Below, in pieces: positions 1 to 64,000 of a DNA stretch of 64,000 bases (within the stretch, counting starts at the first letter, position 1; the number at the start of each line of letters is the position of its first letter). The stretch comes from Desulfovibrio sp. MES5 (lineage in GTDB: Bacteria > Desulfobacterota > Desulfovibrionia > Desulfovibrionales > Desulfovibrionaceae), in the NCBI RefSeq assembly GCF_002237645.1, contig NZ_MJUZ01000006.1, forward strand, positions 1 through 64,000. The letters are read 5' to 3'. The position numbers were made by a program, and so were the translations under genes. Under the pieces are notes generated by a model, which was not told where the DNA came from, ran no database searches, and saw only the letters and a list, made by a program, of their open reading frames with translations.

Positions 1-21
1 GCTCTTCCGAGGCATTTCAAA

Positions 22-60
22 GGAAACGCTGATTTATTCCGTTTGGCGGCGTTGCTTCAC
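22..60. repeat. Copy of a dispersed intergenic repeat arm
   Basis: This 39-base stretch is the reverse complement of 48568-48606 with one mismatch, seen directly by comparison. At the second site it is one arm of a long imperfect palindrome. It lies just past the 3' end of the efflux operon. Bases 1-85 contain no other feature I can support. Confidence 0.75.
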
Positions 61-85
61 TCTCTGCATCTGCGTCTGCCTGCGC

Positions 86-3000
86 CTACGCCTTCTTGCT
101 TAAAACCCTCAATCTGCCCGCCACGGCCTCGCCGTAGCGTACGCGCCACCACCAGCGGCGCGCGCGCAGGCGGGCGCGGTCAAGGCACAGGTACACCACG
201 GGCGTGGTATAGAGCGTCAGAATCTGGCTCACCAGAAGGCCGCCCACAATGGTCACGCCAAGGGGCTGACGGATCTCGGCTCCGTCGCCCTGGCCCAGCA
301 TCAGAGGCACGGCCCCGAGGATAGCGGCTGCGGTGGTCATCATGATGGGCCGAAAGCGCAGCAGACATGCCTCATAGATGGCTTTGTCCGGGGGCAGATT
401 GCGGCTGCGCGAAGCCTCCAAGGCAAAGTCGATCATCATGATGGCGTTCTTTTTGACGATGCCGCACAGCAGCAACACGCCGATAAGGGCAATGACGCTG
501 AACTCCATCTTGAAGAGCATGAGCGCCAGCAAGGCCCCGCCCCCGGCTGAAGGCAGCGTGGACAAAATGGTCAGAGGATGGATGAGGCTTTCGTACAGCA
601 TGCCCAGAACGATATACAGCGCAGCCAGGGCCGCCAGAATAAGAATGACCTGATTGCCTGCCGTGTCGCTGAACATCTTGGCGGTACCCTGAAAGCTGCC
701 CACAATGGTGGAGGGCATGCCGATCTTGACCCGCGCCTCATCAATGGCCGTCTGCGCCTGAGAAAGCGCCGAACCCGGCGCAAGGTTGAAGGAAAGGGTC
801 ACAGCGGCGAACTGCCCCTGATGCGAGACGGAGAGCGGCGCAAAGGACGGAACCACATGGGCGACGCTCAATAGGGGAACCAATCCCTCTTTGCCCGGCA
901 GGTAGACCTTTTCAAGGGCTTCTTCGCTTTGCAGCCAGTCCGGCCCGTATTCCAGCACCACGCGGTACTGGTTCTTGTCGCGGTAAATGGTGGAGACCTG
1001 GCTTTGCCCAAAGGCAGTGCCCAGGGCCGAATCTACGTCCTTCATGGTCAGCCCGTGCCGTGCCAGGGCGTCGCGGTTGACTGTGACCGTCGTTTGCAGG
1101 CCGCGCTCTTCAATATCGCTGTCCACATCCTTGAAGAGCGGCAGTGACGCAAGCTCCCGCTGCATGCGGCGGCCCCAGGTGCGCAGATCATCCAGATTAT
1201 CGGCCTGAAGGGTGTACTGGTACTGTGAACGCGAACCGCGTCCGCCCATCATGATGTCCTGCGACGGCTGCAAAAAAATCTGCAAGCCGGGTTCGCCGGA
1301 AAGCTTGCCGCGCAGCCTGCCTATGACGGCCTGCGCGCTCACCTTGCGCTCAGCCAGGGGCTTGAGGGCGATAAAGACGCCACCGCCCGCGCGCCCGCCG
1401 GTAATATGGGCAGAAACCTGCTGCACCGCCGGGTCCGCGCGTATAATTTCCACAAGTTTGGCCAGCTTGACCTGCATGGCCTGAAAGGACGCGCTCTGGT
1501 CGGCACGGATGCCGCCCATGATGACGCCCGTGTCCTGCTCGGGAAAAAACCCCTTGGGCACGGTGATATACATCCATACATTGGCCGCCACCACGAGCAG
1601 CAGAACAAACATGGTCAGGCGCGTATGCCGCAGCACCACAGGCAGGCTTTTGGCGTAGCCCGCCTGCATGCCCGAAAGCACCCGGCCCCACGCGTCGCCC
1701 AGCCTGGCGAAGAATCTGCGCACAAGGCCGCAAAGACCGCCAGCGCACAACCGCTGCGCCTGGGCAGCGGCCCTGGCGTCGTGCGCGCTCTGGTTCATGG
1801 GCCGCAAAAGCTTGGCGCACATCATGGGCGTGGTGGTGAGTGAAACCACCATTGAAACAAGCACCGCCGTGGTCAGCACCACGGAAAATTCGCGGAACAG
1901 CCGCCCCACCACGCCGCCCATAAAAAGAATGGGCGCGAACACCGCCACCAGCGAAATAGAAATGGACACAACGGTAAAGCCCACTTCCCGTGCGCCGCGC
2001 AGGGCGGCCCGCAGTGGGGTTTCGCCAAGTTCCAGACGGCGAACGATGTTTTCAAGCACCACAATGGCGTCGTCCACCACAAAACCCGTGGAGACAGTGA
2101 GCGCCATGAGCGAAAGGTTGTCCAGACTGTAGCCGCAGAGGTACATGACCCCAAAGGTGGCAATGAGCGACACCGGCGCGGCCACCGCCGGAATACTGGT
2201 GGCGCGCCCGTTGCGCAGAAAAAGAAACGTCACCAGCACCACAAGAGCCATGGCCAGCACAAGGCTTTTTTCCACTTCATGCAGTGATGCGCGGATAGTC
2301 AGCGAGCGGTCCATGCGCAAATCAAGGTCGGCGCTCTCCGGCAGCCAGGAGCGCAACTGGGGCAGCATTTCTTTCACCCTGTCCACAGTCTCGATGATAT
2401 TGGCGCCGGGCGAGCGAAAAACGATAAGCAACACTGCAGGTCTGCCGTTGGAGACAGCCATGGCGCGCACGTCCTGCGCGCTGTCCACCACTTCCGCCAC
2501 ATCTGCGAGACGTATGACCCTGCCGCCGCTGCGGCCCACGATGAGGGGCTTGTACTCTTCCGCCTTGTGCAACTGGTCATTGGCGCTCACCAGCCAGTAG
2601 TTCGTCTCGCTTTCAATCTGCCCTTTGGGCAGATAGGCATTGGCTGAGGAGAGCGCCTTGCGCACGTCCGCCATGCTCAGGCCCAACCTGTTGAGGGCGT
2701 CGGGGATGACCTCCACACGCACCGCAGGCAGCGCGCCGCCGCCCACAATAACTTCACCCACGCCAGCAAGCTGGGATATTTTTTGCGCCAGCACCGTGGA
2801 AGCCGCATCGTACAGTTGCGAGCGGGTCAGCACGTCCGACGTGATGGACAGAATCATTATGGGAGCGCCCGCCGGGTTCACCTTACGGTAGGAGGGATTG
2901 GACGGCATGGTCGGCAGGGTGGAACTCGCCGCGTTGATAGCCGACTGCACGTCGCGGGCCGCGCCGTCGATATTGCGGTTGAGATCAAACTGCAAAATAA

Positions 3001-3373
3001 TCTGGGTGGCGCCAAGACTGCTGCTTGAGGTCATTTCCGTAACCCCTGCGATGCGCCCCAAAGCCCGCTCCAGCGGCGTGGCCACCGTGGCGGCCATGGT
3101 TTCCGCCCCTGCGCCGGGCATGTTGGCCCGCACCATAACCACGGGAAAATCCGTATCCGGCAGTGGGGCCACGGGCAAAAGCCCAAAGGCCACAATGCCC
3201 GCCAGGGTGATGGCTATGGTCAGAAGGGCCGTAGCCACGGGCCGCCGGATAAAGGGCGCGGAAATATTCAGGGGCAGCACCTGAGGGCCGAGCCGATGGC
3301 CGGGCTCCGGCTTTCTGCGCACACGGGGGGTATCCGGCCTGCCGCCTGTTCCGGCTTCCGGGGGGCGGTTCAT
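86..3373 (-). CDS. mdtC: RND multidrug efflux permease, MdtC-like
   Basis: Inner-membrane proton-driven exporter of the HAE1 RND family, 1095 aa, a normal length. After a basic N-terminal tail of about 35 residues the protein shows the usual first membrane segment (following [12 protein letters not shown]), two large periplasmic loops and a second helix bundle. The mid-protein [10 protein letters not shown] segment followed by GGIRADQS is what E. coli MdtC has at this position, and MdtB differs there. The start overlaps the stop of the MdtB-like gene by 4 bases, so the two are translationally coupled and probably form a mixed MdtB/MdtC trimer with the upstream adaptor. The ATG at 3373 gives a longer N-terminus than E. 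coli MdtC. No ATG exists nearer the first helix, so a non-ATG start is possible. No outer-membrane TolC gene is present in the window. Confidence 0.93.
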
Positions 3374-6300
3374 GACCTGCCCTCTTCGGGCCGCGCGGGC
3401 GCGTTCATGCCTGAAATGTGGCCCGAGGTCTGGCCCCCGGCCCGGCTTGCGGATGCGGCGCCCGGTTCACCCGCGTCCTGGCCGCGCACACGGCGGCTTA
3501 AGCGGTCGAACCACAGATAGATCACTGGCGTCGTAAAAAGCGTCAGCATCTGGCTGACAATAAGGCCGCCCACCATAGTCACGCCCAGGGGACGCCGCAA
3601 CTCGGCGCCCATGCCCCAACCCACCATGAGGGGCAGCGCGCCCAAGAGGGCCGCCATGGTCGTCATGAGAATGGGCCGCAGGCGCAGCAGGCAGGCCTGA
3701 CGAATGGCGGCCAGCGGCTCTTTGCCCTCATTGCGTTCGGCGTCAAGGGCGAAGTCTATCATCATGATGGCGTTCTTTTTGACAATGCCTATGAGCAGGA
3801 TGATGCCGATAATGCCCACCACGCCCAGCTCCATGCCCCCCAGCATGAGGGCCAGCAAAGCCCCTACGCCTGCAGAAGGCAGGGTGGAAAGAATGGTCAC
3901 GGGGTGGATATAGCTTTCGTACAATACGCCCAGCACGATATACATGGTCACAATGGCCGCCAGAATGAGCCACACCTGATTATTTGTAGATGACACGAAG
4001 GCCTGGGTAGCCCCCTGAAACTGGATGCGTAACGAATCCGGCAATCGCAGACCCTCAAACGTGGAGTTGATGGTCTTTACAGCCGCGCCCAGTGAAGAAT
4101 CCTGTGCCACGTTGAAGGATATGGTCGCCACGGGAAACTGCCCCTGACGCGCTATGGAAAGCTGAGTGGGACGTTCCTCCACCGTGGCGATGCTGGTGAG
4201 GGGTACGGGCTTGCCGTCGCCGCCCTTGACGTAGATATTTTCAATGTCCTGCGGCCCCTGACGGAAGCGCGGAGCCACCTCAAGCACGACCTTGTATTGG
4301 TTGGTCTGGGTAAATATGGTGGAAATGAGGCGCTGGCCCAAAGCGTCGTACAGGGCGTTGTCGATATCAGACATGCTGATGCCGAGCCTTCCGGCCGCGT
4401 CACGGTTGATATTGAGCCAGGCCATGCGGCCAGGGTTCTGGTAGTCGCTGGTCACAAGCTCAAGCTGGGGCTGCTGGCGCAGGGCGTCCACCATCCGCCG
4501 CACCCAGGCGTCAAGCTGCGCCTTGTCCAGAGCTTCCACCGTAAGCTGATACTGGCTGCGGGACACGCGGTCCTCAATGGTCAGGTCCTGCACGGGTTGC
4601 AGATACAGCGTCATGCCAGGCAGGGCGGCGGCCTTGTTCATGATGCGCCGGGCTATGGCGGGCGCGCGGGCGTCACGGTCATCAAGCGGGCGCAGCTCTA
4701 TGCTCAGGCGCGAAGTGGCCATGGTCTGGTTGATGCCGTCCACTCCCACAAAAAACACCACGCTTTCCACTGCCGGGTCTTCAAGAATGACCTGGGCAAG
4801 CTCACGCTGTCGTGTGGCCATGGCCTTGAAGGACGTGTCCTGCGGGGCTTCGGCCACGCCCTGTATGACGCCCGTGTCCTGCACGGGAAAAAATCCCTTG
4901 GGCACCAGCACATACAGCAGCACGGTCAGCACCAGGGTGCCCACGGCCACGGCCAGGGTGAACTTTTGATGGGCCAGCACCCAGTCCAGCCTGCCCTCGT
5001 ACCACAGGAGCAGGCGGGCAAAAAAACGACCCTCGCTTTTCTGGCTTGCGTGGCGCTCCGGCCGCAGCATGACGGCGCAAAGCATGGGCGTCAGCGTCAG
5101 TGATATGGCCGCAGAAATAAGAATGGTCACGGCCAGCGTGACGGCGAATTCCCTGAACAGCCTGCCCACCACATCACCCATGAAGAGCAGGGGAATAAGC
5201 ACGGCCACCAGCGAAATGGTCAGGGATATGATGGTAAAGCCTATCTGCCCCGCGCCCGTAAGCGCTGCCTCACGCGGGCGCATGCCCTGCTCCAGATAGC
5301 GGGAAATGTTTTCAATGACCACGATGGCGTCGTCCACCACAAAACCTGTGGCGATAACAAGAGCCATGAGCGTGAGGTTGTTGAGCGAATACCCCGCAAG
5401 GTGCATGACGCCGAGCGATCCCACCAGAGACAGGGGCACTGCCAGAGCGGGAATGATGGTAGCCTGCGCGTTGCGCAAGAAAAGCCAGATGACCCAGATA
5501 ACCAGGGCCACGGCCAGCAGCAGTTCAAGCTGCACGTCATGCACTGTGGCGCGGATGGTGGTGGTGCGGTCCATAACCACGCGCACTTCCACATTGCCCG
5601 GCAGGGTCTGCTGCAGTACGGGCAAAAGCCGCGTCACGCTGTTGGCCACGCCGATGACGTTGGCCCCCGGCTGCCGCTGCACCGAAAGCACGATGGCCGG
5701 GCGAAAGCTCATGCCGTTGCCGGCGACGTAGGCCGCCAGACGTGCGTTCTCGGCCCCTTCCACCACATCGGCCACATCCTTGAGGCGCAGGGGAGCGCCG
5801 TCCTTGTAGCCTATGATGGCATTGGCGTATTCCTCCGCCGATGCAAGCTGGTCGTTGGCGTCGATGGTGCTGGCGCGCTCCTGCCCGTCAAAGCTGCCCT
5901 TGGCGTCATTGACGTTGGTCTTGGCTATGGCCGTGCGCACATCAGCGAGAGTAAGGCCAGCGTTGGCCAGCGCCCGGGGATTCATCTGCACGCGCACGGC
6001 GGGACGCTGCCCGCCCGAAAGCGTTACCAGTCCCACGCCGGGCAACTGCGAAATTTTCTGGGCCATGCGCGTGTCCACCAGGTCTTCCAGCCGGGTCAGG
6101 GGCATGGCGTCGCTGGTGACGGCGAGGGTAATGACGGGCGGGTCCGCCGGGTTGACCTTGTTGTATATGGGGGGCGTCGGCAGGTCGGAAGGCAGCAGGT
6201 TATTCGCCGCGTTGATGGCGGCCTGCACTTCCTGCTCCGCCACGTCCAGAGCCATAGCAAGGTCGAATTGCAGGGTAATGACCGAAGCTCCGGCAGACGA

Positions 6301-6549
6301 GAGCGAACTCATCTGCACAAGGCCCGACATGGTGCCGAACTGGCGCTCCAGCGGGGCCGTCACCACGGAGGCTATGACGTCGGGCGAAGCGCCGGGGTAC
6401 AGCGTCTGCACCTGGATGGTGGGATAGTCTATCTGCGGCAGCGCCGCCACCGGCAGGTAACGGTAGCCCAGAAGGCCAGACAGCAGCAGGGCCACCATGA
6501 GCAGGGACGTGGCTATGGGCCGGAGAATGAAGATGCGCGAAAGATTCAT
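3370..6549 (-). CDS. mdtB: RND multidrug efflux permease, MdtB-like
   Basis: Inner-membrane RND transporter, 1059 aa, starting [18 protein letters not shown] as MdtB/AcrB proteins do. The central [13 protein letters not shown], the VGVDGINQ stretch and [18 protein letters not shown] closely match the corresponding E. coli MdtB segments, which separates it from the MdtC-like partner downstream. In E. coli MdtB and MdtC assemble as a 2:1 heterotrimer exporting bile salts, novobiocin and other amphipaths; the same role here is inferred. It sits 41 bases after the adaptor gene and overlaps the next permease gene. The C-terminal tail is rich in Ala, Gly and Arg and is probably cytoplasmic. Confidence 0.94.
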
Positions 6550-6590
6550 GGCGGCATTGTCCTGTACGGCAAAAGCGGCGCTCCGCGTTT

Positions 6591-7916
6591 TTACGGAGCC
6601 TGCCCGGCTTCGGGCGGCGGCGTGCTGCCGGTGGGCGCGTTCCCCTGCGCCTGCGGGGTATTTTGGGCGGCGTTTTGGGCCGCGCCGGAGTCTTCAGCGA
6701 CGGTTCCGTCCACGGACTCCGCCCTGGGCGTTTCCACTGTGGCCGTCACACGCACGGCAGTGCCGTCCCGCAGGCGGTCCAGACCGTCCACCACCACTCT
6801 TTCGCCAGGTTCCAGACCCTTGTCGATGACAGTCAGGCCGCCGGAGCTGACGCCGGGCGTCACTACCTGCAGTTGCGCCTCATCCTGCCCTTTTTCACCC
6901 TGGCGAACCACATACACGTAGGCCCCGCGAGTGCCCAACTGCACGGCAGAGGCTGGCACGGTGACGGCTCCCGGCAGGATGCGCACAAGCAGACGCGCAT
7001 TGACGAACTGGTTGGGGTAAAGAGCGCCGTCCTTGTTGGCAAAGCTGGCCTTGAGGCGCACCGTGCCTGTGGCGCTGTCTATCTGGTTGTCCAGCGAAAG
7101 AAGCTGCCCCACGGCCAAAAGACGCTTCTGCTCCCTGTCCCATGCCTGAACGAGCAGCGGCGGGGAACCGGGCAAGCTCTCATTGTGGCGCAGGGCCTGC
7201 ACCACCAGCGGCACCTGGCTTTCAGGAAGGGTAAAAATGACGTCACATGGGCTGATCTCAGTGATGCGCACAAGACCGTTGGCGTCAGAAGCCTTGATCA
7301 TGTTGCCTTCGTCCACATTGCGCAGACCGAGCCGCCCGCTGATGGGGGCGGTAACGCGGCTGTATTCCAGTTGCAGGCGGGCCGAATCCACAGCGGCCTG
7401 ATCGGCCCGCACAACGCCCTCAAACTGCCTCACCAGGGCGCGCTGCGTTTCATACTGCTGCGCCGCTATGTAGTTGCCCTGGGCAAGTTTGGCGTACCGG
7501 GCAAGATCGTTGCGGGCATTTTCAAGCTGGGCCTTGTCTTTGGCAAGATTGCCCAGGGCCTGATCCAGGCTGGCCTGAAAGGGGCGCGGGTCTATCTCCG
7601 CCAGCAGGTCCCCGGCTTTCACGCGCTGGCCTTCGGCAAAGTGCAGGCGCAGCAGTTGACCGTCAACCCGGCTGGTCACAAGCACGTCGCCAGACGGCAG
7701 CACCGTGCCAAGACCGTTAAGAAAATGCGGCACATTCTGGGCCAGGGACGTGGCCACGCGCACTGGCGGAGCATCCATGCTCATGCCGGGGCGGCCGCCT
7801 CCCTTGCCCAGCAGCTTCCAGCCCGCCACCACGGCCAGCAGAACCAGAACCACCGCCACCAGCTTACGGCGGCCCGAAAATATGCCGCGAACAGGGCTGA
7901 TCTGAGAACCTGACAT
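6591..7916 (-). CDS. mdtA: Efflux periplasmic adaptor (membrane fusion protein), MdtA-like
   Basis: 441 aa. One N-terminal membrane anchor (about residues 17-35, without a lipobox) is followed by a biotinyl-lipoyl half-domain ([20 protein letters not shown]), a helical hairpin around residues 100-165, the second lipoyl half ([19 protein letters not shown]), a beta-barrel domain and a membrane-proximal domain ending in a Pro/Gly/Ala-rich tail. The protein links the RND trimer to an outer-membrane channel. Its start codon overlaps the stop of the sensor kinase gene by one base, so pump and regulator are expected on one transcript. It is placed first in the mdtABC-type gene order, which supports the symbol. 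Confidence 0.92.
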
Positions 7917-9568
7917 TACACGTTTTCTCCTTGGGCTGCCGGAGGAAAAATAAGGCGAAACACCGTTATCTCTTCCGCTCCGGTATCGGCGGAGGGCAGC
8001 AGTTCAAGCAACCAGCCGAGGCGTTCGCAGGCGCGCTGGGCCAAAGAAAGCCCCAGCCCGTACCCTGCGCCATCCCCGTCGGCGTTGTGGTCAGTGGCAG
8101 CGCGACGGCGCACGCCGCGCGCAAAAATATCGACATCGCATGGTGTCCGGCCTTTGTTGCCCACCAGCATCCTGCCGGATTCCAGAAGCACAAAAGCGCG
8201 CTCATTTTCTGTGTACTTGCAGGCATTGTCCAGCAAATTCTTGAAAATGATTATCGCCAGTTCCCTCTGGGCGCGCGCTGGCGCGTTGGCGGGTATGGCC
8301 GTGGCCAGAGCGACCGTGGGGGGCGCGAAAAGACGCGGTCGTGCCGACGCCTCGCGGGGCTGCTCCGGCGCTGACGAACCGCCGCCTTGCGGCTCAGGCC
8401 AATATCCGCTGCGCAGCATCAGCTCCACCATGTCGGGCAAACAGCCTGCCGCGCAGGCATCGCCCGATGCGCCAGCCACTTCCGTCACGCGCGCCAGCCC
8501 TTCGCGCTCCATTTCGCCTATGACTTCCCGCAGCAAGGCGGCGCAGTCCAAAACCTGAAACTGTATTTCCTCAGGGCGGCGGGCCAGCAACAGCAGCGTG
8601 CGCACCGTATCGCTCATGCGGCCTGTGGTGCGCAGAAGCCTGCTGACCACGGGAGCCAGATCCTCACCCTGCTGCAGGCGTCCCAGGCGCATCTCCAGCA
8701 CTTCAAGCCCGCCCTGCATGACCGTGAGCGGCGTGCGCAGCTCGTGACTCACATCACCGGTAAAATGGCTCTCACGCTGTACAAAACGCCAAAGCGCCTC
8801 CTCGCGGGCGGCAATGGCGCGGGCCAGCACGCCGATCTCGTCATCCATATCTGTCATGGGAATGTCGGCGGGCGCGGCGAGCACGGTCATGGCCCGGCCG
8901 GCAGGCGGATCACCCCGCATTCCGGATTCCGGGCCGCGCGCGGCTGCGGAGCCGACGGCCATACGGCCCATCCCCGCAGCGGGACGCCCCTCCACCGCCA
9001 GGGTAAGCCGCCGCAGGGGATCGGTAAGACGGCGGCTCAAAACCACGGCCAGAAGCACCGCCACAGCCAGCCCGGCCAGCGCGCAGAGCAGCAGAATGCC
9101 GTTGAGACGGTCCTTGAGCGCCTGAAAGCCGCCTGTGCCGCCCCGGAGCATGTACTCCACGCCGTCGCGGCGCTCTATGAGAACAAATTCGGCATCATTT
9201 TCCACAAAGTGCAGGCCGTCGGGCAGGTCGCGCCACTGCGGCGTCACCTGTTTGCCCACCAGAAACGTCCAGTGCATGGCCGTAGCCAGGTCTTCGCCGT
9301 AATACAGCTGGTCGCGCCCGCTGTCTTCAGCCTCCCAGGCGCGCTTTTCTGCCTCGATGAGGGTTTCCATCACCGGGCGGGCATGCCAGCCCACCAGGTA
9401 GGTGCCCAGATAGTCAAAGGAAAGATGCCCCACGATACTGAGGGCCGTTCCCATGCCCAGGGCCAGAAAAACGAAAGCCACCAGAATCCGGCGCGCAAAA
9501 ATGGTGCGGCTTCGGGCTGGCGGCCTGGTGCGGGAAGAAACAGGCGAAGGGGACGCAGCGGGAGCCAT
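7916..9568 (-). CDS. Two-component sensor histidine kinase
   Basis: 550 aa membrane kinase. A first membrane segment (about residues 27-48), a periplasmic domain of about 100 residues, a second membrane segment (LLLCALAGLAVAVLLAVVLS) and a HAMP-like linker are followed by the phosphoacceptor H-box [20 protein letters not shown]. The ATPase domain has the N-box NLLDNACKYT and the G-box GYGLGLSLAQRAC. Two low-complexity stretches rich in Ala, Pro and Gly interrupt the linker and the ATPase domain. The gene overlaps the response regulator stop and the adaptor start by one base each. It resembles QseC/BaeS-class kinases placed with efflux genes; the signal sensed is unknown. The paired regulator is immediately upstream. 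Confidence 0.9.
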   Translation of the reverse strand: MAPAASPSPVSSRTRPPARSRTIFARRILVAFVFLALGMGTALSIVGHLSFDYLGTYLVGWHARPVMETLIEAEKRAWEAEDSGRDQLYYGEDLATAMHWTFLVGKQVTPQWRDLPDGLHFVENDAEFVLIERRDGVEYMLRGGTGGFQALKDRLNGILLLCALAGLAVAVLLAVVLSRRLTDPLRRLTLAVEGRPAAGMGRMAVGSAAARGPESGMRGDPPAGRAMTVLAAPADIPMTDMDDEIGVLARAIAAREEALWRFVQRESHFTGDVSHELRTPLTVMQGGLEVLEMRLGRLQQGEDLAPVVSRLLRTTGRMSDTVRTLLLLARRPEEIQFQVLDCAALLREVIGEMEREGLARVTEVAGASGDACAAGCLPDMVELMLRSGYWPEPQGGGSSAPEQPREASARPRLFAPPTVALATAIPANAPARAQRELAIIIFKNLLDNACKYTENERAFVLLESGRMLVGNKGRTPCDVDIFARGVRRRAATDHNADGDGAGYGLGLSLAQRACERLGWLLELLPSADTGAEEITVFRLIFPPAAQGENV

Positions 9569-10401
9569 CAGTCCACATCCTTGTCAGTACAGGCGTTGGC
9601 CAGGCTGGACGGATCAACCGAACGAGACGGGCCAGCCGGGTGAGGCGGACAGGACGGGCCAGATGAAGCCTCATTTTCCGCAGGATCGGCCGCGCCGCCG
9701 TCGGCGGGATCGGGACTCAGGCGGTAGCCCACGTGCGGCACCGTATGCAGCAGGGGCAGGCCAAAGGGTTTGTCCAGCTCGCGCCGCAATTCATGAATAT
9801 GGGTGCGCAGCGCGCTGCCTTCCGGCGGTTCGTCGCCCCACAGCAGCTGTTCCAGATGCTGACGGCGCACAAGCCCCGGAGCAGCGCGCAGCAGTTCCTT
9901 GAGAATACGGAATCCCGTGGGGCTCAGACGCAGCCGCCGCCCCTGACGCTCGGCCCAATGCTCCTCATCGTTCAGCGTGAGGTCGGCGCAGGTCCACAGT
10001 CCGCCCTTGTCCATTCCCGTGACGCTCTGCATGCGGCCCCGCCGCAGCAAGGCCCGGATGCGCGCCTCCAGTTCCCTGAAGGCAAAAGGCTTGACCAGAT
10101 AGTCGTCAGCACCGGCCTCAAGCCCAGTCACCCTGTCGGCCACGGCATCACGCGCCGTAAGCATGATGACGGGCGTGACGCATTTGTGCTCCTGCCGCAG
10201 ACGGCGGCACAGACTCACGCCGTCCAGCCCCGGCAGCATGACGTCCAGCACGATGCAGTCAAAATCTTGCTCAAGGGCCATCTGAAGCCCGGCCTTGCCG
10301 TTGCGGGCACAGTCCAGAACATAGCCCATAGGCTCAAGAAAGGCGTAGAGATTGGCGAGGATGTCCTCGTTATCTTCCACAAGCAGAAGAGAGCGCGGCA
10401 T
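9568..10401 (-). CDS. OmpR-family DNA-binding response regulator
   Basis: 277 aa. The receiver domain (residues 1-120) contains the acidic pair in LLVEDNED, the phosphoacceptor aspartate in CIVLDVMLPGLDG, the conserved Thr in MLTARD and the Lys in YLVKPFAFRE. A winged-helix domain follows (RLSPTGFRILKELL and LRTHIHELRRELD). The last 50 residues are an unusual Pro/Ser/Ala/Asp-rich extension not normal for OmpR proteins. It follows the YgiW-like gene by 3 bases and overlaps the kinase gene, matching the E. coli ygiW-qseB-qseC order. It probably controls this operon. Confidence 0.92.
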   Translation of the reverse strand: MPRSLLLVEDNEDILANLYAFLEPMGYVLDCARNGKAGLQMALEQDFDCIVLDVMLPGLDGVSLCRRLRQEHKCVTPVIMLTARDAVADRVTGLEAGADDYLVKPFAFRELEARIRALLRRGRMQSVTGMDKGGLWTCADLTLNDEEHWAERQGRRLRLSPTGFRILKELLRAAPGLVRRQHLEQLLWGDEPPEGSALRTHIHELRRELDKPFGLPLLHTVPHVGYRLSPDPADGGAADPAENEASSGPSCPPHPAGPSRSVDPSSLANACTDKDVD

Positions 10402-10404
10402 GGA

Positions 10405-10809
10405 TTACCGTCCCGGCGAATCGTGTGCGTCCACAGTGCCGATGATTGCCAGTGCGTCCACCTGAACCTCATTGGGGCGCTTGCGGTTCCAGTCTATATG
10501 GCCGAGCAGGCGCACCTTGTCGTGCGGCGTCACCGTAAGGTGTCCGAACACCTCATTCTTGATTTCCACAATGATCTTGCCGCTGTGGTCCTCAAACAGG
10601 TAGCGATTTTTACGGCGGGGCAGCTTTTCAACAATATGCCCTTCAAGCACGCAGGGCGCATCGTCCTGCGCGCCAAGCACATCAGCGGCGCGGGTAACGG
10701 TGGCCGCCACGCCGGGGCCTTCAAAGCCCGAAGCCCACACAGTTCCGCCAGAAAAGGCCCCCCCGGCGAAACCTATGGTCAGGGCCAGCAGCACTGCCAA
10801 CACTCGCAT
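10405..10809 (-). CDS. Periplasmic OB-fold (YgiW/YdeI, BOF-type) protein
   Basis: 134 aa with a signal peptide (MRVLAVLLALTIGFAGGAFSG). The mature part is one OB-fold domain recognised by the family pattern: LEGHIVEKLPRRKNRYLFED, SGKIIVEI, and VRLLGHIDWNRK. E. coli YgiW and YdeI proteins of this kind are periplasmic and linked to stress and antimicrobial-peptide tolerance. The ATG at 10809 is chosen over 10860 because GGAG lies about 9 bases before it and the signal peptide then starts cleanly. It is the second of two tandem paralogues directly upstream of the response regulator, as ygiW is before qseBC. Confidence 0.85.
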   Translation of the reverse strand: MRVLAVLLALTIGFAGGAFSGGTVWASGFEGPGVAATVTRAADVLGAQDDAPCVLEGHIVEKLPRRKNRYLFEDHSGKIIVEIKNEVFGHLTVTPHDKVRLLGHIDWNRKRPNEVQVDALAIIGTVDAHDSPGR

Positions 10810-10862
10810 AAACATTCTCCATACATGGCGTGGCCGGATGCAAACCCGGCCACGCAGCACGA

Positions 10863-11234
10863 TCAGTTCAGGATTTCCAGAACCTGGACATCGACCTTGA
10901 CGGGTTCCATCAGGTCCTTGTCCAGCTTTCCGGAGAGCTTCACGGTTTTTTCAGGAGTGACAGTGCGGCCAGCAAAGACCTCTGTGTCGATATCCACGAT
11001 TATTTCACCCGTGGCATCCCTGAAGATGTATTTATCATCACTGCCAGCCTTGCGGCCGACAATCTTTCCGGTAAGCAGCACCGGGGCATCGTCTTTGCCC
11101 TCCAGCGCCTGCTTGACTGAAGTTATTTCAACGCCCACCGTGGGGCCCTTGAAGCCTCCAGCGCCAGGGCCCTCAAAGGCTGCGTGGGCCGGTACGGCCA
11201 GAAGGAGCAACATCAATAAAAGTGCTATACGCAT
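10863..11234 (-). CDS. Periplasmic OB-fold (YgiW/YdeI, BOF-type) protein
   Basis: 123 aa. A signal peptide (MRIALLLMLLLLAVPAHA) is followed by an OB-fold with the family features VLLTGKIVGRKAGSDDKYIF, GEIIVDIDTEVF and VKLSGKLDKD. It is a diverged paralogue of the next gene downstream (10405-10809) and of 11860-12303. It is the first gene of the minus-strand block that continues through the two-component system into the efflux pump. The operon promoter should lie in 11235-11320, but I could not pick out a clear -35/-10 pair. Confidence 0.87.
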   Translation of the reverse strand: MRIALLLMLLLLAVPAHAAFEGPGAGGFKGPTVGVEITSVKQALEGKDDAPVLLTGKIVGRKAGSDDKYIFRDATGEIIVDIDTEVFAGRTVTPEKTVKLSGKLDKDLMEPVKVDVQVLEILN

Positions 11235-11859
11235 GGCAGTATCCTATATGTTGTGCTTCCGCTTTTGGGCTTGCTGTTTTGAAGCCCCTCATGCGGTAGC
11301 TGTTATCCTTGTTTTTCATAGCTGTGAAGGTGCGCGGCCCGGCAGTTCGGCCAGTACGACTAGTCCGACTGGCTCTGGCTGGGCTGGTTCTGGCTGGCCG
11401 GTTGGCTCTGGCTGGCCCGGGCAGCGCCGCCGGGGTTGCAGGGCCATGTTGCAAGCCGATTGCAGGGCAGTTCGTATGGCTGCCACAAAGAGCGGGCCGT
11501 CTGGCGACGCCCATAGGCGCTTGCCCCAAGGCCGTGGCCTGCCGCGTGCGTGTGGCACTGTGCCTGGCCGCATACGTCTGGTTATTATAGCCTGGTCGTG
11601 TCCGCCTGACCATCACAGACTGGCCGTAGCTGCATATGGCCGTGTCCCGCATGTCTGCGTGCGGCATATGGCCAGCATCTTTATTTCAGCGTGGTTTTTT
11701 TTGCGGTTTAGCGCAAGACAATTGCGCGGCTTTTCATGTGGGACAGCTCAAAAGCCATCAAAATACACCACGCGATATGAAGCCGGAATTTGCGGGCCCT
11801 GCGGCATAAAGCGGACCGCAGGGCAGGAGGCGTCCCGTCCGCCACGGGACAGAAAAAAT
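11235..11859. other. Intergenic region with degenerate short tandem repeats
   Basis: No convincing gene. Bases 11340-11420 carry a degenerate tandem of GGCTCTGGCTGG-type units. Bases 11795-11824 form a GC-rich hairpin (arms GCCCTGCGG and CCGCAGGGC) and 11831-11848 a shorter one (GTCCCG with CGGGAC). Both lie downstream of the minus-strand gene at 11860 and may end its transcript, although neither is followed by a clear T-run. An open frame across 11173-11667 on the minus strand looks like chance, as it has low-complexity content and no family features. Confidence 0.5.
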
Positions 11860-12303
11860 TTACTTGATAAGGTGCACAGCCCTGACTCCCATAACAGGAG
11901 CCTTGTCGGCGGCCACCCTGATTCTGCCCTTGAGGCGAACCTTTGTGCCGGGGGCCAGATTCGCGCCCTTGAGGGCCTTGGGACCGATGGCAGCCGTCAT
12001 GCGGCCAGTGCCGTCCTCAACAATATAGCGGTTCTTTTGACCGTCGACCTTTTCCACAATGGTGCCCACGATCAAGGCCGGGCTCTTGTTGGGAGCCGTC
12101 AACGCCTTGGCGACGGTATCCACTTCCTGCAGCTTTGCCGCGCCCTGGCCTTTTTCGTGCGGGGCCCTGGCTTTGACCTTGTGGGGAGCCGGGGCCGCAA
12201 CGCCCTGGGAGTCGCTTACGGAGGCGGTGTTTTCAGCGGCATTGGCCGCCTGGACAGGCAGGACAATGGCGGCAGCCATAATCAGAACGAGAACATAACG
12301 CAT
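11860..12303 (-). CDS. Third periplasmic OB-fold (YgiW/YdeI-like) protein
   Basis: 147 aa. The signal peptide MRYVLVLIMAAAIVLPVQA is followed by a charged Ala/Pro/Lys-rich linker of about 50 residues, then an OB-fold (LIVGTIVEKVDGQKNRYIVE, GRMTAAIGPKAL, VRLKGRIRV). The domain is the same as in the two proteins of the operon downstream, but the linker is specific to this copy. The ATG at 12303 has GGAGG 6 bases upstream, so I reject the longer frame starting at 12375. About 600 bases of noncoding DNA separate it from the operon, so it probably has its own promoter. Confidence 0.82.
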   Translation of the reverse strand: MRYVLVLIMAAAIVLPVQAANAAENTASVSDSQGVAAPAPHKVKARAPHEKGQGAAKLQEVDTVAKALTAPNKSPALIVGTIVEKVDGQKNRYIVEDGTGRMTAAIGPKALKGANLAPGTKVRLKGRIRVAADKAPVMGVRAVHLIK

Positions 12304-12515
12304 AAATCCTCCAGAAATTTTGTCTATCACGCTGTGGGGGCGCATGACGCGCCACGCAGATACAACCTGCGCCACGGGGCGTCAGCAAAGCGTTAGGAAG
12401 ACATGCGCCACCCAAAAAGACGCAAAAAACATTGAGGCACGACCCGGCACAGCCCTGACGGACTGCCGCCACGTACTTCTTGTGGACACTCGCCAAAGCT
12501 GCTATGCTGCTGGGC

Positions 12516-12773
12516 ATGAAAGAGCTTGACCCACACACGATTCGCCCTTGCCTCGCTTGCGGCGGCACCAATGTTTATCTGGAATCCATGTTGCCACCAG
12601 GAAGGCGGCAGGAAGTCTGGCGGGTGGTTTGCTCATGTGGACAGACCTCACAGCAATGGTCTGTCTCGCAGGGGGCGGCCATCCGGGCCTGGAACCGCAA
12701 CCTGGCCAGCGCCAATGAAATGGACGCCAGCCCCGCGCCTGTGGCAAACCCGCGTCCGCCCCTCAAGCCCTGA
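12516..12773 (+). CDS. Lar-like small zinc-ribbon (restriction alleviation family) protein
   Basis: 85 aa. The order of features matches the Lar restriction-alleviation family: a CLACGG knuckle near the N-terminus, a central Trp-Arg-Val-Val-Cys strand leading to CSCG, then AIRAWNRNL. These families are usually carried by phages and prophages, where Lar relieves type I restriction. The ATG at 12516 gives the family N-terminus (MKELDPHTIRPC); a TTG at 12480 would add 12 residues of no recognisable content. It lies next to the phage repressor in the opposite orientation, so it may belong to the phage-like region. Function here is inferred from the family only. Confidence 0.7.
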   Translation: MKELDPHTIRPCLACGGTNVYLESMLPPGRRQEVWRVVCSCGQTSQQWSVSQGAAIRAWNRNLASANEMDASPAPVANPRPPLKP

Positions 12774-12779
12774 AGCATC

Positions 12780-12855
12780 TCGGGGCAAGGATTTTTCTGA
12801 AAATCCTTTGCAGAGCAGTTAACTCATTTCATTGGTAAACTGCTCTAGCCGGAAG
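12780..12855. repeat. Dispersed intergenic repeat (GAGCAGTTAAC family)
   Basis: Shares GGCAAGGATTTT, GAGCAGTTAACTCATT and the closing CTGCTCTAG with copies at 24740-24890 and 38171-38296, and more distantly with 61500-61600. The copies are only in intergenic DNA. Within each, AAGGATTTT-AAAATCCTT can pair as a small hairpin. Origin and role are unknown. Confidence 0.75.
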
Positions 12856-12905
12856 GTCGGGACTTCATCAAGCCCGCAAAGCCGCTCTACAGCACGCTGC
12901 ACCAA

Positions 12906-12924
12906 GGCCGCCATGCGGCTTTTT
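12906..12924 (+). terminator. Compact intrinsic terminator
   Basis: Stem GCCGC/GCGGC with a CAT loop directly followed by five T residues. It is correctly placed to end transcription of the Lar-like gene 130 bases upstream. Confidence 0.6.
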
Positions 12925-13069
12925 GCGTATGGTCTGGTCGCCAAAGTCTGGCACGAAGCCTGATCGCGAAAGTCAGCCTGCAAAAAAAATCAGACCTGAC
13001 AACCCCTGACGCGCGCGCACTGCGGGCAAGGCTCTGCCCCCTGCGGGCAACGCAGTGCCGCCTCTGGCA

Positions 13070-13320
13070 GGCTTCGTATCCGGCGTATCCGGCGTATCCG
13101 GCGTTTTCGGTGTGGCGTTCGTGTCCGCCATCTCCGGTGTATTCGGCGTAACCGGCGTAGCTGTCATATCCGGCGCAGCGCTCGCAGCACCCGCGCGGGA
13201 TTATTGCCACGGCCCTGTAGCCGCGCAGCCCAGGCCGTCCTGACTGGCCCAGCCCTGCTTCCGTCTCAGTCCTGCTCCCGGCCCAGCCCTGCTCCCTTCC
13301 CAGTCCAGCTTCCGGCTCAG
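13070..13320. repeat. Short degenerate tandem repeats next to the repressor
   Basis: Bases 13075-13165 are a run of TCCGGCGTA-like 9-base units and 13235-13320 a run of CAGTCCAGCTTCC-like units. Open frames through them encode only Ser-Gly-Val or Pro-Asp-Thr repeats, with no start signals of note, so I treat them as noncoding. Similar tracts occur at 9590-9660 (inside the response regulator gene) and 11340-11420. Confidence 0.6.
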
Positions 13321-13988
13321 TCCAGTTCCCGCCCCACCCACACGGCGCGCCCTATAACGCGCACGAGATCAGCTAGCTGTTCGCCGGTATCCGCCTCTAT
13401 GGGCGCATAGTCGGGATTGAAGCTTGTCAGAATGAGCCTGCCCGGCATGGCGTTGACCACCTTGAGGTACACCATATCTTCCACGCCCACCGCATAGATG
13501 CGGCCCGGCACGGGATCGCGCTGCCCCTGGTCTATGAGCACAACGTCATTGTGCATGATCTGCGGTTGCATGCTGTCGCCCGAAACGCGCAGAAGGACCA
13601 TCTGCGATGGGTTGCCCTTGCGGTGGAGAAAATCCCAGCGAAAAGCATAGTGCCGCAGCACCTCGCCGCCCGTTTCAAAGCTGCCCCTGCCAGCGGAAAG
13701 CCTGGCTTCCACCATGGGCACCATGACCAGCCTGGCCTCGCCCGCGCCGCCGTCGTCAACGGCCTCCTTGCCAGCCAACAGCCAGTCAAGGGAACAGTCC
13801 AGCGCCTCAGCCAGACGCACCGCAAACTCGCCCTTGGGCATCTGCCCTTTTTCGTATTGCTGAATGGTGGTCAGGCTTACCCCTACCTCGTTGGCCACAT
13901 CCTGCTTGTGCAGGCCAAGAGTCTCGCGCCGCTGGCGCAAACGCTGCGCGAAGATTCTGGACAAATTCACTCCTGCTGCTGTTTTCAT
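13317..13988 (-). CDS. CI/LexA-like phage repressor with S24 peptidase domain
   Basis: 223 aa. The N-terminal Cro/CI helix-turn-helix covers about residues 11-70 (QDVANEVGVSLTTIQQYEKG, then LAEALDCSLDWLLAG). The C-terminal domain is peptidase S24 with the nucleophile serine in GDSMQPQI and the general-base lysine in VYLKVVN. An Ala-Gly pair just after the DNA-binding domain fits the usual self-cleavage site. Such repressors hold phage late genes silent and are inactivated by RecA filaments after DNA damage. It is divergent from the plus-strand phage module and separated from it by an AT-rich region with repeated motifs, so control of that module is the natural inference. Confidence 0.9.
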   Translation of the reverse strand: MKTAAGVNLSRIFAQRLRQRRETLGLHKQDVANEVGVSLTTIQQYEKGQMPKGEFAVRLAEALDCSLDWLLAGKEAVDDGGAGEARLVMVPMVEARLSAGRGSFETGGEVLRHYAFRWDFLHRKGNPSQMVLLRVSGDSMQPQIMHNDVVLIDQGQRDPVPGRIYAVGVEDMVYLKVVNAMPGRLILTSFNPDYAPIEADTGEQLADLVRVIGRAVWVGRELD

Positions 13989-14296
13989 GGCGCTTCCATT
14001 GGCAAAAGTACCGTTTTAAAACTTTTCTTTAAAAACTCTTGAAAGGTTTTATTCACCCGCCCAGACCATATCCACTTTTTCTCGATCTTACAATCTTTTC
14101 TTTTAAAACAGCGCAAAATCGCAGCGTATAGCTAGGATTTTTGCCCTAAAATCTGGCCTTATGTAAAATAAAACATATAAATAACAGCATTATAAATCTT
14201 TTCTTTTAATTAAAAACTTTTCCCTTGCTCGTTAAAATAAAAAATTATAAATCTTCCCATAGCACGACATTCCATATTCACTTCAGGGAGCATAGC
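13989..14296. promoter_or_regulatory. Repressor-activator control region with three repeated motifs
   Basis: A strongly AT-rich stretch between the divergent repressor and first phage-like gene, in contrast to the GC-rich flanks. The motif CTTTTCTTTTAA or a one-base variant occurs three times, near 14022-14034, 14094-14106 and 14198-14210, each followed by A residues. These are the best candidates for repressor operators. Divergent promoters must lie here. The repeats are read directly; their use as operators is inferred. Confidence 0.55.
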
Positions 14297-14605
14297 ATGT
14301 CAGAATTTAATAACAACATCGAAACCGTAAGCGCTGTGCTGGACATTTTGCAAAACAACGCCCTCCCCGCCCAAAAACCTGTGCTGCGCCTGCTGGGTGA
14401 CCACCTGCGTCTGCTTGTCCGCTGCATGGACGAAGAGGCGCTCTGCCCGCCGCACATGCCCTCAGGCACGCCCACGCCCGGCACATCCCGGCTGGCCGCA
14501 TTCCCGCCCGTTACGGATGCTTCGCGCCTGGCGGAGAGTTCGCACATGGCGGCCGCTGACGGAACCGCGCGGAGATTTCAAGAGGTGGGTCATGTACGCC
14601 AGTAG
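14297..14605 (+). CDS. Small phage-region protein of unknown function
   Basis: 102 aa starting MSEFNNNIETVSAVLDIL. The start has GGGAG 6 bases upstream. The N-terminal half looks helical (LDILQNNALPAQKPVLRLLG) and the second half is Pro/Ala-rich and probably disordered. I do not recognise a family. It overlaps the Mor-like gene by 14 bases, so the two are co-translated, and it is the first gene after the control region. It could be a small regulator or accessory factor of the activator. Confidence 0.6.
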   Translation: MSEFNNNIETVSAVLDILQNNALPAQKPVLRLLGDHLRLLVRCMDEEALCPPHMPSGTPTPGTSRLAAFPPVTDASRLAESSHMAAADGTARRFQEVGHVRQ

Positions 14606-15242
14606 CGCATCCGGCGCGGCCCCTGCCCGCATTTACTCTTCTGCCCGCACGGCCAGCGCCGCGCCCACGCCCCAAGGCAAAACACCGCGACCAGCGGCTT
14701 CTGGCGGGCGGCGTTCGTGGGGACAGGCCCTGCTGAAGGCGGATCAGAAAAAGCGCTGGCAACAACTGCTGGAGCATTTGCCCGAAAACATGCGGCAAAT
14801 ATGGCATGCCCTGGGTGGGCAGGAAAAAGGACGGCTGGACGACCTCTGGCGACTGCTTGATACCTATGGCGGGCAGACCATCCGTGTGCCCGCCGTCATA
14901 CCTGCGGAGCGCCATCATCCCCTGTGCCGCCGGTTGGGGAGGCGCTGCGCGGCCAGACTGGTGGCGGCCTTTGGCGGAACCCCGCTGTACGTGCCGCGCT
15001 GTTCTTCCGTGCTCACCAAACTCCGCCAGCAGGAGATCATTGAGACCTTTTCCCGCCATACCGCACAGGGCACAAGCAGCACCGCTGCCGTGGCCTGTCT
15101 GGCCCGGCGGCATGGGCTGTCTGACCGTCAGGTATGGAAAATCCTCAAAAAAGTGGCCTCAGCTCCGGCGCAGGGCCATTTGCTCCACGAGTTCAAAGAA
15201 CTGGGCACACAAAAAGAAAATCAAGATAACCATCTGCAATAA
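14592..15242 (+). CDS. Mor-like transcription activator
   Basis: 216 aa. After a disordered N-terminal third, the middle and C-terminal parts match the Mor/C activator pattern of Mu-like phages: LWRLLDTYGGQTIRVPA, a central RLVAAFGGTPLYVPRC strand pair (dimer domain), then a helix-turn-helix (RQQEIIETFSRHT and ACLARRHGLSDRQVWKILKK). Mor proteins switch on middle or late transcription. The start at 14592 has AGAGGTGG upstream and overlaps the previous gene. A terminator follows at 15283, then the late genes, so it probably activates a promoter in 15310-15480. A Mu-type activator before podovirus-type structural genes is a mosaic arrangement. Confidence 0.78.
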   Translation: MYASSASGAAPARIYSSARTASAAPTPQGKTPRPAASGGRRSWGQALLKADQKKRWQQLLEHLPENMRQIWHALGGQEKGRLDDLWRLLDTYGGQTIRVPAVIPAERHHPLCRRLGRRCAARLVAAFGGTPLYVPRCSSVLTKLRQQEIIETFSRHTAQGTSSTAAVACLARRHGLSDRQVWKILKKVASAPAQGHLLHEFKELGTQKENQDNHLQ

Positions 15243-15282
15243 ATAGTAAAAACACCAAACTGCACAGGCAAAAATATTTATA

Positions 15283-15308
15283 AGCCCGCGAAATCGTGGG
15301 CTTTTTTT
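15283..15308 (+). terminator. Intrinsic terminator after the Mor-like gene
   Basis: Stem AGCCCGCG/CGTGGGCT with an AAAT loop, followed by seven T residues. It separates the regulatory genes from the late operon. Confidence 0.85.
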
Positions 15309-15483
15309 ATTTCATTTTTGGCCTGAAAGGGGGGTCTGCACAGTCCCGACCCGCGCCAGCCGGGGAAATAGCGGTGCTGAACCCGTTCAGTCTTACCGCG
15401 AGCCGCCTTTTTGGCATGTTGTACCCACGCCGCCGATGACGGAGGCGCAACGCTCACAGCCATCATGACCGGGAGAACATGCC

Positions 15484-16167
15484 ATGACCGCATTTTTTCA
15501 AAAAGCCCACGACTTCACCGCCCGATGGGAAGGCGGCCTTTCCGACCATCCCGCTGACCCCGGCGGCCTGACCATGTACGGCGTTTCACTGCGCTGGGTT
15601 CAGGACCTGGCCCGCCAGGCCCGCGAGGACTGCCTGCGTCAGGCCCGCAGCTGTGACGGCTGCTCCGATGCGCGCACCCCCAGGTGCGGCTATGCCAGCC
15701 TTGATATGGACATGGACGGCGATGTGGACGCTGACGACATCCGCGCCTGCACCAGGGCGCAGGCCGCCGCTCTGTTCAAAAAACACTTCTGGGACAAGCT
15801 CGGCTGCGGCGGGCTTCCCCTGCCCCTGGCCGTGACCCTGTATGACGGCGCCGTGAACATGGGCCCGGCCCGGGCCGTGCGCCAGATGCAGCGGGCCATG
15901 AACACTGTGGGGGAATCTGAGCTCGACCGCTACGTGCCCATTGCCGAAGACGGCATCATGGGGCCGCGCACGGGCCAACTGGCTGAGGCGCTGGAACAGG
16001 GCGGCAAACACTGGTTCGCGGCCCGTCAGGTACTGCGCCTGCGTGATGCTTTTTACCGTGACCTTGCCGCGCGGCGGCCCTCCATGCAGGTGTTTCTGGC
16101 GGGGTGGCGCAACCGGGTCAAAGCCTTGAACCAGTATCTGGCTGAACTGGAAAGGGAGGACGGCTGA
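15484..16167 (+). CDS. Phage endolysin, GH108-type muramidase with Ca-loop insertion
   Basis: 227 aa. The N-terminus FTARWEGGLSDHPADPGGLT carries the glutamate and the DHPxDPGG signature of glycoside hydrolase 108 N-acetylmuramidases, and the C-terminal part (LYDGAVNMGPARAVRQMQ, then DGIMGPRT) fits the rest of the domain and its peptidoglycan-binding-like end. Between them, about residues 50-95, is a cysteine-containing insertion with DMDMDGDVDADDI, an EF-hand or dockerin-like calcium loop not usual for this family. It lacks a signal peptide and therefore relies on the holin gene whose ATG overlaps its stop. It degrades the cell wall for particle release. Confidence 0.88.
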   Translation: MTAFFQKAHDFTARWEGGLSDHPADPGGLTMYGVSLRWVQDLARQAREDCLRQARSCDGCSDARTPRCGYASLDMDMDGDVDADDIRACTRAQAAALFKKHFWDKLGCGGLPLPLAVTLYDGAVNMGPARAVRQMQRAMNTVGESELDRYVPIAEDGIMGPRTGQLAEALEQGGKHWFAARQVLRLRDAFYRDLAARRPSMQVFLAGWRNRVKALNQYLAELEREDG

Positions 16168-16478
16168 TGTGGATGTTGCTTGGCAAACTTCTTGGCGGCC
16201 TCACGGGCCTCGCGGACAGGATCGTGCCCGACCGCAACCGGCAGAACGAGGCCCAGAGCCGTATCAATGAGGCTGAGGTTTCTGGCGCGCCAGCCAGCCG
16301 CATGCGCCTGTGGCGTTCGTTTCTTGGCTGGGTGCTGGCCCTGCTGTTTTGCTGGGAGGTCGTAGGGCGTCTGGTTATCGTGCCGCTGTTTTTCGCCGGA
16401 TGGGGCGACAAACTGCCGCCCTCGGCCCTGGATCAGGTCATGGCCCTTCTTTTGGGCATGCTGGGACTGGGATTTTGA
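16167..16478 (+). CDS. Holin-like membrane protein
   Basis: 103 aa. A short N-terminal amphipathic stretch and a charged segment (DRNRQNEAQSRINEAE) precede two hydrophobic segments (WVLALLFCWEVVGRLVIVPLF and VMALLLGMLGLGF). This layout fits the Holin_3TMs family found beside GH108 endolysins. The start overlaps the endolysin stop, so both are made together as a lysis cassette. Its role would be to permeabilise the inner membrane. Confidence 0.75.
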   Translation: MWMLLGKLLGGLTGLADRIVPDRNRQNEAQSRINEAEVSGAPASRMRLWRSFLGWVLALLFCWEVVGRLVIVPLFFAGWGDKLPPSALDQVMALLLGMLGLGF

Positions 16479-16698
16479 CAGGGGCGACGCGGCTGCAAAA
16501 AACGACGCCCTGAAAAAACGCGACCGACACGTCCAAGCCCAGATAACCAGCCCCCTGGCTATTGCATCCTGAAAGCCCGCGCCTGGAAAGCCGCATGCAA
16601 CACGCGGCGCGGCCCACGGGGCTGCGGTACTGCGAGACTGCGGGACTGCGGGACTGCGGTAGTGCGGCATGTTCAAACGCAGCACAATGGAGATCATC

Positions 16699-17118
16699 AT
16701 GACTATGGATATTTTTTCTTCATCCGGCGCATCCCTGCTGGTGCTTGGCGTTCAGGGGCTTTTTGCCTGGGCGCTCTGGAGCCTGCGCCGCGCCTTTGTG
16801 CGGCAGGACGACTACCTTTTGCACATACAGCGTGATGCCCGGCGCGAGGCCGCCGCCTGCCGCCGCATCAGCGCTCTGGAAGAAACCCTGCGCCTCACGC
16901 CGGACAATGCCGATCTGGCAGGCCTGCACAACGAACTTTCGACCCTGCGCGGCGAAATACAGGCCCTGAACATTCGCATTTCCGGCCTGGATCGGCTTCT
17001 GGAACGGCTGGAACACAGTCTGGAACGGCAGGAGGACCGCCTGCACCTCATTCCGCCTGTCCGGCAAGGCGCTTTTTTGCGCACGTCCGGCATTGGCGCC
17101 AATGGAGAAAACCACTGA
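16699..17118 (+). CDS. Small membrane-anchored coiled-coil phage protein (DUF2730-like)
   Basis: 139 aa: one N-terminal membrane segment (LLVLGVQGLFAWALWSL) followed by a long charged helix with heptad-like Leu spacing (EIQALNIRISGLDRLLERLE). Size and layout match Mu gp25-type DUF2730 proteins and spanin-like accessory proteins near lysis genes. I chose the ATG at 16699 because GGAG lies about 10 bases before it; 16669 is an alternative. It overlaps the next gene by one base. Function is unknown. Confidence 0.62.
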   Translation: MTMDIFSSSGASLLVLGVQGLFAWALWSLRRAFVRQDDYLLHIQRDARREAAACRRISALEETLRLTPDNADLAGLHNELSTLRGEIQALNIRISGLDRLLERLEHSLERQEDRLHLIPPVRQGAFLRTSGIGANGENH

Positions 17119-17402
17119 TGCCCGCCTCAAGCCCTCGCAGCAGAAAAACGCGGAAAAGCTCGCGCCTGCTGGACAGCCTGGAGCAACGCCTTGATCTGCT
17201 CACGCGCACACTGGGCGAGGCTGAAATTGCCGGAAAAAGCATTGATATCGTCAAGGAAATAAAAGAGCTGCACGCAATTTTACGTTCATTGCGCGAGGAA
17301 GACGCGCCCGATGCGCCGCCCAAGGTCGTGGTGGTGTGGGGCGGCCCGCCCAGTTCATCGTCTGGCAAGGGGTCCTCGTCAGAAGCCACCGTGGCCCCTT
17401 GA
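17118..17402 (+). CDS. Small phage protein, possible terminase small subunit
   Basis: 94 aa. A basic N-terminal tail leads into a helical centre (LLDSLEQRLDLLTRTLGEAE, then IVKEIKELHAILRSL) and a Ser/Gly-rich end. No family is certain. Its place directly before the large terminase, its size and its basic helical content make it a candidate DNA-recognition subunit, but I see no clear helix-turn-helix. It overlaps the gene before it (TGATG). Confidence 0.5.
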   Translation: MPASSPRSRKTRKSSRLLDSLEQRLDLLTRTLGEAEIAGKSIDIVKEIKELHAILRSLREEDAPDAPPKVVVVWGGPPSSSSGKGSSSEATVAP

Positions 17403-17553
17403 CAGATGTCTTCTGGCAGACGGCCCCAGGCTGACGACCTTCTGGCAGGCTGCCCCCTGGCAGGCAGGCGGATCCCAAACGAGCTGGCCTCACTGCAACG
17501 TGAATCCTTTGAACGCCAGTCTGATCCAGACCACACAGGAGGCTTCAACGCTT

Positions 17554-18888
17554 ATGCCGCATGTCATCCCCTACAGTCCGCGCCCCCTGCAATGGCAGTT
17601 TCACGAGGAGCGCAAGCGCTTCTGCGTGCTGCTCTGCCACAGGCGTTTCGGCAAAACCGTGGCGGCGGTCAATGATCTCATCCGGCAGGCGCTTGTCTCT
17701 GGCCGTGAAGACTGGCGGGCCGCCTATGCCGCGCCATTCCAGGGGCAGGCGAAAGCCGTGGCCTGGGATTACTGCAAGCGCTTTGCCGGAGCCATACCCG
17801 GTTCGCGCTTTCTGGAAAGCGAGCTTGTATGCGTTTTGCCCACCGGAGGCCGCATACGGCTGCTCGGCACCGAGAACGCCCCTGCCCTGCGCGGTCTGTA
17901 TCTGGACGATCTTGTGCTGGACGAACCCGCCGACATGCCGCGTCAGGTCTGGACGCAGATTTTCCGCCCCATGCTGGCAGACCGTCTGGGCCGGGCGCTG
18001 TTCTGCGGCACGCCGCAGGGCACGGACAACCTGCTTTACGATGTCTGGCAGCAGGCCGGAGCCGACACGGAAGGGTTGTGGTCGCGCTTCCGGTTCCCGG
18101 CCTCGCTGACAGGCTACCTGCCCCAGGTTGAACTGGCGGCCGCGCGGCGCAGCATGGACGAAGCCGAATACATGCAGGAGTTTGAATGCTCCTTTGCCGC
18201 CGCCGTGCGCGGGGCCTACTACGCGCCCCTGATGGACGCCGCCGACCGCGAGGGCCGCATTATCCCGCTGCCCTGCGCGCCGGAACTGCCCGTGCACACG
18301 GCCTGGGATCTCGGCATGGATGACGCCACGGCCATCTGGTTTTTTCAGGTGGAGCCTTCGGGCCAGTGGCGCTTTGTGGACTACTACGAAGCATCGGGCG
18401 AGGGCCTTGCCCACTACGCGGGCGTGCTGGCCCAAAAGGCGCGCCCGGCAGGGCAAGCGCCGCTGGACGGCCAGTCTGGCATGGTGGGCCGGGGCTTTAC
18501 CTACGGCACGCATCTGGCCCCGCACGACATCCGCGTGCGCGAGCTGGGCACAGGTCAAAGCCGGTGGGAAAGCGCGGCTCAGCTGGGCATCCGCTTTACC
18601 CTGGCTCCGTCCCTGAGTCTGGCCGACGGAATTGACGCCGTGCGCCGCCGCCTGCCCCGCTGCTGGTTTGACGCCGTTTTTTGCGCGGGGGGCGTCAAGG
18701 CCCTGCGGGCCTACAGACGGCAATGGCGGCCAGGGCAGCAGGCGGCAGGTTCCGGCCCCCTGCACGACTGGACAAGCCACGCGGCAGACGCCCTGCGCTA
18801 CGCGGCCACGGGATTTCGTCCGCCACAGGACGCGCATGGCGGCCAGCGCCGCGCCAAAACCCATTACGATGTCTTTGGAGGCTCCTGA
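17554..18888 (+). CDS. Terminase large subunit
   Basis: 444 aa DNA-packaging motor. The N-terminal ATPase domain has a Walker A-like CHRRFGKT (about residues 26-33), typical of phage terminases, and a Walker B segment LVLDEPADM near residue 120. The coupling motif is near FCGTPQGTDN. The C-terminal nuclease domain has AWDLGMDDATAIWFF, with metal-binding acidic residues, and a late DWTSHAADALRYA. The ATG at 17554 is preceded by AGGAGG, so the 81 residues encoded upstream in frame are not counted. It ends on the start codon of the next gene. No HNH nuclease accompanies it. Confidence 0.92.
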   Translation: MPHVIPYSPRPLQWQFHEERKRFCVLLCHRRFGKTVAAVNDLIRQALVSGREDWRAAYAAPFQGQAKAVAWDYCKRFAGAIPGSRFLESELVCVLPTGGRIRLLGTENAPALRGLYLDDLVLDEPADMPRQVWTQIFRPMLADRLGRALFCGTPQGTDNLLYDVWQQAGADTEGLWSRFRFPASLTGYLPQVELAAARRSMDEAEYMQEFECSFAAAVRGAYYAPLMDAADREGRIIPLPCAPELPVHTAWDLGMDDATAIWFFQVEPSGQWRFVDYYEASGEGLAHYAGVLAQKARPAGQAPLDGQSGMVGRGFTYGTHLAPHDIRVRELGTGQSRWESAAQLGIRFTLAPSLSLADGIDAVRRRLPRCWFDAVFCAGGVKALRAYRRQWRPGQQAAGSGPLHDWTSHAADALRYAATGFRPPQDAHGGQRRAKTHYDVFGGS

Positions 18889-19835
18889 TGCTTCTTAACT
18901 ATGCGCCAGCCGTCAGCCGAGCCCAGCGGGACGCCATCTTTTTACGCATGCAGGCCGAGGGGCTGCTTAACTGCGCCATGAGCGCGCTTGCCGCGCCCAC
19001 GCTGGCTGACTGGCGGCGCATCACTTCGCCCCGGCGTGGGCTGCTGCTCTGCTGCCACGCTGCTGAAGACAACGACCCCCGAGGCAAGAGCGGGCCCGCG
19101 GCGCAACCCAGATACGATTTGACGGCCAGCCCCGACCCCAACGGCCCGGACAGTCAAATGGTTCCGTGTGGGTTGTACGCAAGTGAACTGGCCGCAAATG
19201 AATTGTCCGCAGGTATGCGGCCCTCCCGCACGACACAGCGCTCATCTGCTTTGGCGGCGCTTTCTGACGCCACCGACCCCGGCGCTGCGTCCATGCTGGG
19301 CTGCGCCCTGTTCACACCGCGTCGGGGCAAGGTGTGGGAGTTTGACTTCACCACCTTCCGCCCTGCCGCGCATCTGGCCGTCCGCATGGCGCACGGCGGC
19401 CTGGCCTGGGCTTTCGCCCATCTGGACTGCGCCGCCATTGCGGGCCTGTGCCCCGCGCCCAATCGCCACGCATGGCGGCTGGCCGAAGCTTGCGGTTTTC
19501 ACGTCATGGGCCGCCTGCCGCAAGCCTGCTGGCACGCCCGCAAACAGTGTCATGTGGACGGCGTGCTGGTGCTCTGCACGCCGCGTGATCTTGCAGAACG
19601 AACAAGAGCCAGGGAGGCCGTTATGGGTTTTGGTGGAGGTTACAGTTCCCCCAGTGTTCCTGAAGTTACCCCCGCGCCCAAGCCGGAGGTGCAAAAATCT
19701 GTCACAGAGGCTGCCACCGCCGCCCGTCAGGCGCAGAAGGACAAGGCCAGCAAGGCCGCAGGCATCAACGCCTCGGTCTACACAAGCCCGCTCAACCGGG
19801 CGGACGCCACGCAAAAAACCCTGTTGGGGCAATAG
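18888..19835 (+). CDS. Phage GNAT-like protein fused in frame to a small virion-cluster protein
   Basis: 315 aa. Residues 1-245 resemble the acetyltransferase-like proteins that podoviruses keep between terminase and portal: GCALFTPRRGKVWEFDFTTF, then AHLDCAAIAGLCPAPNRHAWRLAEACGF, the GNAT-type end. A Pro/Ser/Ala-rich insertion of about 75 residues (about 55-130) splits the fold. The last 70 residues match what is normally a separate small protein (MGFGGGYSSPSVPE onward). An in-frame ATG at 19623 with GGAGG 5 bases upstream could make that product alone. The substrate is unknown. The start overlaps the terminase stop by one base. Confidence 0.75.
   Translation: MLLNYAPAVSRAQRDAIFLRMQAEGLLNCAMSALAAPTLADWRRITSPRRGLLLCCHAAEDNDPRGKSGPAAQPRYDLTASPDPNGPDSQMVPCGLYASELAANELSAGMRPSRTTQRSSALAALSDATDPGAASMLGCALFTPRRGKVWEFDFTTFRPAAHLAVRMAHGGLAWAFAHLDCAAIAGLCPAPNRHAWRLAEACGFHVMGRLPQACWHARKQCHVDGVLVLCTPRDLAERTRAREAVMGFGGGYSSPSVPEVTPAPKPEVQKSVTEAATAARQAQKDKASKAAGINASVYTSPLNRADATQKTLLGQ
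19623..19835 (+). CDS. Possible internally initiated small phage protein
   Basis: 70 aa in the same frame as the C-terminus of 18888-19835. It begins MGFGGGYSSPSVPEVTPAPK, then has a helical Ala/Lys-rich segment and a C-terminal SPLNRADATQKTLLGQ. GGAGG at 19613-19617 is well spaced from this ATG, better than expected by chance inside a coding region. Either the fused protein, this short form, or both may be made. It is followed two bases later by the portal gene. Confidence 0.5.
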   Translation: MGFGGGYSSPSVPEVTPAPKPEVQKSVTEAATAARQAQKDKASKAAGINASVYTSPLNRADATQKTLLGQ

Positions 19836-19837
19836 AC

Positions 19838-21793
19838 ATGTTGCGGTCATCCTACAGTACGACACTGCCGCCGCCGTCCGGGGCAGTCACTGAACGCACG
19901 GACGGCGAGCGGGACTATCCGCTGGTGCGCGCGGACGTGCCTTCTCTGGCCCGCAGGTATCAGGCCCTTTTGCGCCGCCGTGCCCCCTGGGACACGGCAT
20001 GGCAGAGCCTTGCCGACCACTTTCTGCCCACGCGCTGCCGCCTGCGGCAGCAGGGGCAGGAGGATCAGGAAGGCCCCATGCTCAACAGCGGCCTTGTGGA
20101 CGCCACGGGCATTCTGGCCATGCGCACGCTGGCCGCCGGACTTCAGGGCGGCCTGACCAGCCCTGCCCGCCCCTGGTTCCGGCTGGGGCTGGACGATGCG
20201 GATCTGGCCCGCAGCCGTCCCGGCCAGGCATGGCTGGACGAGGTGGCCGCGCGCATGCGCGCTGTCTTCCACCGCTGCAACTTCTACAACGCCATGCACA
20301 CCCTGTATGCGGAGCTGGCGACCTTTGGCACGGCCTTTACCTTTGAACTGGCTGATCCCACGCAGGGCTTCCGCTTTATGCCGCTCTGCGCCGGCGAATA
20401 TGTGCTGGACTGCGACGCCGCCCGCAAGGTGGACACGGTTTTTCGCCGTTCAAGCATGACGCTGCGCCAGATCGTGCAGACCTTCGGCCTTTCCGCCCTG
20501 CCCGAATCCCTGCGCGAGGCGGCCAGCCGCAACGCGGACGAAAGGCGCAGCGTCATTCAGGCCGTGTATCCGCGTGTGGACTGCCAGCCCGGCATGCTCG
20601 CGGCCATGCACATGCCCGTGGCGTCGGTCTACTGGCTTGAGGGACGGGACGGCGGCGAACACCCCTTGCGTGAATCGGGCTTCAGGCATTTTCCCGGTTT
20701 CGGCCCGCGCTGGGATGTGGCGGGCAATGACGTATACGGGCGTTCGCCAGCAATGGACGCCCTGCCCGACTGCCGCATGCTGCAACAGATGGGCATCACC
20801 ACGCTCAAGGCCATCCACAAGGCTGTGGACCCGCCCATGAGCGTGTCGGCGGGCTTGCGCTCCGTGGGGCTGGATCTGACCCCCGGCGGCATCAACTATG
20901 TGGACAGCGCCCCCGGCCAGAGCCCGCAGGCGGCGACGCCGCTGCTGCAGGTCAACCCTGACCTGTCCACAGCCCGGCGCGCTATGGAATCCGTGCAAAA
21001 CCAGATCAGGTCAGGGCTCTACAACGACCTTTTCAAACTCATCCTTGAGGGCCGCAGCGGCGTGACCGCCAGCGAAATAGCCGCCCGTGAGGAAGAAAAG
21101 CTGGTTCTCATCGGCCCCGTGCTGGAACGCCTGCACGACGAACTCTTTATCCCGCTTATGGACAGAACGTTTGAATGCATGCGCGAACTGGACATGCTGC
21201 CCCCCTGCCCGCCCGAACTGGCAGGGCGACGCCTCAAGGTGGAATTCGTCTCACTGCTGGCTCAGGCGCAAAAACTGGTGGGCGTCAGCGCGGCGGACCA
21301 GTATCTGGCCCTGACCCTCAGGGCTTCCTCGGCCTGGCCCGAGGCTCTGGACACCGTCAACGTGGACCATCTGCTCGACAATTACGCCGACAGCCTCGGC
21401 CTGCCCGTGAGCCTCACACGCTCCCTTGAGGAACGGGAGCAGATGCGCGCCGCCAGAGCCGAAGCCGCACGCAATGCGGCCCTGACAGATACCCTGAAAC
21501 AGGGCGCGGACCTTGTGCAGCGGCTTGCCCAAAGCCCGCTCACTGACCCGCAGGGCAGGCAGGGCACGGTACTTGACGGCCTTGTGGCCCTGCTGGGGCG
21601 TGCGGCCCAGACGCAGACCAACGGGGCTGTCGGGACTGGCGTTACTGGTGGGACTGCCGAGTTTGGCGGGATTGGCGGGATTGCCCGGGTTGGCGGAGCT
21701 GGCGAGTTTGGCGGCCAGGAGGCAAAAAGCATTCCCCCGGCCCCGAATGCTGCGGAAGAAGCCCGGCGTGACGCGCCGCAGGAGACGCCCTGA
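19838..21793 (+). CDS. Portal (head-tail connector) protein, podovirus type
   Basis: 651 aa. The N-terminal part (RRRAPWDTAWQSLADHFLPT) and the following TGILAMRTLAAGLQGGLTSPARPWF are characteristic of head-tail connector portals of T7/epsilon15/BPP-1-like phages. MGITTLKAIHKAVDPPMSV and VTASEIAAREEEKL are also in the family pattern. It forms the ring through which DNA enters. About residues 605-640 are a run of Gly-Gly-Ile/Val repeats followed by an Ala/Pro-rich end, probably disordered and unusual. It overlaps the next gene by one base. Confidence 0.93.
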   Translation: MLRSSYSTTLPPPSGAVTERTDGERDYPLVRADVPSLARRYQALLRRRAPWDTAWQSLADHFLPTRCRLRQQGQEDQEGPMLNSGLVDATGILAMRTLAAGLQGGLTSPARPWFRLGLDDADLARSRPGQAWLDEVAARMRAVFHRCNFYNAMHTLYAELATFGTAFTFELADPTQGFRFMPLCAGEYVLDCDAARKVDTVFRRSSMTLRQIVQTFGLSALPESLREAASRNADERRSVIQAVYPRVDCQPGMLAAMHMPVASVYWLEGRDGGEHPLRESGFRHFPGFGPRWDVAGNDVYGRSPAMDALPDCRMLQQMGITTLKAIHKAVDPPMSVSAGLRSVGLDLTPGGINYVDSAPGQSPQAATPLLQVNPDLSTARRAMESVQNQIRSGLYNDLFKLILEGRSGVTASEIAAREEEKLVLIGPVLERLHDELFIPLMDRTFECMRELDMLPPCPPELAGRRLKVEFVSLLAQAQKLVGVSAADQYLALTLRASSAWPEALDTVNVDHLLDNYADSLGLPVSLTRSLEEREQMRAARAEAARNAALTDTLKQGADLVQRLAQSPLTDPQGRQGTVLDGLVALLGRAAQTQTNGAVGTGVTGGTAEFGGIGGIARVGGAGEFGGQEAKSIPPAPNAAEEARRDAPQETP

Positions 21794-22137
21794 TGGACAT
21801 ATTCGCCCCGTACGAACAGGCGCACCGGCAGGAAGGGGAAGCCCGCCAGCGGATGGAGGCGGCAGAGCGCCAGCTGCGCGACGCCGTCAACAGTCTCATG
21901 GCCCAGCGGCAGGGGCGACTGTTCCTGCGCTGGCTCGTCCACCAGTGCCAGTGCTTCAGCGCCCTGAATCTTGCCAATGGCGACTGCGGCGCACCGGGAG
22001 CGCATGATGCCGTGCGCCTCAGCTTTGCCGAGGGCCGCCGCTATGTGGGCATGACCCTGCTGCACCTTGTGCAACGCTCCGACCCCGGCAATTTGCCGAA
22101 ACTGCTTGAGAACAGAGAGGATGAACATGACATATGA
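21793..22137 (+). CDS. Conserved-looking small phage protein between portal and scaffold
   Basis: 114 aa: helical N-terminus with many charged residues, then QGRLFLRWLVHQCQCFSA and FAEGRRYVGMTLLHLVQ. Small proteins with an RxFLxWLL-QC-F pattern at this place are common in podovirus head modules, but I know no function. It shares start and stop bases with the portal gene and overlaps the scaffold-like gene by 11 bases, so it is tightly coupled to head assembly. Confidence 0.7.
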   Translation: MDIFAPYEQAHRQEGEARQRMEAAERQLRDAVNSLMAQRQGRLFLRWLVHQCQCFSALNLANGDCGAPGAHDAVRLSFAEGRRYVGMTLLHLVQRSDPGNLPKLLENREDEHDI

Positions 22138-22801
22138 CGCTTTTACTCCCGCATCGGCACAGAACAGCACTCCCGGCGCTGCATCGGCAAACGCTTCGAC
22201 AGGGGGAAACACCTGGCTCGGCGTTTCGGGCAGTTCCGACGCTACGGCAAATTCTGGCGGGCATGGCGGCCAAAGCAGCCATGGCAGCCATGGCAGGATG
22301 ACCGGCAGCGCGGCAGGCTCTGCCGTTGACCAGAATTCCGGCTCCAATTCCGGCCCCAATACAGGGCATGGCTCCGCCCCAAAAGAGGGCCAGAACCCGG
22401 ATCAGAATTCGGCCCAGAACGGCAACGCCGCCACAGGGCAGGAACTGCTTAACCGCCAGATAGAGCAGCACATGCGCCAGCACGAAGCCGCCCGGCACGA
22501 GCAGTGGCAAAAGCAGGTCAGCCAGTGGCGTGAGGAAGTGGCGCAGGATCCGCAGCTTGGCGGCGTTCATATGGCCGCCAATGTGGCCCGCGCCCAGCTG
22601 GCTCTGGACCGCTTTGATCAGGGCAGGCACATCGGCAGGCTGCTTGAAGAAAGCGGCTATGGCAACCACCCGGAGGTGCTGCGCTTTTTCAACCGGGTGG
22701 CTGACGCGCTTATGGAAGACAGCCTGGTGCGCGGCGAGCCGGGCGGCGGCATGCCGCCCCTTGAGGAACGCATGTACGCTGGCTGGAGCTCACGCAAGTA
22801 G
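22127..22801 (+). CDS. Scaffold-like phage head protein
   Basis: 224 aa, low in aromatic residues. The first 110 residues are Ser/Gly/Asn-rich and disordered (SSHGSHGRMTGSAAGSA, NQNSAQNG). The remainder is helical (RQIEQHMRQHEAARHEQWQK, FDQGRHIGRLLEES, VLRFFNRVADALMEDSL). Position between portal and capsid and a disordered N-terminus with a helical C-terminus are what capsid scaffolds show. The start at 22127 is preferred over 22121 because AGAGAGG then lies at a workable distance. Confidence 0.72.
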   Translation: MTYDAFTPASAQNSTPGAASANASTGGNTWLGVSGSSDATANSGGHGGQSSHGSHGRMTGSAAGSAVDQNSGSNSGPNTGHGSAPKEGQNPDQNSAQNGNAATGQELLNRQIEQHMRQHEAARHEQWQKQVSQWREEVAQDPQLGGVHMAANVARAQLALDRFDQGRHIGRLLEESGYGNHPEVLRFFNRVADALMEDSLVRGEPGGGMPPLEERMYAGWSSRK

Positions 22802-23067
22802 CCCGATCCGCCCCCTCCTGAACACGCTGCTGTTGTAAGCGGAGTTTTCCCGCCTGCCATCAGGCCGCCATGGGCGCTTGGCGCACAAGGTTGCGCATTC
22901 GAGTGGCATCGGTTTGCGCACCCTGCGGGCAGGCAATCATCAACATCCTGCTCCAAGCAGAAATCCTTTCTGCTGCACGCTCACGGCTTCAGCAGGCGCT
23001 CCACCACTGTTTTCTGTGGCGCGGCTCTCCCTTTTTGTCCATTCACCTTTCTACATACGAGGCAATC

Positions 23068-24057
23068 ATGTCCAACTCTGCGGGTCTTGTGGTTTCTCTG
23101 GCGGAAATGGAACAGTTTTACCGTGGCGACAAGGCCGGTCAGATCATCGAGCTGATGAACAAGACCAATGACATTATGGACGACGTGCTCTGGATGGAAT
23201 CCAACCAGAGCGACGGGCACCTCACCCGCATCCGCACGGGCCTGCCCGAAGTCTACTGGCGCAGGCTCTATCAGGGCACGCCGCCCTCCAAATCCCAGTG
23301 GGGGCAGGTCAAGGAGGGCTGCGGCATTCTTGAGGCCATCATGGAGCTGGACGTGGAAGAGCTGCGCCTCTACGGCAGCCGCGACAAGGCCTTCCGCATG
23401 AGCGAGGGCGTGTCCTTTGCCGAAGCCATGCGCCAGAAAGTGGCCGCCACGCTTTTTTACGGCAACAGCAACCTCAACCCTGATGAATTTAACGGCCTGT
23501 CCATGCGCTATCCCGCGCAGGACGCCAAAAACGTGCTGGACGCGGGCGGGCGCGACGAAGGCGGCTGCACCTCGCTCTGGCTCATTTCCTGGGGCGCGCA
23601 GGCCGTACACGGCATCTACCCCAAGGGCAGCACCGGCGGTCTTTCGCACGAGGACCTCAACACCTACATGGCTCAGGACCCCGACGGCCGCAAGTATCAG
23701 GTGGTGGGCGACAAGTACAACTGGCGCTGCGGCCTGGCCGTGCGCGACTGGCGCGCCGTGGTGCGCGTGGCCAACCTGCCTCTGGCCGCCCTTGGCAAGC
23801 GCAAGGGCCAGAGCGGCTTTGTCGACCTGCAAAAGCTGACCATCGAGGCCAAAAACCGCATGCCCCAGCACCTGCGCCAGAAGGCCGTGTGGTACGCCAA
23901 TTCCGATGTGCTCACGGCGCTTGAGCTGCAAAATTCCGACGCGGGCAACGTGCAGCTGCAGTACGGCGAGTTCTTTGACTCCAAGGCTGTTCCCGTGCTG
24001 CATGGCCGCCCCGTGCGCCAGTGCGATGCTGTGCTGGCCAGCGAAAGCGTTGTGTAA
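23068..24057 (+). CDS. Major capsid protein, epsilon15/BPP-1-like
   Basis: 329 aa. Features of this HK97-fold capsid family are the N-terminal LAEMEQFYRGDKAGQIIELM, WMESNQSDGHLTRIRTGLP, YWRRLYQGTPPSKSQWGQVK and the middle FYGNSNLNPDEFNGL. No N-terminal propeptide or protease gene is seen, in keeping with podoviruses that assemble on a scaffold. The ATG at 23068 has GAGG 7 bases upstream; an in-frame extension back to 22870 is not credible. About 170 bases without a gene separate it from the cement protein gene. Confidence 0.93.
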   Translation: MSNSAGLVVSLAEMEQFYRGDKAGQIIELMNKTNDIMDDVLWMESNQSDGHLTRIRTGLPEVYWRRLYQGTPPSKSQWGQVKEGCGILEAIMELDVEELRLYGSRDKAFRMSEGVSFAEAMRQKVAATLFYGNSNLNPDEFNGLSMRYPAQDAKNVLDAGGRDEGGCTSLWLISWGAQAVHGIYPKGSTGGLSHEDLNTYMAQDPDGRKYQVVGDKYNWRCGLAVRDWRAVVRVANLPLAALGKRKGQSGFVDLQKLTIEAKNRMPQHLRQKAVWYANSDVLTALELQNSDAGNVQLQYGEFFDSKAVPVLHGRPVRQCDAVLASESVV

Positions 24058-24229
24058 CCTGGCTTGTGACAGCAAAGAAACCTGCGCCAACGGCGTTGTC
24101 GTATCGTCTCATGCCTGCGGGCACGGCGGCTGAAGCTCTGCCCATCAGCCCGCTTCAATCGCCACGGACAACCACCCCGAACAACCGCCACGCGGCAAAC
24201 GCCACGCCATAATCAAACAAGGAGCCACC

Positions 24230-24673
24230 ATGGCTATTATTGACCGCAATTCCATTCTGTTTGAAGGCCCCCTCACCGGCAGCGTCACCGGCCCCGCCGT
24301 GGCCCTCAACGCTCTCAAGCTGCCGGGCCGTATGGAGCCCATGCCCTTGCGCCTGTCTGTAACGCAGGGCTTCAAGACCGAAGAGGTGCAGTCCCTGACC
24401 ATCGCGCTTGAAGAGGCCGACACCGCCAGCGGCCCCTGGACAAGCGTGGCCGGAGCCACGGTCAGCGTATCCCATACGTCGGAAAACCCGGCCCTGGCCG
24501 CCGGGGCACGCCCCTACCACCGCTTTCTGCCGCACGGGGCGCGCAAAAGCTGGCTGCGCCTGTCATTCACGCTCACTCCCGTGAGCGGCAAAAGCGTCAC
24601 CCAGGGCAGCATCTTTGCCGCTCTGCTGCGCGAGGAAGATTTGCCGTACGAAAAGGCGCTCATGGCTGGCTAG
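24230..24673 (+). CDS. Capsid cement protein, Bbp16-like
   Basis: 147 aa. It begins MAIIDRNSILFEGPLTG and is predicted all-beta with LPGRMEPMPLRLSVTQGFK and SVTQGSIFAALLREEDLPYE, the arrangement of the Bbp16 family that decorates and stabilises BPP-1-like capsids. AAGGAG stands 6 bases before the start. Its position just after the capsid gene fits. This family marks the head module as epsilon15/BPP-1-like rather than P22-like. Confidence 0.82.
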   Translation: MAIIDRNSILFEGPLTGSVTGPAVALNALKLPGRMEPMPLRLSVTQGFKTEEVQSLTIALEEADTASGPWTSVAGATVSVSHTSENPALAAGARPYHRFLPHGARKSWLRLSFTLTPVSGKSVTQGSIFAALLREEDLPYEKALMAG

Positions 24674-24716
24674 GGCAGACGCTCTCAGAGACAGCGTGAT
24701 GTCATAGGCACTGTCT

Positions 24717-24952
24717 CCCCCCCCACTTCAACAGTGAAATGCTCTCATGCCATATTAGAACATTTAACACTTGAAATGCTCGTGTACGGCAGGCAAAAGC
24801 TTACCTACTCGCATTTCGTGGCAAGGATTTTTAAAAAAATCCTTACAGAGCAGCCAACTCATTTCATTCGTTACCTGCCCTAAATACAGTAAAAGTTTTA
24901 GGAGGTGGGGGCGTGGGGGAGGGCCCCTTTTACAAAAGGGTCCCTCCCCCAC
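24717..24952. repeat. Two dispersed intergenic repeats (GAGCAG family and GC hairpin family)
   Basis: Bases 24740-24890 are a full copy of the repeat also found at 38171-38296 (GAAATGCTCG, GGCAAAAGC, CGCATTTCGTGGCAAGGATT, then TCATTTCATTCGTTA). Bases 24913-24952 form a near-perfect hairpin, GTGGGGGAGGG to CCCTCCCCCAC, also at 31655 and 46576; its conserved CCACCTCCTAAAA-type tail is on the left here, so this copy is inverted. A run of eight C lies at 24717-24724. Both repeats sit between head and tail genes. Confidence 0.78.
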
Positions 24953-25042
24953 AAAGCATCTCACTGTGACAATACCATTGCACGCCTCCGGCTGGCCTAG
25001 CCGCCGGAGGCTTTTTCCATTCTTCACCCCACAGGAGGCGCT

Positions 25043-25633
25043 ATGACCATCAGCCAGATTGACATCTGGAATCGCGCTCTCGGTTTTCTGGGCGCGCGCA
25101 GCGTGGCTTCCGAGCGCGAAAGCACGCCCGAAGTCCTGCAATGCCGTTTGTATTGGGATTCGGCCCGGCGTCAGGTATTGCGCGATTTTCCCTGGAGCTT
25201 CGCCCAGCGCAGGGCATGGCTTGCCTTGCAGGCGCTGCCGCAGGGCTACGCGCCGGAATACCGCTTTGCCTACGCCCTGCCTGAAAACTGCCTCAAGGTG
25301 CATGCGGTGCGGCACGAAGGCATCTCGGACAGACCCTTCTGCCTTGCCCTGAATACGGCGGGCGACGGCTCCCTGCTTTTGACAAACGCCTCGCGCGCCC
25401 TGCTCTTGTACACCGAAGACGTGCGCAACAGCCGCCTGTTTGACGATCTTTTCGCCCATATGCTGGCCCGCAAGCTGGCGGCCCTTGTGGCCGTGCCCCT
25501 GCTCAAGGGCAATGGACAAAAGGCCGCCGAACTGGAGCAACTCTATACTGCCAGCCTTCCCCCGGCGCGCGAGGCAGCTGCCTCTGAACGCAGCGAAAAA
25601 CCGGCCGAGGATTCCTGGCTTGCCACCCGCTAG
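25043..25633 (+). CDS. Tail tubular/adaptor protein (gp11-like)
   Basis: 196 aa, starting MTISQIDIWNRALGFLGARS, then WDSARRQVLRDFPWSFAQRR and YRFAYALPENCLKVHAV. This is the pattern of podovirus tail tubular A or connector-adaptor proteins, which form the ring below the portal. CAGGAGG lies before the ATG. The C-terminal 25 residues are charged and Ala-rich. It is isolated on both sides by repeat-filled gaps of about 370 bases, which is odd inside a late operon. Confidence 0.82.
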   Translation: MTISQIDIWNRALGFLGARSVASERESTPEVLQCRLYWDSARRQVLRDFPWSFAQRRAWLALQALPQGYAPEYRFAYALPENCLKVHAVRHEGISDRPFCLALNTAGDGSLLLTNASRALLLYTEDVRNSRLFDDLFAHMLARKLAALVAVPLLKGNGQKAAELEQLYTASLPPAREAAASERSEKPAEDSWLATR

Positions 25634-25985
25634 AGCATTTTCGCATTGAGAATATCCATTCTCGCGGTAGCCGTTGCCCGCAGGGCTTGCCTGAACCGTT
25701 GGCGGGACCCGCCTTACGGGGCAGGACAGCATCGCTACGGATGGCGACAGCGATTGTATGGAACAAGCTGTGTCGTTACGCATGCTGTCTTTATCCGTAG
25801 CTTCCTGCGTCACAACGCCTGAAGCAATGCTTCCAAGACGCCCGCTTCGGCGCATAACCGCGCAATAAATTACACTTACGCCTCTGCGGCGGGCGTCTGC
25901 TCACGCAGCCGCCAGAGCAATTTCAAAGTGAAATTGCTCTGGAGCAGTTAACGCCATTCATTCTTTAGCTGCTCCAGCTGGCCGC
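25634..25985. repeat. Block of three dispersed intergenic repeats
   Basis: Bases 25660-25850 are repeated in reverse complement at about 43860-44030 (shared GCAGGGCTTGCCTGAACCGT and GGCAGGACAGCATCGCTACG). Bases 25826-25950 match 51330-51455 (AAGACGCCCGCTTCGGCGC, GCGGCGGGCGTCTGCTC and AGCAATTTCAAAGTGAAATT, a palindrome). A GGAGCAGTTAAC fragment ends the block. No gene is present. Confidence 0.8.
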
Positions 25986-26009
25986 ACACATAACAGCGAG
26001 GATATATTT

Positions 26010-27785
26010 ATGACCATGCCCTATAGTCCCAGCCGGGCCGTCTATGAAGGCAATGACGCGGCCACGCGCTTTCCCTTCGGCTTCAAGGTTTGGGACGCAT
26101 CACAGCTGGTGGTCACGCTCACCTCCCCTGACGGAGCGACCACCGAGGCCTCCGGCTGGACGGCGGATATTGGCGCGTCCGGCGGCGAAATTGTCTATCT
26201 GCATGAGGACGCGCCCCTTCCTTCTGGCTGGAAGCTGGCCGTCACCCGCAACATGCCCTTTACGCAGGAGGTGAACCTCGTCAGTGCCTCACGGTTTGAC
26301 CCGCAGGTCATTGAGGACGCCCTGGACCAGGCCACGGCTGAACGCCAGCAGACGCTCGAGATGATGCGCCGCGCCGTCATTCTGCCAGCCACCAGCAGCG
26401 AAACGCCGCAGGACGTGGTGCTGGCTGTCTACGCCGCCCGCGACGATGCGCAAAACGCCAGCAGCGCCGCCCAGTCAGCCAAGGCAGCGGCAGGAAAAAG
26501 CGCCGAACAAGCAGCGGCCAGTGCTGCGGGGGCCTCGGCTGCCGTTGCGGCAGCGGCAGCAACAGCGGTTACTGCCGCATCGGCGCAAGCAGGCAGGGCG
26601 CAGAGCGCGGCAAACGCCGCAGAAGCGGCGGCCGAGGCGGCGGCAGACAATGCGCGGCAAGCCGTTGCCGCAGAAATCGGTAAGGCATCAAGCGAGGCAG
26701 ACAGAGCGCAATCGGAGGCAAACCGCGCCCAAATAGAAGCCGACCGAGCACAAAGCCTGAGCGATATCGGTCCCGCTGCCTCTGATAAACTTGGTTTCGT
26801 CAAGATTGGCGAGGGCATTGCCATTACGGATGAAGGGGTAATTTCGGTTCCCCCGCCGCCCGAGATTAACCTTGCTACGAACGTAACAGCCGGGACTATC
26901 ATCGTTGGTGAGGGCTTGCGCATAACCGGCCTTGTTGAAGAAGGGCAGGATTCCCCCCCCCCAGGCACGCTTGCGCTTGCTGCTCACTCGGATGAAAGCG
27001 GCGAAAAATATGGCAAGGGTGACAGCCAGTTTTTTGGCCACGTTAAACTGACGGATGATTTTGAGCAGGATGCCGATGCGACAAGCGGTATCTCCATTTC
27101 CCCCAAGGGGGTCAAAACAGCATTTAACAGACTGGTTGGCATTCTTGATGAACAAGTTATCACTTCCTCCCGTACATGGGTAGTACCAGAGACCGGGCGG
27201 TACAAAATAACTAATGTAGGTGGCGGCGGAAACGGAGCTAGCGGTGGTAGCGCTGCCTATGGCTTGTGGCCCTCATGCTATGAATGCGGCAATGTCTACT
27301 CTATTTCGTCTGGCGGTGGCGGCGGCGGCGGTGGCTCTGGTGAAACAACAACTATCACAACAACACTGACAAAGGGGCAATCATACAGCCTCACTATTGG
27401 AGGGGCTGGTGGTACAACATCCTTTGGCGTTCTGCTTACAGCCCGTGGCGGAGGAAACGGTAGCCCCGGAGGCTCCGGAACCGCTAGTTCGGGTGGGAAC
27501 TATGGAGGCTCGGGTGGCAACCCCGGGACGTCTTATGGTGGCGCGGCTGGTCGGGGAGGCAATGGTTACAATGCGAACCGTGAAGGCTACTGGCCGGAAC
27601 CTGTCGGCGGCGGAGGCGGTGGAAGCGGAGGCACTTCAACTGATGGCTATTACGGTAATGGTGGAGCTGGTGGAGCTGGTGGCGGGCAAAGCGATAGCGG
27701 GCGCGGCTATCTATCTTTGTACGGCCCGGCAGGCGGAGGCGCAGGCCGCCAAGGCTGCATAAAAATCAAAATCGTACCCGTGTAG
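26010..27785 (+). CDS. Tail fibre with T7-type anchor and glycine-rich tip
   Basis: 591 aa, the likely receptor-binding protein. The first 130 residues (YSPSRAVYEGNDAATRFPFG, then VNLVSASRFDPQVIEDALDQ) match the N-terminal domain that fixes T7-like fibres to the tail. About residues 145-250 are an Ala-rich coiled coil with ADRAQSEANRAQ repeats. The C-terminal 190 residues are extremely glycine-rich with GGGG and GGSGG runs and end in RQGCIKIKIVPV. Base composition falls in the second half, which suggests a separately acquired tip. A run of ten C residues at 26953-26962 lies in the coding frame. Confidence 0.85.
   Translation: MTMPYSPSRAVYEGNDAATRFPFGFKVWDASQLVVTLTSPDGATTEASGWTADIGASGGEIVYLHEDAPLPSGWKLAVTRNMPFTQEVNLVSASRFDPQVIEDALDQATAERQQTLEMMRRAVILPATSSETPQDVVLAVYAARDDAQNASSAAQSAKAAAGKSAEQAAASAAGASAAVAAAAATAVTAASAQAGRAQSAANAAEAAAEAAADNARQAVAAEIGKASSEADRAQSEANRAQIEADRAQSLSDIGPAASDKLGFVKIGEGIAITDEGVISVPPPPEINLATNVTAGTIIVGEGLRITGLVEEGQDSPPPGTLALAAHSDESGEKYGKGDSQFFGHVKLTDDFEQDADATSGISISPKGVKTAFNRLVGILDEQVITSSRTWVVPETGRYKITNVGGGGNGASGGSAAYGLWPSCYECGNVYSISSGGGGGGGGSGETTTITTTLTKGQSYSLTIGGAGGTTSFGVLLTARGGGNGSPGGSGTASSGGNYGGSGGNPGTSYGGAAGRGGNGYNANREGYWPEPVGGGGGGSGGTSTDGYYGNGGAGGAGGGQSDSGRGYLSLYGPAGGGAGRQGCIKIKIVPV
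26953..26962. repeat. Ten-base poly-C tract within the tail fibre gene
   Basis: Directly visible homopolymer encoding three prolines in the sequence DSPPPG, about residue 318 of 591. In the form given the frame is open. Loss or gain of one C would shift the frame before the glycine-rich tip. Confidence 0.85.
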
Positions 27786-27801
27786 GCTATTGGAGGTTAA
27801 T

Positions 27802-28158
27802 ATGCCAACATTTTACTCCCCCACCGGCAATCCCGAAATATGGGACGAACAGCCAGAGAGCTACATTACTGTTGAAGAGTGGAAAGTTGCCCGTGCGGCC
27901 GAAGAAGCCGAAGCCGAAGCGGCGCGCCTTGCCGAATACAACAGCGTGGCCGCCAGAGCCTCACGATTGCGCGCAGCGCGTGATGCGCTCCTCGCTGCCA
28001 CAGACAAGTTTATGCTGGCTGATTATCCCATTAGTTCTGCAGAATTGGTGGAGGTCAAATCCTACCGTCAGATGCTGCGTGATCTGCCTGCACAGGAGGG
28101 CGCGCCTTTTGACGGCGGCGGCGATGACACGCCCTGGCCCGCGATTCCTCAACTGTAA
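27802..28158 (+). CDS. Tail fibre assembly/chaperone-like protein
   Basis: 118 aa. The N-terminus (PTFYSPTGNPEIWDEQPESY) is fibre-tip-like or chaperone-like. A charged helix follows, then SAELVEVKSYRQMLRDLPAQ and a Trp-Pro end, the pattern of phage tail assembly chaperones (Phage_tail_APC type) that follow fibre genes. GGAGG stands 5 bases before the ATG at 27802. It is 12 bases upstream of the next tail gene. It probably helps the glycine-rich fibre fold, by inference. Confidence 0.75.
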   Translation: MPTFYSPTGNPEIWDEQPESYITVEEWKVARAAEEAEAEAARLAEYNSVAARASRLRAARDALLAATDKFMLADYPISSAELVEVKSYRQMLRDLPAQEGAPFDGGGDDTPWPAIPQL

Positions 28159-28170
28159 CCGGAGCACGCC

Positions 28171-30270
28171 ATGCGCACAGCCCTGCAAAACTTTACTGGC
28201 GGCGAAATAGCGCCCACCCTTTCAGCGCGCTATGATCTGGCGCGATACCGCAACTGCCTTTTCTGCATGGAAAACATGCTCCCCGGCCTGCACGGCGACG
28301 CGGCCCGTCGCCCCGGCACCCGTTTTGTGGCGGACCTTGGCGGGTATTCCGTGCTTATCCCCTTCAGCTTCAGCGCCCTGGCCAGCCAGAATTTCGTGCT
28401 GGTTCTCGGCGACCACAGCCTGCGCATCGCCAGCGAGCGGGGGCTTGAGAACATTACCCCCATTGCGACGCCCTACAGCCCCGATGAACTGCTGGACATC
28501 TCCTACGCCCAGGTGGGGGACATCGTGTACCTCGCCCACAGCAATCACCCCCTGCACAAGGTGGTGCGCCGGGATGCGGTCAGCGGCTCCACCCCGGATT
28601 CCGACTCAGGCTCCGGGGATTCCAGTTCCACTGACGGGCATGCCGCATACGCCTGGCACCTGGAGGCAGTGGCACTCAACACGTCTCTCAAGCCGCCGAC
28701 CACGCCCACGGTGACATTTTCCGGCACGGCGGGCAGCTACACCCTGCGCTACAAGGTGGCGGCCGTGGACGCCAACGGGCGCGAATCCCTTGCTTCGCCC
28801 GCCGGGCAATGCGCCACGGGCCGCCATCCTTCCGACTGGGTGCAGGGCAACAGCGCGGCCATATCCTGGCCCGCCGTTACGGACGCGGTGGAATACAATA
28901 TCTACAGAGAAGAAGCGGGCTACTTTGGCTTTATCGGCGTTTCCACTGGCCTGAGCTTCAGCGACCAGAACTATGAGGCCGATACGTCCGACACCCCGAA
29001 AGAAGACTGGGATCCCTTTGCTGACGGCAATTACCCCGGCGTGGTGACCTTTCATCAGCAGCGTATGGTGCTGGCGGCCACGCCAAAAAGTCCGCAGGCC
29101 TTTTATATGTCGCGCGTGGGCGATTTTGAAAACTTTCGCAAATCCCGCCCGCTGCAGAATGATGACCCCGTGGAATACCTCATTGCCTCCGGCTCCATCG
29201 ACGCCGTCACCTGGGCCGCCAGCTTCGGCGATCTGCTGCTGGGCACATCTGGCAGCGAGTACAAGGCCACCGGGGGCGACGGCAAGGCCATCACGCCGGG
29301 CAACATCAGCATTACGGCCCAAAGCTACTGGGGCAGCGCGGGCCTTGCGCCCATAATCATCGGCAACTCCATCCTGCACGTGCAGCGCCACGGCGCCCGC
29401 GTGCGCGACCTCTTCTATTCGCTGGAAAAAGACGGCTACGCGGGCAATGACCTTTCCATCATGGCCCCGCACCTTTTTGAAGGGCACACCATTTTGCAAT
29501 GGGCCTATCAGCAGACGCCCGGCTCCACCATCTGGTGCCTGCGCGACGACGGCCTGCTGCTGGCTTTCACCTATATGAAGGAGCACGACATATGGGGCTG
29601 GTCGCGGCAGGTTACTGCCGGGCGGGTGCTTTCAGTGGCCGTCATCTCCGGCGAAAAGGGCGATACCCTCATGCTGGTAGTGGAACGCCTGGTAAACGGG
29701 CAGGAGCGCATTTTTCTCGAACGTCTTGCCCCGCAGTGGCAGGATCATGAAGCCATTGAGGAAGCCGTTTTTGTGGACTGCGGCCTGACCCTGCGCCCGC
29801 AGCAGCCCGAAGCCAGCCTGGACGGCCTGGATCACCTTGAAGGGTGCGGGCTGGCCATACTGGCGGACGGCAGCCCGGTAGAAGGCTGCGTGGTGCGCCA
29901 GGGCCGCATAGAACTGCCCTATGCGGCCAGCGTGGTGCAGGCGGGCCTGCCTTATGTTTCAAGCCTCGCCACCCTGCCCATAGAACTGGAGGCCTCTTCC
30001 GGCACAACGCTTGGCCGCCAGCGCGCCCACGGCATGTGCACCGCCCGCCTGTACCGCAGCGTTGGCGGCAAATACGGCCCCAGCAGGCAAGAACTCTACG
30101 ATCTGCCCTTTTTGCCGGAATACTGGGGGCAGGCGGTATTGCCCTACTCCGGCGACGTGTCCTTTGCCCCCGGCGGCACATGGGCGGCGTCAGACAATCT
30201 CTGGTTGGTTCAGGACAGACCCTTGCCCTTCCGGCTGCTTTCCCTGGTGCTGGAAGTGAGTTTTTCCTGA
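28171..30270 (+). CDS. Tail nozzle (tubular B-like) structural protein
   Basis: 699 aa, starting MRTALQNFTGGEIAPTLSAR, the hallmark N-terminus of large podovirus tail-tube or nozzle proteins, followed by RNCLFCMENMLPGLHGDAARRPGTRFV. The middle has a fibronectin-like segment (about residues 175-260) and a beta-propeller-like region with LLLGTSGSEYKATGGDGKAI and SYWGSAGLAPIIIGNSILHV. It would form the short tail through which DNA leaves. GGAG lies before the start. Length is normal for the class. Confidence 0.85.
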   Translation: MRTALQNFTGGEIAPTLSARYDLARYRNCLFCMENMLPGLHGDAARRPGTRFVADLGGYSVLIPFSFSALASQNFVLVLGDHSLRIASERGLENITPIATPYSPDELLDISYAQVGDIVYLAHSNHPLHKVVRRDAVSGSTPDSDSGSGDSSSTDGHAAYAWHLEAVALNTSLKPPTTPTVTFSGTAGSYTLRYKVAAVDANGRESLASPAGQCATGRHPSDWVQGNSAAISWPAVTDAVEYNIYREEAGYFGFIGVSTGLSFSDQNYEADTSDTPKEDWDPFADGNYPGVVTFHQQRMVLAATPKSPQAFYMSRVGDFENFRKSRPLQNDDPVEYLIASGSIDAVTWAASFGDLLLGTSGSEYKATGGDGKAITPGNISITAQSYWGSAGLAPIIIGNSILHVQRHGARVRDLFYSLEKDGYAGNDLSIMAPHLFEGHTILQWAYQQTPGSTIWCLRDDGLLLAFTYMKEHDIWGWSRQVTAGRVLSVAVISGEKGDTLMLVVERLVNGQERIFLERLAPQWQDHEAIEEAVFVDCGLTLRPQQPEASLDGLDHLEGCGLAILADGSPVEGCVVRQGRIELPYAASVVQAGLPYVSSLATLPIELEASSGTTLGRQRAHGMCTARLYRSVGGKYGPSRQELYDLPFLPEYWGQAVLPYSGDVSFAPGGTWAASDNLWLVQDRPLPFRLLSLVLEVSFS

Positions 30271-30323
30271 AGCAGCCGACACGCCTTCCCTGACTGATCC
30301 TGCAATGCCTTGAAACACATTGG

Positions 30324-30358
30324 TGGGGAGGAACCCTTGCGTAAAAGGGATCCTCCCC
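30324..30358. repeat. Diverged GC-hairpin repeat
   Basis: GGGGAGGA and TCCTCCCC arms with an internal CCCTT/AAGGG extension and a GCGTA loop. It is a shorter relative of the hairpins at 24913, 31655 and 46576. It may also act as a partial terminator after the nozzle gene. The rest of 30271-30530 shows no gene. Confidence 0.7.
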
Positions 30359-30530
30359 GGCGGCCTCATCATTACAAAAAACTATCTTCGTATTTCACAT
30401 CATTACAAAAAACGCCTCGGCCTGAACACGGCTGCCAGAAACCACGCCTGCCGCCATGCGCAACCGTACAATCAATCTGCCCATATTCGCCTGTTTACTG
30501 CATCTCCCTGAATCAACAAAGGAGAACACC

Positions 30531-30989
30531 ATGCTGGCATTTGCCACCGAACCCTTCGCACAACTGGAGGCCGAGGCCCGGCCCCTCACCGCCGCGCACT
30601 GGAGCGAAGTGGAGGCCCCCCTGCACGGAAAAGCGGCCTATGGTCTTGACGCGGCACGCTACGCCCGCCTTGAAAGCCTGAGCATGCTGCACGTCAGCGC
30701 CGCCCGCGCCCCCGACGGCGCTCTGGCAGGCTATGCGGCCTTTACCCTTGTGCCCTGCCCACACCGCCAGGGCATGCTGCTGGCGGCTCTGGACGGACTG
30801 TATCTGTCCCCGCAGGCGCGGGGCGGCTTCACGGCCTTTAACCTGCTGCGCCATGCCGAGACGGAACTCAGGCAACGCGGCGCAGGTCTTGTGCAGTACA
30901 GCTCGCCCGCCTCACGCCCCTGTGACGCCCTGTACCGCCGCCTCGGCGCGCACCATACCGAAACCATCTGGCACAAGGAGCTTTGCTGA
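30531..30989 (+). CDS. Phage-encoded GNAT-type acetyltransferase
   Basis: 152 aa. The GNAT core is visible: GALAGYAAFTLVPCPHRQ, then LDGLYLSPQARGGFTAFNLL, which holds the acetyl-CoA pyrophosphate loop (QARGGF), and RPCDALYRRLGAHHTETIWH at the end. GGAG is 7 bases before the ATG at 30531. The stop overlaps the next gene start. Acetyltransferases of this type are frequent in podovirus tail modules; the target is unknown. Confidence 0.8.
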   Translation: MLAFATEPFAQLEAEARPLTAAHWSEVEAPLHGKAAYGLDAARYARLESLSMLHVSAARAPDGALAGYAAFTLVPCPHRQGMLLAALDGLYLSPQARGGFTAFNLLRHAETELRQRGAGLVQYSSPASRPCDALYRRLGAHHTETIWHKELC

Positions 30990-31564
30990 TGGCCATTGCA
31001 ACCAGTACAGCCGCTGCCATAAGCGCAGCCGTAGCTCTGGCCGGAGCCGCCGTGGGCACGGTCAGTTCCATCCAGCAGGCTGAAAGCCGCCGCCAACAGG
31101 CCGAATATCAGTCTCAAATGGCTGAGCGCAGCGCACAGCAGGCGGAACAGAGCGCCACCCTGGCGGATGATGCCGCCAGGCAGGAAAAACAGGCCGGGTA
31201 TGAAGCTGCGGTAAAAAAACGGCAGGAGGCCGCCCGCATCATCGGCGGGCAAAGAGCGCAGGCGTCGACATCCGGCGCGCAGGTTGACGCGGGCAGCCAG
31301 CTCGATCTGAACCTTGATACCACGGAAAAAGGCGAACTGGACGCCCTGGCCCAGGAGCAGCAGGGCAATGCCGCCTCATATAACCAGCAGGTGCGCGCCT
31401 GGAACCTGCGCAATCAGGCCACAGCGGCCGCTTTGAACGCCGAAAATCTCGGCAGTCACGCGCAGACCGATTATCTGGGCCTGACCACCACCCTGATCAA
31501 CGGCGCTTCCCGCATGGGGCGCAACTTCTACACCCTCGGCACGCGCGGCCCACTGTTGCCCTGA
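30989..31564 (+). CDS. Internal virion/ejection-like protein
   Basis: 191 aa. An Ala/Gly-rich hydrophobic N-terminus (ISAAVALAGAAVGTVSS) is followed by a long Gln/Ala-rich helix (QQAEYQSQMAERSAQQAEQS) and a region GGQRAQASTSGAQVDAGSQL typical of T7 gp14-like internal virion proteins that help DNA cross the envelope. No gp15 or gp16-size ejection proteins follow, so the ejection set looks reduced. It is the last clear virion gene of the module. Confidence 0.8.
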   Translation: MAIATSTAAAISAAVALAGAAVGTVSSIQQAESRRQQAEYQSQMAERSAQQAEQSATLADDAARQEKQAGYEAAVKKRQEAARIIGGQRAQASTSGAQVDAGSQLDLNLDTTEKGELDALAQEQQGNAASYNQQVRAWNLRNQATAAALNAENLGSHAQTDYLGLTTTLINGASRMGRNFYTLGTRGPLLP

Positions 31565-31587
31565 GTACGTAGGCGGGGAGCCAAAAT

Positions 31588-31710
31588 GCTTTTGTGGGGG
31601 AGGGACGTCAGCCCCTTAAGCGCCGCAATCTCGGTTGCCGGGCCAGAATGCTTTGTGGGGGAGGGACCCTTTTGAAAAAGGGTCCCTCCCCCACGCCCCC
31701 ACCCCCTAAA
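31588..31710. repeat. GC-hairpin repeat, one full and one partial copy
   Basis: Bases 31655-31694 form the GTGGGGGAGGGACCC / GGGTCCCTCCCCCAC hairpin with conserved downstream CCCCACCCCCTAAAA. A truncated copy (TTGTGGGGGAGGGAC) lies at 31596-31611, so the element seems partly duplicated. It lies after the last virion gene and may stop transcription, although no T-run follows. Confidence 0.8.
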
Positions 31711-31832
31711 ACGTTTATTCCTGTTTTACGGCTCTTGAAGGGGGTCTTCACATCCGAAACGAGGCTTCCAAGGGTTTGCGCAACGTCTTTCTCTGAAAAA
31801 ACAATAAAACCTCTTTGCTTAAGGGGGGCATT

Positions 31833-32486
31833 TTGAAACGCTCACGCCACAACCGCTATGGCGTTTTCAAGTCCGAGCTGGTTAAAACAGCGCAGTTCAG
31901 CCCGATTTTTGAACTGCCGCAGTTGGAGCCGGTTCATTTTACTCCTGCCAATGCCCTTCCTTTTGAAAAGGCATATAGCAAGGCGACCGACAAAAACTGG
32001 CTGCATTTCTACACTCACGATCATATTTTTGAATGTGTCTGGAACAATCCAAAGCGCTACCTGCCGGTATTCAAGCGTATTGCCGGCGTAATTACGCCGG
32101 ACTTCAGCATATACCGCGAAATGCCATTGGCCATGCAGATATGGAACACCTACCGCAACAGAGCACTGGCCTTTTGGCTGCAACGTGAGGGCGTGCCAAT
32201 CATACCCAATATCCGATGGGGAGACGAACGCACCTACGCCTCTGCCTTTGAAGGTCTGCCCAAAGGGGGAACCGTGGCCGTCAGCACCAATGGCCTGCTG
32301 CGCAACAAACTGGACAGAGAATATTTCAAACAGGGCCTGGCCGTTATGATTGAAACGCTCCAGCCGCGAACCGTCGTCAACTACAGCCGGATGCCGGACG
32401 ATACTTTTGGGCCTTACCGTAACAACGGGCCAGAACTGATTGAAATACCATACTACGCATTTTCTGCTCGCAAGGAGGCCGCGTAA
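31833..32486 (+). CDS. DUF4417-like protein at the end of the phage module
   Basis: 217 aa. YSKATDKNWLHFYTHDHIFE, VITPDFSIYREMPLAMQIWN, RNRALAFWLQREGVPIIPN and GGTVAVSTNGLL match the DUF4417 family, common in phages and mobile elements, with no proven function. The start appears to be a TTG at 31833, with AAGGGGGG 5-6 bases before it; no in-frame ATG is nearby. GC content is lower than in the structural genes, and it follows repeat DNA, so it looks like an added cargo gene. It overlaps the next gene (TAATG). Confidence 0.78.
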   Translation: MKRSRHNRYGVFKSELVKTAQFSPIFELPQLEPVHFTPANALPFEKAYSKATDKNWLHFYTHDHIFECVWNNPKRYLPVFKRIAGVITPDFSIYREMPLAMQIWNTYRNRALAFWLQREGVPIIPNIRWGDERTYASAFEGLPKGGTVAVSTNGLLRNKLDREYFKQGLAVMIETLQPRTVVNYSRMPDDTFGPYRNNGPELIEIPYYAFSARKEAA

Positions 32487-32824
32487 TGGGTGGTGGACGT
32501 GGTGGTGGATTTTTTGCAGGAACAGACGGCTGGCGCGCGTCAGAGGCTTTTGCCAGGGGAACGCTGGTTGCGGCGGCTGCTCAGAACACGGCTACGGACG
32601 CTGGTGGCGGCTCCGGCGGGATACTTGATGCTTTGCGCCCGTGGTGGTCTTACCCGTATGGACATCCAGAAAAAACAAAAAAGATTGAAATGCTGCAAAA
32701 GGCTTTAAAACCGAGAGCGGAAAAAATGGCAAACGGATTTATGTATATGCCAGATATGCCAAACCTGCAGGAAGAATTGATTTATAGTGGAATTGAACTT
32801 TTTAAAAAAAAGCAAAAAAACTGA
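32486..32824 (+). CDS. Small unknown protein coupled to the DUF4417-like gene
   Basis: 112 aa. A Gly/Ala-rich first half (MGGGRGGGFFAGTDGWR) and a Lys-rich, AT-rich second half ending in FKKKQKN. GGAGG precedes the ATG, which overlaps the previous stop. I recognise no domain. Base composition is markedly AT-rich toward the 3' end. It is the last plus-strand gene before the orientation changes, so I take it as the right edge of the phage-like region. Confidence 0.62.
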   Translation: MGGGRGGGFFAGTDGWRASEAFARGTLVAAAAQNTATDAGGGSGGILDALRPWWSYPYGHPEKTKKIEMLQKALKPRAEKMANGFMYMPDMPNLQEELIYSGIELFKKKQKN

Positions 32825-32874
32825 TACCGTCAAAAGCACAAGCATATTTTCCGCAAAAAATCATCAATGGTAAA

Positions 32875-33315
32875 TTATTGATGGCTTTTTGCGGAGCTAT
32901 CTTGTTTAAGATACTTTCCAGAAAAGAAGTATGTACTTAATATAAAATATAAATAAATTACTGACGCTAGAAATCCATGGTCAATAGGAACAAGGCGGTC
33001 TTTTTTGAACCAAAAAATATTGTCCATAGTACCGGGCACATCGGAAGGTCTCACTTTATCCGTACTTCCAAAAACATTGAGCAGCATCATGATCACACAA
33101 TATGCCAGTACGATATTGACACTAGGCTCCAGAATCTTTTTATCAAAAAAACTTGCCACAAGGGCCATACCCACAAAAATGCGTATGCATTCCGTCATGA
33201 CCACATAAGCAAAAGACGCCTGTTCCCAATGTCCGCCATACAACCATATAAAGTGGTCAACAACAATAAAGGCAAATAGTACGATTCTGTGGCGAGTATC
33301 AACAGATATACGCAT
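32875..33315 (-). CDS. Small multi-pass membrane protein, paralogue 1
   Basis: 146 aa with about four hydrophobic segments (IVLFAFIVVDHFIWLYG, VVMTECIRIFVGMALVASFF, VNIVLAYCVIMMLLNVFG, FLASVIYLYFILSTYFFSG). It has a conserved charged stretch FWFKKDRLVPIDHGF. I recognise no family. It is roughly 70 percent identical by eye to 33495-33935, in tandem and the same orientation. The ATG at 33315 makes both paralogues the same length. AT-rich relative to the surroundings. Possible roles such as superinfection exclusion or immunity are only guesses from its place beside the phage-like module. Confidence 0.7.
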   Translation of the reverse strand: MRISVDTRHRIVLFAFIVVDHFIWLYGGHWEQASFAYVVMTECIRIFVGMALVASFFDKKILEPSVNIVLAYCVIMMLLNVFGSTDKVRPSDVPGTMDNIFWFKKDRLVPIDHGFLASVIYLYFILSTYFFSGKYLKQDSSAKSHQ

Positions 33316-33494
33316 AGTTAATGACCTCAGGCTGTCTGCTTTTACAAACAAAATCACCGAGCCATTAGGCTGAACATATTAGAACTTAACGCGTGCAGCT
33401 ACTATCACCGATATTACTCCATGAATCTCTCAATAACAGCCAATATTCCTTTAAAATATGCCTATGGAAAAAATGATAAGTATCTTTACAGAGC

Positions 33495-33935
33495 CTATTT
33501 ATATTTTTTTGCAATAATTTCTGGATCAATATACTTTCCAGAGAAAAAATATGCACTCAATATAAAATATAAATAAACTACTGACGCAAGAAATCCGTGT
33601 TCAATAGGAACAAGGCGGTCTTTTTTGAACCAAAAAACATTGGGCATTGAACCGGGCACTTCGGAAAAATTCGTTTTATCCGTGGCACCGATAAAATTGA
33701 GCAACATCATGGCTACGCAATACGCCAGCACAAACTTAACGCTGCCCTCCAGAATTTTTGGGTAAAAAAAGCTTGCCACAAGGGCAATGGCCACAAGAAT
33801 CCGGATGCATTCCGTCATGACCACATAGGCAAAAGACGCCTGTTCCCAATGTCCGGCATACAGCCACACCAGATGGTCAAGGATAACAAAGAGCAAGAGC
33901 ACTATTCTATGGCGATTATCACCAGATATACGCAT
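33495..33935 (-). CDS. Small multi-pass membrane protein, paralogue 2
   Basis: 146 aa, tandem duplicate of 32875-33315. Identical blocks include GHWEQASFAYVVMTECIRI and NVFWFKKDRLVPIEHGF (Val and Glu replacing Ile and Asp), while the C-terminal tail and the loop after TDK differ. GAGG stands 6 bases before the ATG. The 180-base gap to paralogue 1 is AT-rich and without clear features. Conservation of the loops as well as the membrane segments indicates both copies have been under selection. Confidence 0.72.
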   Translation of the reverse strand: MRISGDNRHRIVLLLFVILDHLVWLYAGHWEQASFAYVVMTECIRILVAIALVASFFYPKILEGSVKFVLAYCVAMMLLNFIGATDKTNFSEVPGSMPNVFWFKKDRLVPIEHGFLASVVYLYFILSAYFFSGKYIDPEIIAKKYK

Positions 33936-33977
33936 TCAAGCCTCGCGCTGGCCGGTTATTGCAGAAAACCATCGCTA

Positions 33978-34136
33978 CTCTAGGGGCTGTTTTTAAATTA
34001 ATGATTTTGCGCCAAGGGCAAGGAAAAGGGCTTTTTTACGAGAGGAATGTACTTTTGCGGTACATGACGCGAGTAAAAAAGAGCCTTTTGACGCAGCCAA
34101 TTGGACAAAAGAATTATTTAGAAACAGTCCCTAGCC
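33978..34136. repeat. Long imperfect palindrome (MITE-like element)
   Basis: The ends CTAGGGGCTGTTTTTAAATT and AAACAGTCCCTAG are inverted copies with few changes. Inner arms AAAAGGGCTTTTTTAC and GTAAAAAAGAGCCTTTT also pair. The whole 159 bases could fold into one long hairpin. No coding content. It lies between the membrane paralogue and the cobU block, close to where a phage-region boundary would fall. Confidence 0.72.
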
Positions 34137-34153
34137 ACTGAACGTATCAGACC

Positions 34154-34846
34154 TCACTGCACGCTGCGGCTTTCGTCGGCAACCTGCCCCATAAGGGCTT
34201 CAAGGTTTTCAACAGCAACCAGCCGCCCGGAGCTGCTACCGTCAAAATTCACTCTTCCGTTCACCCGGTAACTTTCGCCATTGCCGTGATCGTAGACAGT
34301 AAAAGGCACCAGCCAGTCGCCATTTTTGGCGCGAGCCTCGCCCACCTGCCGAATTTCCTTGCGGCCAGTGGAAGCGTCCGCGAACAGGGGGGCCAGCACG
34401 CCCTGAGCGGCGCGCCCTTCCACCTTGCGCCCAGCAAACGCGCCGGAACTGATGCCGTTGACGATAAAGGCGCGTGATTCATTGAGCAGAAGGGCGCGCA
34501 CCGTGGCGCTGCCCTGCTCGCCCGATGCGGCCTGAGAAAACAGTATGGCCAGCATGGGCGGCAACTCGGCCGCTGCCTGCGGCTGCCTGGCCCGCCGCAC
34601 AAAAATATCCAGGGCGGCAGCAAGAATGCCGTCCATATCCACAAGCTTTTCAAAAGCCGCCGTATCGGCGCTGTCCACGGCTTTGCCAGCCTGCACGACG
34701 CACTGCCGCGCGGCGGCTGCCGTGCCTGCCGCCAGTGACGGCGAGGCAAATGCCAAACACAGAGTCATCAGAAAAAGACACAACAAAACCAGCGGCATGG
34801 CCCTTTTATGGGACGTGCCGCTGCATTTGCGCGAACAGTTCAACAT
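34154..34846 (-). CDS. Exported protein of unknown function
   Basis: 230 aa. The signal peptide includes a long hydrophobic stretch (AMPLVLLCLFLMTLCLAFAS) cut near SLAAGTAA. The mature protein has helical repeats with VDSADTAAFEKLVDMDGILA and a C-terminal beta part (WLVPFTVYDHGNGESYRVNG). The layout resembles DUF2939-type periplasmic proteins, but I am not certain. The ATG at 34846 has GGAGG 5 bases before it and overlaps the cobU stop by 7 bases, so it is co-translated with cobU; a cobalamin link is not otherwise supported. Confidence 0.7.
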   Translation of the reverse strand: MLNCSRKCSGTSHKRAMPLVLLCLFLMTLCLAFASPSLAAGTAAAARQCVVQAGKAVDSADTAAFEKLVDMDGILAAALDIFVRRARQPQAAAELPPMLAILFSQAASGEQGSATVRALLLNESRAFIVNGISSGAFAGRKVEGRAAQGVLAPLFADASTGRKEIRQVGEARAKNGDWLVPFTVYDHGNGESYRVNGRVNFDGSSSGRLVAVENLEALMGQVADESRSVQ

Positions 34847-35544
34847 AGTTCCTCCGGCAGCGCCCCCTTGAGAGCCAGGGGCAGGCCGCAACTGACAAAA
34901 ACCACATGGTGGCAGACTCGGGCCAGTTCCTGATTTGCAAGGCCAAGCACGTCATTAAAGGCTCGCCCCAGAGGCGACATGGGCACAAGGCCCAGGCCCG
35001 TTTCGGCGCTGACCACGGCCACAGGCAAAGGGGGCGCGGCCAGACGCTCCCCAAGGGCCGATACGTTACGTAAAATTATCTCCTCGTCCTGATCGCGGGC
35101 AAGAAGATTGGCAATCCACAGGCTTATACAGTCCAGCAAAATGACGCCCGGTGCGGCGCTTTCCGGCCCGCCTGGCCCTTTCGGCATTTTTGGCCCGTTC
35201 GGCATTTCTGGCCCGTTCGGCATTTCTGGCCCGTCTGGCACGTCTGGCCCTACCGGGCCGTCCATTGCCGATGGCGTCTGCGAAGAGCGCACACCGCCAA
35301 CCTGAGATGTCGCTGCAAAAAGACGGTCAAGAGCGGCGGCGGGATTCAAAGGTTCCTCAAGGCATTGCCAGCCAGCGCCGCGCATATTCTGATGCCTCGT
35401 CACACGGCGCGCCATTTCCTCATCCTCGGCCCAGCAGGTAGCCAGATACAGACGCTGCGGGGCCACGGCTTCGGCCCAGCGCTGGGCTATACCGCTTTTG
35501 CCGCTGCGTGTGCCTCCCACAAAAAAGACGCAACGTGCGCTCAA
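34840..35544 (-). CDS. cobU: Adenosylcobinamide kinase/guanylyltransferase CobU, with collagen-like insert
   Basis: 234 aa. It carries the P-loop FVGGTRSGKSGIAQRW near the N-terminus, YLATCWAEDEEMARRVTRHQ, ILLDCISLWIANLL and VVSAETGLGLVPMSPLGRAF, all CobU/CobP landmarks. The enzyme phosphorylates adenosylcobinamide and then attaches GMP in the nucleotide-loop step of B12 synthesis. Family members are about 180 aa. The extra length is a Pro/Gly/Asn/Met run (about residues 95-127) encoded by 18-base tandem repeats. The start overlaps the stop of the preceding gene by 4 bases. No other cob gene or cobalamin riboswitch is seen in the window. Confidence 0.9.
   Translation of the reverse strand: MSARCVFFVGGTRSGKSGIAQRWAEAVAPQRLYLATCWAEDEEMARRVTRHQNMRGAGWQCLEEPLNPAAALDRLFAATSQVGGVRSSQTPSAMDGPVGPDVPDGPEMPNGPEMPNGPKMPKGPGGPESAAPGVILLDCISLWIANLLARDQDEEIILRNVSALGERLAAPPLPVAVVSAETGLGLVPMSPLGRAFNDVLGLANQELARVCHHVVFVSCGLPLALKGALPEELC
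35160..35262. repeat. 18-base tandem repeat inside cobU
   Basis: On the plus strand the unit is CCGTTCGGCATTTCTGGC, with two exact and about three degenerate copies, bounded by more GGCCC-rich sequence. It encodes GPEMPN-type hexapeptides in the cobU frame, and every unit is a multiple of three, so copy changes would keep the frame. Confidence 0.85.
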
Positions 35545-37094
35545 CGGCCCTGCCCGCCCATCTGAACTGGTGACCCAACACCCTCCGGGCGCGCTGCGGG
35601 CGGCGTGAGGGCCGGGCTTGCATGCGGCGCGGTTGGCCCGGCGGGAACAGCCGGGGCCATTCCCTGAGATGGAACTTGCTCCGATGCCGGGGCCGACGTC
35701 GGAGCCAGTACTGAAGCAGGAACAGGCGCTGACAATGCGCCATTGCCTGCGGGCGGATTCAGGCTCTGCGCCGCGCCGGTTGCTGCTCCCTGCCCGGTTG
35801 TTGAGCCGGGATACGCGGGTTGCTGCGCTGCCCCCGGGTAGGAGGCGGGCGCGCTGTTATGAGGCGCAGGCGAACCGTTGTGAGAAGAGGAAGATCCATT
35901 GTGAGGCGCTGGCGCGCCCGTGGCGGCCTGTGCGCAACGCCGGGAAAGATCACGCAATATGCCCGCCGATGTCTGCACCGAGGCCATGGCCTGCGGGTCC
36001 TGCTTGAGGCGGCGGTCAGCCCAGCGGGCCACAAAAATAAGCTCGTCATCGTCCATAGTCTGTCCGGCCCCGCGCCGGACGGCGTTCACCAGCGCCCGTT
36101 GCGCCACGGCCTGCTCTTCCAGGGAACGGCGAAACCGTGCCCCAAGGCCGTCCACGCGCAGTTGGGCCGTGTTGAGCTGGCTCTGTGAAGCTTTGGCTTC
36201 GCGCAACTGGTCGTATTCAAACACCGCCTCGGCCATCTGGCTGTTGATGCCCACCGTGTTTTGCGCCGCCGCGTCCATCTGGCGCAGGCGCGCGTCAAGG
36301 TCAGGGGTGGCGGCAACGCCTTCAAGCGCTCCGGCAAGCATCACAAAACGGCCAGCCAATGCCATGTACAACTGCTGCGTCTGTTCTGCGTTCAAATCCC
36401 TGGCCTTGGCTTCACGGGCTATATCTTCCATGAAGCGGTCCACATACAGACTGTACAGCCCTTGCAGCATGGTAGGATGAAAAGCATAGCGCAAAAGGGC
36501 GACCCTGGCCCCCGCGTCGCCGTCTCCAAGGCCGGTGAGTTTGGAACCGAAGCGCTGATTGACGCTCTGCACCGAAGTGTTGAGCGTACCGGCACGCGGG
36601 CCGGGCTTGAAACGCGAAACCAGATATGCCGCCAGGCCTTCCACAAATTGCGGGCGCACGCGACTGTCTTCCGTAACGCGCGGGGTCAGCCCTGTGGGGG
36701 GGACGACACCGTCCGGCGCGGCGGCAGTTCCGTTTCCGGCCATAGGCGCATCAGCGGGGCTGCTCACAGTTCCCTGCACATTCTGTCCGGCCAGGGTGCC
36801 CGGCGCTGTATAGGGACTCACCACCGAAGGCGGAGGCGGCGGCGGCGCGTCACGCAGAACGTCGCCCACGCCAGCCAGGGGCGTGCCGCTGGTGGCGTTG
36901 TCGATAACGGCGGCTGCCTGATCGCGCCAGTGGTCGCGCGTGTCTTTATCACGCGTAAGCCAATAGGCGGCCCCGCCCACCAGCAGCACCGCCAGCAGGG
37001 CCAGAACCACCACCTTGCGCCCGCCCTTGCCCGGAGCAGGATCAGGAAGATTGATAATACCCGGCACTCCGGGTTCATTTTTTTCCAGTTTCAT
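35541..37094 (-). CDS. Membrane-anchored periplasmic protein of unknown function
   Basis: 517 aa. A short cytoplasmic N-terminus precedes one membrane segment (VVVLALLAVLLVGGAAYWL). Two long Pro/Ala/Gly-rich linkers (about residues 85-140 and 385-515) flank a helical core (VNQRFGSKLTGLGDGDAGAR, LQGLYSLYVDRFMEDIAREA, LNAEQTQQLYMALAGRFV). I do not recognise the core. The ATG at 37094 has AAGGAG 7 bases before it, so the 32-residue extension to 37190 is rejected. It is the first gene of a three-gene overlapping block with cobU, but nothing in it suggests a B12 role. Confidence 0.72.
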   Translation of the reverse strand: MKLEKNEPGVPGIINLPDPAPGKGGRKVVVLALLAVLLVGGAAYWLTRDKDTRDHWRDQAAAVIDNATSGTPLAGVGDVLRDAPPPPPPSVVSPYTAPGTLAGQNVQGTVSSPADAPMAGNGTAAAPDGVVPPTGLTPRVTEDSRVRPQFVEGLAAYLVSRFKPGPRAGTLNTSVQSVNQRFGSKLTGLGDGDAGARVALLRYAFHPTMLQGLYSLYVDRFMEDIAREAKARDLNAEQTQQLYMALAGRFVMLAGALEGVAATPDLDARLRQMDAAAQNTVGINSQMAEAVFEYDQLREAKASQSQLNTAQLRVDGLGARFRRSLEEQAVAQRALVNAVRRGAGQTMDDDELIFVARWADRRLKQDPQAMASVQTSAGILRDLSRRCAQAATGAPAPHNGSSSSHNGSPAPHNSAPASYPGAAQQPAYPGSTTGQGAATGAAQSLNPPAGNGALSAPVPASVLAPTSAPASEQVPSQGMAPAVPAGPTAPHASPALTPPAARPEGVGSPVQMGGQGR

Positions 37095-37371
37095 GCGCAA
37101 CTCCTTCAACAGCGGCGTGCGAAAAAACATATGATCACACTGAGGCGCAAAGCCCCTCGCAGGGCGCTTTCGGCCCCGCAGGTCACCCATATGCGGGCTC
37201 TTACCGCTTTGCTGATGCTAGCATTGCTTTTCGGGGCTGTGAAGATATTTTCTAGACTCTCCGGGGCCGGAACGGTGGCGAACAGCAACACATTGCACCT
37301 GGCAACAGGGCGGGCTATAGTGCGGCTCTGTTCGCTCTTACTGTTTTCTACCTACTACCCAAGAGGCTCGC

Positions 37372-38172
37372 ATGTTGAATCCTCCTAACATTCTCACTAT
37401 TGCCGGGTCCGACTCCGGCGGCGGTGCGGGCATACAGGCAGACCTGAAAACCATTATGGCCATGGGCGGCTACGGCATGAGCGTCATTACTGCTCTTACC
37501 GCCCAAAACGGCCTGGGCGTCACGGGCATACACGCCCCTGACCCCGATTTCGTGGCTCTGCAGCTGCACACTGTGCTTGACGGCTTTTCCATAGCGGCCG
37601 CCAAGACAGGCATGCTTTTTTCCGCTCCCATCATCAGGGCGATAGCTTCCATACTGCGGCAGCGCAATTTTCCTCTGGTCGTGGACCCGGTTTCCGTAAG
37701 CCAGAGCGGCAGCAATCTTTTGCATGAAGACGCCGTCAGCGCGCTCATCAGTGACATAATTCCCGGCTGCGACCTGCTGACGCCCAACAGGCCCGAAGCC
37801 GAAATGCTGACCAATACGACCATAGACACCTTTGAAGACGCCGCGGCCGCTGGCGAAAAGCTGCTGCAAATGGGCGCAAGGGCCGTGCTTATCAAGGGCG
37901 GCCATATGGAAAGCAGTGTTGTGGTCACGGACTGCCTGTGCATCGAAGGCGAGGCCCCCAAGGCCTTGCCCCAGGCCAAGGTAGACACGACAAACAACCA
38001 TGGCACGGGCTGCACGCTTTCTGCGGCCATCGCGGTGGGGCTTGGCAAGGGGCTGCCCCTGCAGGTGGCCGTGACACGCGCGCAGGAGTACCTTAACCTC
38101 GCCCTGCGCCGCAGCTACAGCCCCGGCAAGGGAGCCGGGCCGGTCAACCATGCGGCGGCCCTGAACGTCTAG
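37372..38172 (+). CDS. thiD: Hydroxymethylpyrimidine (phosphate) kinase ThiD
   Basis: 266 aa, the usual length. [21 protein letters not shown] is the substrate-binding start of the family, followed by [42 protein letters not shown] and the anion-hole motif [14 protein letters not shown]. The enzyme phosphorylates HMP and HMP-phosphate for thiamine synthesis in the cytoplasm. It has AGAGG before the ATG and is divergently oriented to 35541-37094. No thiamine-pyrophosphate riboswitch is visible upstream and no other thi gene is in the window. Confidence 0.95.
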
Positions 38173-38296
38173 AGCAGTTAACGCTTGAAATGCTCGCCAC
38201 GCAGGCAAAAGCCTGCCTGCCCGCATTTCGTGGCAAGGATTTTCAAAAAAATCCCTGCAGAGCAGTTAACTCATTTTATTCGCAACCTGCTCTAGC
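38171..38296. repeat. Dispersed intergenic repeat (GAGCAGTTAAC family)
   Basis: The most complete copy: it opens AGAGCAGTTAACGC, contains GGCAAAAGCCTGCCTGCC and GGCAAGGATTTTCAAAAAAA, and closes AGAGCAGTTAACTCATT. The two GAGCAGTTAAC blocks bracket the element as direct repeats. It starts at the thiD stop codon. The remaining 38297-38627 has no gene I can support. Confidence 0.82.
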
Positions 38297-38627
38297 TGAC
38301 CAGAATCTGAAAAACAGGCCGGAGTTTGCGGCGCACAGGCGTGTCGGCCCTTTCACGCTTTTACCGTCGTTTGCTTTCTCTATCATTATATATAGAAGGC
38401 AGAGCGGCGGTTGGAGCGACACTTTGCTGGCGACAGCCCGTTATGGTTGCAGTTATGGCCGCTCTCATGGCCGCCGTGTCGTAAGAGCTTTTCGCATGGC
38501 ACGCGCGCCGCGAAAAGCAGGGGACAGTTATGCGCGCGAACAGGTTGCGCGCAAACCGGCCACAGCTTGGCCCGCTGTTTGCACTTGATGAAAACGGATG
38601 CCCCGCAGGTGTCAAAAAAAAGGCGGT

Positions 38628-39071
38628 ATGCGCGTGCCCTTCCGTTTCAAGATGCAAAAAGTGCTGGATTACCGGGAACAGCTGGAAGAAGAGGCCAAGG
38701 TCAACCTGGCCATTCAGCGTACCCGGCTGGCCGAAGCCCAGGACCGTCTGGACAAGATCAAGGCCGAGCTGCGCCAGGCCGAAGACCGCCTTGTGGGCGC
38801 TGTTCTTATGGATGCCGCCGAACGCTGGCTGCTTGAGCAGTACGTCAAAGGCCTGCGAGGCGACGCCGCGCACGAAGCCATCCAGGTGCGCATGCTGGAA
38901 CAACTGGCTGAAGAAGCCCGCAAACTGCTGGCCGAACGCGCCATCGACAAAAAACTGCTGGAAAAGCTCAAGGAAAGGCAAAAGCAGCACTATGTCCGTG
39001 AGGAACAATTGAAGGAGCAACGCACCAATGACGAAACAGCCACCCTCCGCTACAAAGCTCCGACTCTCTAA
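38628..39071 (+). CDS. fliJ: Flagellar export protein FliJ
   Basis: 147 aa, almost entirely a charged coiled coil: FRFKMQKVLDYREQLEEEAK is the FliJ N-terminal signature and heptads continue to the end. FliJ is the soluble stalk of the flagellar type III export ATPase. The start at 38628 is chosen for the family N-terminus; a weak GGCGG lies before it. It overlaps the next, MotE-like gene by 44 bases. Other flagellar genes are not in the window. Confidence 0.88.
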   Translation: MRVPFRFKMQKVLDYREQLEEEAKVNLAIQRTRLAEAQDRLDKIKAELRQAEDRLVGAVLMDAAERWLLEQYVKGLRGDAAHEAIQVRMLEQLAEEARKLLAERAIDKKLLEKLKERQKQHYVREEQLKEQRTNDETATLRYKAPTL

Positions 39072-40383
39072 GCTGTTCCGCTGGCTGGCGGTGCTTTGCT
39101 TCATCAAGCTTTCCATGCTGTGCATGCTGCTTCTTGACGTTCCCCTGCCTTCATGGCTTGGGGGCGCGCCGTCGCAAACGGCCTTTGTTCCTCCGGCGGA
39201 CCCGCTTTCCGAGGCCGCCGTTATGGACAAGCTGACAGCGCTTGTGGCGGCCAGCCGTCAGGAAAACGACAAAACCGCCGAACCCGTGGATCTGCCCGCA
39301 ACGCCGCAGCATGCCGCTGGCGCACCTGTCGTGCCTGCGGCTCCTGACGCGGGGGGTAAATCCCAAAGCGCGCCCGTTGACCGGCTTGCCAAAGATCAGG
39401 CCCATGCGCCGCAGGGTTCTGCCGCAGCCAGAATGGCGGCTGCTGCGCAACCGCATGGCGCTGCCTCGCGGGGACGCGTTATGGATGCGGACGCCCTGCC
39501 CTCGCCCATGGTGCCAGCGGGAGTCTCCCCCATCAGCCACGCCGCCGAGCAGCAACTTTTCACCCCGCCCGACATCAGCCAGCCCGCGCCCCTGCCTGCG
39601 CCGCTGGCCCAGCCGGGCATCAGCGCGCCAGCGCATGCCAGCTCTGCCGCCGCAACCGCCGCGTCAAAAAGTTCTGGCGAACACAGCTGGCTTGACGCCC
39701 TTGGCCGTTTGCCCATCCCGACCCTCGGCAGTGTGCAGGCCGCCCACGCGGCCGCCCAGGATATGCCCGTGCCGCAAACGCCGCCCCTGGGTCAGACAAC
39801 GCCCTTTGCTCCCGCCGCGCAGACCGCGCCCTATTCACTGCCCGGAGCCCCGGATATTCCGTCCAACATCCCCCGAGGTCAGGGTGCGGACGGCGCGCCC
39901 CTGCCGCCGCGCGGCGCTTCGGGTTTTGGCGATTCAAACACGGGCAGCGTCCCTGCCCTGCCCATGAGCAGCCAGACAGGCGTACCCACGCCACCGGCCC
40001 CTTCCGTACGCCCCACGCAAACGCCCACTGACCCCAATATCAAGGCGCAGGAACTGGCCCGCGAGCAGCAGGACATTCTCATGCTGCGCCAGCAGATGGA
40101 TCAGCGCCTCAAGGACATGCAGAACGCCGAACAGAAAATGAAGGACATGATCCGCGAAGCGCGCGGCATTGAGGATGAAAAAATCCGCCGACTCGTGCTC
40201 ACCTATACCCAGATGAAGCCCAAGGCCGCCGCCAAGGCGCTGGAAAGTATGGATGAACGTGTAGCGGTACGCATCCTTACCGGCATGTCGCCCAAGCAGT
40301 CGGGGGACATTCTCACCTACGTCAATCCGGCCAAGACAGCCAAACTGACGGAAATCATCACCCGCATGAAGTTGCCGGAATAA
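39028..40383 (+). CDS. MotE-like flagellar chaperone with MgtE-N domain
   Basis: 451 aa. One N-terminal membrane segment (FRWLAVLCFIKLSMLCMLLL) is followed by about 280 residues of Ala/Pro-rich low complexity, a coiled coil (LAREQQDILMLRQQMDQRLK) and a C-terminal MgtE intracellular-N-type domain (YTQMKPKAAAKALESMDERV, ILTGMSPKQSGDILTYVNP). Proteins of this layout behind fliJ are MotE-like, acting as periplasmic chaperones of flagellar motor parts. The low-complexity region is far longer than usual. Its stop overlaps the truA start. Confidence 0.8.
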   Translation: MTKQPPSATKLRLSKLFRWLAVLCFIKLSMLCMLLLDVPLPSWLGGAPSQTAFVPPADPLSEAAVMDKLTALVAASRQENDKTAEPVDLPATPQHAAGAPVVPAAPDAGGKSQSAPVDRLAKDQAHAPQGSAAARMAAAAQPHGAASRGRVMDADALPSPMVPAGVSPISHAAEQQLFTPPDISQPAPLPAPLAQPGISAPAHASSAAATAASKSSGEHSWLDALGRLPIPTLGSVQAAHAAAQDMPVPQTPPLGQTTPFAPAAQTAPYSLPGAPDIPSNIPRGQGADGAPLPPRGASGFGDSNTGSVPALPMSSQTGVPTPPAPSVRPTQTPTDPNIKAQELAREQQDILMLRQQMDQRLKDMQNAEQKMKDMIREARGIEDEKIRRLVLTYTQMKPKAAAKALESMDERVAVRILTGMSPKQSGDILTYVNPAKTAKLTEIITRMKLPE

Positions 40384-41168
40384 TGCGTCTCCGACTTCTC
40401 ATTTCCTACGTGGGCACGGGCTACAGCGGCTGGCAGATTCAGGAAAAGCCCAAGCCTCCGCCGACCATTCAGGGCGCGCTTGAAGCCGCCCTGCTGCAAA
40501 TCGCGGGACAGCACGTGCGCGTACATGGCTCGGGCCGCACCGATTCCGGCGTACACGCGCATGGGCAGGTGGCGCATTGCGATGTGCCTGACGCCCGCGC
40601 GGGGATTGACTGGCGGCACAGCCTCAATGCGGTGCTTCCGCGCGATATCCGCGTTCTGGAAGCAGTGCAGGCAGCTCCTGATTTTCACGCGCGCAAAGAC
40701 GCCCTGCGCAAAACCTATGTCTATCAATTCTGGCAGGACCGCCGCTTTATGCCGCCCCAACTCCGCCCCTTTGCGTGGAACTGCGGGCCGCTGGATCAGG
40801 ACGCCATGCGCAGCGCCATTCCATACTTGCTTGGCACGCACGACTTCGCCGGGCTGCGCAATGCGGGCACTGATGTGGAAAACACCGAGCGCACCCTGCT
40901 GGACGCCCGTCTGGAACAACTGCCCCCCTGCGAATTTTATCCGCCCCACGCGCCCATGCTTCGCCTTGCCGTCACGGCTGACGGCTTTTTAAAGCAGATG
41001 GTGCGCAACATGGCTGGTCTTCTGGCCGCCTGCGGCCAGGGCAAGATGCAGGCAGAGCAGATACCCGCCCTGCTGGCGGCCCATGACCGACGGGCGCTGC
41101 CCTCGGTGACGGCCCCCCCTGAAGGGCTGGCGCTTGCCTGCGTGCACTACGCTGCGGACCTGACCTGA
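40383..41168 (+). CDS. truA: tRNA pseudouridine(38-40) synthase TruA
   Basis: 261 aa. It opens MRLRLLISYVGTGYSGWQIQ and has the catalytic aspartate in GSGRTDSGVHAHGQVAH, then NAVLPRDIRV, DFHARKDALRKTYVYQF and GFLKQMVRNMAGLL, all conserved in TruA. It makes pseudouridine at positions 38-40 of the tRNA anticodon arm. Its ATG overlaps the previous stop by one base, so it is the last gene of the fliJ block. A strong terminator follows at 41266. Confidence 0.95.
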   Translation: MRLRLLISYVGTGYSGWQIQEKPKPPPTIQGALEAALLQIAGQHVRVHGSGRTDSGVHAHGQVAHCDVPDARAGIDWRHSLNAVLPRDIRVLEAVQAAPDFHARKDALRKTYVYQFWQDRRFMPPQLRPFAWNCGPLDQDAMRSAIPYLLGTHDFAGLRNAGTDVENTERTLLDARLEQLPPCEFYPPHAPMLRLAVTADGFLKQMVRNMAGLLAACGQGKMQAEQIPALLAAHDRRALPSVTAPPEGLALACVHYAADLT

Positions 41169-41265
41169 CCACTGGGATTTAGGCCGCACGCAATCCACAG
41201 GCATCAGCCAGATGCCCGAAAACCGGCACGTGCTGTCCCCCGTAAACCCTCCGGCCTGACTTTTT

Positions 41266-41321
41266 CAGGAGCCGTTCCCCATTGCGATGTCTGTTCGCAA
41301 TGGGGTGCGGCTCCTGCTTTT
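41266..41321 (+). terminator. Intrinsic terminator after truA
   Basis: Arms CAGGAGCCG and CGGCTCCTG, with inner arms TCCCCATTGCGA and TCGCAATGGGG, followed by CTTTT. About 20 paired bases make this one of the strongest hairpins in the window. Confidence 0.85.
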
Positions 41322-41943
41322 GCCCGTGGCTGCAGGCGTTATGGCAGCGCCGTGTTTGCCGCAGCCGCCAGACGGCCTCAACGCGAGCCGAAGATCACAG
41401 CAGATGGCTGCGGCAAGGGCAAGGCTCCTTTCGCACAAGCCAGGGCAGTGCCCACAACCCGGCATTCACGCTATCTCTTCATCTCACTCTGGTGAAACCC
41501 GATAGCCTGCAATGGCGCTCTAATGACTTTATAATTATAGAATATAGCATATATAAACATAAAACTATTATTTAGTAGTTTTGTCTGACAACTCCGCAGA
41601 CAAAACCGTCCCTCTGCTTGTGTGGAGCAAAATGCCCCTGTCACAGACCTGGCCCATCATTGTAACACCCTGCGTAACACCCTGCCGGGGCAGACAATAC
41701 AAGCACGTGAATTCGGCCTTAATTTTTTCGGCGAGTGCCAAAAAATTATACCAATGGTATCATGAATGTAACATACTGAATTTATAGAGCCCTTTAATTT
41801 TTTATCCGCGTGCAGGCAAAAAAATTCAGCAACCAAGAAAAAAATTATTGCGTGAAAAAACTTTAACATAACGATTTAATAGAAGTTTTTTATTTTTTAT
41901 TTTTTTTAATCCCAAGAGGGTTAAAATTTTTGCACGATAATGC
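41322..41943. other. AT-rich gap before the porin, with small palindromes
   Basis: No convincing gene. Bases 41578-41606 hold a perfect ten-base stem (GTTTTGTCTG/CAGACAAAAC), and 41748-41760 is the palindrome ATACCAATGGTAT. From 41740 onward the DNA is very AT-rich, in keeping with an upstream element of a strong promoter. The palindromes may be operators of the porin gene; this is inference. Confidence 0.45.
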
Positions 41944-41972
41944 TTGCAATGTGCTCGAGGCTTTTCTATAGT
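41944..41972 (+). promoter_or_regulatory. Sigma70-type promoter of the porin gene
   Basis: TTGCAA at 41944-41949 and TATAGT at 41967-41972 are separated by exactly 17 bases. Transcription would start near 41980, leaving a leader of about 70 bases. AT-rich upstream DNA fits a strong promoter. Confidence 0.65.
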
Positions 41973-42052
41973 TGGCCCGAAGCGGACATCCGCTCCACAG
42001 GCGTGTACAGTAACAACGTGCCCTGACTGGGCAAAATAAAGGAAGGTTAACC

Positions 42053-43591
42053 ATGAAAAAGATCGCTACTCTTCTGTTGGCGGCCGGTCTGGTGTTCGGC
42101 GCTGCCACAGGCGCCAGCGCCATTGACTTCAAGGCCAAGGGCCAGTGGATCATGAGCTTTGACTACGGCCAGAACGGCAGCTTCACCGGCGGCAATGGCC
42201 GCACCGGCTACAACAGCAGTGAAGACGAGTTCGAAGCCAACCAGCGCGTTCGCCTGCAGTTGGACGCCGTGGCTTCCGAATCCCTGTCCGGTACCGTGTT
42301 CTTCGAAATCGGCAAGACCACCTGGGGCAAGGCTGGCAGCAATGACAAGCCTTCCGGTGGCGCTCTTGGCGCTGACGACAACAACTCCATCAAGCTGAAG
42401 AACGCCTACATCGACTGGCTCGTTCCCCAGACCGACCTGAAGATCCGCATGGGTATTCAGGGTATCGCTCTGCCCAGCTTCACCACTGAAAGCCAGGTCT
42501 TCAACGACGACGTGGCCGGCATCACCGCCTCCTATCAGTTCAACGAAAACGTTGGCGTGACCGCGCTGTGGGCCCGCCCCTACAACGACAACTACAATAC
42601 GGCCAACAGCGGCACCAAGAGCAACTACATGGACAACGTTGACGTTGCCGCCCTGCTCGTGCCCCTGACCTTTGACGGCGTGAAAGTGACCCCCTGGGTC
42701 ATGTACGCTGCCATCGGCCCCAACGCCTTCCGTAGTGACACTGGCTACCTCACCAACTTTGCTGGCACCTCGGGCAAGTTCCCCAAGGCTGGCATGGTTC
42801 CCGTGGGCGGCGCTCACCACAAGGACGGCAGCCTTGCTACCAAGAAGCTCGGCGAATACGGCAACACCATTTGGGCTGGCCTGACCGGCGAAGTGACCAT
42901 GTTTGACCCCATCCGCATCGCGTGGGATGTCAACTACGGTTCCGCCAGCTATGACGACAGCCGCCTCAACCGTTCCGGTTGGCTGGCTTCTCTGCTCGCC
43001 GAATACAAGCTTGACTGGGCCATCCCCGGCATCTACGGCTGGTACGGCTCCGGCGACGACAGCAACCCCGCCAACGGCTCCGAGCGTATGCCCAGCCTGA
43101 GCGTGAACAACATCAACAACGCCTTCTCGAACTTTGCCTTCAACGGCAACCCCTACATCGCTCGTGAAGCCACCCTTGGCTACAGCATGGCTGGCACCTG
43201 GGGCGTGGGCGCTCGCTTGAAGGACATGAGCTTCGTGGAAAACCTGAAGCACACCCTTCGCGTGAACCTCATCGGCGGCACCAACAGCACGACCATGGCC
43301 AAAAAGATGTCCAACAGCTGGGGCGGCGGCAACCTTGCTGCTAACAGCGGCGGAAGCGGCACGGCTGGCATGGATCCCCTGTACATGACCACCCAGGACT
43401 ACGCCATGGAAATTGGCCTGACCAACGCTTACAAGATGTATGACAACTTCACCATCATGCTTGACGCCGCCTACCTGGCTACCTGGCTTGACCAGTCCAA
43501 GTCCGTGTGGGGCAACAGCAAGATGAACGGCAAGTCCGACGAAGTGCGTGATCCCTGGAACGTCAACGTGAGCTTCGTGTACTCTTTCTAA
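42053..43591 (+). CDS. Outer-membrane porin, Desulfovibrio homotrimeric type
   Basis: 512 aa. The signal peptide MKKIATLLLAAGLVFGAATG precedes IDFKAKGQWIMSFDYGQNGS. The mature protein alternates aromatic and small residues in beta strands and ends NVNVSFVYSF, with a C-terminal Phe that suits outer-membrane barrel assembly. It resembles the abundant porins of Desulfovibrio such as D. vulgaris DVU0799. AAGGAAGG lies before the ATG. Codon choice is very uniform (AAC, AAG, GGC), as in highly expressed genes. It is monocistronic, with its own promoter and terminator. Confidence 0.92.
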   Translation: MKKIATLLLAAGLVFGAATGASAIDFKAKGQWIMSFDYGQNGSFTGGNGRTGYNSSEDEFEANQRVRLQLDAVASESLSGTVFFEIGKTTWGKAGSNDKPSGGALGADDNNSIKLKNAYIDWLVPQTDLKIRMGIQGIALPSFTTESQVFNDDVAGITASYQFNENVGVTALWARPYNDNYNTANSGTKSNYMDNVDVAALLVPLTFDGVKVTPWVMYAAIGPNAFRSDTGYLTNFAGTSGKFPKAGMVPVGGAHHKDGSLATKKLGEYGNTIWAGLTGEVTMFDPIRIAWDVNYGSASYDDSRLNRSGWLASLLAEYKLDWAIPGIYGWYGSGDDSNPANGSERMPSLSVNNINNAFSNFAFNGNPYIAREATLGYSMAGTWGVGARLKDMSFVENLKHTLRVNLIGGTNSTTMAKKMSNSWGGGNLAANSGGSGTAGMDPLYMTTQDYAMEIGLTNAYKMYDNFTIMLDAAYLATWLDQSKSVWGNSKMNGKSDEVRDPWNVNVSFVYSF

Positions 43592-43616
43592 GAGAACAGA
43601 ACTCAAGTTTCTTTAT

Positions 43617-43645
43617 AAAGGGGAGCCTTGCGGCTCCCCTTTTTC
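43617..43645 (+). terminator. Intrinsic terminator of the porin gene
   Basis: AAGGGGAGCC/GGCTCCCCTT with a TTGC loop, then a run of T. It begins 26 bases after the stop codon. Confidence 0.9.
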
Positions 43646-43799
43646 TGTTTATGGCTTCAGCCAGTTGGGCACGCAAGCGCGGCATGCCCCTAAGTCCTCC
43701 CATACCCCAGACAAAATCCCCCAGGAGCGCCATAGAGCATGTTACCGCTGGAAAACTGTACATGCGCTAATGCTGCACGAAAGTGCCGCGCCGCCACAA

Positions 43800-44056
43800 C
43801 GTGGCGTGGATTCAGCCGAACTTTAGCCGTTGCGACGAAGGAAGCTACGGATGCTTCAAGCGTTGTGGCGCAGGCTTAAAGCGTTGTGATGTAAGAAACT
43901 ACGCTTGAAGACAGCATACGTAAAAACACGGCCTGTCCCATACAATCGCTGTCGCCATCCGTAGCGATGCTGTCCTGCCCCGTAAGACGGTCCGTCAACG
44001 GTTCAGGCAAGCCCTGCGGGCAATTGCTGCCGCAACGACAGCAATTACTTAATTGC
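43800..44056. repeat. Inverted copy of a dispersed 170-base repeat
   Basis: About 43860-44030 is the reverse complement of 25660-25850, including CAGGCAAGCCCTGC and the CGTAGCGATGCTGTCCTGCC stretch, with scattered changes. Short units such as TTTAGCCGTTGCGACG also occur here and in the adjacent tandem array. Bases 43646-43800 show nothing I can identify. Confidence 0.78.
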
Positions 44057-44057
44057 A

Positions 44058-44256
44058 CGGACAGCCTACTGATGGCTGTCGCTGCTTTAGCCGTTGCGAC
44101 GGAGGAAGTTACGGATAAAGACAGCAATTGGTTAAGTGATCGGACAGCCTACTGATGGCTATCGCTGCTTTAGCCGTTGCGACGGAGGAAGTTACGGATA
44201 AAGACAGCAATTGGTTAAGTGATCGGACAGCCTACTGATGGCTATCGCTGTCCGTA
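44058..44256. repeat. 83-base tandem repeat, about 2.4 copies
   Basis: Copies start at 44058, 44141 and 44224, each with CGGACAGCCTACTGATGGCT. The first two complete units differ by one base or so. Each unit contains GACAGC-type and AGCCATCAG-type inverted parts that may form hairpins. The array lies 150 bases before uvrC and ends in CGCTGTCCGTAAG. Confidence 0.88.
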
Positions 44257-44402
44257 AGCGGCAAAGGCCCGATAACGGCTAGCGCAAATCGCATTTTGGG
44301 GCTGAATGAACACCTTGAAATGCGAAGCAGTTCAAAGTTGCTCTGGTCTGGCCCCCTGGCAGCCCATTCCTTTTTGTTGGCAAGTTGGGCAAGGGTGGTT
44401 AT

Positions 44403-46502
44403 ATGGATGCCATGCAGAAACCGGAATCCTCAACCATCCCCCTGTCGCCCGGCGTTTACCTGTACAAGGATGTCCGGGGCCGCATCATCTACGTTGGCAA
44501 GGCGCGCGTGCTGCGGCGGCGCGTGCTTTCCTATTTCAGGGCTGACGGCTTGCCCGCCAAGACGAAGGCCATGCTTTCTCATGCCGCAAGCATCGAATAC
44601 CTCACCACCACCACGGAAAAAGAAGCGCTGCTCCTTGAGGCCAGCCTTATTAAAAAGCACAGGCCGCGCTATAACATCGTGCTGCGCGACGACAAGCAGT
44701 ATGTGCTCTTTCGTCTGAACACCAAGCACGACTTTCCCCGGCTTGAAATTGTCCGTCAGGCCAGGCGCGACGGCGCACGCTATTTCGGGCCGTTCACTTC
44801 GGCGCTGGCGGCGCGCGAAACGTGGAAGATCATCCACCGCGCTTTCGCTCTGCGCCGCTGCACCGACAAGGCCATGAAAAACCGCGTGCGCGCGTGCCTG
44901 TATCATTTTATGGGGCAGTGCCCCGCGCCCTGCATGGGCATGGTGACGCCTCAGGAGTACAATGAAAACGTCCGCAAGGTCTGTGACCTTTTGCAAGGAC
45001 GCGCCGCGCCGCTCATGAACAGTCTGCGCGAGGCAATGGACAGGGCTTCGGAAGATCTGGAATTTGAAAAAGCCGCCATCCTGCGCGACCAGATTCGCGC
45101 AGTGGAGCGCACGGTGGAGCGTCAGGCCGCCGTGCTGCCCGGCGGCGGCGACATGGACGCCGTGGGCCTCTTTCCGGCCGACAAGGGCCTTGCCCTGGGC
45201 ATTGTCTTTGTACGCGGCGGCGCGGTGACGGATGGGCGCGCCTTCTACTGGCCGGGCCTGGGCTTTGAAGACGCTCCCGAGCTGCTCTGGAGCTTTGTGA
45301 GCCAGTACTACAGCCAGGTCACTCCGCCGCCCCGCATCCTTCTGCCCTGGCTGCCCCCCGATGCCGAGGATATGGAAGACGCGAACAACGGTGAGACACC
45401 CTTTGCTGAAGGACTCTCCCCGTCTCCCGACGCACTTCCTGCCGCAACCCCGGATTCGGCCCCTGTAACTTCCGCACCGGTAATTTCCGGGCCGGTAATT
45501 TCCGGACCAGAGACTTCCAGGCCGATAACTTCCGGACCGATAACTCCCGGAATGGACGCGCCCAACCATGCCGGGCAGGCTGCCCCTCATGGAGAAACAG
45601 CCGCGCCGTCCGCCCCGCCATCCTCTTCCACTGCCCGCGAACTGCTGGAGCAGGCCCTGTCCGACCGCAGAAACGGCGCTGTGCGCATAGTGCCGCCCCA
45701 GCATGCCGGGGATAACCAGCTCGTGGACATGGCCCAGTCCAATGCCCGTGAAGAGGCGCGCCGTCAGGAACAGAAAACCGAACTGGGCATTCTTGACCGC
45801 CTGGCCCGCTCCCTGCACCTTGCGGGGCCGCCGCACCGCATCGAATGCGTGGACGTTTCCCACACTGGGGGGCAGCAGACGCGCGTGGGTATGGTGGTTT
45901 TTGAAGAAGGCCAGCCCGCACGCTCACAGTACCGCGCCTATGCCATGCCTGACAGCGGCGACGACTACGCCACCCTGTACGCCTGGGTGGCGCGCAGGCT
46001 TGAAAGCGGCCCCCCCTGGCCCGACTTGCTGCTCATTGACGGCGGGCGCGGACAGCTGCGCACCATTCAGCGCGCGCTGCAGGAGGCTGGGCAGCCAGAC
46101 CTTTTCGCCCTGGCCGCCATTGCCAAGGCCAGGGACGAGCAAGGCCACGCAGACCGACGCGCCGGCAATGTGGCCGACCGCATTTTTATTCCTGACAGGG
46201 CCAACCCCCTGCCCCTGCGAGAAGGCGGCCCGGAACTGCTTTTTCTGCAAAATGTGCGTGACAGCACCCACCGCTTTGCCATTGGCCGCCACCGCAAGGC
46301 CAAGCGCGGCGCGGCCCTTGCGGGCGAACTCATGCGTTTGCCCGGCATTGGGCCAGCCACGGCGCGTCTTTTGTGGGACCGCTTCGGCAGCGTGGAAGCC
46401 ATGCGCGCAGCCACACAGGAAGAGCTGTGCGGCCTGCCCGGCATCGGCCCCGCCAAAGCCGCGCTGCTGCTGCAAAAACTTTCCGGCCTCGGCCACGTGT
46501 AA
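44403..46502 (+). CDS. uvrC: Excinuclease ABC subunit C, with low-complexity insertion
   Basis: 699 aa (typical is about 600-620). The GIY-YIG nuclease is at the N-terminus (LYKDVRGRIIYVGKARVLRR), the UVR motif near residue 205 (EDLEFEKAAILRDQIRAVER), then the RNase H-like nuclease domain (RIECVDVSHTGGQQTRVGMV, LLIDGGRGQL) and two helix-hairpin-helix motifs at the end (LPGIGPATARLLWDRFGS, LPGIGPAKAALLLQKLS). It makes both cuts in nucleotide excision repair. Between about residues 325 and 430 is a Ser/Thr/Pro insertion made of 15-base tandem repeats. The ATG at 44403 gives the family N-terminus; upstream DNA is repeats. Confidence 0.95.
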   Translation: MDAMQKPESSTIPLSPGVYLYKDVRGRIIYVGKARVLRRRVLSYFRADGLPAKTKAMLSHAASIEYLTTTTEKEALLLEASLIKKHRPRYNIVLRDDKQYVLFRLNTKHDFPRLEIVRQARRDGARYFGPFTSALAARETWKIIHRAFALRRCTDKAMKNRVRACLYHFMGQCPAPCMGMVTPQEYNENVRKVCDLLQGRAAPLMNSLREAMDRASEDLEFEKAAILRDQIRAVERTVERQAAVLPGGGDMDAVGLFPADKGLALGIVFVRGGAVTDGRAFYWPGLGFEDAPELLWSFVSQYYSQVTPPPRILLPWLPPDAEDMEDANNGETPFAEGLSPSPDALPAATPDSAPVTSAPVISGPVISGPETSRPITSGPITPGMDAPNHAGQAAPHGETAAPSAPPSSSTARELLEQALSDRRNGAVRIVPPQHAGDNQLVDMAQSNAREEARRQEQKTELGILDRLARSLHLAGPPHRIECVDVSHTGGQQTRVGMVVFEEGQPARSQYRAYAMPDSGDDYATLYAWVARRLESGPPWPDLLLIDGGRGQLRTIQRALQEAGQPDLFALAAIAKARDEQGHADRRAGNVADRIFIPDRANPLPLREGGPELLFLQNVRDSTHRFAIGRHRKAKRGAALAGELMRLPGIGPATARLLWDRFGSVEAMRAATQEELCGLPGIGPAKAALLLQKLSGLGHV
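45462..45561. repeat. 15-base tandem repeat inside uvrC
   Basis: Units such as CCGGTAATTTCCGGG repeat about six times with drift and encode the pentapeptide pattern V/I-T/I-S-G-P. The unit is a multiple of three, so copy number can change without shifting the frame. It lies between the UVR motif and the C-terminal nuclease domain. Confidence 0.85.
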
Positions 46503-46575
46503 TAGTCCCGCAGGCTGCCCCCGCCAACCGTGTCGATCCCCTTTGCTGCAGGGCAGAGTATATTTAAGATCCCTT

Positions 46576-46616
46576 GTGGGGGAGGGCCCCTTTTGCAAAA
46601 GGGTCTCCTCCCCCAC
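46576..46616. repeat. GC-hairpin repeat after uvrC
   Basis: GTGGGGGAGGGCCCC / GGGTCTCCTCCCCCAC with a TTTTGCAAAA centre, followed by the conserved GCCCCCACCCCCTAAAA. It is the same element as 24913-24952 and 31655-31694. The gap 46635-47123 carries no gene that I can support. Confidence 0.82.
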
Positions 46617-47123
46617 GCCCCCACCCCCTAAAATTCTTATTGTATTTGGTGCAGCACAACGAATTTTCTGACTTGGGTGAGGTTCCAGATATAGCGTCTG
46701 GCGTTATACCGCCTCAAAGATTCTCTGCACAACGCAGGTCAAGAGCCACGACCCCGCCGCGGCCCGTGGCAGTTCCCAAAACTCTGCGCTCCCGACCTGC
46801 CGGTGCTCCATTTATCGGCGCATGGCTTTGACGCGCCCGCCAGCTCCCGCCCCTCTCCCGCAGCTGCTGAAAATCACGCCAAAAGCCTGTGCTGAACACG
46901 GCTGAAAGACCCCAGAATAAAAATCCTGAAAATCTGATAAGGATTTTGGTTTTTGCGTAAAAATGTATATTGTATTTCACAGACAGGCATTGACCTTACG
47001 TATCACGGCCTTATTCTTGCATATTGAGACCCGGCCACGCACAGATACGGCCGGCACAGCCCGAACCACCATCCCCAAAAGGGCGGCGCGAGCGGGAGTA
47101 CGATTCGCACGGGGGAACACAGA

Positions 47124-48119
47124 ATGTCAGTATCTTATAAGGACTATTACAAACTGCTGGGAGTAGAGCGCACGGCCAAGACCGAGGACATTTCCAAGGC
47201 CTATAAAAAGCTGGCGCGCAAATACCACCCCGACCTGAATCCCGGCGACAAGCAGGCTGAGGACAAGTTTAAAGAAATCAACGAGGCGCATGAGGTTCTT
47301 AAAGACCCGGAAAAGCGCAAGCTGTACGACCAGCTTGGCCCCAACTGGCAGCATGGCCAGCAGTTCCAGGGCGAGCCGGGTTTTGAAAACGTGCACTTTA
47401 CCTTTGGCGGCAAAAGCTTTGATGGATCAGGGTTTTCAGACTTTTTTGAAACCCTTTTCGGTGGAGCGGCAGGCGGCGCACAGTTTGGCGGTCAGTCCGG
47501 CAACCCTTTTGGCGGCTCGTTCGGCGGCCAGTCAGGTGGTCGTGGCGCGCAATTCGGCCCGGACCCCTTTGGCGGCTTTTCCTCCCGCCCCCGGCGTGGC
47601 CGGGATGTGGAGGCCGAGTTGCCCCTGACGCTTGAAGAAGTGCAGAAAGGCGGCAGCCGCACCGTGTCGATCCAGGGCCCGCAGGGTCCCAAGACGCTGG
47701 ACGTCAATGTGCCCTCTGGCATACGCGAAGGGGCCAAGCTGCGGCTGGCCGGGCAGGGTGATCCCGCACCTGGCGGCTCCCCCGGCGACCTTTTTTTACG
47801 GGTGCGCTATCTGCCGCACAACACGTTCAAGGTGGACGGCGAAAATCTGCAATGCGACCTGGCCCTGGCCCCCTGGGAGGCCGCACTCGGCGCCAGGGTT
47901 GAAGTGCCCACGCTGGAGGGGCATGTGGAAATGCAGATTCCCGCTGGCTCCAGCTCAGGCCGCAAATTCCGCCTGCGCGGCAAGGGCCTGGGCGCGGTCG
48001 GCAAACGTGGCGACCTGCTGGCCAGAGTCATGATAAAAACGCCAACGCAACTGTCCGATGCCGAGCGCGAACTCTGGCAGAAACTGGCGGATACTTCGGC
48101 CTTCAAGGCCCGCGCATAA
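47124..48119 (+). CDS. cbpA: J-domain co-chaperone, CbpA/DnaJ class B
   Basis: 331 aa. The J domain (KDYYKLLGVERTAKTEDISK, then KLARKYHPDLNP with the HPD triad) is followed by a Gly/Phe-rich region (about 80-150), no zinc finger, and two C-terminal substrate-binding domains (VEAELPLTLEEVQKGGSRTV, GDLFLRVRYLPHNTFKVDGE). That makes it CbpA-type rather than DnaJ. It stimulates DnaK ATPase. The CbpM-like gene 21 bases downstream supports the symbol. The GGGGGAAC before the ATG is a modest ribosome site. I could not find a heat-shock promoter in the upstream 300 bases. Confidence 0.9.
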   Translation: MSVSYKDYYKLLGVERTAKTEDISKAYKKLARKYHPDLNPGDKQAEDKFKEINEAHEVLKDPEKRKLYDQLGPNWQHGQQFQGEPGFENVHFTFGGKSFDGSGFSDFFETLFGGAAGGAQFGGQSGNPFGGSFGGQSGGRGAQFGPDPFGGFSSRPRRGRDVEAELPLTLEEVQKGGSRTVSIQGPQGPKTLDVNVPSGIREGAKLRLAGQGDPAPGGSPGDLFLRVRYLPHNTFKVDGENLQCDLALAPWEAALGARVEVPTLEGHVEMQIPAGSSSGRKFRLRGKGLGAVGKRGDLLARVMIKTPTQLSDAERELWQKLADTSAFKARA

Positions 48120-48140
48120 CGCCTGGTGGAGGGTTTTAGC

Positions 48141-48455
48141 ATGAGCATGACACCCAAAAATCCCACTCTGCCCGCGCCGTCCACGGTCATGGTATGGGAA
48201 GAATTTGTGCAGGTTACGGGTATAGACCCCGAGCGTCTCAACGAACTGCTCGCTCTGGGCTGGCTTGAAACGCGCGGCGCGGCCGAGCGGCAGCACCTCT
48301 TCCGCGATGCGGACATTTACCGCGTACGCAAGCTTGAGCGTATCTGCTGCGATTTTGAACTGCCCGTTCTTGGTGGCACCATTATCGTAGACCTGCTTGA
48401 GCGCATTGACGCTCTGGAACGCGCAGTGCGCAGCCTCAAGAATTTTGAAGACTAG
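48141..48455 (+). CDS. cbpM: CbpM-like chaperone modulator (MerR-type helix-turn-helix)
   Basis: 104 aa. WEEFVQVTGIDPERLNELLA and the following LGWLETRGAAERQHLFRDAD and YRVRKLERICCDFELPVLGG are the CbpM pattern, in which a MerR-like fold binds the J domain of CbpA and inhibits it. The C-terminal helix is a short coiled coil (VDLLERIDALERAVRSL). The ATG at 48141 is chosen because GGAGG is about 10 bases before it. It follows cbpA directly and precedes clpB, so this is a protein-quality-control cluster. Confidence 0.85.
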   Translation: MSMTPKNPTLPAPSTVMVWEEFVQVTGIDPERLNELLALGWLETRGAAERQHLFRDADIYRVRKLERICCDFELPVLGGTIIVDLLERIDALERAVRSLKNFED

Positions 48456-48480
48456 GGAAGCACTGATTAAAGAGCCACCT

Positions 48481-48606
48481 GGAAACGCGCAGTTATTTCG
48501 TTTGGCAAGGCGCGATCTTTTTTTGAAGCAGGAGTGGACTCTTCCGTCCTCGACTGTTTCAAAAAAAGTGAAGCAACGCCGCCAAACGAAATAAATCAGC
48601 GTTTCC
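48481..48606. repeat. Long imperfect palindrome between cbpM and clpB
   Basis: The left arm GGAAACGCGCAGTTATTTCG and right arm CGAAATAAATCAGCGTTTCC are inverted copies, and pairing continues inward through TTTGGC and TTTTTTTGAA/TTCAAAAAAA. The tip contains TCCGTCCTCGA. The right arm alone recurs at window bases 22-60. It may be a MITE-like element that also blocks read-through from cbpM. Confidence 0.8.
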
Positions 48607-48695
48607 TTAGGAACTGATGCAGAGTTTTGCTGTAGCAGAACCAAAAAATATATATTGCCCGCCCGTAACGGCGCGGCATTGTCGGAGGAATCCAT

Positions 48696-51305
48696 ATGGA
48701 TATCAACAAATTCACTGAAAAAGCGCGTGAAGCCGTCAGCGAAGCCCAAAGCCTCGCCGCTGGCATGGGTCATCAGGAGACGGACGTCGACCACCTGGCC
48801 CTGGCCCTCACCCAGCAGGAAAACGGCATAGTGCCGCGCATTCTGGATCAGATGGGCGTGCAGCCCCGTGCCTTTGCCGTGGCCGTTGAAGGCGCGCTGC
48901 GCAAGCGCCCCTCGGTGTCCGGCGGCGGCATGGACCCCACCAAGATCATGATCACGCAGCGTCTGGCCAAGGTTCTGAGCGATGCCCAGAATGAAGCCAA
49001 ACGCATGAAGGACGAATACGTCAGCGTTGACCACCTGTTCGCGGCTTTGACCGAAGTGCCGTCTTCCACGCCTCTGGGCGAGGTGTTCAAGGAGTACAAG
49101 ATCACCCGCAGCGCCTTTGTTGCCGCCATGGAAGAACTGCGCGGCGGCGCGCGCGTGACCAGCGCCAACCCGGAAGACACCTTTGAGGCCCTGAACAAAT
49201 ACGCTCGCGACCTGGTGGAGGCCGCCCGTCAGGGCAAGATGGACCCGGTTATTGGCCGCGATGCCGAGATACGCCGGGTTATCCGCATTCTTTCGCGCCG
49301 CACCAAGAACAACCCTGTTCTTATTGGCGAGGCGGGCGTTGGCAAAACCGCCATCGTTGAAGGTCTGGCCTTCCGCATCGTCAAGGGCGACGTGCCCGAG
49401 GGCCTCAAGGGCCGCAAGCTCTTCGCGCTGGATATGGGCGCGCTCATCGCTGGCGCGAAATATCGCGGCGAATTTGAAGAGCGCCTCAAGGCCGTTCTTA
49501 ATGAAGTGGAAAAAAGCGAAGGGCACACCATCCTTTTCATTGACGAGCTGCACACCATAGTGGGCGCTGGCAAAACCGAAGGCGCCATGGATGCTGGCAA
49601 TCTGCTCAAGCCCATGCTGGCGCGCGGCGAGCTGCACTGCATCGGCGCTACAACCGTGGACGAGTACCGCAAGTACATTGAAAAAGACCCGGCCCTGGAA
49701 CGGCGCTTTCAGCCGGTCATGGTGGAAGAACCCACGGTGGAAGACACCATTTCCATATTGCGCGGGCTCAAGGAACGCTTCGAGGTGCACCATGGCGTGC
49801 GCATAAGCGACTCGGCCATCGTGGAAGCCGTGGTGCTCTCGCACCGCTACATCACAGACCGCCAATTGCCCGACAAGGCCATAGACCTTATTGACGAGGC
49901 CGCAGCCCTCATCCGCACGGAGATAGACTCCCTGCCCGCAGATCTGGACGAAGTGAACCGCAAGGTCATGCAGCTTGAAATCGAGCGCGAGGCCCTGCGC
50001 CGTGAAACCGATGCGGCTTCACGCGAGCGCCTTGAAAAGCTCGAAAACGAACTGGCCGATCTGCGCGCCGAGCAGGCCGATCTGCGCAAGCAGTGGGAAA
50101 GCGAAAAAGGCTCCATCAATCAGGTGCGCGAGATCAAGGAGCAGATCGAACATACCAAGCTGGCCATCGAGCAGGCCGAACGCGCCTATGACCTCAACAA
50201 GGCCGCTGAACTCAAGTATTCGAAGCTGCTTGAACTTGAGAAAAAACTGGCTGACGCCGAAGTGGCCGGAAGTAGCGACGCCAATGGCGCGCGCCTGCTC
50301 AAGGAAGAAGTGCGGCCTGACGACGTGGCCGAAATTGTCGGCAAATGGACGGGCATACCCGTTACCCGGCTGCTGGAATCTGAACGCGAAAAGCTGCTGC
50401 GCCTGCCCGACCAGTTGCATGAACGCGTCGTAGGTCAGGACGAAGCCGTCACTGCCGTGTCTGACGCTGTGCTGCGCGCCAGGGCCGGGCTTTCCGACCC
50501 CGACAGGCCCACTGGCTCGTTCATCTTCCTTGGCCCCACGGGCGTGGGCAAGACCGAGCTTTCCAAGGCATTGGCCGAAGCGCTCTTTGACACTGAGGAC
50601 AACATGGTGCGTCTCGACATGAGCGAGTATATGGAAAAGCACTCCGTATCCCGCCTCATCGGCGCGCCTCCAGGATATGTGGGCTATGACGAAGGCGGCC
50701 AGCTTACCGAGGCCGTACGGCGCAAACCCTATTCCGTCATTCTTTTTGACGAGATAGAAAAGGCCCACCCCGACGTCTTCAACACCCTGCTGCAACTGCT
50801 GGACGATGGCCGTCTTACCGACAGTCAGGGACGCACGGTGGATTTTCGCAACTGCATCGTCATCATGACGTCCAACATCGGCTCAATGCATTTGCTGGAC
50901 GGCATCGAGGCTGACGGAACCCTGAAGGAAGGCGCACGCGAAAGGGTTATGGAAGAACTGCGCGCGCATTTCAGGCCGGAGTTCCTCAACCGCGTTGACG
51001 AAACCGTGGTCTTTCTGCCGCTGCGGCGCGACCAGATCAGCCGCATCGTCGAATTGCAGCTGGCCCGCCTGCGCAAGCGCCTTGAAGACCGCAAGATCAA
51101 GCTGAACATGACCGACGCGGCCAAGAACTTCATAGGCGAAGCCGGGTACGACCCCATTTACGGCGCACGGCCCCTCAAGCGCTATGTGCAGCAGGCGGTT
51201 GAAACCCCGCTGGCCCGTCTGCTGGTGGGCGGCAAGATCCGCGACGGCCAGACCGTGACCGTGGATGTGAAGGACGAAGAACTCACCTTCACGGCCAACC
51301 AGTAG
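48696..51305 (+). CDS. clpB: ATP-dependent disaggregase ClpB
   Basis: 869 aa, normal for ClpB. The N domain ([20 protein letters not shown]) is followed by the first AAA+ module with GEAGVGKT and [14 protein letters not shown], the long coiled-coil middle domain (about residues 405-525), and the second AAA+ module with [28 protein letters not shown] and [13 protein letters not shown]. It threads aggregated proteins with DnaK and its J proteins. The middle domain separates it from ClpA and ClpC. GGAGG stands 9 bases before the ATG. It has a separate terminator at 51496. Confidence 0.97.
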
Positions 51306-51455
51306 AGCATTTTGCTAATGAAAATATCTATCCTTAATGTTTCCAAGACGCCCGCTTCGGCGCGTAACAGCGCAAATAAATTGCGCTTACGCCTCTGCGG
51401 CGGGCGTCTGCTCCCGTATCCGCCAGAGCAATTTCAAAGTGAAATTGCTCTAAAA
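51303..51455. repeat. Dispersed intergenic repeat after clpB
   Basis: Begins TAGAGCATTTTGC at the clpB stop and matches 25634-25660 plus 25826-25945, with AAGACGCCCGCTTCGGCGC and its inverted GCGGCGGGCGTCT, then the palindrome AGCAATTTCAAAGTGAAATT. The middle part present at 25660-25825 is missing here, so copies are modular. Confidence 0.82.
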
Positions 51456-51495
51456 TGTCCATAAAATCCGGCTGCCGCCAGGCCGGAAAGTGATG

Positions 51496-51533
51496 AGGCC
51501 CCGTGCGGTATTCCGCACGGGGCCTGTTTTTTT
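51496..51533 (+). terminator. Intrinsic terminator downstream of clpB
   Basis: AGGCCCCGTGCGG and CCGCACGGGGCCT with a four-base TATT loop, then G and eight T residues. A textbook terminator 190 bases after the stop, beyond the repeat. The gap 51534-51725 has no other feature I can support. Confidence 0.92.
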
Positions 51534-51725
51534 ACGGTATTGCGAACACGGCGCAGCATCGGCGTCGATAGTTTCACTCATTGCTTTTGAGGCAGCAAAA
51601 TCTCAACGTCACTATAACCTGAAGACGTCGCCACGAAAGCCGATGCGCGCCCTGCCTCGCAACTGCCGAAAAGAGCCGCTTTGCGGCAGACGTTTCACTG
51701 CCGTCGGCCTCCGGCTGCTGGATGC

Positions 51726-52793
51726 CTACTGGATGTCTTCGGGCTTTACCACAAGCCAGTTCTTGTCGGCCGTGACGGGCTGGCCCAGTTCCTTCTGCCG
51801 GGCGGCGGCCTTCTTCCACATGTCTTCCATTTTTTTCATGGCGCTGTCTTTGCGGTTGATCCATACACGGGCCCCGCCCTTTTCCACGTCCACGCCGTTC
51901 AGCAGCATGAAGCCGTCGGAAATGGGCGTATCGCCGCCCACAATGATGGGCTTTTTCCACTGGTCGATATACCCGAGGATGGTACCCATCTTGCCTTCAT
52001 ACCAGGTCATGGGATTCATGAGGTAGGAAGTCAGCAGAAGGTCGAGATTTTTCTTCTGGTCATACTTGCCCTTCTCAATCTGCAGGCGCGAAGTGGTCAG
52101 TTCGCCCGTGGCGGGGTTCTTGAGCAGCATGGTAACGCCAATGACGTTTTCGGGCTTTACGTTGTACCCGTACTTGGGGTCGCTGGCCACCATGCGCACC
52201 AGTTCTTCGCTGGCGGCGGTCATGACGTAGACATCAATGCCGTTTTCCATAAGCCTGGCGTACAGTTCCTGCATACCGGCAAAGGGCTTGGGCGGATTGA
52301 TGCTGGTCTCCTTGACGGTGTCGCCGCTGTAGTATCTGGCCTTGAGAGGCTTGCCGTACTCCATCAGCCCGTCCACGTGGCCCTTGAGTTCCTTGAGGGT
52401 AAAGCCCGAGAAGACCTGCGCCACCCACGGGTAACAGATCAGATCGTCCACTTCGCAGAGGCGGTAGTAGTAGCTGATCAGGCCTTCCTTGAAATCCTTG
52501 GTGTCCTTGAAGGGGATGAGCCGCAGTTCTGGGGGCAGGGTGTCGCGCGTGAGCGCTCCCTTCATTTCCATATAAGCGAGCAAAGATTCTTCCAGATCGT
52601 AGCGATAGCTCGTGTTGTCCATGTCAAAAACAGCAAAATTACCCTGATTGGCATTCTGATCGATAATTACATCCAGTTGTTTTTTGACAGGATCAGGCCA
52701 GTGCTTCAACTCCGTCGCCGCGTTGGATGCCGAAGCCATCAAAAACACAACAAGCATTGAACATACGATGGACCCAAGGAACTTTTTTCGCAT
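51726..52793 (-). CDS. Periplasmic HAD phosphatase, phosphorylcholine-phosphatase-like
   Basis: 355 aa. The signal peptide MRKKFLGSIVCSMLVVFLMA leads to HAD motif I in FAVFDMDNTSYRYDLEESLL, motif II in YVMTAASEEL, a conserved lysine region before it or in QIEKGKYDQKK, and motif III in IIVGGDTPISDGFM. DMDNT and GDTPxSD are the motifs known for Pseudomonas PchP, which releases phosphate from phosphorylcholine in the periplasm. The substrate here is inferred. The start has AAGGAGGG just upstream. A near-perfect palindrome lies 31 bases before the gene and may be an operator. No choline enzyme is in the window. Confidence 0.82.
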   Translation of the reverse strand: MRKKFLGSIVCSMLVVFLMASASNAATELKHWPDPVKKQLDVIIDQNANQGNFAVFDMDNTSYRYDLEESLLAYMEMKGALTRDTLPPELRLIPFKDTKDFKEGLISYYYRLCEVDDLICYPWVAQVFSGFTLKELKGHVDGLMEYGKPLKARYYSGDTVKETSINPPKPFAGMQELYARLMENGIDVYVMTAASEELVRMVASDPKYGYNVKPENVIGVTMLLKNPATGELTTSRLQIEKGKYDQKKNLDLLLTSYLMNPMTWYEGKMGTILGYIDQWKKPIIVGGDTPISDGFMLLNGVDVEKGGARVWINRKDSAMKKMEDMWKKAAARQKELGQPVTADKNWLVVKPEDIQ

Positions 52794-52823
52794 TACAGCC
52801 CTCCTTAAAGGTTTAACAATCTT

Positions 52824-52854
52824 TTTATGACGACGTGTATACAGTCGTCATAAA
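52824..52854. promoter_or_regulatory. Near-perfect palindrome upstream of the HAD phosphatase
   Basis: Arms TTTATGACGAC and GTCGTCATAAA, 11 of 11 paired, around GTGTATACA, which itself contains the palindrome TGTATACA. Without a T-run in the gene direction it looks like an operator or leader structure rather than a terminator. A regulator such as a TetR or GntR protein is a guess. Confidence 0.55.
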
Positions 52855-52975
52855 CCACCAGCTACGTCATATTGTCATAGTGAAAACAAAAAAATGTTAT
52901 ATTCTTTCGAACATAACATTCCAGTAAAGGGGAAGGTCAATAGGTTTTTTAAATTTTGCTGTTCGTAAGTATGAA

Positions 52976-53007
52976 GTGTTTTAATATGCGACTGTATATT
53001 AAAACAC
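52976..53007. terminator. Hairpin downstream of the YkgJ-like gene
   Basis: GTGTTTTAATAT and ATATTAAAACAC pair over 12 bases around GCGACTGT. Another stem (AATGTTAT/ATAACATT) lies at about 52897-52924. AT-rich stems in the gap between two same-strand genes may end transcription of the YkgJ-like gene, but T-runs after them are weak. Confidence 0.45.
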
Positions 53008-53068
53008 AAAAACACTTATGCAGCATATAAAACAGGCACAGGCAGGAGCCGGTCGAACTCGGCAGGAA

Positions 53069-53695
53069 TCAGACGTGAAAAAAACGGTTCCAGGCTACGG
53101 CCTGGACAACCGAAGTGATGGCTTGAAAAAAAACACGCGCGCTTTCTTCGGAGGGGTGCTCCGGCGGCTCGGGTTTGTGCCCTGCGTACCAGGGCAGCGT
53201 GCGCATCAGCGCGGCGAGCATATGGTCATAGGACGGCACAAGCACATCCTGCGGGCGGCTGCGGCTGGCGTCTTCTCCTTGTGCGCAGGAGGCGCCGAAA
53301 ACCATGTACTGTCGGCAGGCCACAGGCCGCACGGGGTAAACAAGGCAGGCGCCGTCACAAAGGAAGGGACAGGGCGAGGCAATGTCGCGCTTTTGCCCCT
53401 CATAGCGCGACAGCCTGTGCGCCAGACCGGCAAGGACGGCTGGCGGCAGCCTGTGGCGGGCATACCTGTGCAGCGCCAGCACTTCCAGCGGCGTTACGGG
53501 GATGGGCTGCCAGCAGCATTGCGCACACCCTGCACGGCAGGCAGGCACGCGCCCGTCCCGGCCTGTGGCGACCTTCACGCCCAAATCCACCACGGCATAG
53601 GCGTCAAGCAGAAGGCCGAGGTCGGGGTAGCGGCGCTCAAGGGAAGGGTCTGCATACCTGAACGCTCGGGCCTCTGGGGGCCACGCTAAGGGCAT
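53069..53695 (-). CDS. YkgJ-type cysteine-cluster protein
   Basis: 208 aa. The pattern CRAGCAQCCWQPIPVTPLEV, then CPFLCDGACLVYPVRPVACR, is the zinc- or iron-sulfur-binding cysteine cluster of the YkgJ/FliB-like family (C-x3-C-x2-CC and a second C-x3-C-x3-C-x8-C set). Function of the family is uncertain, with links to protein methylation or metal handling. No signal peptide. It lies 24 bases downstream of the PhoU stop and in the same direction, so it may be read through from the phosphate operon. Confidence 0.82.
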   Translation of the reverse strand: MPLAWPPEARAFRYADPSLERRYPDLGLLLDAYAVVDLGVKVATGRDGRVPACRAGCAQCCWQPIPVTPLEVLALHRYARHRLPPAVLAGLAHRLSRYEGQKRDIASPCPFLCDGACLVYPVRPVACRQYMVFGASCAQGEDASRSRPQDVLVPSYDHMLAALMRTLPWYAGHKPEPPEHPSEESARVFFQAITSVVQAVAWNRFFHV

Positions 53696-53719
53696 AAGCC
53701 GCGCCCCCGGCGCGCGTGG

Positions 53720-54574
53720 TCACACATTGTCCGTGCCCTTTTCGCCGCGGGTGCGACGCGAGGCAGTTTTTTCATTGCCTTCCGCTTCACGGGGCGTGGC
53801 CTCTTGGCCCGAAGCGGCAGCGGCAGGGGTGAGCCCGGTAACAGCGGCAGGCGTGAACCCGCCAGCAGCGGCTGGCGTCGTGGAGGCAAGAAACATGTCT
53901 TCCTTGTTTTCGCCCTTGTGCTTGAGGCTTTCGCCCCGGCTGATAAAGTACACATGCTCGGCAATGTTGACGGAACGCCGCCAGATGCGCGTCAGCGAAC
54001 GTGTCACCAAAATTATGTGCATGGCCTGATGCGGTTCAAGGCTGCTTTGCGGGTCAGAAAGCCCTTCCATAAGCCCTTGAATGATGCGGACTTCCGTTTG
54101 CACGGCTTCGTCATCGCCCCGGCTCATGATCAGCGCGCCCTGAGCGTCGTTCTCGCGAAAAACCCGCACCGCGTTTTCAAAAGCTTCGCGCGCGCTCACG
54201 TAAAGCTCGCGCACATGCGGTATCACGCTGAAGCCCGGCATATCCTGCATAAGAATGGCCTGCTCGGACATGCTCACGGCCTCGTCGCCAATGCGCTCCA
54301 GGTCCACCACCATACGCAGGGATGTGACAACAAAGCGCAGGTCGCTGGCCACAGGCTGCGACCGGGCCAGCAGCCGCAGGGCCATTTCATCTATCTCATT
54401 TTCCAGGGCGTCGATGGACGCGTCGCTTTCGATAACGGCAGCGGCCCTGCCCGGATCGTTGGCGGCAAGGGCCTTGCCCGCCTCTTCCAGCGCAATGCCC
54501 ACACTGGCGCACATGACCAGAAGCCGGGTGCGCAGGGTCACAAGCAGTTGTTGCAGATAATTGGCCTGTTGCAT
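53720..54574 (-). CDS. phoU: Phosphate regulator PhoU with C-terminal extension
   Basis: 284 aa; PhoU proteins are about 220-240. Two three-helix repeats are seen, each with the metal-binding E/D-x3-D pattern: DALENEIDEMALRLLARSQP, LERIGDEAVSMSEQAI, and LTRIWRRSVNIAEHVYFISR. The last 55 residues are an Ala/Pro/Thr/Gly-rich run and a basic tail that are not part of the fold. PhoU keeps PhoR inactive when phosphate is plentiful, working with PstB. The ATG at 54574 has AGGAGG 7 bases before it. It is downstream of pstB by about 110 bases. Confidence 0.92.
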   Translation of the reverse strand: MQQANYLQQLLVTLRTRLLVMCASVGIALEEAGKALAANDPGRAAAVIESDASIDALENEIDEMALRLLARSQPVASDLRFVVTSLRMVVDLERIGDEAVSMSEQAILMQDMPGFSVIPHVRELYVSAREAFENAVRVFRENDAQGALIMSRGDDEAVQTEVRIIQGLMEGLSDPQSSLEPHQAMHIILVTRSLTRIWRRSVNIAEHVYFISRGESLKHKGENKEDMFLASTTPAAAGGFTPAAVTGLTPAAAASGQEATPREAEGNEKTASRRTRGEKGTDNV

Positions 54575-54687
54575 GACAGCCTCCTGAAAATCGCGCTGTA
54601 TGTTCTGGCCGGATCGCGGCCACATCTGTTTTGGTTTTGAATGCGAACAAAGGCCCCAGGGCCGAAAGACGATACTCTTGCCGCCGC

Positions 54688-55443
54688 CTAGCCGAAGCGT
54701 CCGGTGATATAGTCTTCGGTCTGTTTTTTGGCAGGCCGCGTAAACATTATATCTGTGGCATTATACTCAATGAGTTCACCCATATAGAAGAACGCCGTCG
54801 TGTCGGACACGCGTGCGGCCTGCTGCATGTTGTGCGTAACGATGATGATGGACAGGGACTCGCGCAGCTCACGGATGCTTTCTTCAATCTTTTGCGTGGC
54901 TATGGGGTCCAGGGCGCTTGCGGGTTCGTCCATAAGCAGCACTTCGGGCTCCACTGCCAGGGCGCGGGCAATGCACAAGCGCTGCTGCTGCCCACCGGAA
55001 AGACCTAAGGCCGGGGCTTGCAGGCGGTCTTTCACCTCGTCGAAAATGGCGGCCCTGCGCAGGGAAAGCTCAACTTTTTCTGCAATAAGGCTCTCGTCCC
55101 TGAGGCCGTTGACCCGCAGACCGTAGGCCACATTTTCGTAAATGGTCTTGGGAAAGGGATTGGGCTTCTGAAAAACCATGCCCACCCGGCAGCGCAGCGA
55201 AACCACATCCGTGTCCGGGCGATTCATGTCTTTGCCGTCCAGCAGGACTTCCCCTTCCACGCGCGCGCCGGGCACGAGGTCGTTCATACGGTTCAGACAA
55301 CGCAGAAAGGTGGATTTGCCGCAGCCCGACGGGCCGATAAGGGCCGTCACCTTGCAGGGTTCAAAGGCCAGGGACACTTCGTGCAGGGCCTTGTGCTGCC
55401 CGTAATAGACACTGACGTTGCGTGTCAGCAGATGTTCCTTCAT
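54688..55443 (-). CDS. pstB: Phosphate ABC transporter ATPase PstB
   Basis: 251 aa. Walker [21 protein letters not shown], the ABC signature [20 protein letters not shown], Walker [14 protein letters not shown], the Q-loop [14 protein letters not shown] and H-loop [14 protein letters not shown] are all intact. It powers phosphate import with PstC and PstA. Unlike the common pstSCAB order it is on the opposite strand from pstSCA and lies between phoR and phoU. Its start overlaps the phoR stop by 4 bases. Confidence 0.97.
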
Positions 55444-57455
55444 GACTGTGCTGCTCCGTGAACGGAAGTAAGAGTGAAAACAAGGGCCGTATTGCCGTCA
55501 GGGGCCGGGCTTTCCGCCCGGATGCTGCCGCCGTGCCTTTCAATGATATGCTTGCAGATGGCAAGGCCAAGGCCGGTGCTGGCCTGCCCCCTGTGCCGCT
55601 CGACCTGATAGAAGCGTTCAAATATGCGTTCAAGGTCCTGCTTGGGAATGCCTGGGCCATCGTCGGTAACGCGAAAGATGACGCTGTCGCCAGCCTGTCG
55701 CGCGCTCACGCGGATGCTGCCGCCCTCTGGCGCGTACCGGCCCGCGTTTTCCAGCAGATTGCGAAAGACCTGGGTCAGATGCGGCTGGCTGGCCATGACG
55801 CGGCAATCGGCCGGGATCTGTGGATCCACCTTGCAGCGCCTGCGCTCCAGCACTTCGCGGCACATGCCCGTGGCCTGCGCCAGAGCTTCGCGGGGATCGA
55901 CCGGGGCAAGCTCAAGGCTGCCGCTCTTGCCTTCAAGCCGCGCCAGGGTGAGCAGGTCCTCCACCATGCGCGAAAGGTAGGCCCCGTTTTTGAGAATGAT
56001 CTCGCCAAAGCGGCGGCATTCCGGCGGGCCGTCCAGACTGATGAGGGTTTCGGCATATCCCTGTATGGCCGTGAGCGGCGTGCGCAATTCGTGCGACACG
56101 TTGGCCACGAAGTCCCTGCGCACTCTTTCAAGCCGCATGAGTTCCGTAATGTCGTGGAACACGGCCACAGCGCCCAGCTGCCCGCCCTTTTCCGTGTCGG
56201 CGGATGCGGGCAGCGAAATGCACACCGACATGACCTGTCCCGAAGGCAGTTCAAGGTGCAGATAACGCTGCATACGGCCGCCGTCCGGGGTGAGCCCTTC
56301 ATCGCTGCCGTCTTCGTCATCCTCAAGGCCATCAAGGTCTGGCGCGACCGAATCCTGCGTTGCCAGCCCGGCGTCATCGGCCCCGGCTGTCTGGGACTGG
56401 GGCGCGCCATCAACCGCAGACGCTACTGCTCCTTGGCCCGCTGGCCGTCCGTCCGCCACAAGTTCCGGGTAGTCCTGCGCCACGGAGGCGGCAAGGGCCA
56501 GCGCCCGCTGACGCGCATGGTTTTGGGCTTCCGCCTCTGCCATGAGGTCGTCGACGGCATTCTGCAAGGGCGGCGAAGGGATGACTTCAACCACTTGAGC
56601 GCCCAGGGCTGACGCGGCATCGGGAAATTCCCTGGCCAGCGCCCTGTTGCAACGGCGGATGCGTCCGCGCGGGCCAAGCACCAGCACCCCGTCGCTCATG
56701 GTATCGAGGATGCTTTCAAGCTGAGCTGTCTGCTCGGCCGCCGCACGGATGTGCTCTTCAATATTTTCGGCCATGCGGTTCACTGCGTCCGCAAGAGGCG
56801 CGAACTCGCGCCCCGGTATGCGGCGCAGACGGCGCTGAAAATTGCCAAGCGATATGGCCTCAACAACAGACACCATCTGACTTAACGAACGCCGCAGCGC
56901 GCCGGACAGCAGCCCGGCCAGCACCAGTGAAAGCGCCACCGTGATGATGCCTATGCGCGTGAAGACGGCAAGCTGGCTGTCGATAATCTGCCTGAGGCTG
57001 ACCAGCGGTACGGAAACGCGCAAAATATCGCCGTTTTGCAGGGCCACAGCGGCATAGGCCAGGTCTGTGCCCAGGGTGCCGCTGGGCCGGATGGTAAAGC
57101 CTGCCCTTCCGGCCATGGCCTCACGCACTTCGGGTCTGTCGGCATGGTTGTCCAGACGGGTGACGGGCTGCGCCCCGGGCGCTGTATCGCCCAGCACGCT
57201 TCCCTTGCTGTTCAGCAAAGACAGGCGCTCTTCCGGCATGTCAAGAATGGCCGCCAGTTGAGAAAGCCCGGATGTATGGTCGCCAAGCCTGTCCAGTATG
57301 GCCCCGGCCAGCACAGTTTCGCGCACAAGACGTTCACGCGCGGATTCAAGCTGGGCCTTTTCAAACCAGGCCTTGCCGTAAAACACGGCCACAGCTATGG
57401 AAACCAGGGCCACAGCCAGCATGCCGTAAAAAATTCGGGTTCTGAATGAAAACAT
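55440..57455 (-). CDS. phoR: Phosphate sensor histidine kinase PhoR
   Basis: 671 aa. The first membrane segment is at about residues 7-25, followed by a periplasmic domain of about 130 residues, a second membrane segment ([20 protein letters not shown]) and a HAMP region. A PAS domain begins [20 protein letters not shown] and is split by an Ala/Gln/Asp-rich insert. The H-box [20 protein letters not shown] and ATPase boxes [36 protein letters not shown] and [18 protein letters not shown] follow. A large periplasmic domain is typical of non-enteric PhoR. The ATG at 57455 gives a cleaner N-terminus than 57503. Confidence 0.93.
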
Positions 57456-57527
57456 AGTTCCCTGCCAGTGCGGCCTTGCCGCCAGCTTTGCTATGAGCCC
57501 CACGGGCGCAGCCCGTGCGGAGCCTTT

Positions 57528-58205
57528 CTACTCCTTGATTCTGTAGCCGACGCCGCGTACGGTTTCCAACATGGCCGCAGCGCCGCCGAGCTTGGCGCGC
57601 AAACGGCGCACATGGGTGTCCACGGTGCGGGCATACCCTTCAAAAGAATAACCCCACACCTTGTTCAACAGCTGCTCGCGCGTACGCACGGCCCCCGCGT
57701 GGCGGAGCAGGTCTTCAAGCAGACGAAACTCCGTAGCGGTGAGCGGCATCTCTTCACCCAGCACTTCGGCCGTATGGGCTTCGGGCCGCAGGCGTATGCC
57801 GTGACGTTCAAGCACTGGGCTTTCACTGCTGCGCGTACCGCGCCGCAGCACCGCCCGGATGCGCAACATGAGTTCGCGCACGCTGAAGGGCTTGACCACG
57901 TAGTCATCCGCCCCAAGACTCAATCCCACGACCCTGTCCATTTCTTCGCCCCTGGCTGTCAGCATGAGAACCGGAATATTGGCGGTTTCAGACTGCGCAC
58001 CCAGGCGGCGGCAGACCTCAAACCCGTCAAAACCCGGCAGCATGACGTCCAGCAGCATCAGGTCGGGCATATGTTGCCGGGCCAGCTTAAGACCTTCATT
58101 ACCGTCGGCTGCCTCCAGCACGCTGAAGCCTTCACGCTCAAGATTGAAACGTAAAAGTTCACGGATGTCGGCTTCATCTTCAACTATCAGTATTTGTTGA
58201 CTCAT
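57528..58205 (-). CDS. phoB: Phosphate response regulator PhoB
   Basis: 225 aa. The receiver has ILIVEDEADIRELLRFNLER, the phosphoacceptor in LMLLDVMLPGFDGFEVCRRL and YVVKPFSVRELMLRIRAVL. The winged helix carries LTATEFRLLEDLLRHAGAVR and the recognition end YARTVDTHVRRLRAKLG. Length and sequence are standard for PhoB. It is first in the minus-strand operon phoB-phoR-pstB-phoU and divergent from pstS. A Pho-box-like site on its own strand at 58270-58287 suggests autoregulation. Confidence 0.95.
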   Translation of the reverse strand: MSQQILIVEDEADIRELLRFNLEREGFSVLEAADGNEGLKLARQHMPDLMLLDVMLPGFDGFEVCRRLGAQSETANIPVLMLTARGEEMDRVVGLSLGADDYVVKPFSVRELMLRIRAVLRRGTRSSESPVLERHGIRLRPEAHTAEVLGEEMPLTATEFRLLEDLLRHAGAVRTREQLLNKVWGYSFEGYARTVDTHVRRLRAKLGGAAAMLETVRGVGYRIKE

Positions 58206-58269
58206 AATTCACACCTCTCTGACGCAGCCCGAGTACATCGCCTTTTTGCGCCATTGTGATGGTGGATTT

Positions 58270-58287
58270 GTTACAATTGCGTGACGG
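58270..58287 (-). promoter_or_regulatory. Pho-box-like site for phoB
   Basis: On the minus strand the sequence is CCGTCACGCAATTGTAAC: two 7-base half sites, CCGTCAC and TTGTAAC, spaced by 4 bases and therefore 11 bases apart, as in the E. coli Pho box CTGTCAT-N4-CTGTCAC. It is weaker than the plus-strand site and lies 65 bases before the phoB start. Confidence 0.5.
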
Positions 58288-58361
58288 ACTGTAAAACTAG
58301 AAAAACCATGCCCCACGCGGGTTTGAAAAGCAAATGCAGGCTTCACGCAGTCTTCTTTGTT

Positions 58362-58380
58362 CTGACATCATTCTGTAACA
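58362..58380 (+). promoter_or_regulatory. Pho-box-like site for pstS
   Basis: CTGACATCATTCTGTAACA has half sites CTGACAT and CTGTAAC with the right 11-base period, close to the Pho-box consensus. It lies about 85 bases before the pstS start, where PhoB would bind as -35 replacement. Confidence 0.7.
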
Positions 58381-58464
58381 GAACAAGGCCAGAAAAGAGT
58401 CGCGGCGGGCGAAAACCGCCAACGTAACCCAATGTCACAGAGAATTAACAACAGGAGAAGACCT

Positions 58465-59313
58465 ATGTCTTTCGACTTCAAGTCCCGCATGACCCGTTAC
58501 AGCGGCAAGCTGCTTGCCGCCGCCCTTACCGTCCTTTGCCTGGGCGCTCCGGCCATGGCCGCCCAGCAGGTCGTCATCAACGGCTCCACCACGGTTTTGC
58601 CCGTGGTGCAAAAAGCCGGTGAAGCGTTCATGGCTTCCCACCCCGGCACGGAACTCAGCATTTCCGGCGGCGGCTCCGGCAACGGCCTCAAGGCCCTGCT
58701 CGAAAAGCAGTGCGATATTGCCATGAGCTCGCGCGACATCAAGGATAAGGAAGTGGAAACCGCCGCCAAAAACGGCGTGACCCCCCTGCGCACGCCCATC
58801 GCCATTGACGCCATCGTGCCTGTGGTCAACCCCGCCAACAAGGTGGCCGCGCTCACAGTTGAACAGCTGCGCGACATTTTCTCCGGCAAGATCACCAACT
58901 GGAAAGACCTTGGCGGCGAAGACGCCCAGATCGTGGCCGTTTCGCGCGACACTTCTTCCGGCACCTTCGAGTCCTGGGAAGAACTGGTCATGAACAAGGA
59001 GCGCGTCAGCCCCAAGGCCCTGATGCAGGCTTCCAACGGCGCTGTTGTGCAGACCGTGTCCAAGAACAAGAACGCCATCGGCTACGTGGGCCTCGGCTAT
59101 GTGGACAAGTCCACCAAGCCCCTCAAGGTGAACAACGTGAACGCCAATGCTGAAACCGCCGTTTCCAAGCAGTGGCCCATTGCCCGCGAACTTTACATCT
59201 TCACCAACGGCGCTCCCAAGGGCGTGGTGAAAGAATTTGTGGAATACCTGCTCGCCCCCGACAAGGGCCAGAAGGACGTGCGTGAAGTGGGCTACGTGCC
59301 CCTGACCAAGTAA
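58465..59313 (+). CDS. pstS: Phosphate-binding protein PstS
   Basis: 282 aa. The signal peptide ends near LGAPAMAAQQ, and the mature protein opens VVINGSTTVLPVVQKAGEAF, with phosphate-contacting GSTT and later SGGGSGNGLKALLEKQCDIA, SSRDIKDKEVE and RDTSSGTFESWEELV. It is the periplasmic high-affinity phosphate receptor, here not a lipoprotein because no lipobox is seen. AGGAGAAG precedes the ATG at 58465. It is first of the plus-strand operon, separated from pstC by 230 bases with a hairpin. Confidence 0.95.
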   Translation: MSFDFKSRMTRYSGKLLAAALTVLCLGAPAMAAQQVVINGSTTVLPVVQKAGEAFMASHPGTELSISGGGSGNGLKALLEKQCDIAMSSRDIKDKEVETAAKNGVTPLRTPIAIDAIVPVVNPANKVAALTVEQLRDIFSGKITNWKDLGGEDAQIVAVSRDTSSGTFESWEELVMNKERVSPKALMQASNGAVVQTVSKNKNAIGYVGLGYVDKSTKPLKVNNVNANAETAVSKQWPIARELYIFTNGAPKGVVKEFVEYLLAPDKGQKDVREVGYVPLTK

Positions 59314-59324
59314 GGCCACTTCGT

Positions 59325-59381
59325 CGAAATGGTTGCCGGGCGGTGCAGAAACTCCGCCTTGCAGCCATTTCGAGGTGGCGA
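59325..59381 (+). promoter_or_regulatory. Hairpin between pstS and pstC
   Basis: CGAAATGGTTGC and GCAGCCATTTCG form an outer stem with an inner GGCGG/CCGCC stem. No T-run follows, so it probably protects the pstS message end or weakens read-through rather than ending the transcript. That would favour PstS over the permeases. Confidence 0.55.
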
Positions 59382-59545
59382 CAAATTATCCCGGAATGAC
59401 GGGAGACATCTGATGGACAAGGGCGCAGCACGCCCTGCAAGCAATTTTCGCATGGCGCGGAGCAAACGGAAACCACATTCCCCTTTGCCCCGGCATATGC
59501 GCCACAAGTGCCAAAGACGCGGCTGGCGCGTCAGGAGAAAGGCCC

Positions 59546-60436
59546 ATGCGCTCCAGAGATCTGAAGGAAAAGCTGGTTCATTACATTCTTACCGGCATGG
59601 CGGCCAGCTCCCTGCTGGCCCTGGCCGGTATTGTCATATTTCTGTTTATGGAAGGCCTGCCGCTCTTTGCGCACTACTCGCCCATAGATTTTCTTTTTGG
59701 CAATCTGTGGTATCCCACAGAGGAACCAGGACTTTTCGGCATCTTTCCCCTGCTGGTCGCCTCACTGGCGGTGACGTTTTTTTCCTCGCTGCTGGCTGTG
59801 CCGCTTGGGGTTCTTACAGCCGTATACCTGACGGAAATCGCCCATCCTGGCGTTCGCCGCATCATCAAGCCCTTTGTGGAGCTTTTGGCCGCTCTGCCCT
59901 CGGTGGTGCTGGGCTTTCTGGGCATGGTGGTGCTGGCCCCCTTCTTACAGGACTACCTGGGTGCGGCCACGGGCCTGAACCTGCTGAACGCCTCCCTGGT
60001 GCTGGCCTTCATGAGCGTGCCCACCATCTGCTCCGTGTCCGAGGATGCCCTGTACAGCGTACCGCGCGACCTGCGCGAGGCGTCGCTGGCGCTGGGGGCT
60101 ACCCGCTGGCAGACAACGGTTCGGGTGGTCATACCCGCCGCGCTCTCCGGCATCGGCACTGCCGTCATGCTGGGCATGTCGCGGGCCATCGGCGAAACAA
60201 TGGTGGTTCTTATGGTGGCTGGCGGCGCGGCCATCATCCCCACATCCCTGCTGGACCCGGTGCGCCCCATGCCCGCGTCCATTGCCGCAGAAATGGCCGA
60301 GGCCCCCTTCAGAGGCGAGCATTACCACGCGCTCTTCGCCATCGGCATTGTGCTTTTTCTGCTTACGCTGGCCTTCAACATGTTCGCCGGGCATATTGCC
60401 GAAAAACATCGTCAGGCCGGAACTTCCAGCTTATAG
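59546..60436 (+). CDS. pstC: Phosphate ABC transporter permease PstC
   Basis: 296 aa with six hydrophobic segments. The EAA loop that contacts PstB is visible as DLREASLALGATRWQTTVRV with GIGTAVMLGMSRAIGETMVV after it. FLMEGLPLFAHYSPIDFLFG and SVPTICSVSEDALYSVPR are PstC-type. GGAGAAAGG lies before the ATG. It pairs with PstA, 18 bases downstream, to form the phosphate channel. Confidence 0.95.
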   Translation: MRSRDLKEKLVHYILTGMAASSLLALAGIVIFLFMEGLPLFAHYSPIDFLFGNLWYPTEEPGLFGIFPLLVASLAVTFFSSLLAVPLGVLTAVYLTEIAHPGVRRIIKPFVELLAALPSVVLGFLGMVVLAPFLQDYLGAATGLNLLNASLVLAFMSVPTICSVSEDALYSVPRDLREASLALGATRWQTTVRVVIPAALSGIGTAVMLGMSRAIGETMVVLMVAGGAAIIPTSLLDPVRPMPASIAAEMAEAPFRGEHYHALFAIGIVLFLLTLAFNMFAGHIAEKHRQAGTSSL

Positions 60437-60454
60437 GGAACAGGACGGAAAAAC

Positions 60455-61375
60455 ATGTCACAAGCACCATCTTCACAGCACGATTCACAGCCCGGCGCAT
60501 CCGCCCGCGTGGCGCTGCCCTCCAGCGGCAGAGCCAGAGGGCGCGCGCAGAACGTCATGTTCTGCTTTTTGCGCGGCGTGGCTGGCTGCAACGTTTTGGC
60601 CCTGATGGGCGTATGCGGCTTCTTGCTCTACAACGGCCTGCCCGCGCTGAGCTGGGAGTTCGTCAGCCAGTCTCCCCGCAACATGATGACGGAGGGCGGC
60701 ATACTGCCCTGCATCATCGGCACGGCCATTCTCTCGCTGGGCGCGCTGCTGCTGGCCTTTCCCCTGGGCGTGGCCTCGGCGGTGTATCTGCACGAATACG
60801 CCAAGCGCAACGCCTTTGCCCGCTACGTGCGCCTTGGGGTCAACAACCTTGCGGGCGTGCCTTCCGTGGTCTTCGGCCTTTTTGGCCTGTCCTTTTTTGT
60901 GACGTTCTGCGGCTTCGGGGTCAGCATACTCTCCGGCGTGCTGACCCTGGCCGTGCTGACTCTGCCCGTGATCATCGGCACTGCTGAAGAATCCCTGCGC
61001 AACGTGCCGGACACCTACCGCGAAGCCTCCCTGGCCCTTGGCGCTACCAAATGGCAGACCATCAGCCGCGTGGTGCTGCCCTGCGCGCTGCCCGGCATGC
61101 TCACCGGGGCCATCCTGGGCGTGGCCCGCGCGGCGGGCGAAACCGCAGCCATCATGTTTACCGCAGCGGTCTTTTATACGCCCAGAACCCCGGACTCCAT
61201 TTTCAGTTCCGTCATGGCTCTGCCCTACCACATGTACGTGCTGGCCACAGCCGGAACCGAGATCGCCAAAACCCGGCCCCTGCAATACGGAACAGGCCTT
61301 GTACTCCTGCTGCTGGTTTTGAGCATGAACCTGCTGGCAATCCTGCTGCGCGACCATCTCCAGCGCAAACGCTAA
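60455..61375 (+). CDS. pstA: Phosphate ABC transporter permease PstA
   Basis: 306 aa with six hydrophobic segments. MGVCGFLLYNGLPALSWEFV, MMTEGGILPCIIGTAILSLG, GVPSVVFGLFGLSFF and the EAA loop VPDTYREASLALGATKWQTI followed by GAILGVARAAGETAAIMFTA are PstA features. A polar tail of about 40 residues precedes the first helix. It ends the plus-strand pst operon; the ATPase is encoded by pstB on the other strand. A terminator follows. Confidence 0.95.
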   Translation: MSQAPSSQHDSQPGASARVALPSSGRARGRAQNVMFCFLRGVAGCNVLALMGVCGFLLYNGLPALSWEFVSQSPRNMMTEGGILPCIIGTAILSLGALLLAFPLGVASAVYLHEYAKRNAFARYVRLGVNNLAGVPSVVFGLFGLSFFVTFCGFGVSILSGVLTLAVLTLPVIIGTAEESLRNVPDTYREASLALGATKWQTISRVVLPCALPGMLTGAILGVARAAGETAAIMFTAAVFYTPRTPDSIFSSVMALPYHMYVLATAGTEIAKTRPLQYGTGLVLLLLVLSMNLLAILLRDHLQRKR

Positions 61376-61427
61376 CCCGCCTGACGCACTACTTCCACGC
61401 CGCTTTTTTCACGTCTCTTTTACACTG

Positions 61428-61466
61428 CATCCGCCCTCACAGATCAATGACGGGCGGATGTTCTTT
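61428..61466 (+). terminator. Intrinsic terminator after pstA
   Basis: GCATCCGCCC and GGGCGGATG flank a loop of about 14 bases and TTCTTTT follows, 55 bases after the pstA stop. Confidence 0.75.
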
Positions 61467-61499
61467 TGTGGGCCAGCATGACGCCATAGGGGTCAGGTT

Positions 61500-61640
61500 C
61501 ATCCAGAGCGGTTAACGCATGAAACGAGTTGACCGCTTTGCAAAGAATTTCAGAAAAATCATTGCACAAAATGCGCGTAGGCAAACTTTTGCTTACCGTA
61601 CGCCAGCATACCAGGCGTTCAATGTTCTCAAGGACAAGCA
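61500..61640. repeat. Diverged dispersed repeat (GAGCGGTTAAC form)
   Basis: AGAGCGGTTAACGCATGAAA, then GACCGCTTTGCAAAGAATTT and GGCAAACTTTTGCTTACC resemble 24740-24890 in inverted order. It is more decayed than the other copies. The rest of 61467-61869 has no gene; an in-frame ATG at 61771 upstream of the next gene is discussed there. Confidence 0.55.
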
Positions 61641-61869
61641 GCGCCTCACCGCAGCGCTCGGCCCCTGAGCAGTCATCATTGACGCGCACGCTGAGTGAGT
61701 TCCGAAAACTCATGATGCAGCGGCAATTGCTCCCTCAACCTTTGCTGAAGTGGATACGAAGCCAAAAAGTATGAAAACCATCATCGTATTTCCATATACC
61801 CAGTTTAAAAAAAATTCAGATATGGATTTTAACAGATCGCCGGCAAACATACCCACAAGGGAGTATCAG

Positions 61870-64000
61870 ATGGCACAGTCTCCCCAATTTGATGTTTTGC
61901 AGCATAAATCAACACAACATTCATTCAATGTGGACTTGCATGTCCACTCGCGGCACTCCACAAATCCGTCTCAATGGGCTCTACAGAAAATAGGTTGCAG
62001 CGAGAGCTATACGCTTCCCTCAAAAATATATGACATCGCCAAGTCCAGAGGAATGGACTATGTGACGATTACTGACCATGATACAATTGCAGGGGCGCTG
62101 GAAATAGCCCATTTGCCGCAAGTATTCATCAGCGAAGAAGTTTCTGCATATTTTCCTGATGACCGCTGCGAAATCCACGTGCTTGCCTGGAATATAACGG
62201 AAAAACAGCACGAAGACATACAGCGACTCAGAAGCAATATTTACGACCTTGTTCCCTACCTCATCCAGCAGGATATTCCACATGCCTGCGCCCACCCTTT
62301 GTGCCCTGCCAACGACAAACTGACCATACAGCACGTTGAAAAGCTTATTCTGCTGTTCTCCGTGTTTGAACTGAACGGAGCGCGCAATGATGTGCAGAAT
62401 GAAACTTTACGCTCTATAGTGGCCGCGCTTACCCCAGAAATGACCTCACGATTTGAGGAAGAATACAATTTTGCATCTCTGCTCGCGCAGCCCTGGAACA
62501 AGCATTTCATGGCTGGCTCGGACGACCACTCCTCATGCAATATAGCCAGAAGTTTTACACGCATTACCCCCGTTGGCGGCACTGACGAGGGCAACACGCT
62601 TCCGGCTCCTGCGCATCTTTTGCAGGCCGTGATGCAGGGTAATACCAGCGTAAATACTGTTCCGGCCACGCCGCTCTGCTTTGCCCACAATCTGTATGCC
62701 ATCGGGTACCAGTTTTATAAAAATTCCACCGACTTGGCTCAGGACATGCACTACAGCAGCGCACTACGCTTTGCGGAAAACATGCTGACAGGCGCGCCGG
62801 AACTCAAGCCCCTGTCAGTCAAAACACGGATGCTGACGTTAGCCGGGGTTCTGCTCCGCTTCGGACGGGGAAAAAGGACTGTTGAAAAAAGCATGCAGGC
62901 AAATCTGCTTGAAGCTGCGGAGCAGGTGATCGCGCAGTTCCCGCAACTGCAGTTTGCCGCAAGTGAAACCAATACAATTCAGGCGCTCAAGGATTTGCCG
63001 CAACGCGAAGAAATGCTGACCCATTTCATCTCGGAAGTAACAGAAAAGGTGCAGCACGTTTGCGTGGATGCGGTGCTTGAAGATATTCTTAAAGGCAACT
63101 TTTTCAATGTGTTCAAACTGATCGGCTCCATAGGGTCACTCTACGCCCTGCTTGCTCCATACGGCATTGGCTACAGTCTGTTTTCCAAAGACAGAAAATT
63201 CGCTGAAAGCTGCTTGCAGCACTATGGAATTCAAAACTGCATGCGCCCCCAGATGGCCGAGGAAACAGCCATTGCATATTTTACCGACACATACTGCGAG
63301 GTGAACGGGGTCGCAAAATCCTTACAGATCACACTCTCCCTTGCCGCAGCGCACAACAAAAAACTGGACATGCTAACGTGCATGCCCCAGGGCTCCAACG
63401 CCTTTCTGAACGATCCCAAACTTGCCCCAATAAATTTCCCCCCGACAGGCAGTTTTTCCATGCCTGAATACCCGGAACTCTCGCTGCACCATCCGCCAGC
63501 CCTAAAAATCATCCAGCACTGCTTTACCCGTGGCTACACGCTGTTACACTCTGTAACCCCCGGCCCAATGGGGCTTATAGCCCTGCTGGCGGCAAAGATG
63601 CTGAACCTGCCCATCCACGCAACCTACCACACGTCCTTTCCGCAATACGTATACAGACTGACGGATGACTCCTCGCTGGAAGAAACGGCTTGGCGCTATA
63701 TATTCTGGTACTATAACCAGATGGACGCCGTTTTTGCCCCATCAGAAGCGACCCGGCAGGATCTCATAGCGCGCGGACTGCAACCGCAAAAAATTCACGT
63801 ATACCCGCGGGGTATTGATGCCTCAGTTTTTACCCCTTCGTGGCAACGGGGTGATCTCTCAAAAGAGCAGCAGATCAAATTTCTTTATGTCGGCAGATTA
63901 TCCAAGGAAAAAAGCCTCCACCTGTTGATGGAAGCCTTCCGACGTGTTTATCCGCAAGTACCCAATGCGGTGCTGACTCTGGTTGGGGATGGGCCACAGT
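61870..64000 (+). CDS. PHP-domain hydrolase fused to GT4 glycosyltransferase, 3' end cut off
   Basis: At least 710 aa, truncated by the window edge. The first 250 residues form a PHP metallo-hydrolase with all expected ligands: HVH in NVDLHVHSRHST, the DHD in VTITDHDT, a Glu in ISEEVSAY, His in IHVLAW and HACAHPLC, and DDH in MAGSDDHSS. A helical linker follows. From about residue 468 a family-4 glycosyltransferase begins (YFTDTYCEVNGVAKSLQITL), with ATYHTSFPQYVYR, FAPSEATRQDLI, YPRGIDASVFTP and FLYVGRLSKEKSLHLLMEAF. GGGAG stands 7 bases before the ATG; an ATG at 61771 would add 33 residues. Its sugar donor and acceptor are unknown. Confidence 0.88.
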   Translation, partial: MAQSPQFDVLQHKSTQHSFNVDLHVHSRHSTNPSQWALQKIGCSESYTLPSKIYDIAKSRGMDYVTITDHDTIAGALEIAHLPQVFISEEVSAYFPDDRCEIHVLAWNITEKQHEDIQRLRSNIYDLVPYLIQQDIPHACAHPLCPANDKLTIQHVEKLILLFSVFELNGARNDVQNETLRSIVAALTPEMTSRFEEEYNFASLLAQPWNKHFMAGSDDHSSCNIARSFTRITPVGGTDEGNTLPAPAHLLQAVMQGNTSVNTVPATPLCFAHNLYAIGYQFYKNSTDLAQDMHYSSALRFAENMLTGAPELKPLSVKTRMLTLAGVLLRFGRGKRTVEKSMQANLLEAAEQVIAQFPQLQFAASETNTIQALKDLPQREEMLTHFISEVTEKVQHVCVDAVLEDILKGNFFNVFKLIGSIGSLYALLAPYGIGYSLFSKDRKFAESCLQHYGIQNCMRPQMAEETAIAYFTDTYCEVNGVAKSLQITLSLAAAHNKKLDMLTCMPQGSNAFLNDPKLAPINFPPTGSFSMPEYPELSLHHPPALKIIQHCFTRGYTLLHSVTPGPMGLIALLAAKMLNLPIHATYHTSFPQYVYRLTDDSSLEETAWRYIFWYYNQMDAVFAPSEATRQDLIARGLQPQKIHVYPRGIDASVFTPSWQRGDLSKEQQIKFLYVGRLSKEKSLHLLMEAFRRVYPQVPNAVLTLVGDGPQ

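Follow-up and report, generated by a model that had tools for sequence, protein, structure and literature searches.

A probable Dd1-type gene transfer agent co-inherited with the host genome in Desulfovibrio

Does the compact set of phage-type genes carried by Desulfovibrio sp. MES5 encode a gene transfer agent (GTA) related to Dd1, a particle whose DNA is reportedly 13.6 kb, or is it a stripped virus, an element that still moves or a device with another role? The locus lies within the 64,000 nucleotides of contig NZ_MJUZ01000006.1 analysed here (the window), where a sequence-only reading had placed it at 13317-32824 between host genes. The left boundary was retained, while the right end is better set at about 31564, as the last two open reading frames (ORFs), a DUF4417 gene and its neighbour, are missing from 28 of 32 relatives. 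Six comparisons of these two ORFs gave dN/dS of 0.47-0.58, apart from one at 0.09, and each ORF has one stop-bearing copy; both probably lie outside the element. The conserved element spans 13317-31564 (18.2 kb) and comprises the following features.

13317..13988, minus strand: CI/LexA-like repressor (HTH_3 and Peptidase_S24), divergent from the remaining genes; phrog_4, E = 3.6e-47
14225..14605, plus strand: small ORF without a family match, overlapping the next ORF; homologue in part of the relatives
14397..15242, plus strand: Mor-family transcription activator; PF08765, E = 7e-13, domain in the C-terminal half
15282..15303, plus strand: terminator-like intrinsic hairpin 3' of the activator gene, from a hairpin scan
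15377..15418, plus strand: late promoter element; CTGAA-N4-TTCAG dyad, TCTTAC, then N11-TTTTTGGCATG
15484..16167, plus strand: GH108 endolysin; domain matches to Glyco_hydro_108 and PG_binding_3
16167..16478, plus strand: holin; phrog_3427, GTA_holin_3TM slightly below cut-off
16669..17118, plus strand: DUF2730-like protein; phrog_736, Pfam slightly below cut-off
17118..17402, plus strand: small terminase candidate (94 aa) preceding terL; orthologue of the 125-aa ORF of L056 (see below)
17554..18888, plus strand: large terminase (TerL), 444 aa from ATG 17554; phrog_2, E = 6e-36
18888..19835, plus strand: GNAT-like protein between terL and portal; weak matches
19838..21793, plus strand: portal (head-to-tail connector); PF12236, E = 1e-150
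21793..22137, plus strand: Bbp19-like protein; PF25181 above cut-off
22121..22801, plus strand: scaffold/protease-like protein; phrog_458, E = 2e-23
23068..24057, plus strand: major capsid protein, GP7 (epsilon15-type); PF20911, E = 2e-101
24230..24673, plus strand: capsid cement protein, beta-rich fold; structure model (pLDDT 86) and Foldseek
25043..25633, plus strand: tail tubular protein; phrog_394, E = 5e-42
26010..27785, plus strand: tail fibre; phrog_1640 and others
27790..28158, plus strand: tail fibre assembly chaperone; PF16778, E = 2e-20
28171..30270, plus strand: large tail (nozzle-like) protein; phrog_376, E = 5e-157
30531..30989, plus strand: GNAT acetyltransferase; profile matches
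30983..31564, plus strand: internal virion protein, the final conserved gene; phrog_418, E = 1e-16

Profile matches upheld the gene content as first read, from repressor, Mor-like activator, endolysin and holin through terminase, portal, scaffold-like, capsid, tail tube and fibre genes to the internal virion gene. They also agreed with the host-gene bounds, an efflux operon on the left (histidine kinase, response regulator, HlyD- and AcrB-type efflux genes and a BOF protein) and CobU (PF02283, E = 2e-44) on the right. The TerL family PF03354 had no match in the genome of the window, TerL being recognised by other profiles. The ATG start of the capsid gene at 23068 was confirmed, and the true start of the Mor-like activator is probably internal to its ORF. 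The hairpin and T-run after the activator gene are similar in many aligned rows, in a scan that overall stood at shuffle level. For the cement gene the profile match was weak, and support comes from the fold, with the Carin1 capsid chain 8cjz_A as best Foldseek match (E = 1.9e-6), followed by 3j4u_H of a Bordetella phage (E = 1.5e-3). The small terminase candidate had no Pfam or PHROG match, and its model consists of two helices only, at low confidence (pLDDT 64). By profile and fold matches, the cluster contains phage-derived head, packaging and tail genes, its head and tail being of the short-tailed epsilon15/BPP-1 type. The portal is 37-39% identical to those of BPP-1 and Carin1, the GP7 capsid 41% identical to that of phiV10, and the cement fold is like that of Carin1 and the Bordetella phage. 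In contrast to podoviruses of the BPP-1/epsilon15/Carin1 type, whose records span approximately 39 to 42 kb, the 18.2 kb element has a control region of Mor type and no integration or replication genes among those annotated.

The cluster is orthologous, gene for gene, to L056, an 18.1 kb IMG/VR record that we take, by its IMG number, to be the island of D. desulfuricans ATCC 27774. Genes and order are the same in both, with protein identities of 51-95% (repressor 87%, endolysin 86%, TerL 85%, portal 91%, capsid 95%, tail tube 90%, phrog_376 protein 82%), and this synteny favours the Dd1-type reading. L056 carries a 125-aa, 13,545-Da ORF directly before terL, and Ddes_0720, the predicted small terminase of the D. 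desulfuricans GTA, is given in the accessible text of PMC6854486 as 125 aa and 13.5 kDa. Because the small terminase of L056 has this published size, we equate the record with Ddes_0702-0725, which passages of PMC5701242 call a 'putative GTA island'; as judged from gene content and order, the window cluster is orthologous to that island. It differs in belonging to another species and in its small terminase (94 aa versus 125 aa in L056), and in other clades the host genes to the right of the cluster are different. Nitrate represses the ATCC 27774 island up to 100-fold according to the available part of PMC5701242, so the island is expressed otherwise. A paper from 2024 lists Dd1 as one of five GTAs that are genetically distinct (PMC11409702). 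The sequence-only reading, which had put this cluster forward as the source of Dd1 or a related particle, is supported in this respect. It had also taken the Dd1 genes to be not firmly assigned; a candidate has in fact been published, the link from island to particle being described as putative in the available portions of PMC5701242 and PMC6854486. New here, relative to that candidate, are its distribution, co-descent with the host, selection and late promoter.

A portal of at least 71% identity was found in 35 of 79 genus genomes, that of the window included. Among the 21 genomes having a single full-length RpoB match of at least 90% to that of the window's genome (itself counted), 20 carry the portal and one (G008) has a remnant, a count that omits genomes with fragmented RpoB, both carriers (G064, G009, G067, G065 and G011) and non-carriers such as G070, G062, G012, G071, G073 and G066. 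At 89% full-length RpoB seven further genomes are added, of which G021 and G076 have portals of 49-52% only, and G070 is near the carriers by RpoB yet has a portal of only 31%. Cluster and host distances are correlated across 27 genomes (r = 0.77 with G008 omitted, 0 of 2000 permutations as high; 0.55 with G008 included), and the cluster tree has 19 of 24 splits in common with the rpoBC host tree, compared to three at most with shuffled labels. The left neighbour is the response regulator, in the same orientation, in 17 of the 31 other carriers read and also in G008. These patterns indicate that the cluster has been co-inherited with the host genome across many Desulfovibrio species, D. piger included.

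Purifying selection on the core genes is strong. Across 10 to 12 pairs of species, dN/dS was 0.00-0.12 for the capsid, 0.01-0.11 for the tail tube, 0.04-0.20 for TerL and 0.02-0.19 for the repressor, with cluster dS broadly similar to that of neighbouring host genes, and the low values in capsid, tail tube and TerL again favour the Dd1-type reading. Stop-free matches of at least 80% length account for 30 of 30 lysins, 31 of 31 capsids, 30 of 30 tail tubes and 31 of 32 portals. The G023 portal is split across two frames, and a TGA is marked in the aligned portals of G027 and G029. In G008 the genes from lysin to cement are absent, packaging genes having been lost, so the element is dispensable; a 50%-identity portal in this genome was rejected as its GTA copy, being part of another prophage, and the remnant sits at the ancestral locus. 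Purifying selection by itself is also compatible with a working phage.

The alternative that survives best, although we consider it unlikely, is a temperate podovirus that in most lineages no longer has its genes for integration and replication. On this view the cluster would be an ageing cryptic prophage that persists by chance or because it confers some small advantage, for instance lysis or immunity to superinfection. In its favour, the repressor resembles those of phages, G008 is decayed, the portals of G023, G027 and G029 are doubtful, and integrase-bearing relatives with 50-51% portals, the virus records G079 (L060, 47.2 kb) and G080 (L084, 43.7 kb), share the order from portal to internal virion gene. 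Cryptic prophages, however, usually degrade and do not have orthologues throughout a genus, whereas capsid, tail tube and terL are here mostly intact, have low dN/dS and track the host tree.

Still less probable is an element that remains mobile, an active temperate phage or phage-like island that has repeatedly recruited an integrase and moves among close hosts. An integrase is linked to cluster genes in five relatives, in three arrangements: G007, G019 and G063 have the cluster at another location, followed on the same strand after 0.2-0.5 kb by an intact tyrosine integrase, the 20 kb around their response-regulator/BOF locus being free of cluster genes; G032 has an integrase between mor and the late promoter; and G031 has two, each after a late-promoter copy. 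The description 'integrase-free' consequently fails for these relatives, and stands for the 64-kb window, in which searches with a profile of 11 integrases and with 11 query frames from five integrase loci (E ≤ 0.01) gave no match. The same profile found nothing in 30 of 33 other regions. The reported absence of att repeats is borne out, no direct repeat of at least 14 bp being shared by the 2.5 kb left of the repressor and the 4 kb beyond the internal virion gene, and the window thus shows neither the integrase nor the att sites of a functional temperate phage. An integrase with att sites in a related strain had been named as grounds for abandoning the Dd1 reading; the integrase was found, and beside the three integrase-linked copies in G007, G019 and G063 there were no att-like repeats of at least 16 bp, only matches of 14-15 bp. 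Against mobility, the cluster tree also unites these three genomes as the host tree does, and 11 of 20 genus genomes with a relative of their integrase have no portal of at least 71% (G008 not counted). No tRNA genes occur within the window and no tRNA insertion sites adjoin the clusters, the tRNAs of G007 being more than 9 kb away. Calls of tRNA-Asn on the opposite strand within the clusters of G004 and G007 look spurious.

We consider it likely that the cluster is a domesticated, vertically inherited and probably functional Dd1-type GTA, and its control region suggests how such an element might operate. The late promoter upstream of the lysis gene shows few changes across 18 aligned sequences and matches once in the window (0 in 100 shuffles). 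A scan of 33 genomes matched it in 28, of which 23 have a single copy, and the reversed pattern occurred in none of the 33. A promoter-like site also lies at C52:39491-39530 of the window's genome. TTTTTGGCATG was considered as a possible sigma-54 element but rejected, since by eye the alignment does not conserve GG-N10-GC. No single repressor operator was discernible in the poorly aligning gap between repressor and mor. The HTH, SAG, GDSM and YLK motifs of the repressor are conserved across 14 rows of a 31-row alignment. Under this model the S24 repressor would keep the locus silent, and its self-cleavage motifs suggest inactivation by RecA and DNA damage, upon which the Mor-like activator would be made and bind the dyad at 15377, and transcription of the late operon, which spans lysin to internal virion protein, would follow. 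Being short and putatively devoid of a DNA-binding domain, the small terminase may let the terminase pack any available host DNA, endolysin and holin would free the particles, and the DNA would be injected via the short tail into relatives. Host-DNA packaging by these particles is putative.

It is conceivable, if somewhat doubtful, that this inherited short-tailed GTA of Desulfovibrio has its own regulon, the Mor-like activator acting via the dyad promoter before the late operon and before unlinked genes. The latter would be integrases in one lineage and, in four species, an RHS/NlpC-P60 locus of antibacterial type that also has immunity-like arrays. Transfer, lysis and killing or integration would then be co-induced. 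Least probable of all is a host-controlled particle of capsid and tail that serves for killing or delivery instead of shuttling DNA: a second late-promoter copy does precede the unlinked RHS/NlpC-P60 locus, with its arrays of small secreted proteins, in four relatives, but terminase and portal, used only for DNA packaging, are among the better conserved genes, and a tail-only weapon is disfavoured because both would be superfluous for it.

Compared by description with RcGTA-like and other GTAs (Rhodobacter, Bartonella, Brachyspira and Methanococcus), the Desulfovibrio element differs in its short-tailed head type and in having its own repressor and Mor-like activator. FpGTA of Faecalibacterium is, in the available text of PMC12946183, most likely podovirus-like and arranged in two operons, and by that description both traits are in common with the present element. 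With a candidate island shown to be orthologous, selected and vertically inherited, the locus becomes open to experimental testing, its repressor, activator and promoter being defined, and would back the existence of short-tailed GTAs beyond the Alphaproteobacteria. The promoter and late operon are a possible marker separating GTA copies from prophages, and the integrase-bearing copies offer a model for how a domesticated element may recover mobility.

The window, contig C6 of a 3.47-Mb genome in 52 contigs, contains a cluster at 13317-31564 whose gene list, as given in the sequence-only reading, was borne out by profile searches. An S24-type repressor gene lies divergent from the rest of the cluster, in which a Mor activator, a GH108 endolysin, a holin and a DUF2730-like protein were found. 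A short ORF occupies the small-terminase position, with TerL next and a GNAT-like protein between TerL and the portal (PF12236). The head genes after the portal encode a Bbp19-like protein, a scaffold/protease-like protein, a GP7-type capsid (PF20911) and a cement protein, and the tail genes a tail tubular protein, a fibre and its chaperone, and a large phrog_376 tail protein; a second GNAT and then an internal virion protein form the 3' end. The proposed cement role is supported by an AlphaFold2 model (pLDDT 86), whose best PDB match is a Carin1 capsid chain (8cjz_A, E 1.9e-6), followed by 3j4u_H of a Bordetella phage (E 1.5e-3). Every portal or capsid match among 50,697 phage records was below 60% identity, including BPP-1 and Carin1 for the portal (37-39%) and phiV10 for the capsid (41%). 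No tRNA was found in the window, a profile search of its 64 kb gave no integrase match and no flanking repeats of at least 14 bp were found beside the cluster; for the window, the proposed absence of an integrase and of att repeats therefore holds.

The cluster is, by gene content and order, an orthologue of the published Dd1 candidate. L056, an 18.1-kb IMG/VR record (643348538, a number we take to be that of strain ATCC 27774), has the same set of genes in unchanged order, with protein identities of 51-95% (repressor 87%, lysin 86%, TerL 85%, portal 91%, capsid 95%, tail tube 90% and phrog_376 protein 82%), and directly 5' of TerL a 125-aa ORF of 13,545 Da. For the D. desulfuricans GTA, Sherlock et al. 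2019 (PMC6854486) give Ddes_0720, of 125 aa and 13.5 kDa and directly upstream of terL, as the predicted small terminase, and because of this size match we equate L056 with the ATCC 27774 island. Ddes_0702-0725 was termed a hypothetical gene transfer island in a 2017 transcriptome paper, in which nitrate represses it up to 100-fold and nine of its genes are lowered by NO (PMC5701242). The proposal that the cluster encodes Dd1 or a relative is thus tied, through L056, to the published putative island. Searches of open-licence PMC papers turned up the putative island and, in the passages returned, nothing on how far it is conserved, on its promoter or on copies with an integrase.

Portal matches of any level occur in 48 of the 79 genomes of the genus. 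The match is at least 71% identical in 35 of the 79, the window's genome included, with a single such copy in each of these carriers; the remaining matches (27-52%) probably belong mostly to other prophages. Regions were read for 31 of the other 34 carriers (all except G002, G046 and G075), for L056 and for the relative G008, in which the copy with a 50% portal is a different prophage. Gene order is constant wherever contigs permit, except in G031 (in pieces) and G032 (integrase inserted). An adjoining response regulator in the same orientation is present in 17 of the 31 carrier regions; the others keep the efflux genes alone or have different neighbours, and some contigs stop early. The right flank is clade-specific (the CobU block; a DnaJ/ClpB block, identified by eye; others).

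Distances based on seven concatenated cluster proteins correlate with RpoB+RpoC distances (27 genomes, G008 left out: r 0.77; 0 of 2000 permutations as high), and r is 0.55 with G008 in, its row being the other prophage. The two trees of the 27 genomes have 19 of 24 splits in common, against at most three with shuffled labels. Among genomes with a single full-length RpoB match of 90% identity or more to the window's, 20 of 21 carry the cluster, the window's included, and G008 has a remnant; this count leaves out genomes with a fragmented RpoB match, among them G070, whose RpoB is like that of carriers, yet whose portal match is just 31%. Judged by these comparisons, the cluster is inherited with its host.

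Pairwise dN/dS values (NG86, up to 12 pairs) were 0.00-0.12 for the capsid, 0.01-0.11 for the tail tube, 0.04-0.20 for TerL, 0.03-0.22 for the portal and 0.02-0.19 for the repressor, and for most genes cluster dS was similar to that of neighbouring host genes. Across 32 relatives (31 carriers and L056), matches with no internal stop and at least 80% of the length were found for repressor, lysin and tail tube (30/30 each), capsid (31/31), portal (31/32) and TerL (29/31); relatives without a match are explained by contig or fetch ends, or are G031 and G032, with repressor and lysin on other stretches. Two frames share the split portal of G023, and one TGA lies within the aligned portal of G027 and likewise of G029. 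The faster-evolving genes (small terminase, scaffold, fibre, Mor and first GNAT) gave partial alignments, and a few of these matches contain stops. On these measures the cluster is under selection.

Of the limits first proposed, 13317-32824, the left one stands and the right one moves inward. The DUF4417 gene and the last ORF are missing in 28 of the 32 relatives, have one stop-bearing copy each and show dN/dS of 0.47-0.58 in five of six comparisons, and we therefore set the end of the conserved element at 31564. Two tandem, similar small membrane proteins adjoin the cluster (32875-33935) in a low-GC stretch (44% at 32001-34000) and are common to the three nearest species and G008. A dispersed repeat of ~75 bp, probably a host REP-like element, occurs at 24890-24963, 31647-31726 and 46555-46638; two copies fall inside 13317-32824, the copy at 31655-31694 contains a long inverted repeat, and similar repeats occur in loci L055 and L056.

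A terminator-like hairpin lies 3' of mor (15282-15303), followed 5' of the lysin gene by the putative late promoter (15377-15418), CTGAA-N4-TTCAG-TCTTAC-N11-TTTTTGGCATG. This dyad element shows few changes across a chosen subset of 18 aligned sequences, though its surroundings have diverged. The pattern TGAAN{3,6}TTCANNCTTACN{11,17}GGCA matched in 28 of 33 genomes scanned, exactly once in 23 of the 28, and the reversed pattern in 0 of 33; the fixed form with two mismatches matched in 32 of 33, and at further sites as well. Four IMG/VR contigs have the exact form, by portal three copies of the cluster and one 50% relative. More sites that resemble the dyad promoter but carry one or two mismatches were seen at G000:C52:39491-39530 (minus strand) in the window's genome, and similar ones in G057, G058, G003, G042, G007 and G008; several end GCTAT rather than GGCAT. 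From the family precedent of Mor of phage Mu and from position, we infer that Mor would act at the 15377 dyad. SOS induction of the cluster is a fair guess because SAG, GDSM and YLK, typical of S24 repressors that cleave themselves, are retained by the repressor in the 14 rows printed from a 31-row alignment.

A second late-promoter copy, near-identical among four genomes of one clade (G001, G005, G042 and G023; loci L350, near 9898 on the minus strand, L349, L351 and L352), lies 5' of an unlinked gene. RHS repeats (PF05593, E 9e-10) are found in the G001 gene, with an NlpC/P60 or CHAP domain (PF00877, E 6e-6) behind them; further on, small secreted proteins lie as pairs in arrays and, by arrangement only, look like immunity genes. 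The other three loci are similar by eye. The RHS/NlpC-P60 locus is a possible trans-encoded regulon member.

In G007, G019 and G063 the cluster lies elsewhere in the genome, with an intact tyrosine integrase gene 0.2-0.5 kb past its last gene on the same strand, and no cluster gene lies within the 20 kb surrounding their response-regulator/BOF locus. The integrase profile matched in these three alone of 34 regions, and no att-like repeats of at least 16 bp were found beside the three copies. Of the 79 genus genomes, 20 contain relatives of that integrase (E<=1e-40), and in 11 of the 20 no portal reaches 71% (G008 not counted). On stretches read in addition, G032 has an integrase of the G007-type family inserted after mor and before the late promoter. 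The cluster of G031, a MAG of 85% completeness, is in pieces, with two integrases 3' of late promoter copies, which looks like a shuffling of promoter-gene units but may be a misassembly; at its loci L346, L347 and L348 the late promoter is seen 5' of lysin, terL and the two integrase genes in separate places. G008, close to the window's species, keeps the repressor, part of mor and the genes from tail tube through internal virion protein, together with the right flank, and lacks the lysin-to-cement stretch. ORFs that, by eye only, resemble an IS3-type transposase and Mu-like regulators lie in this packaging-gene gap (L263, 14475-17415). Given the moved copies, the linked integrases and the loss in G008, the element is therefore dispensable and has moved at least once, and "integrase-free", correct for the window, fails as a general rule.

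In another genus, g33 (L276-L293), 17 handles each have one 39-42% portal. A holin-TerL-GNAT-portal block is conserved in the nine genomes read (families checked in G202 only); four of the nine have, ~10-15 kb away beyond intervening host genes, a scaffold-capsid block, three of them with tail genes. The g33 element may represent a second GTA, in split form, or a different element domesticated long ago.

Two integrase-bearing virus records (47.2 kb and 43.7 kb; 21.5 kb of each read) have portals of 50-51% identity to that of the cluster and an unchanged gene order from the portal on. For the cluster, a domesticated GTA fits the genomic comparisons better than an active phage or a cryptic prophage. 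In the simplest history, an ancestor of the carriers would have captured a temperate podovirus, which then lost all but its genes for packaging, structure, lysis and control and has been inherited since.
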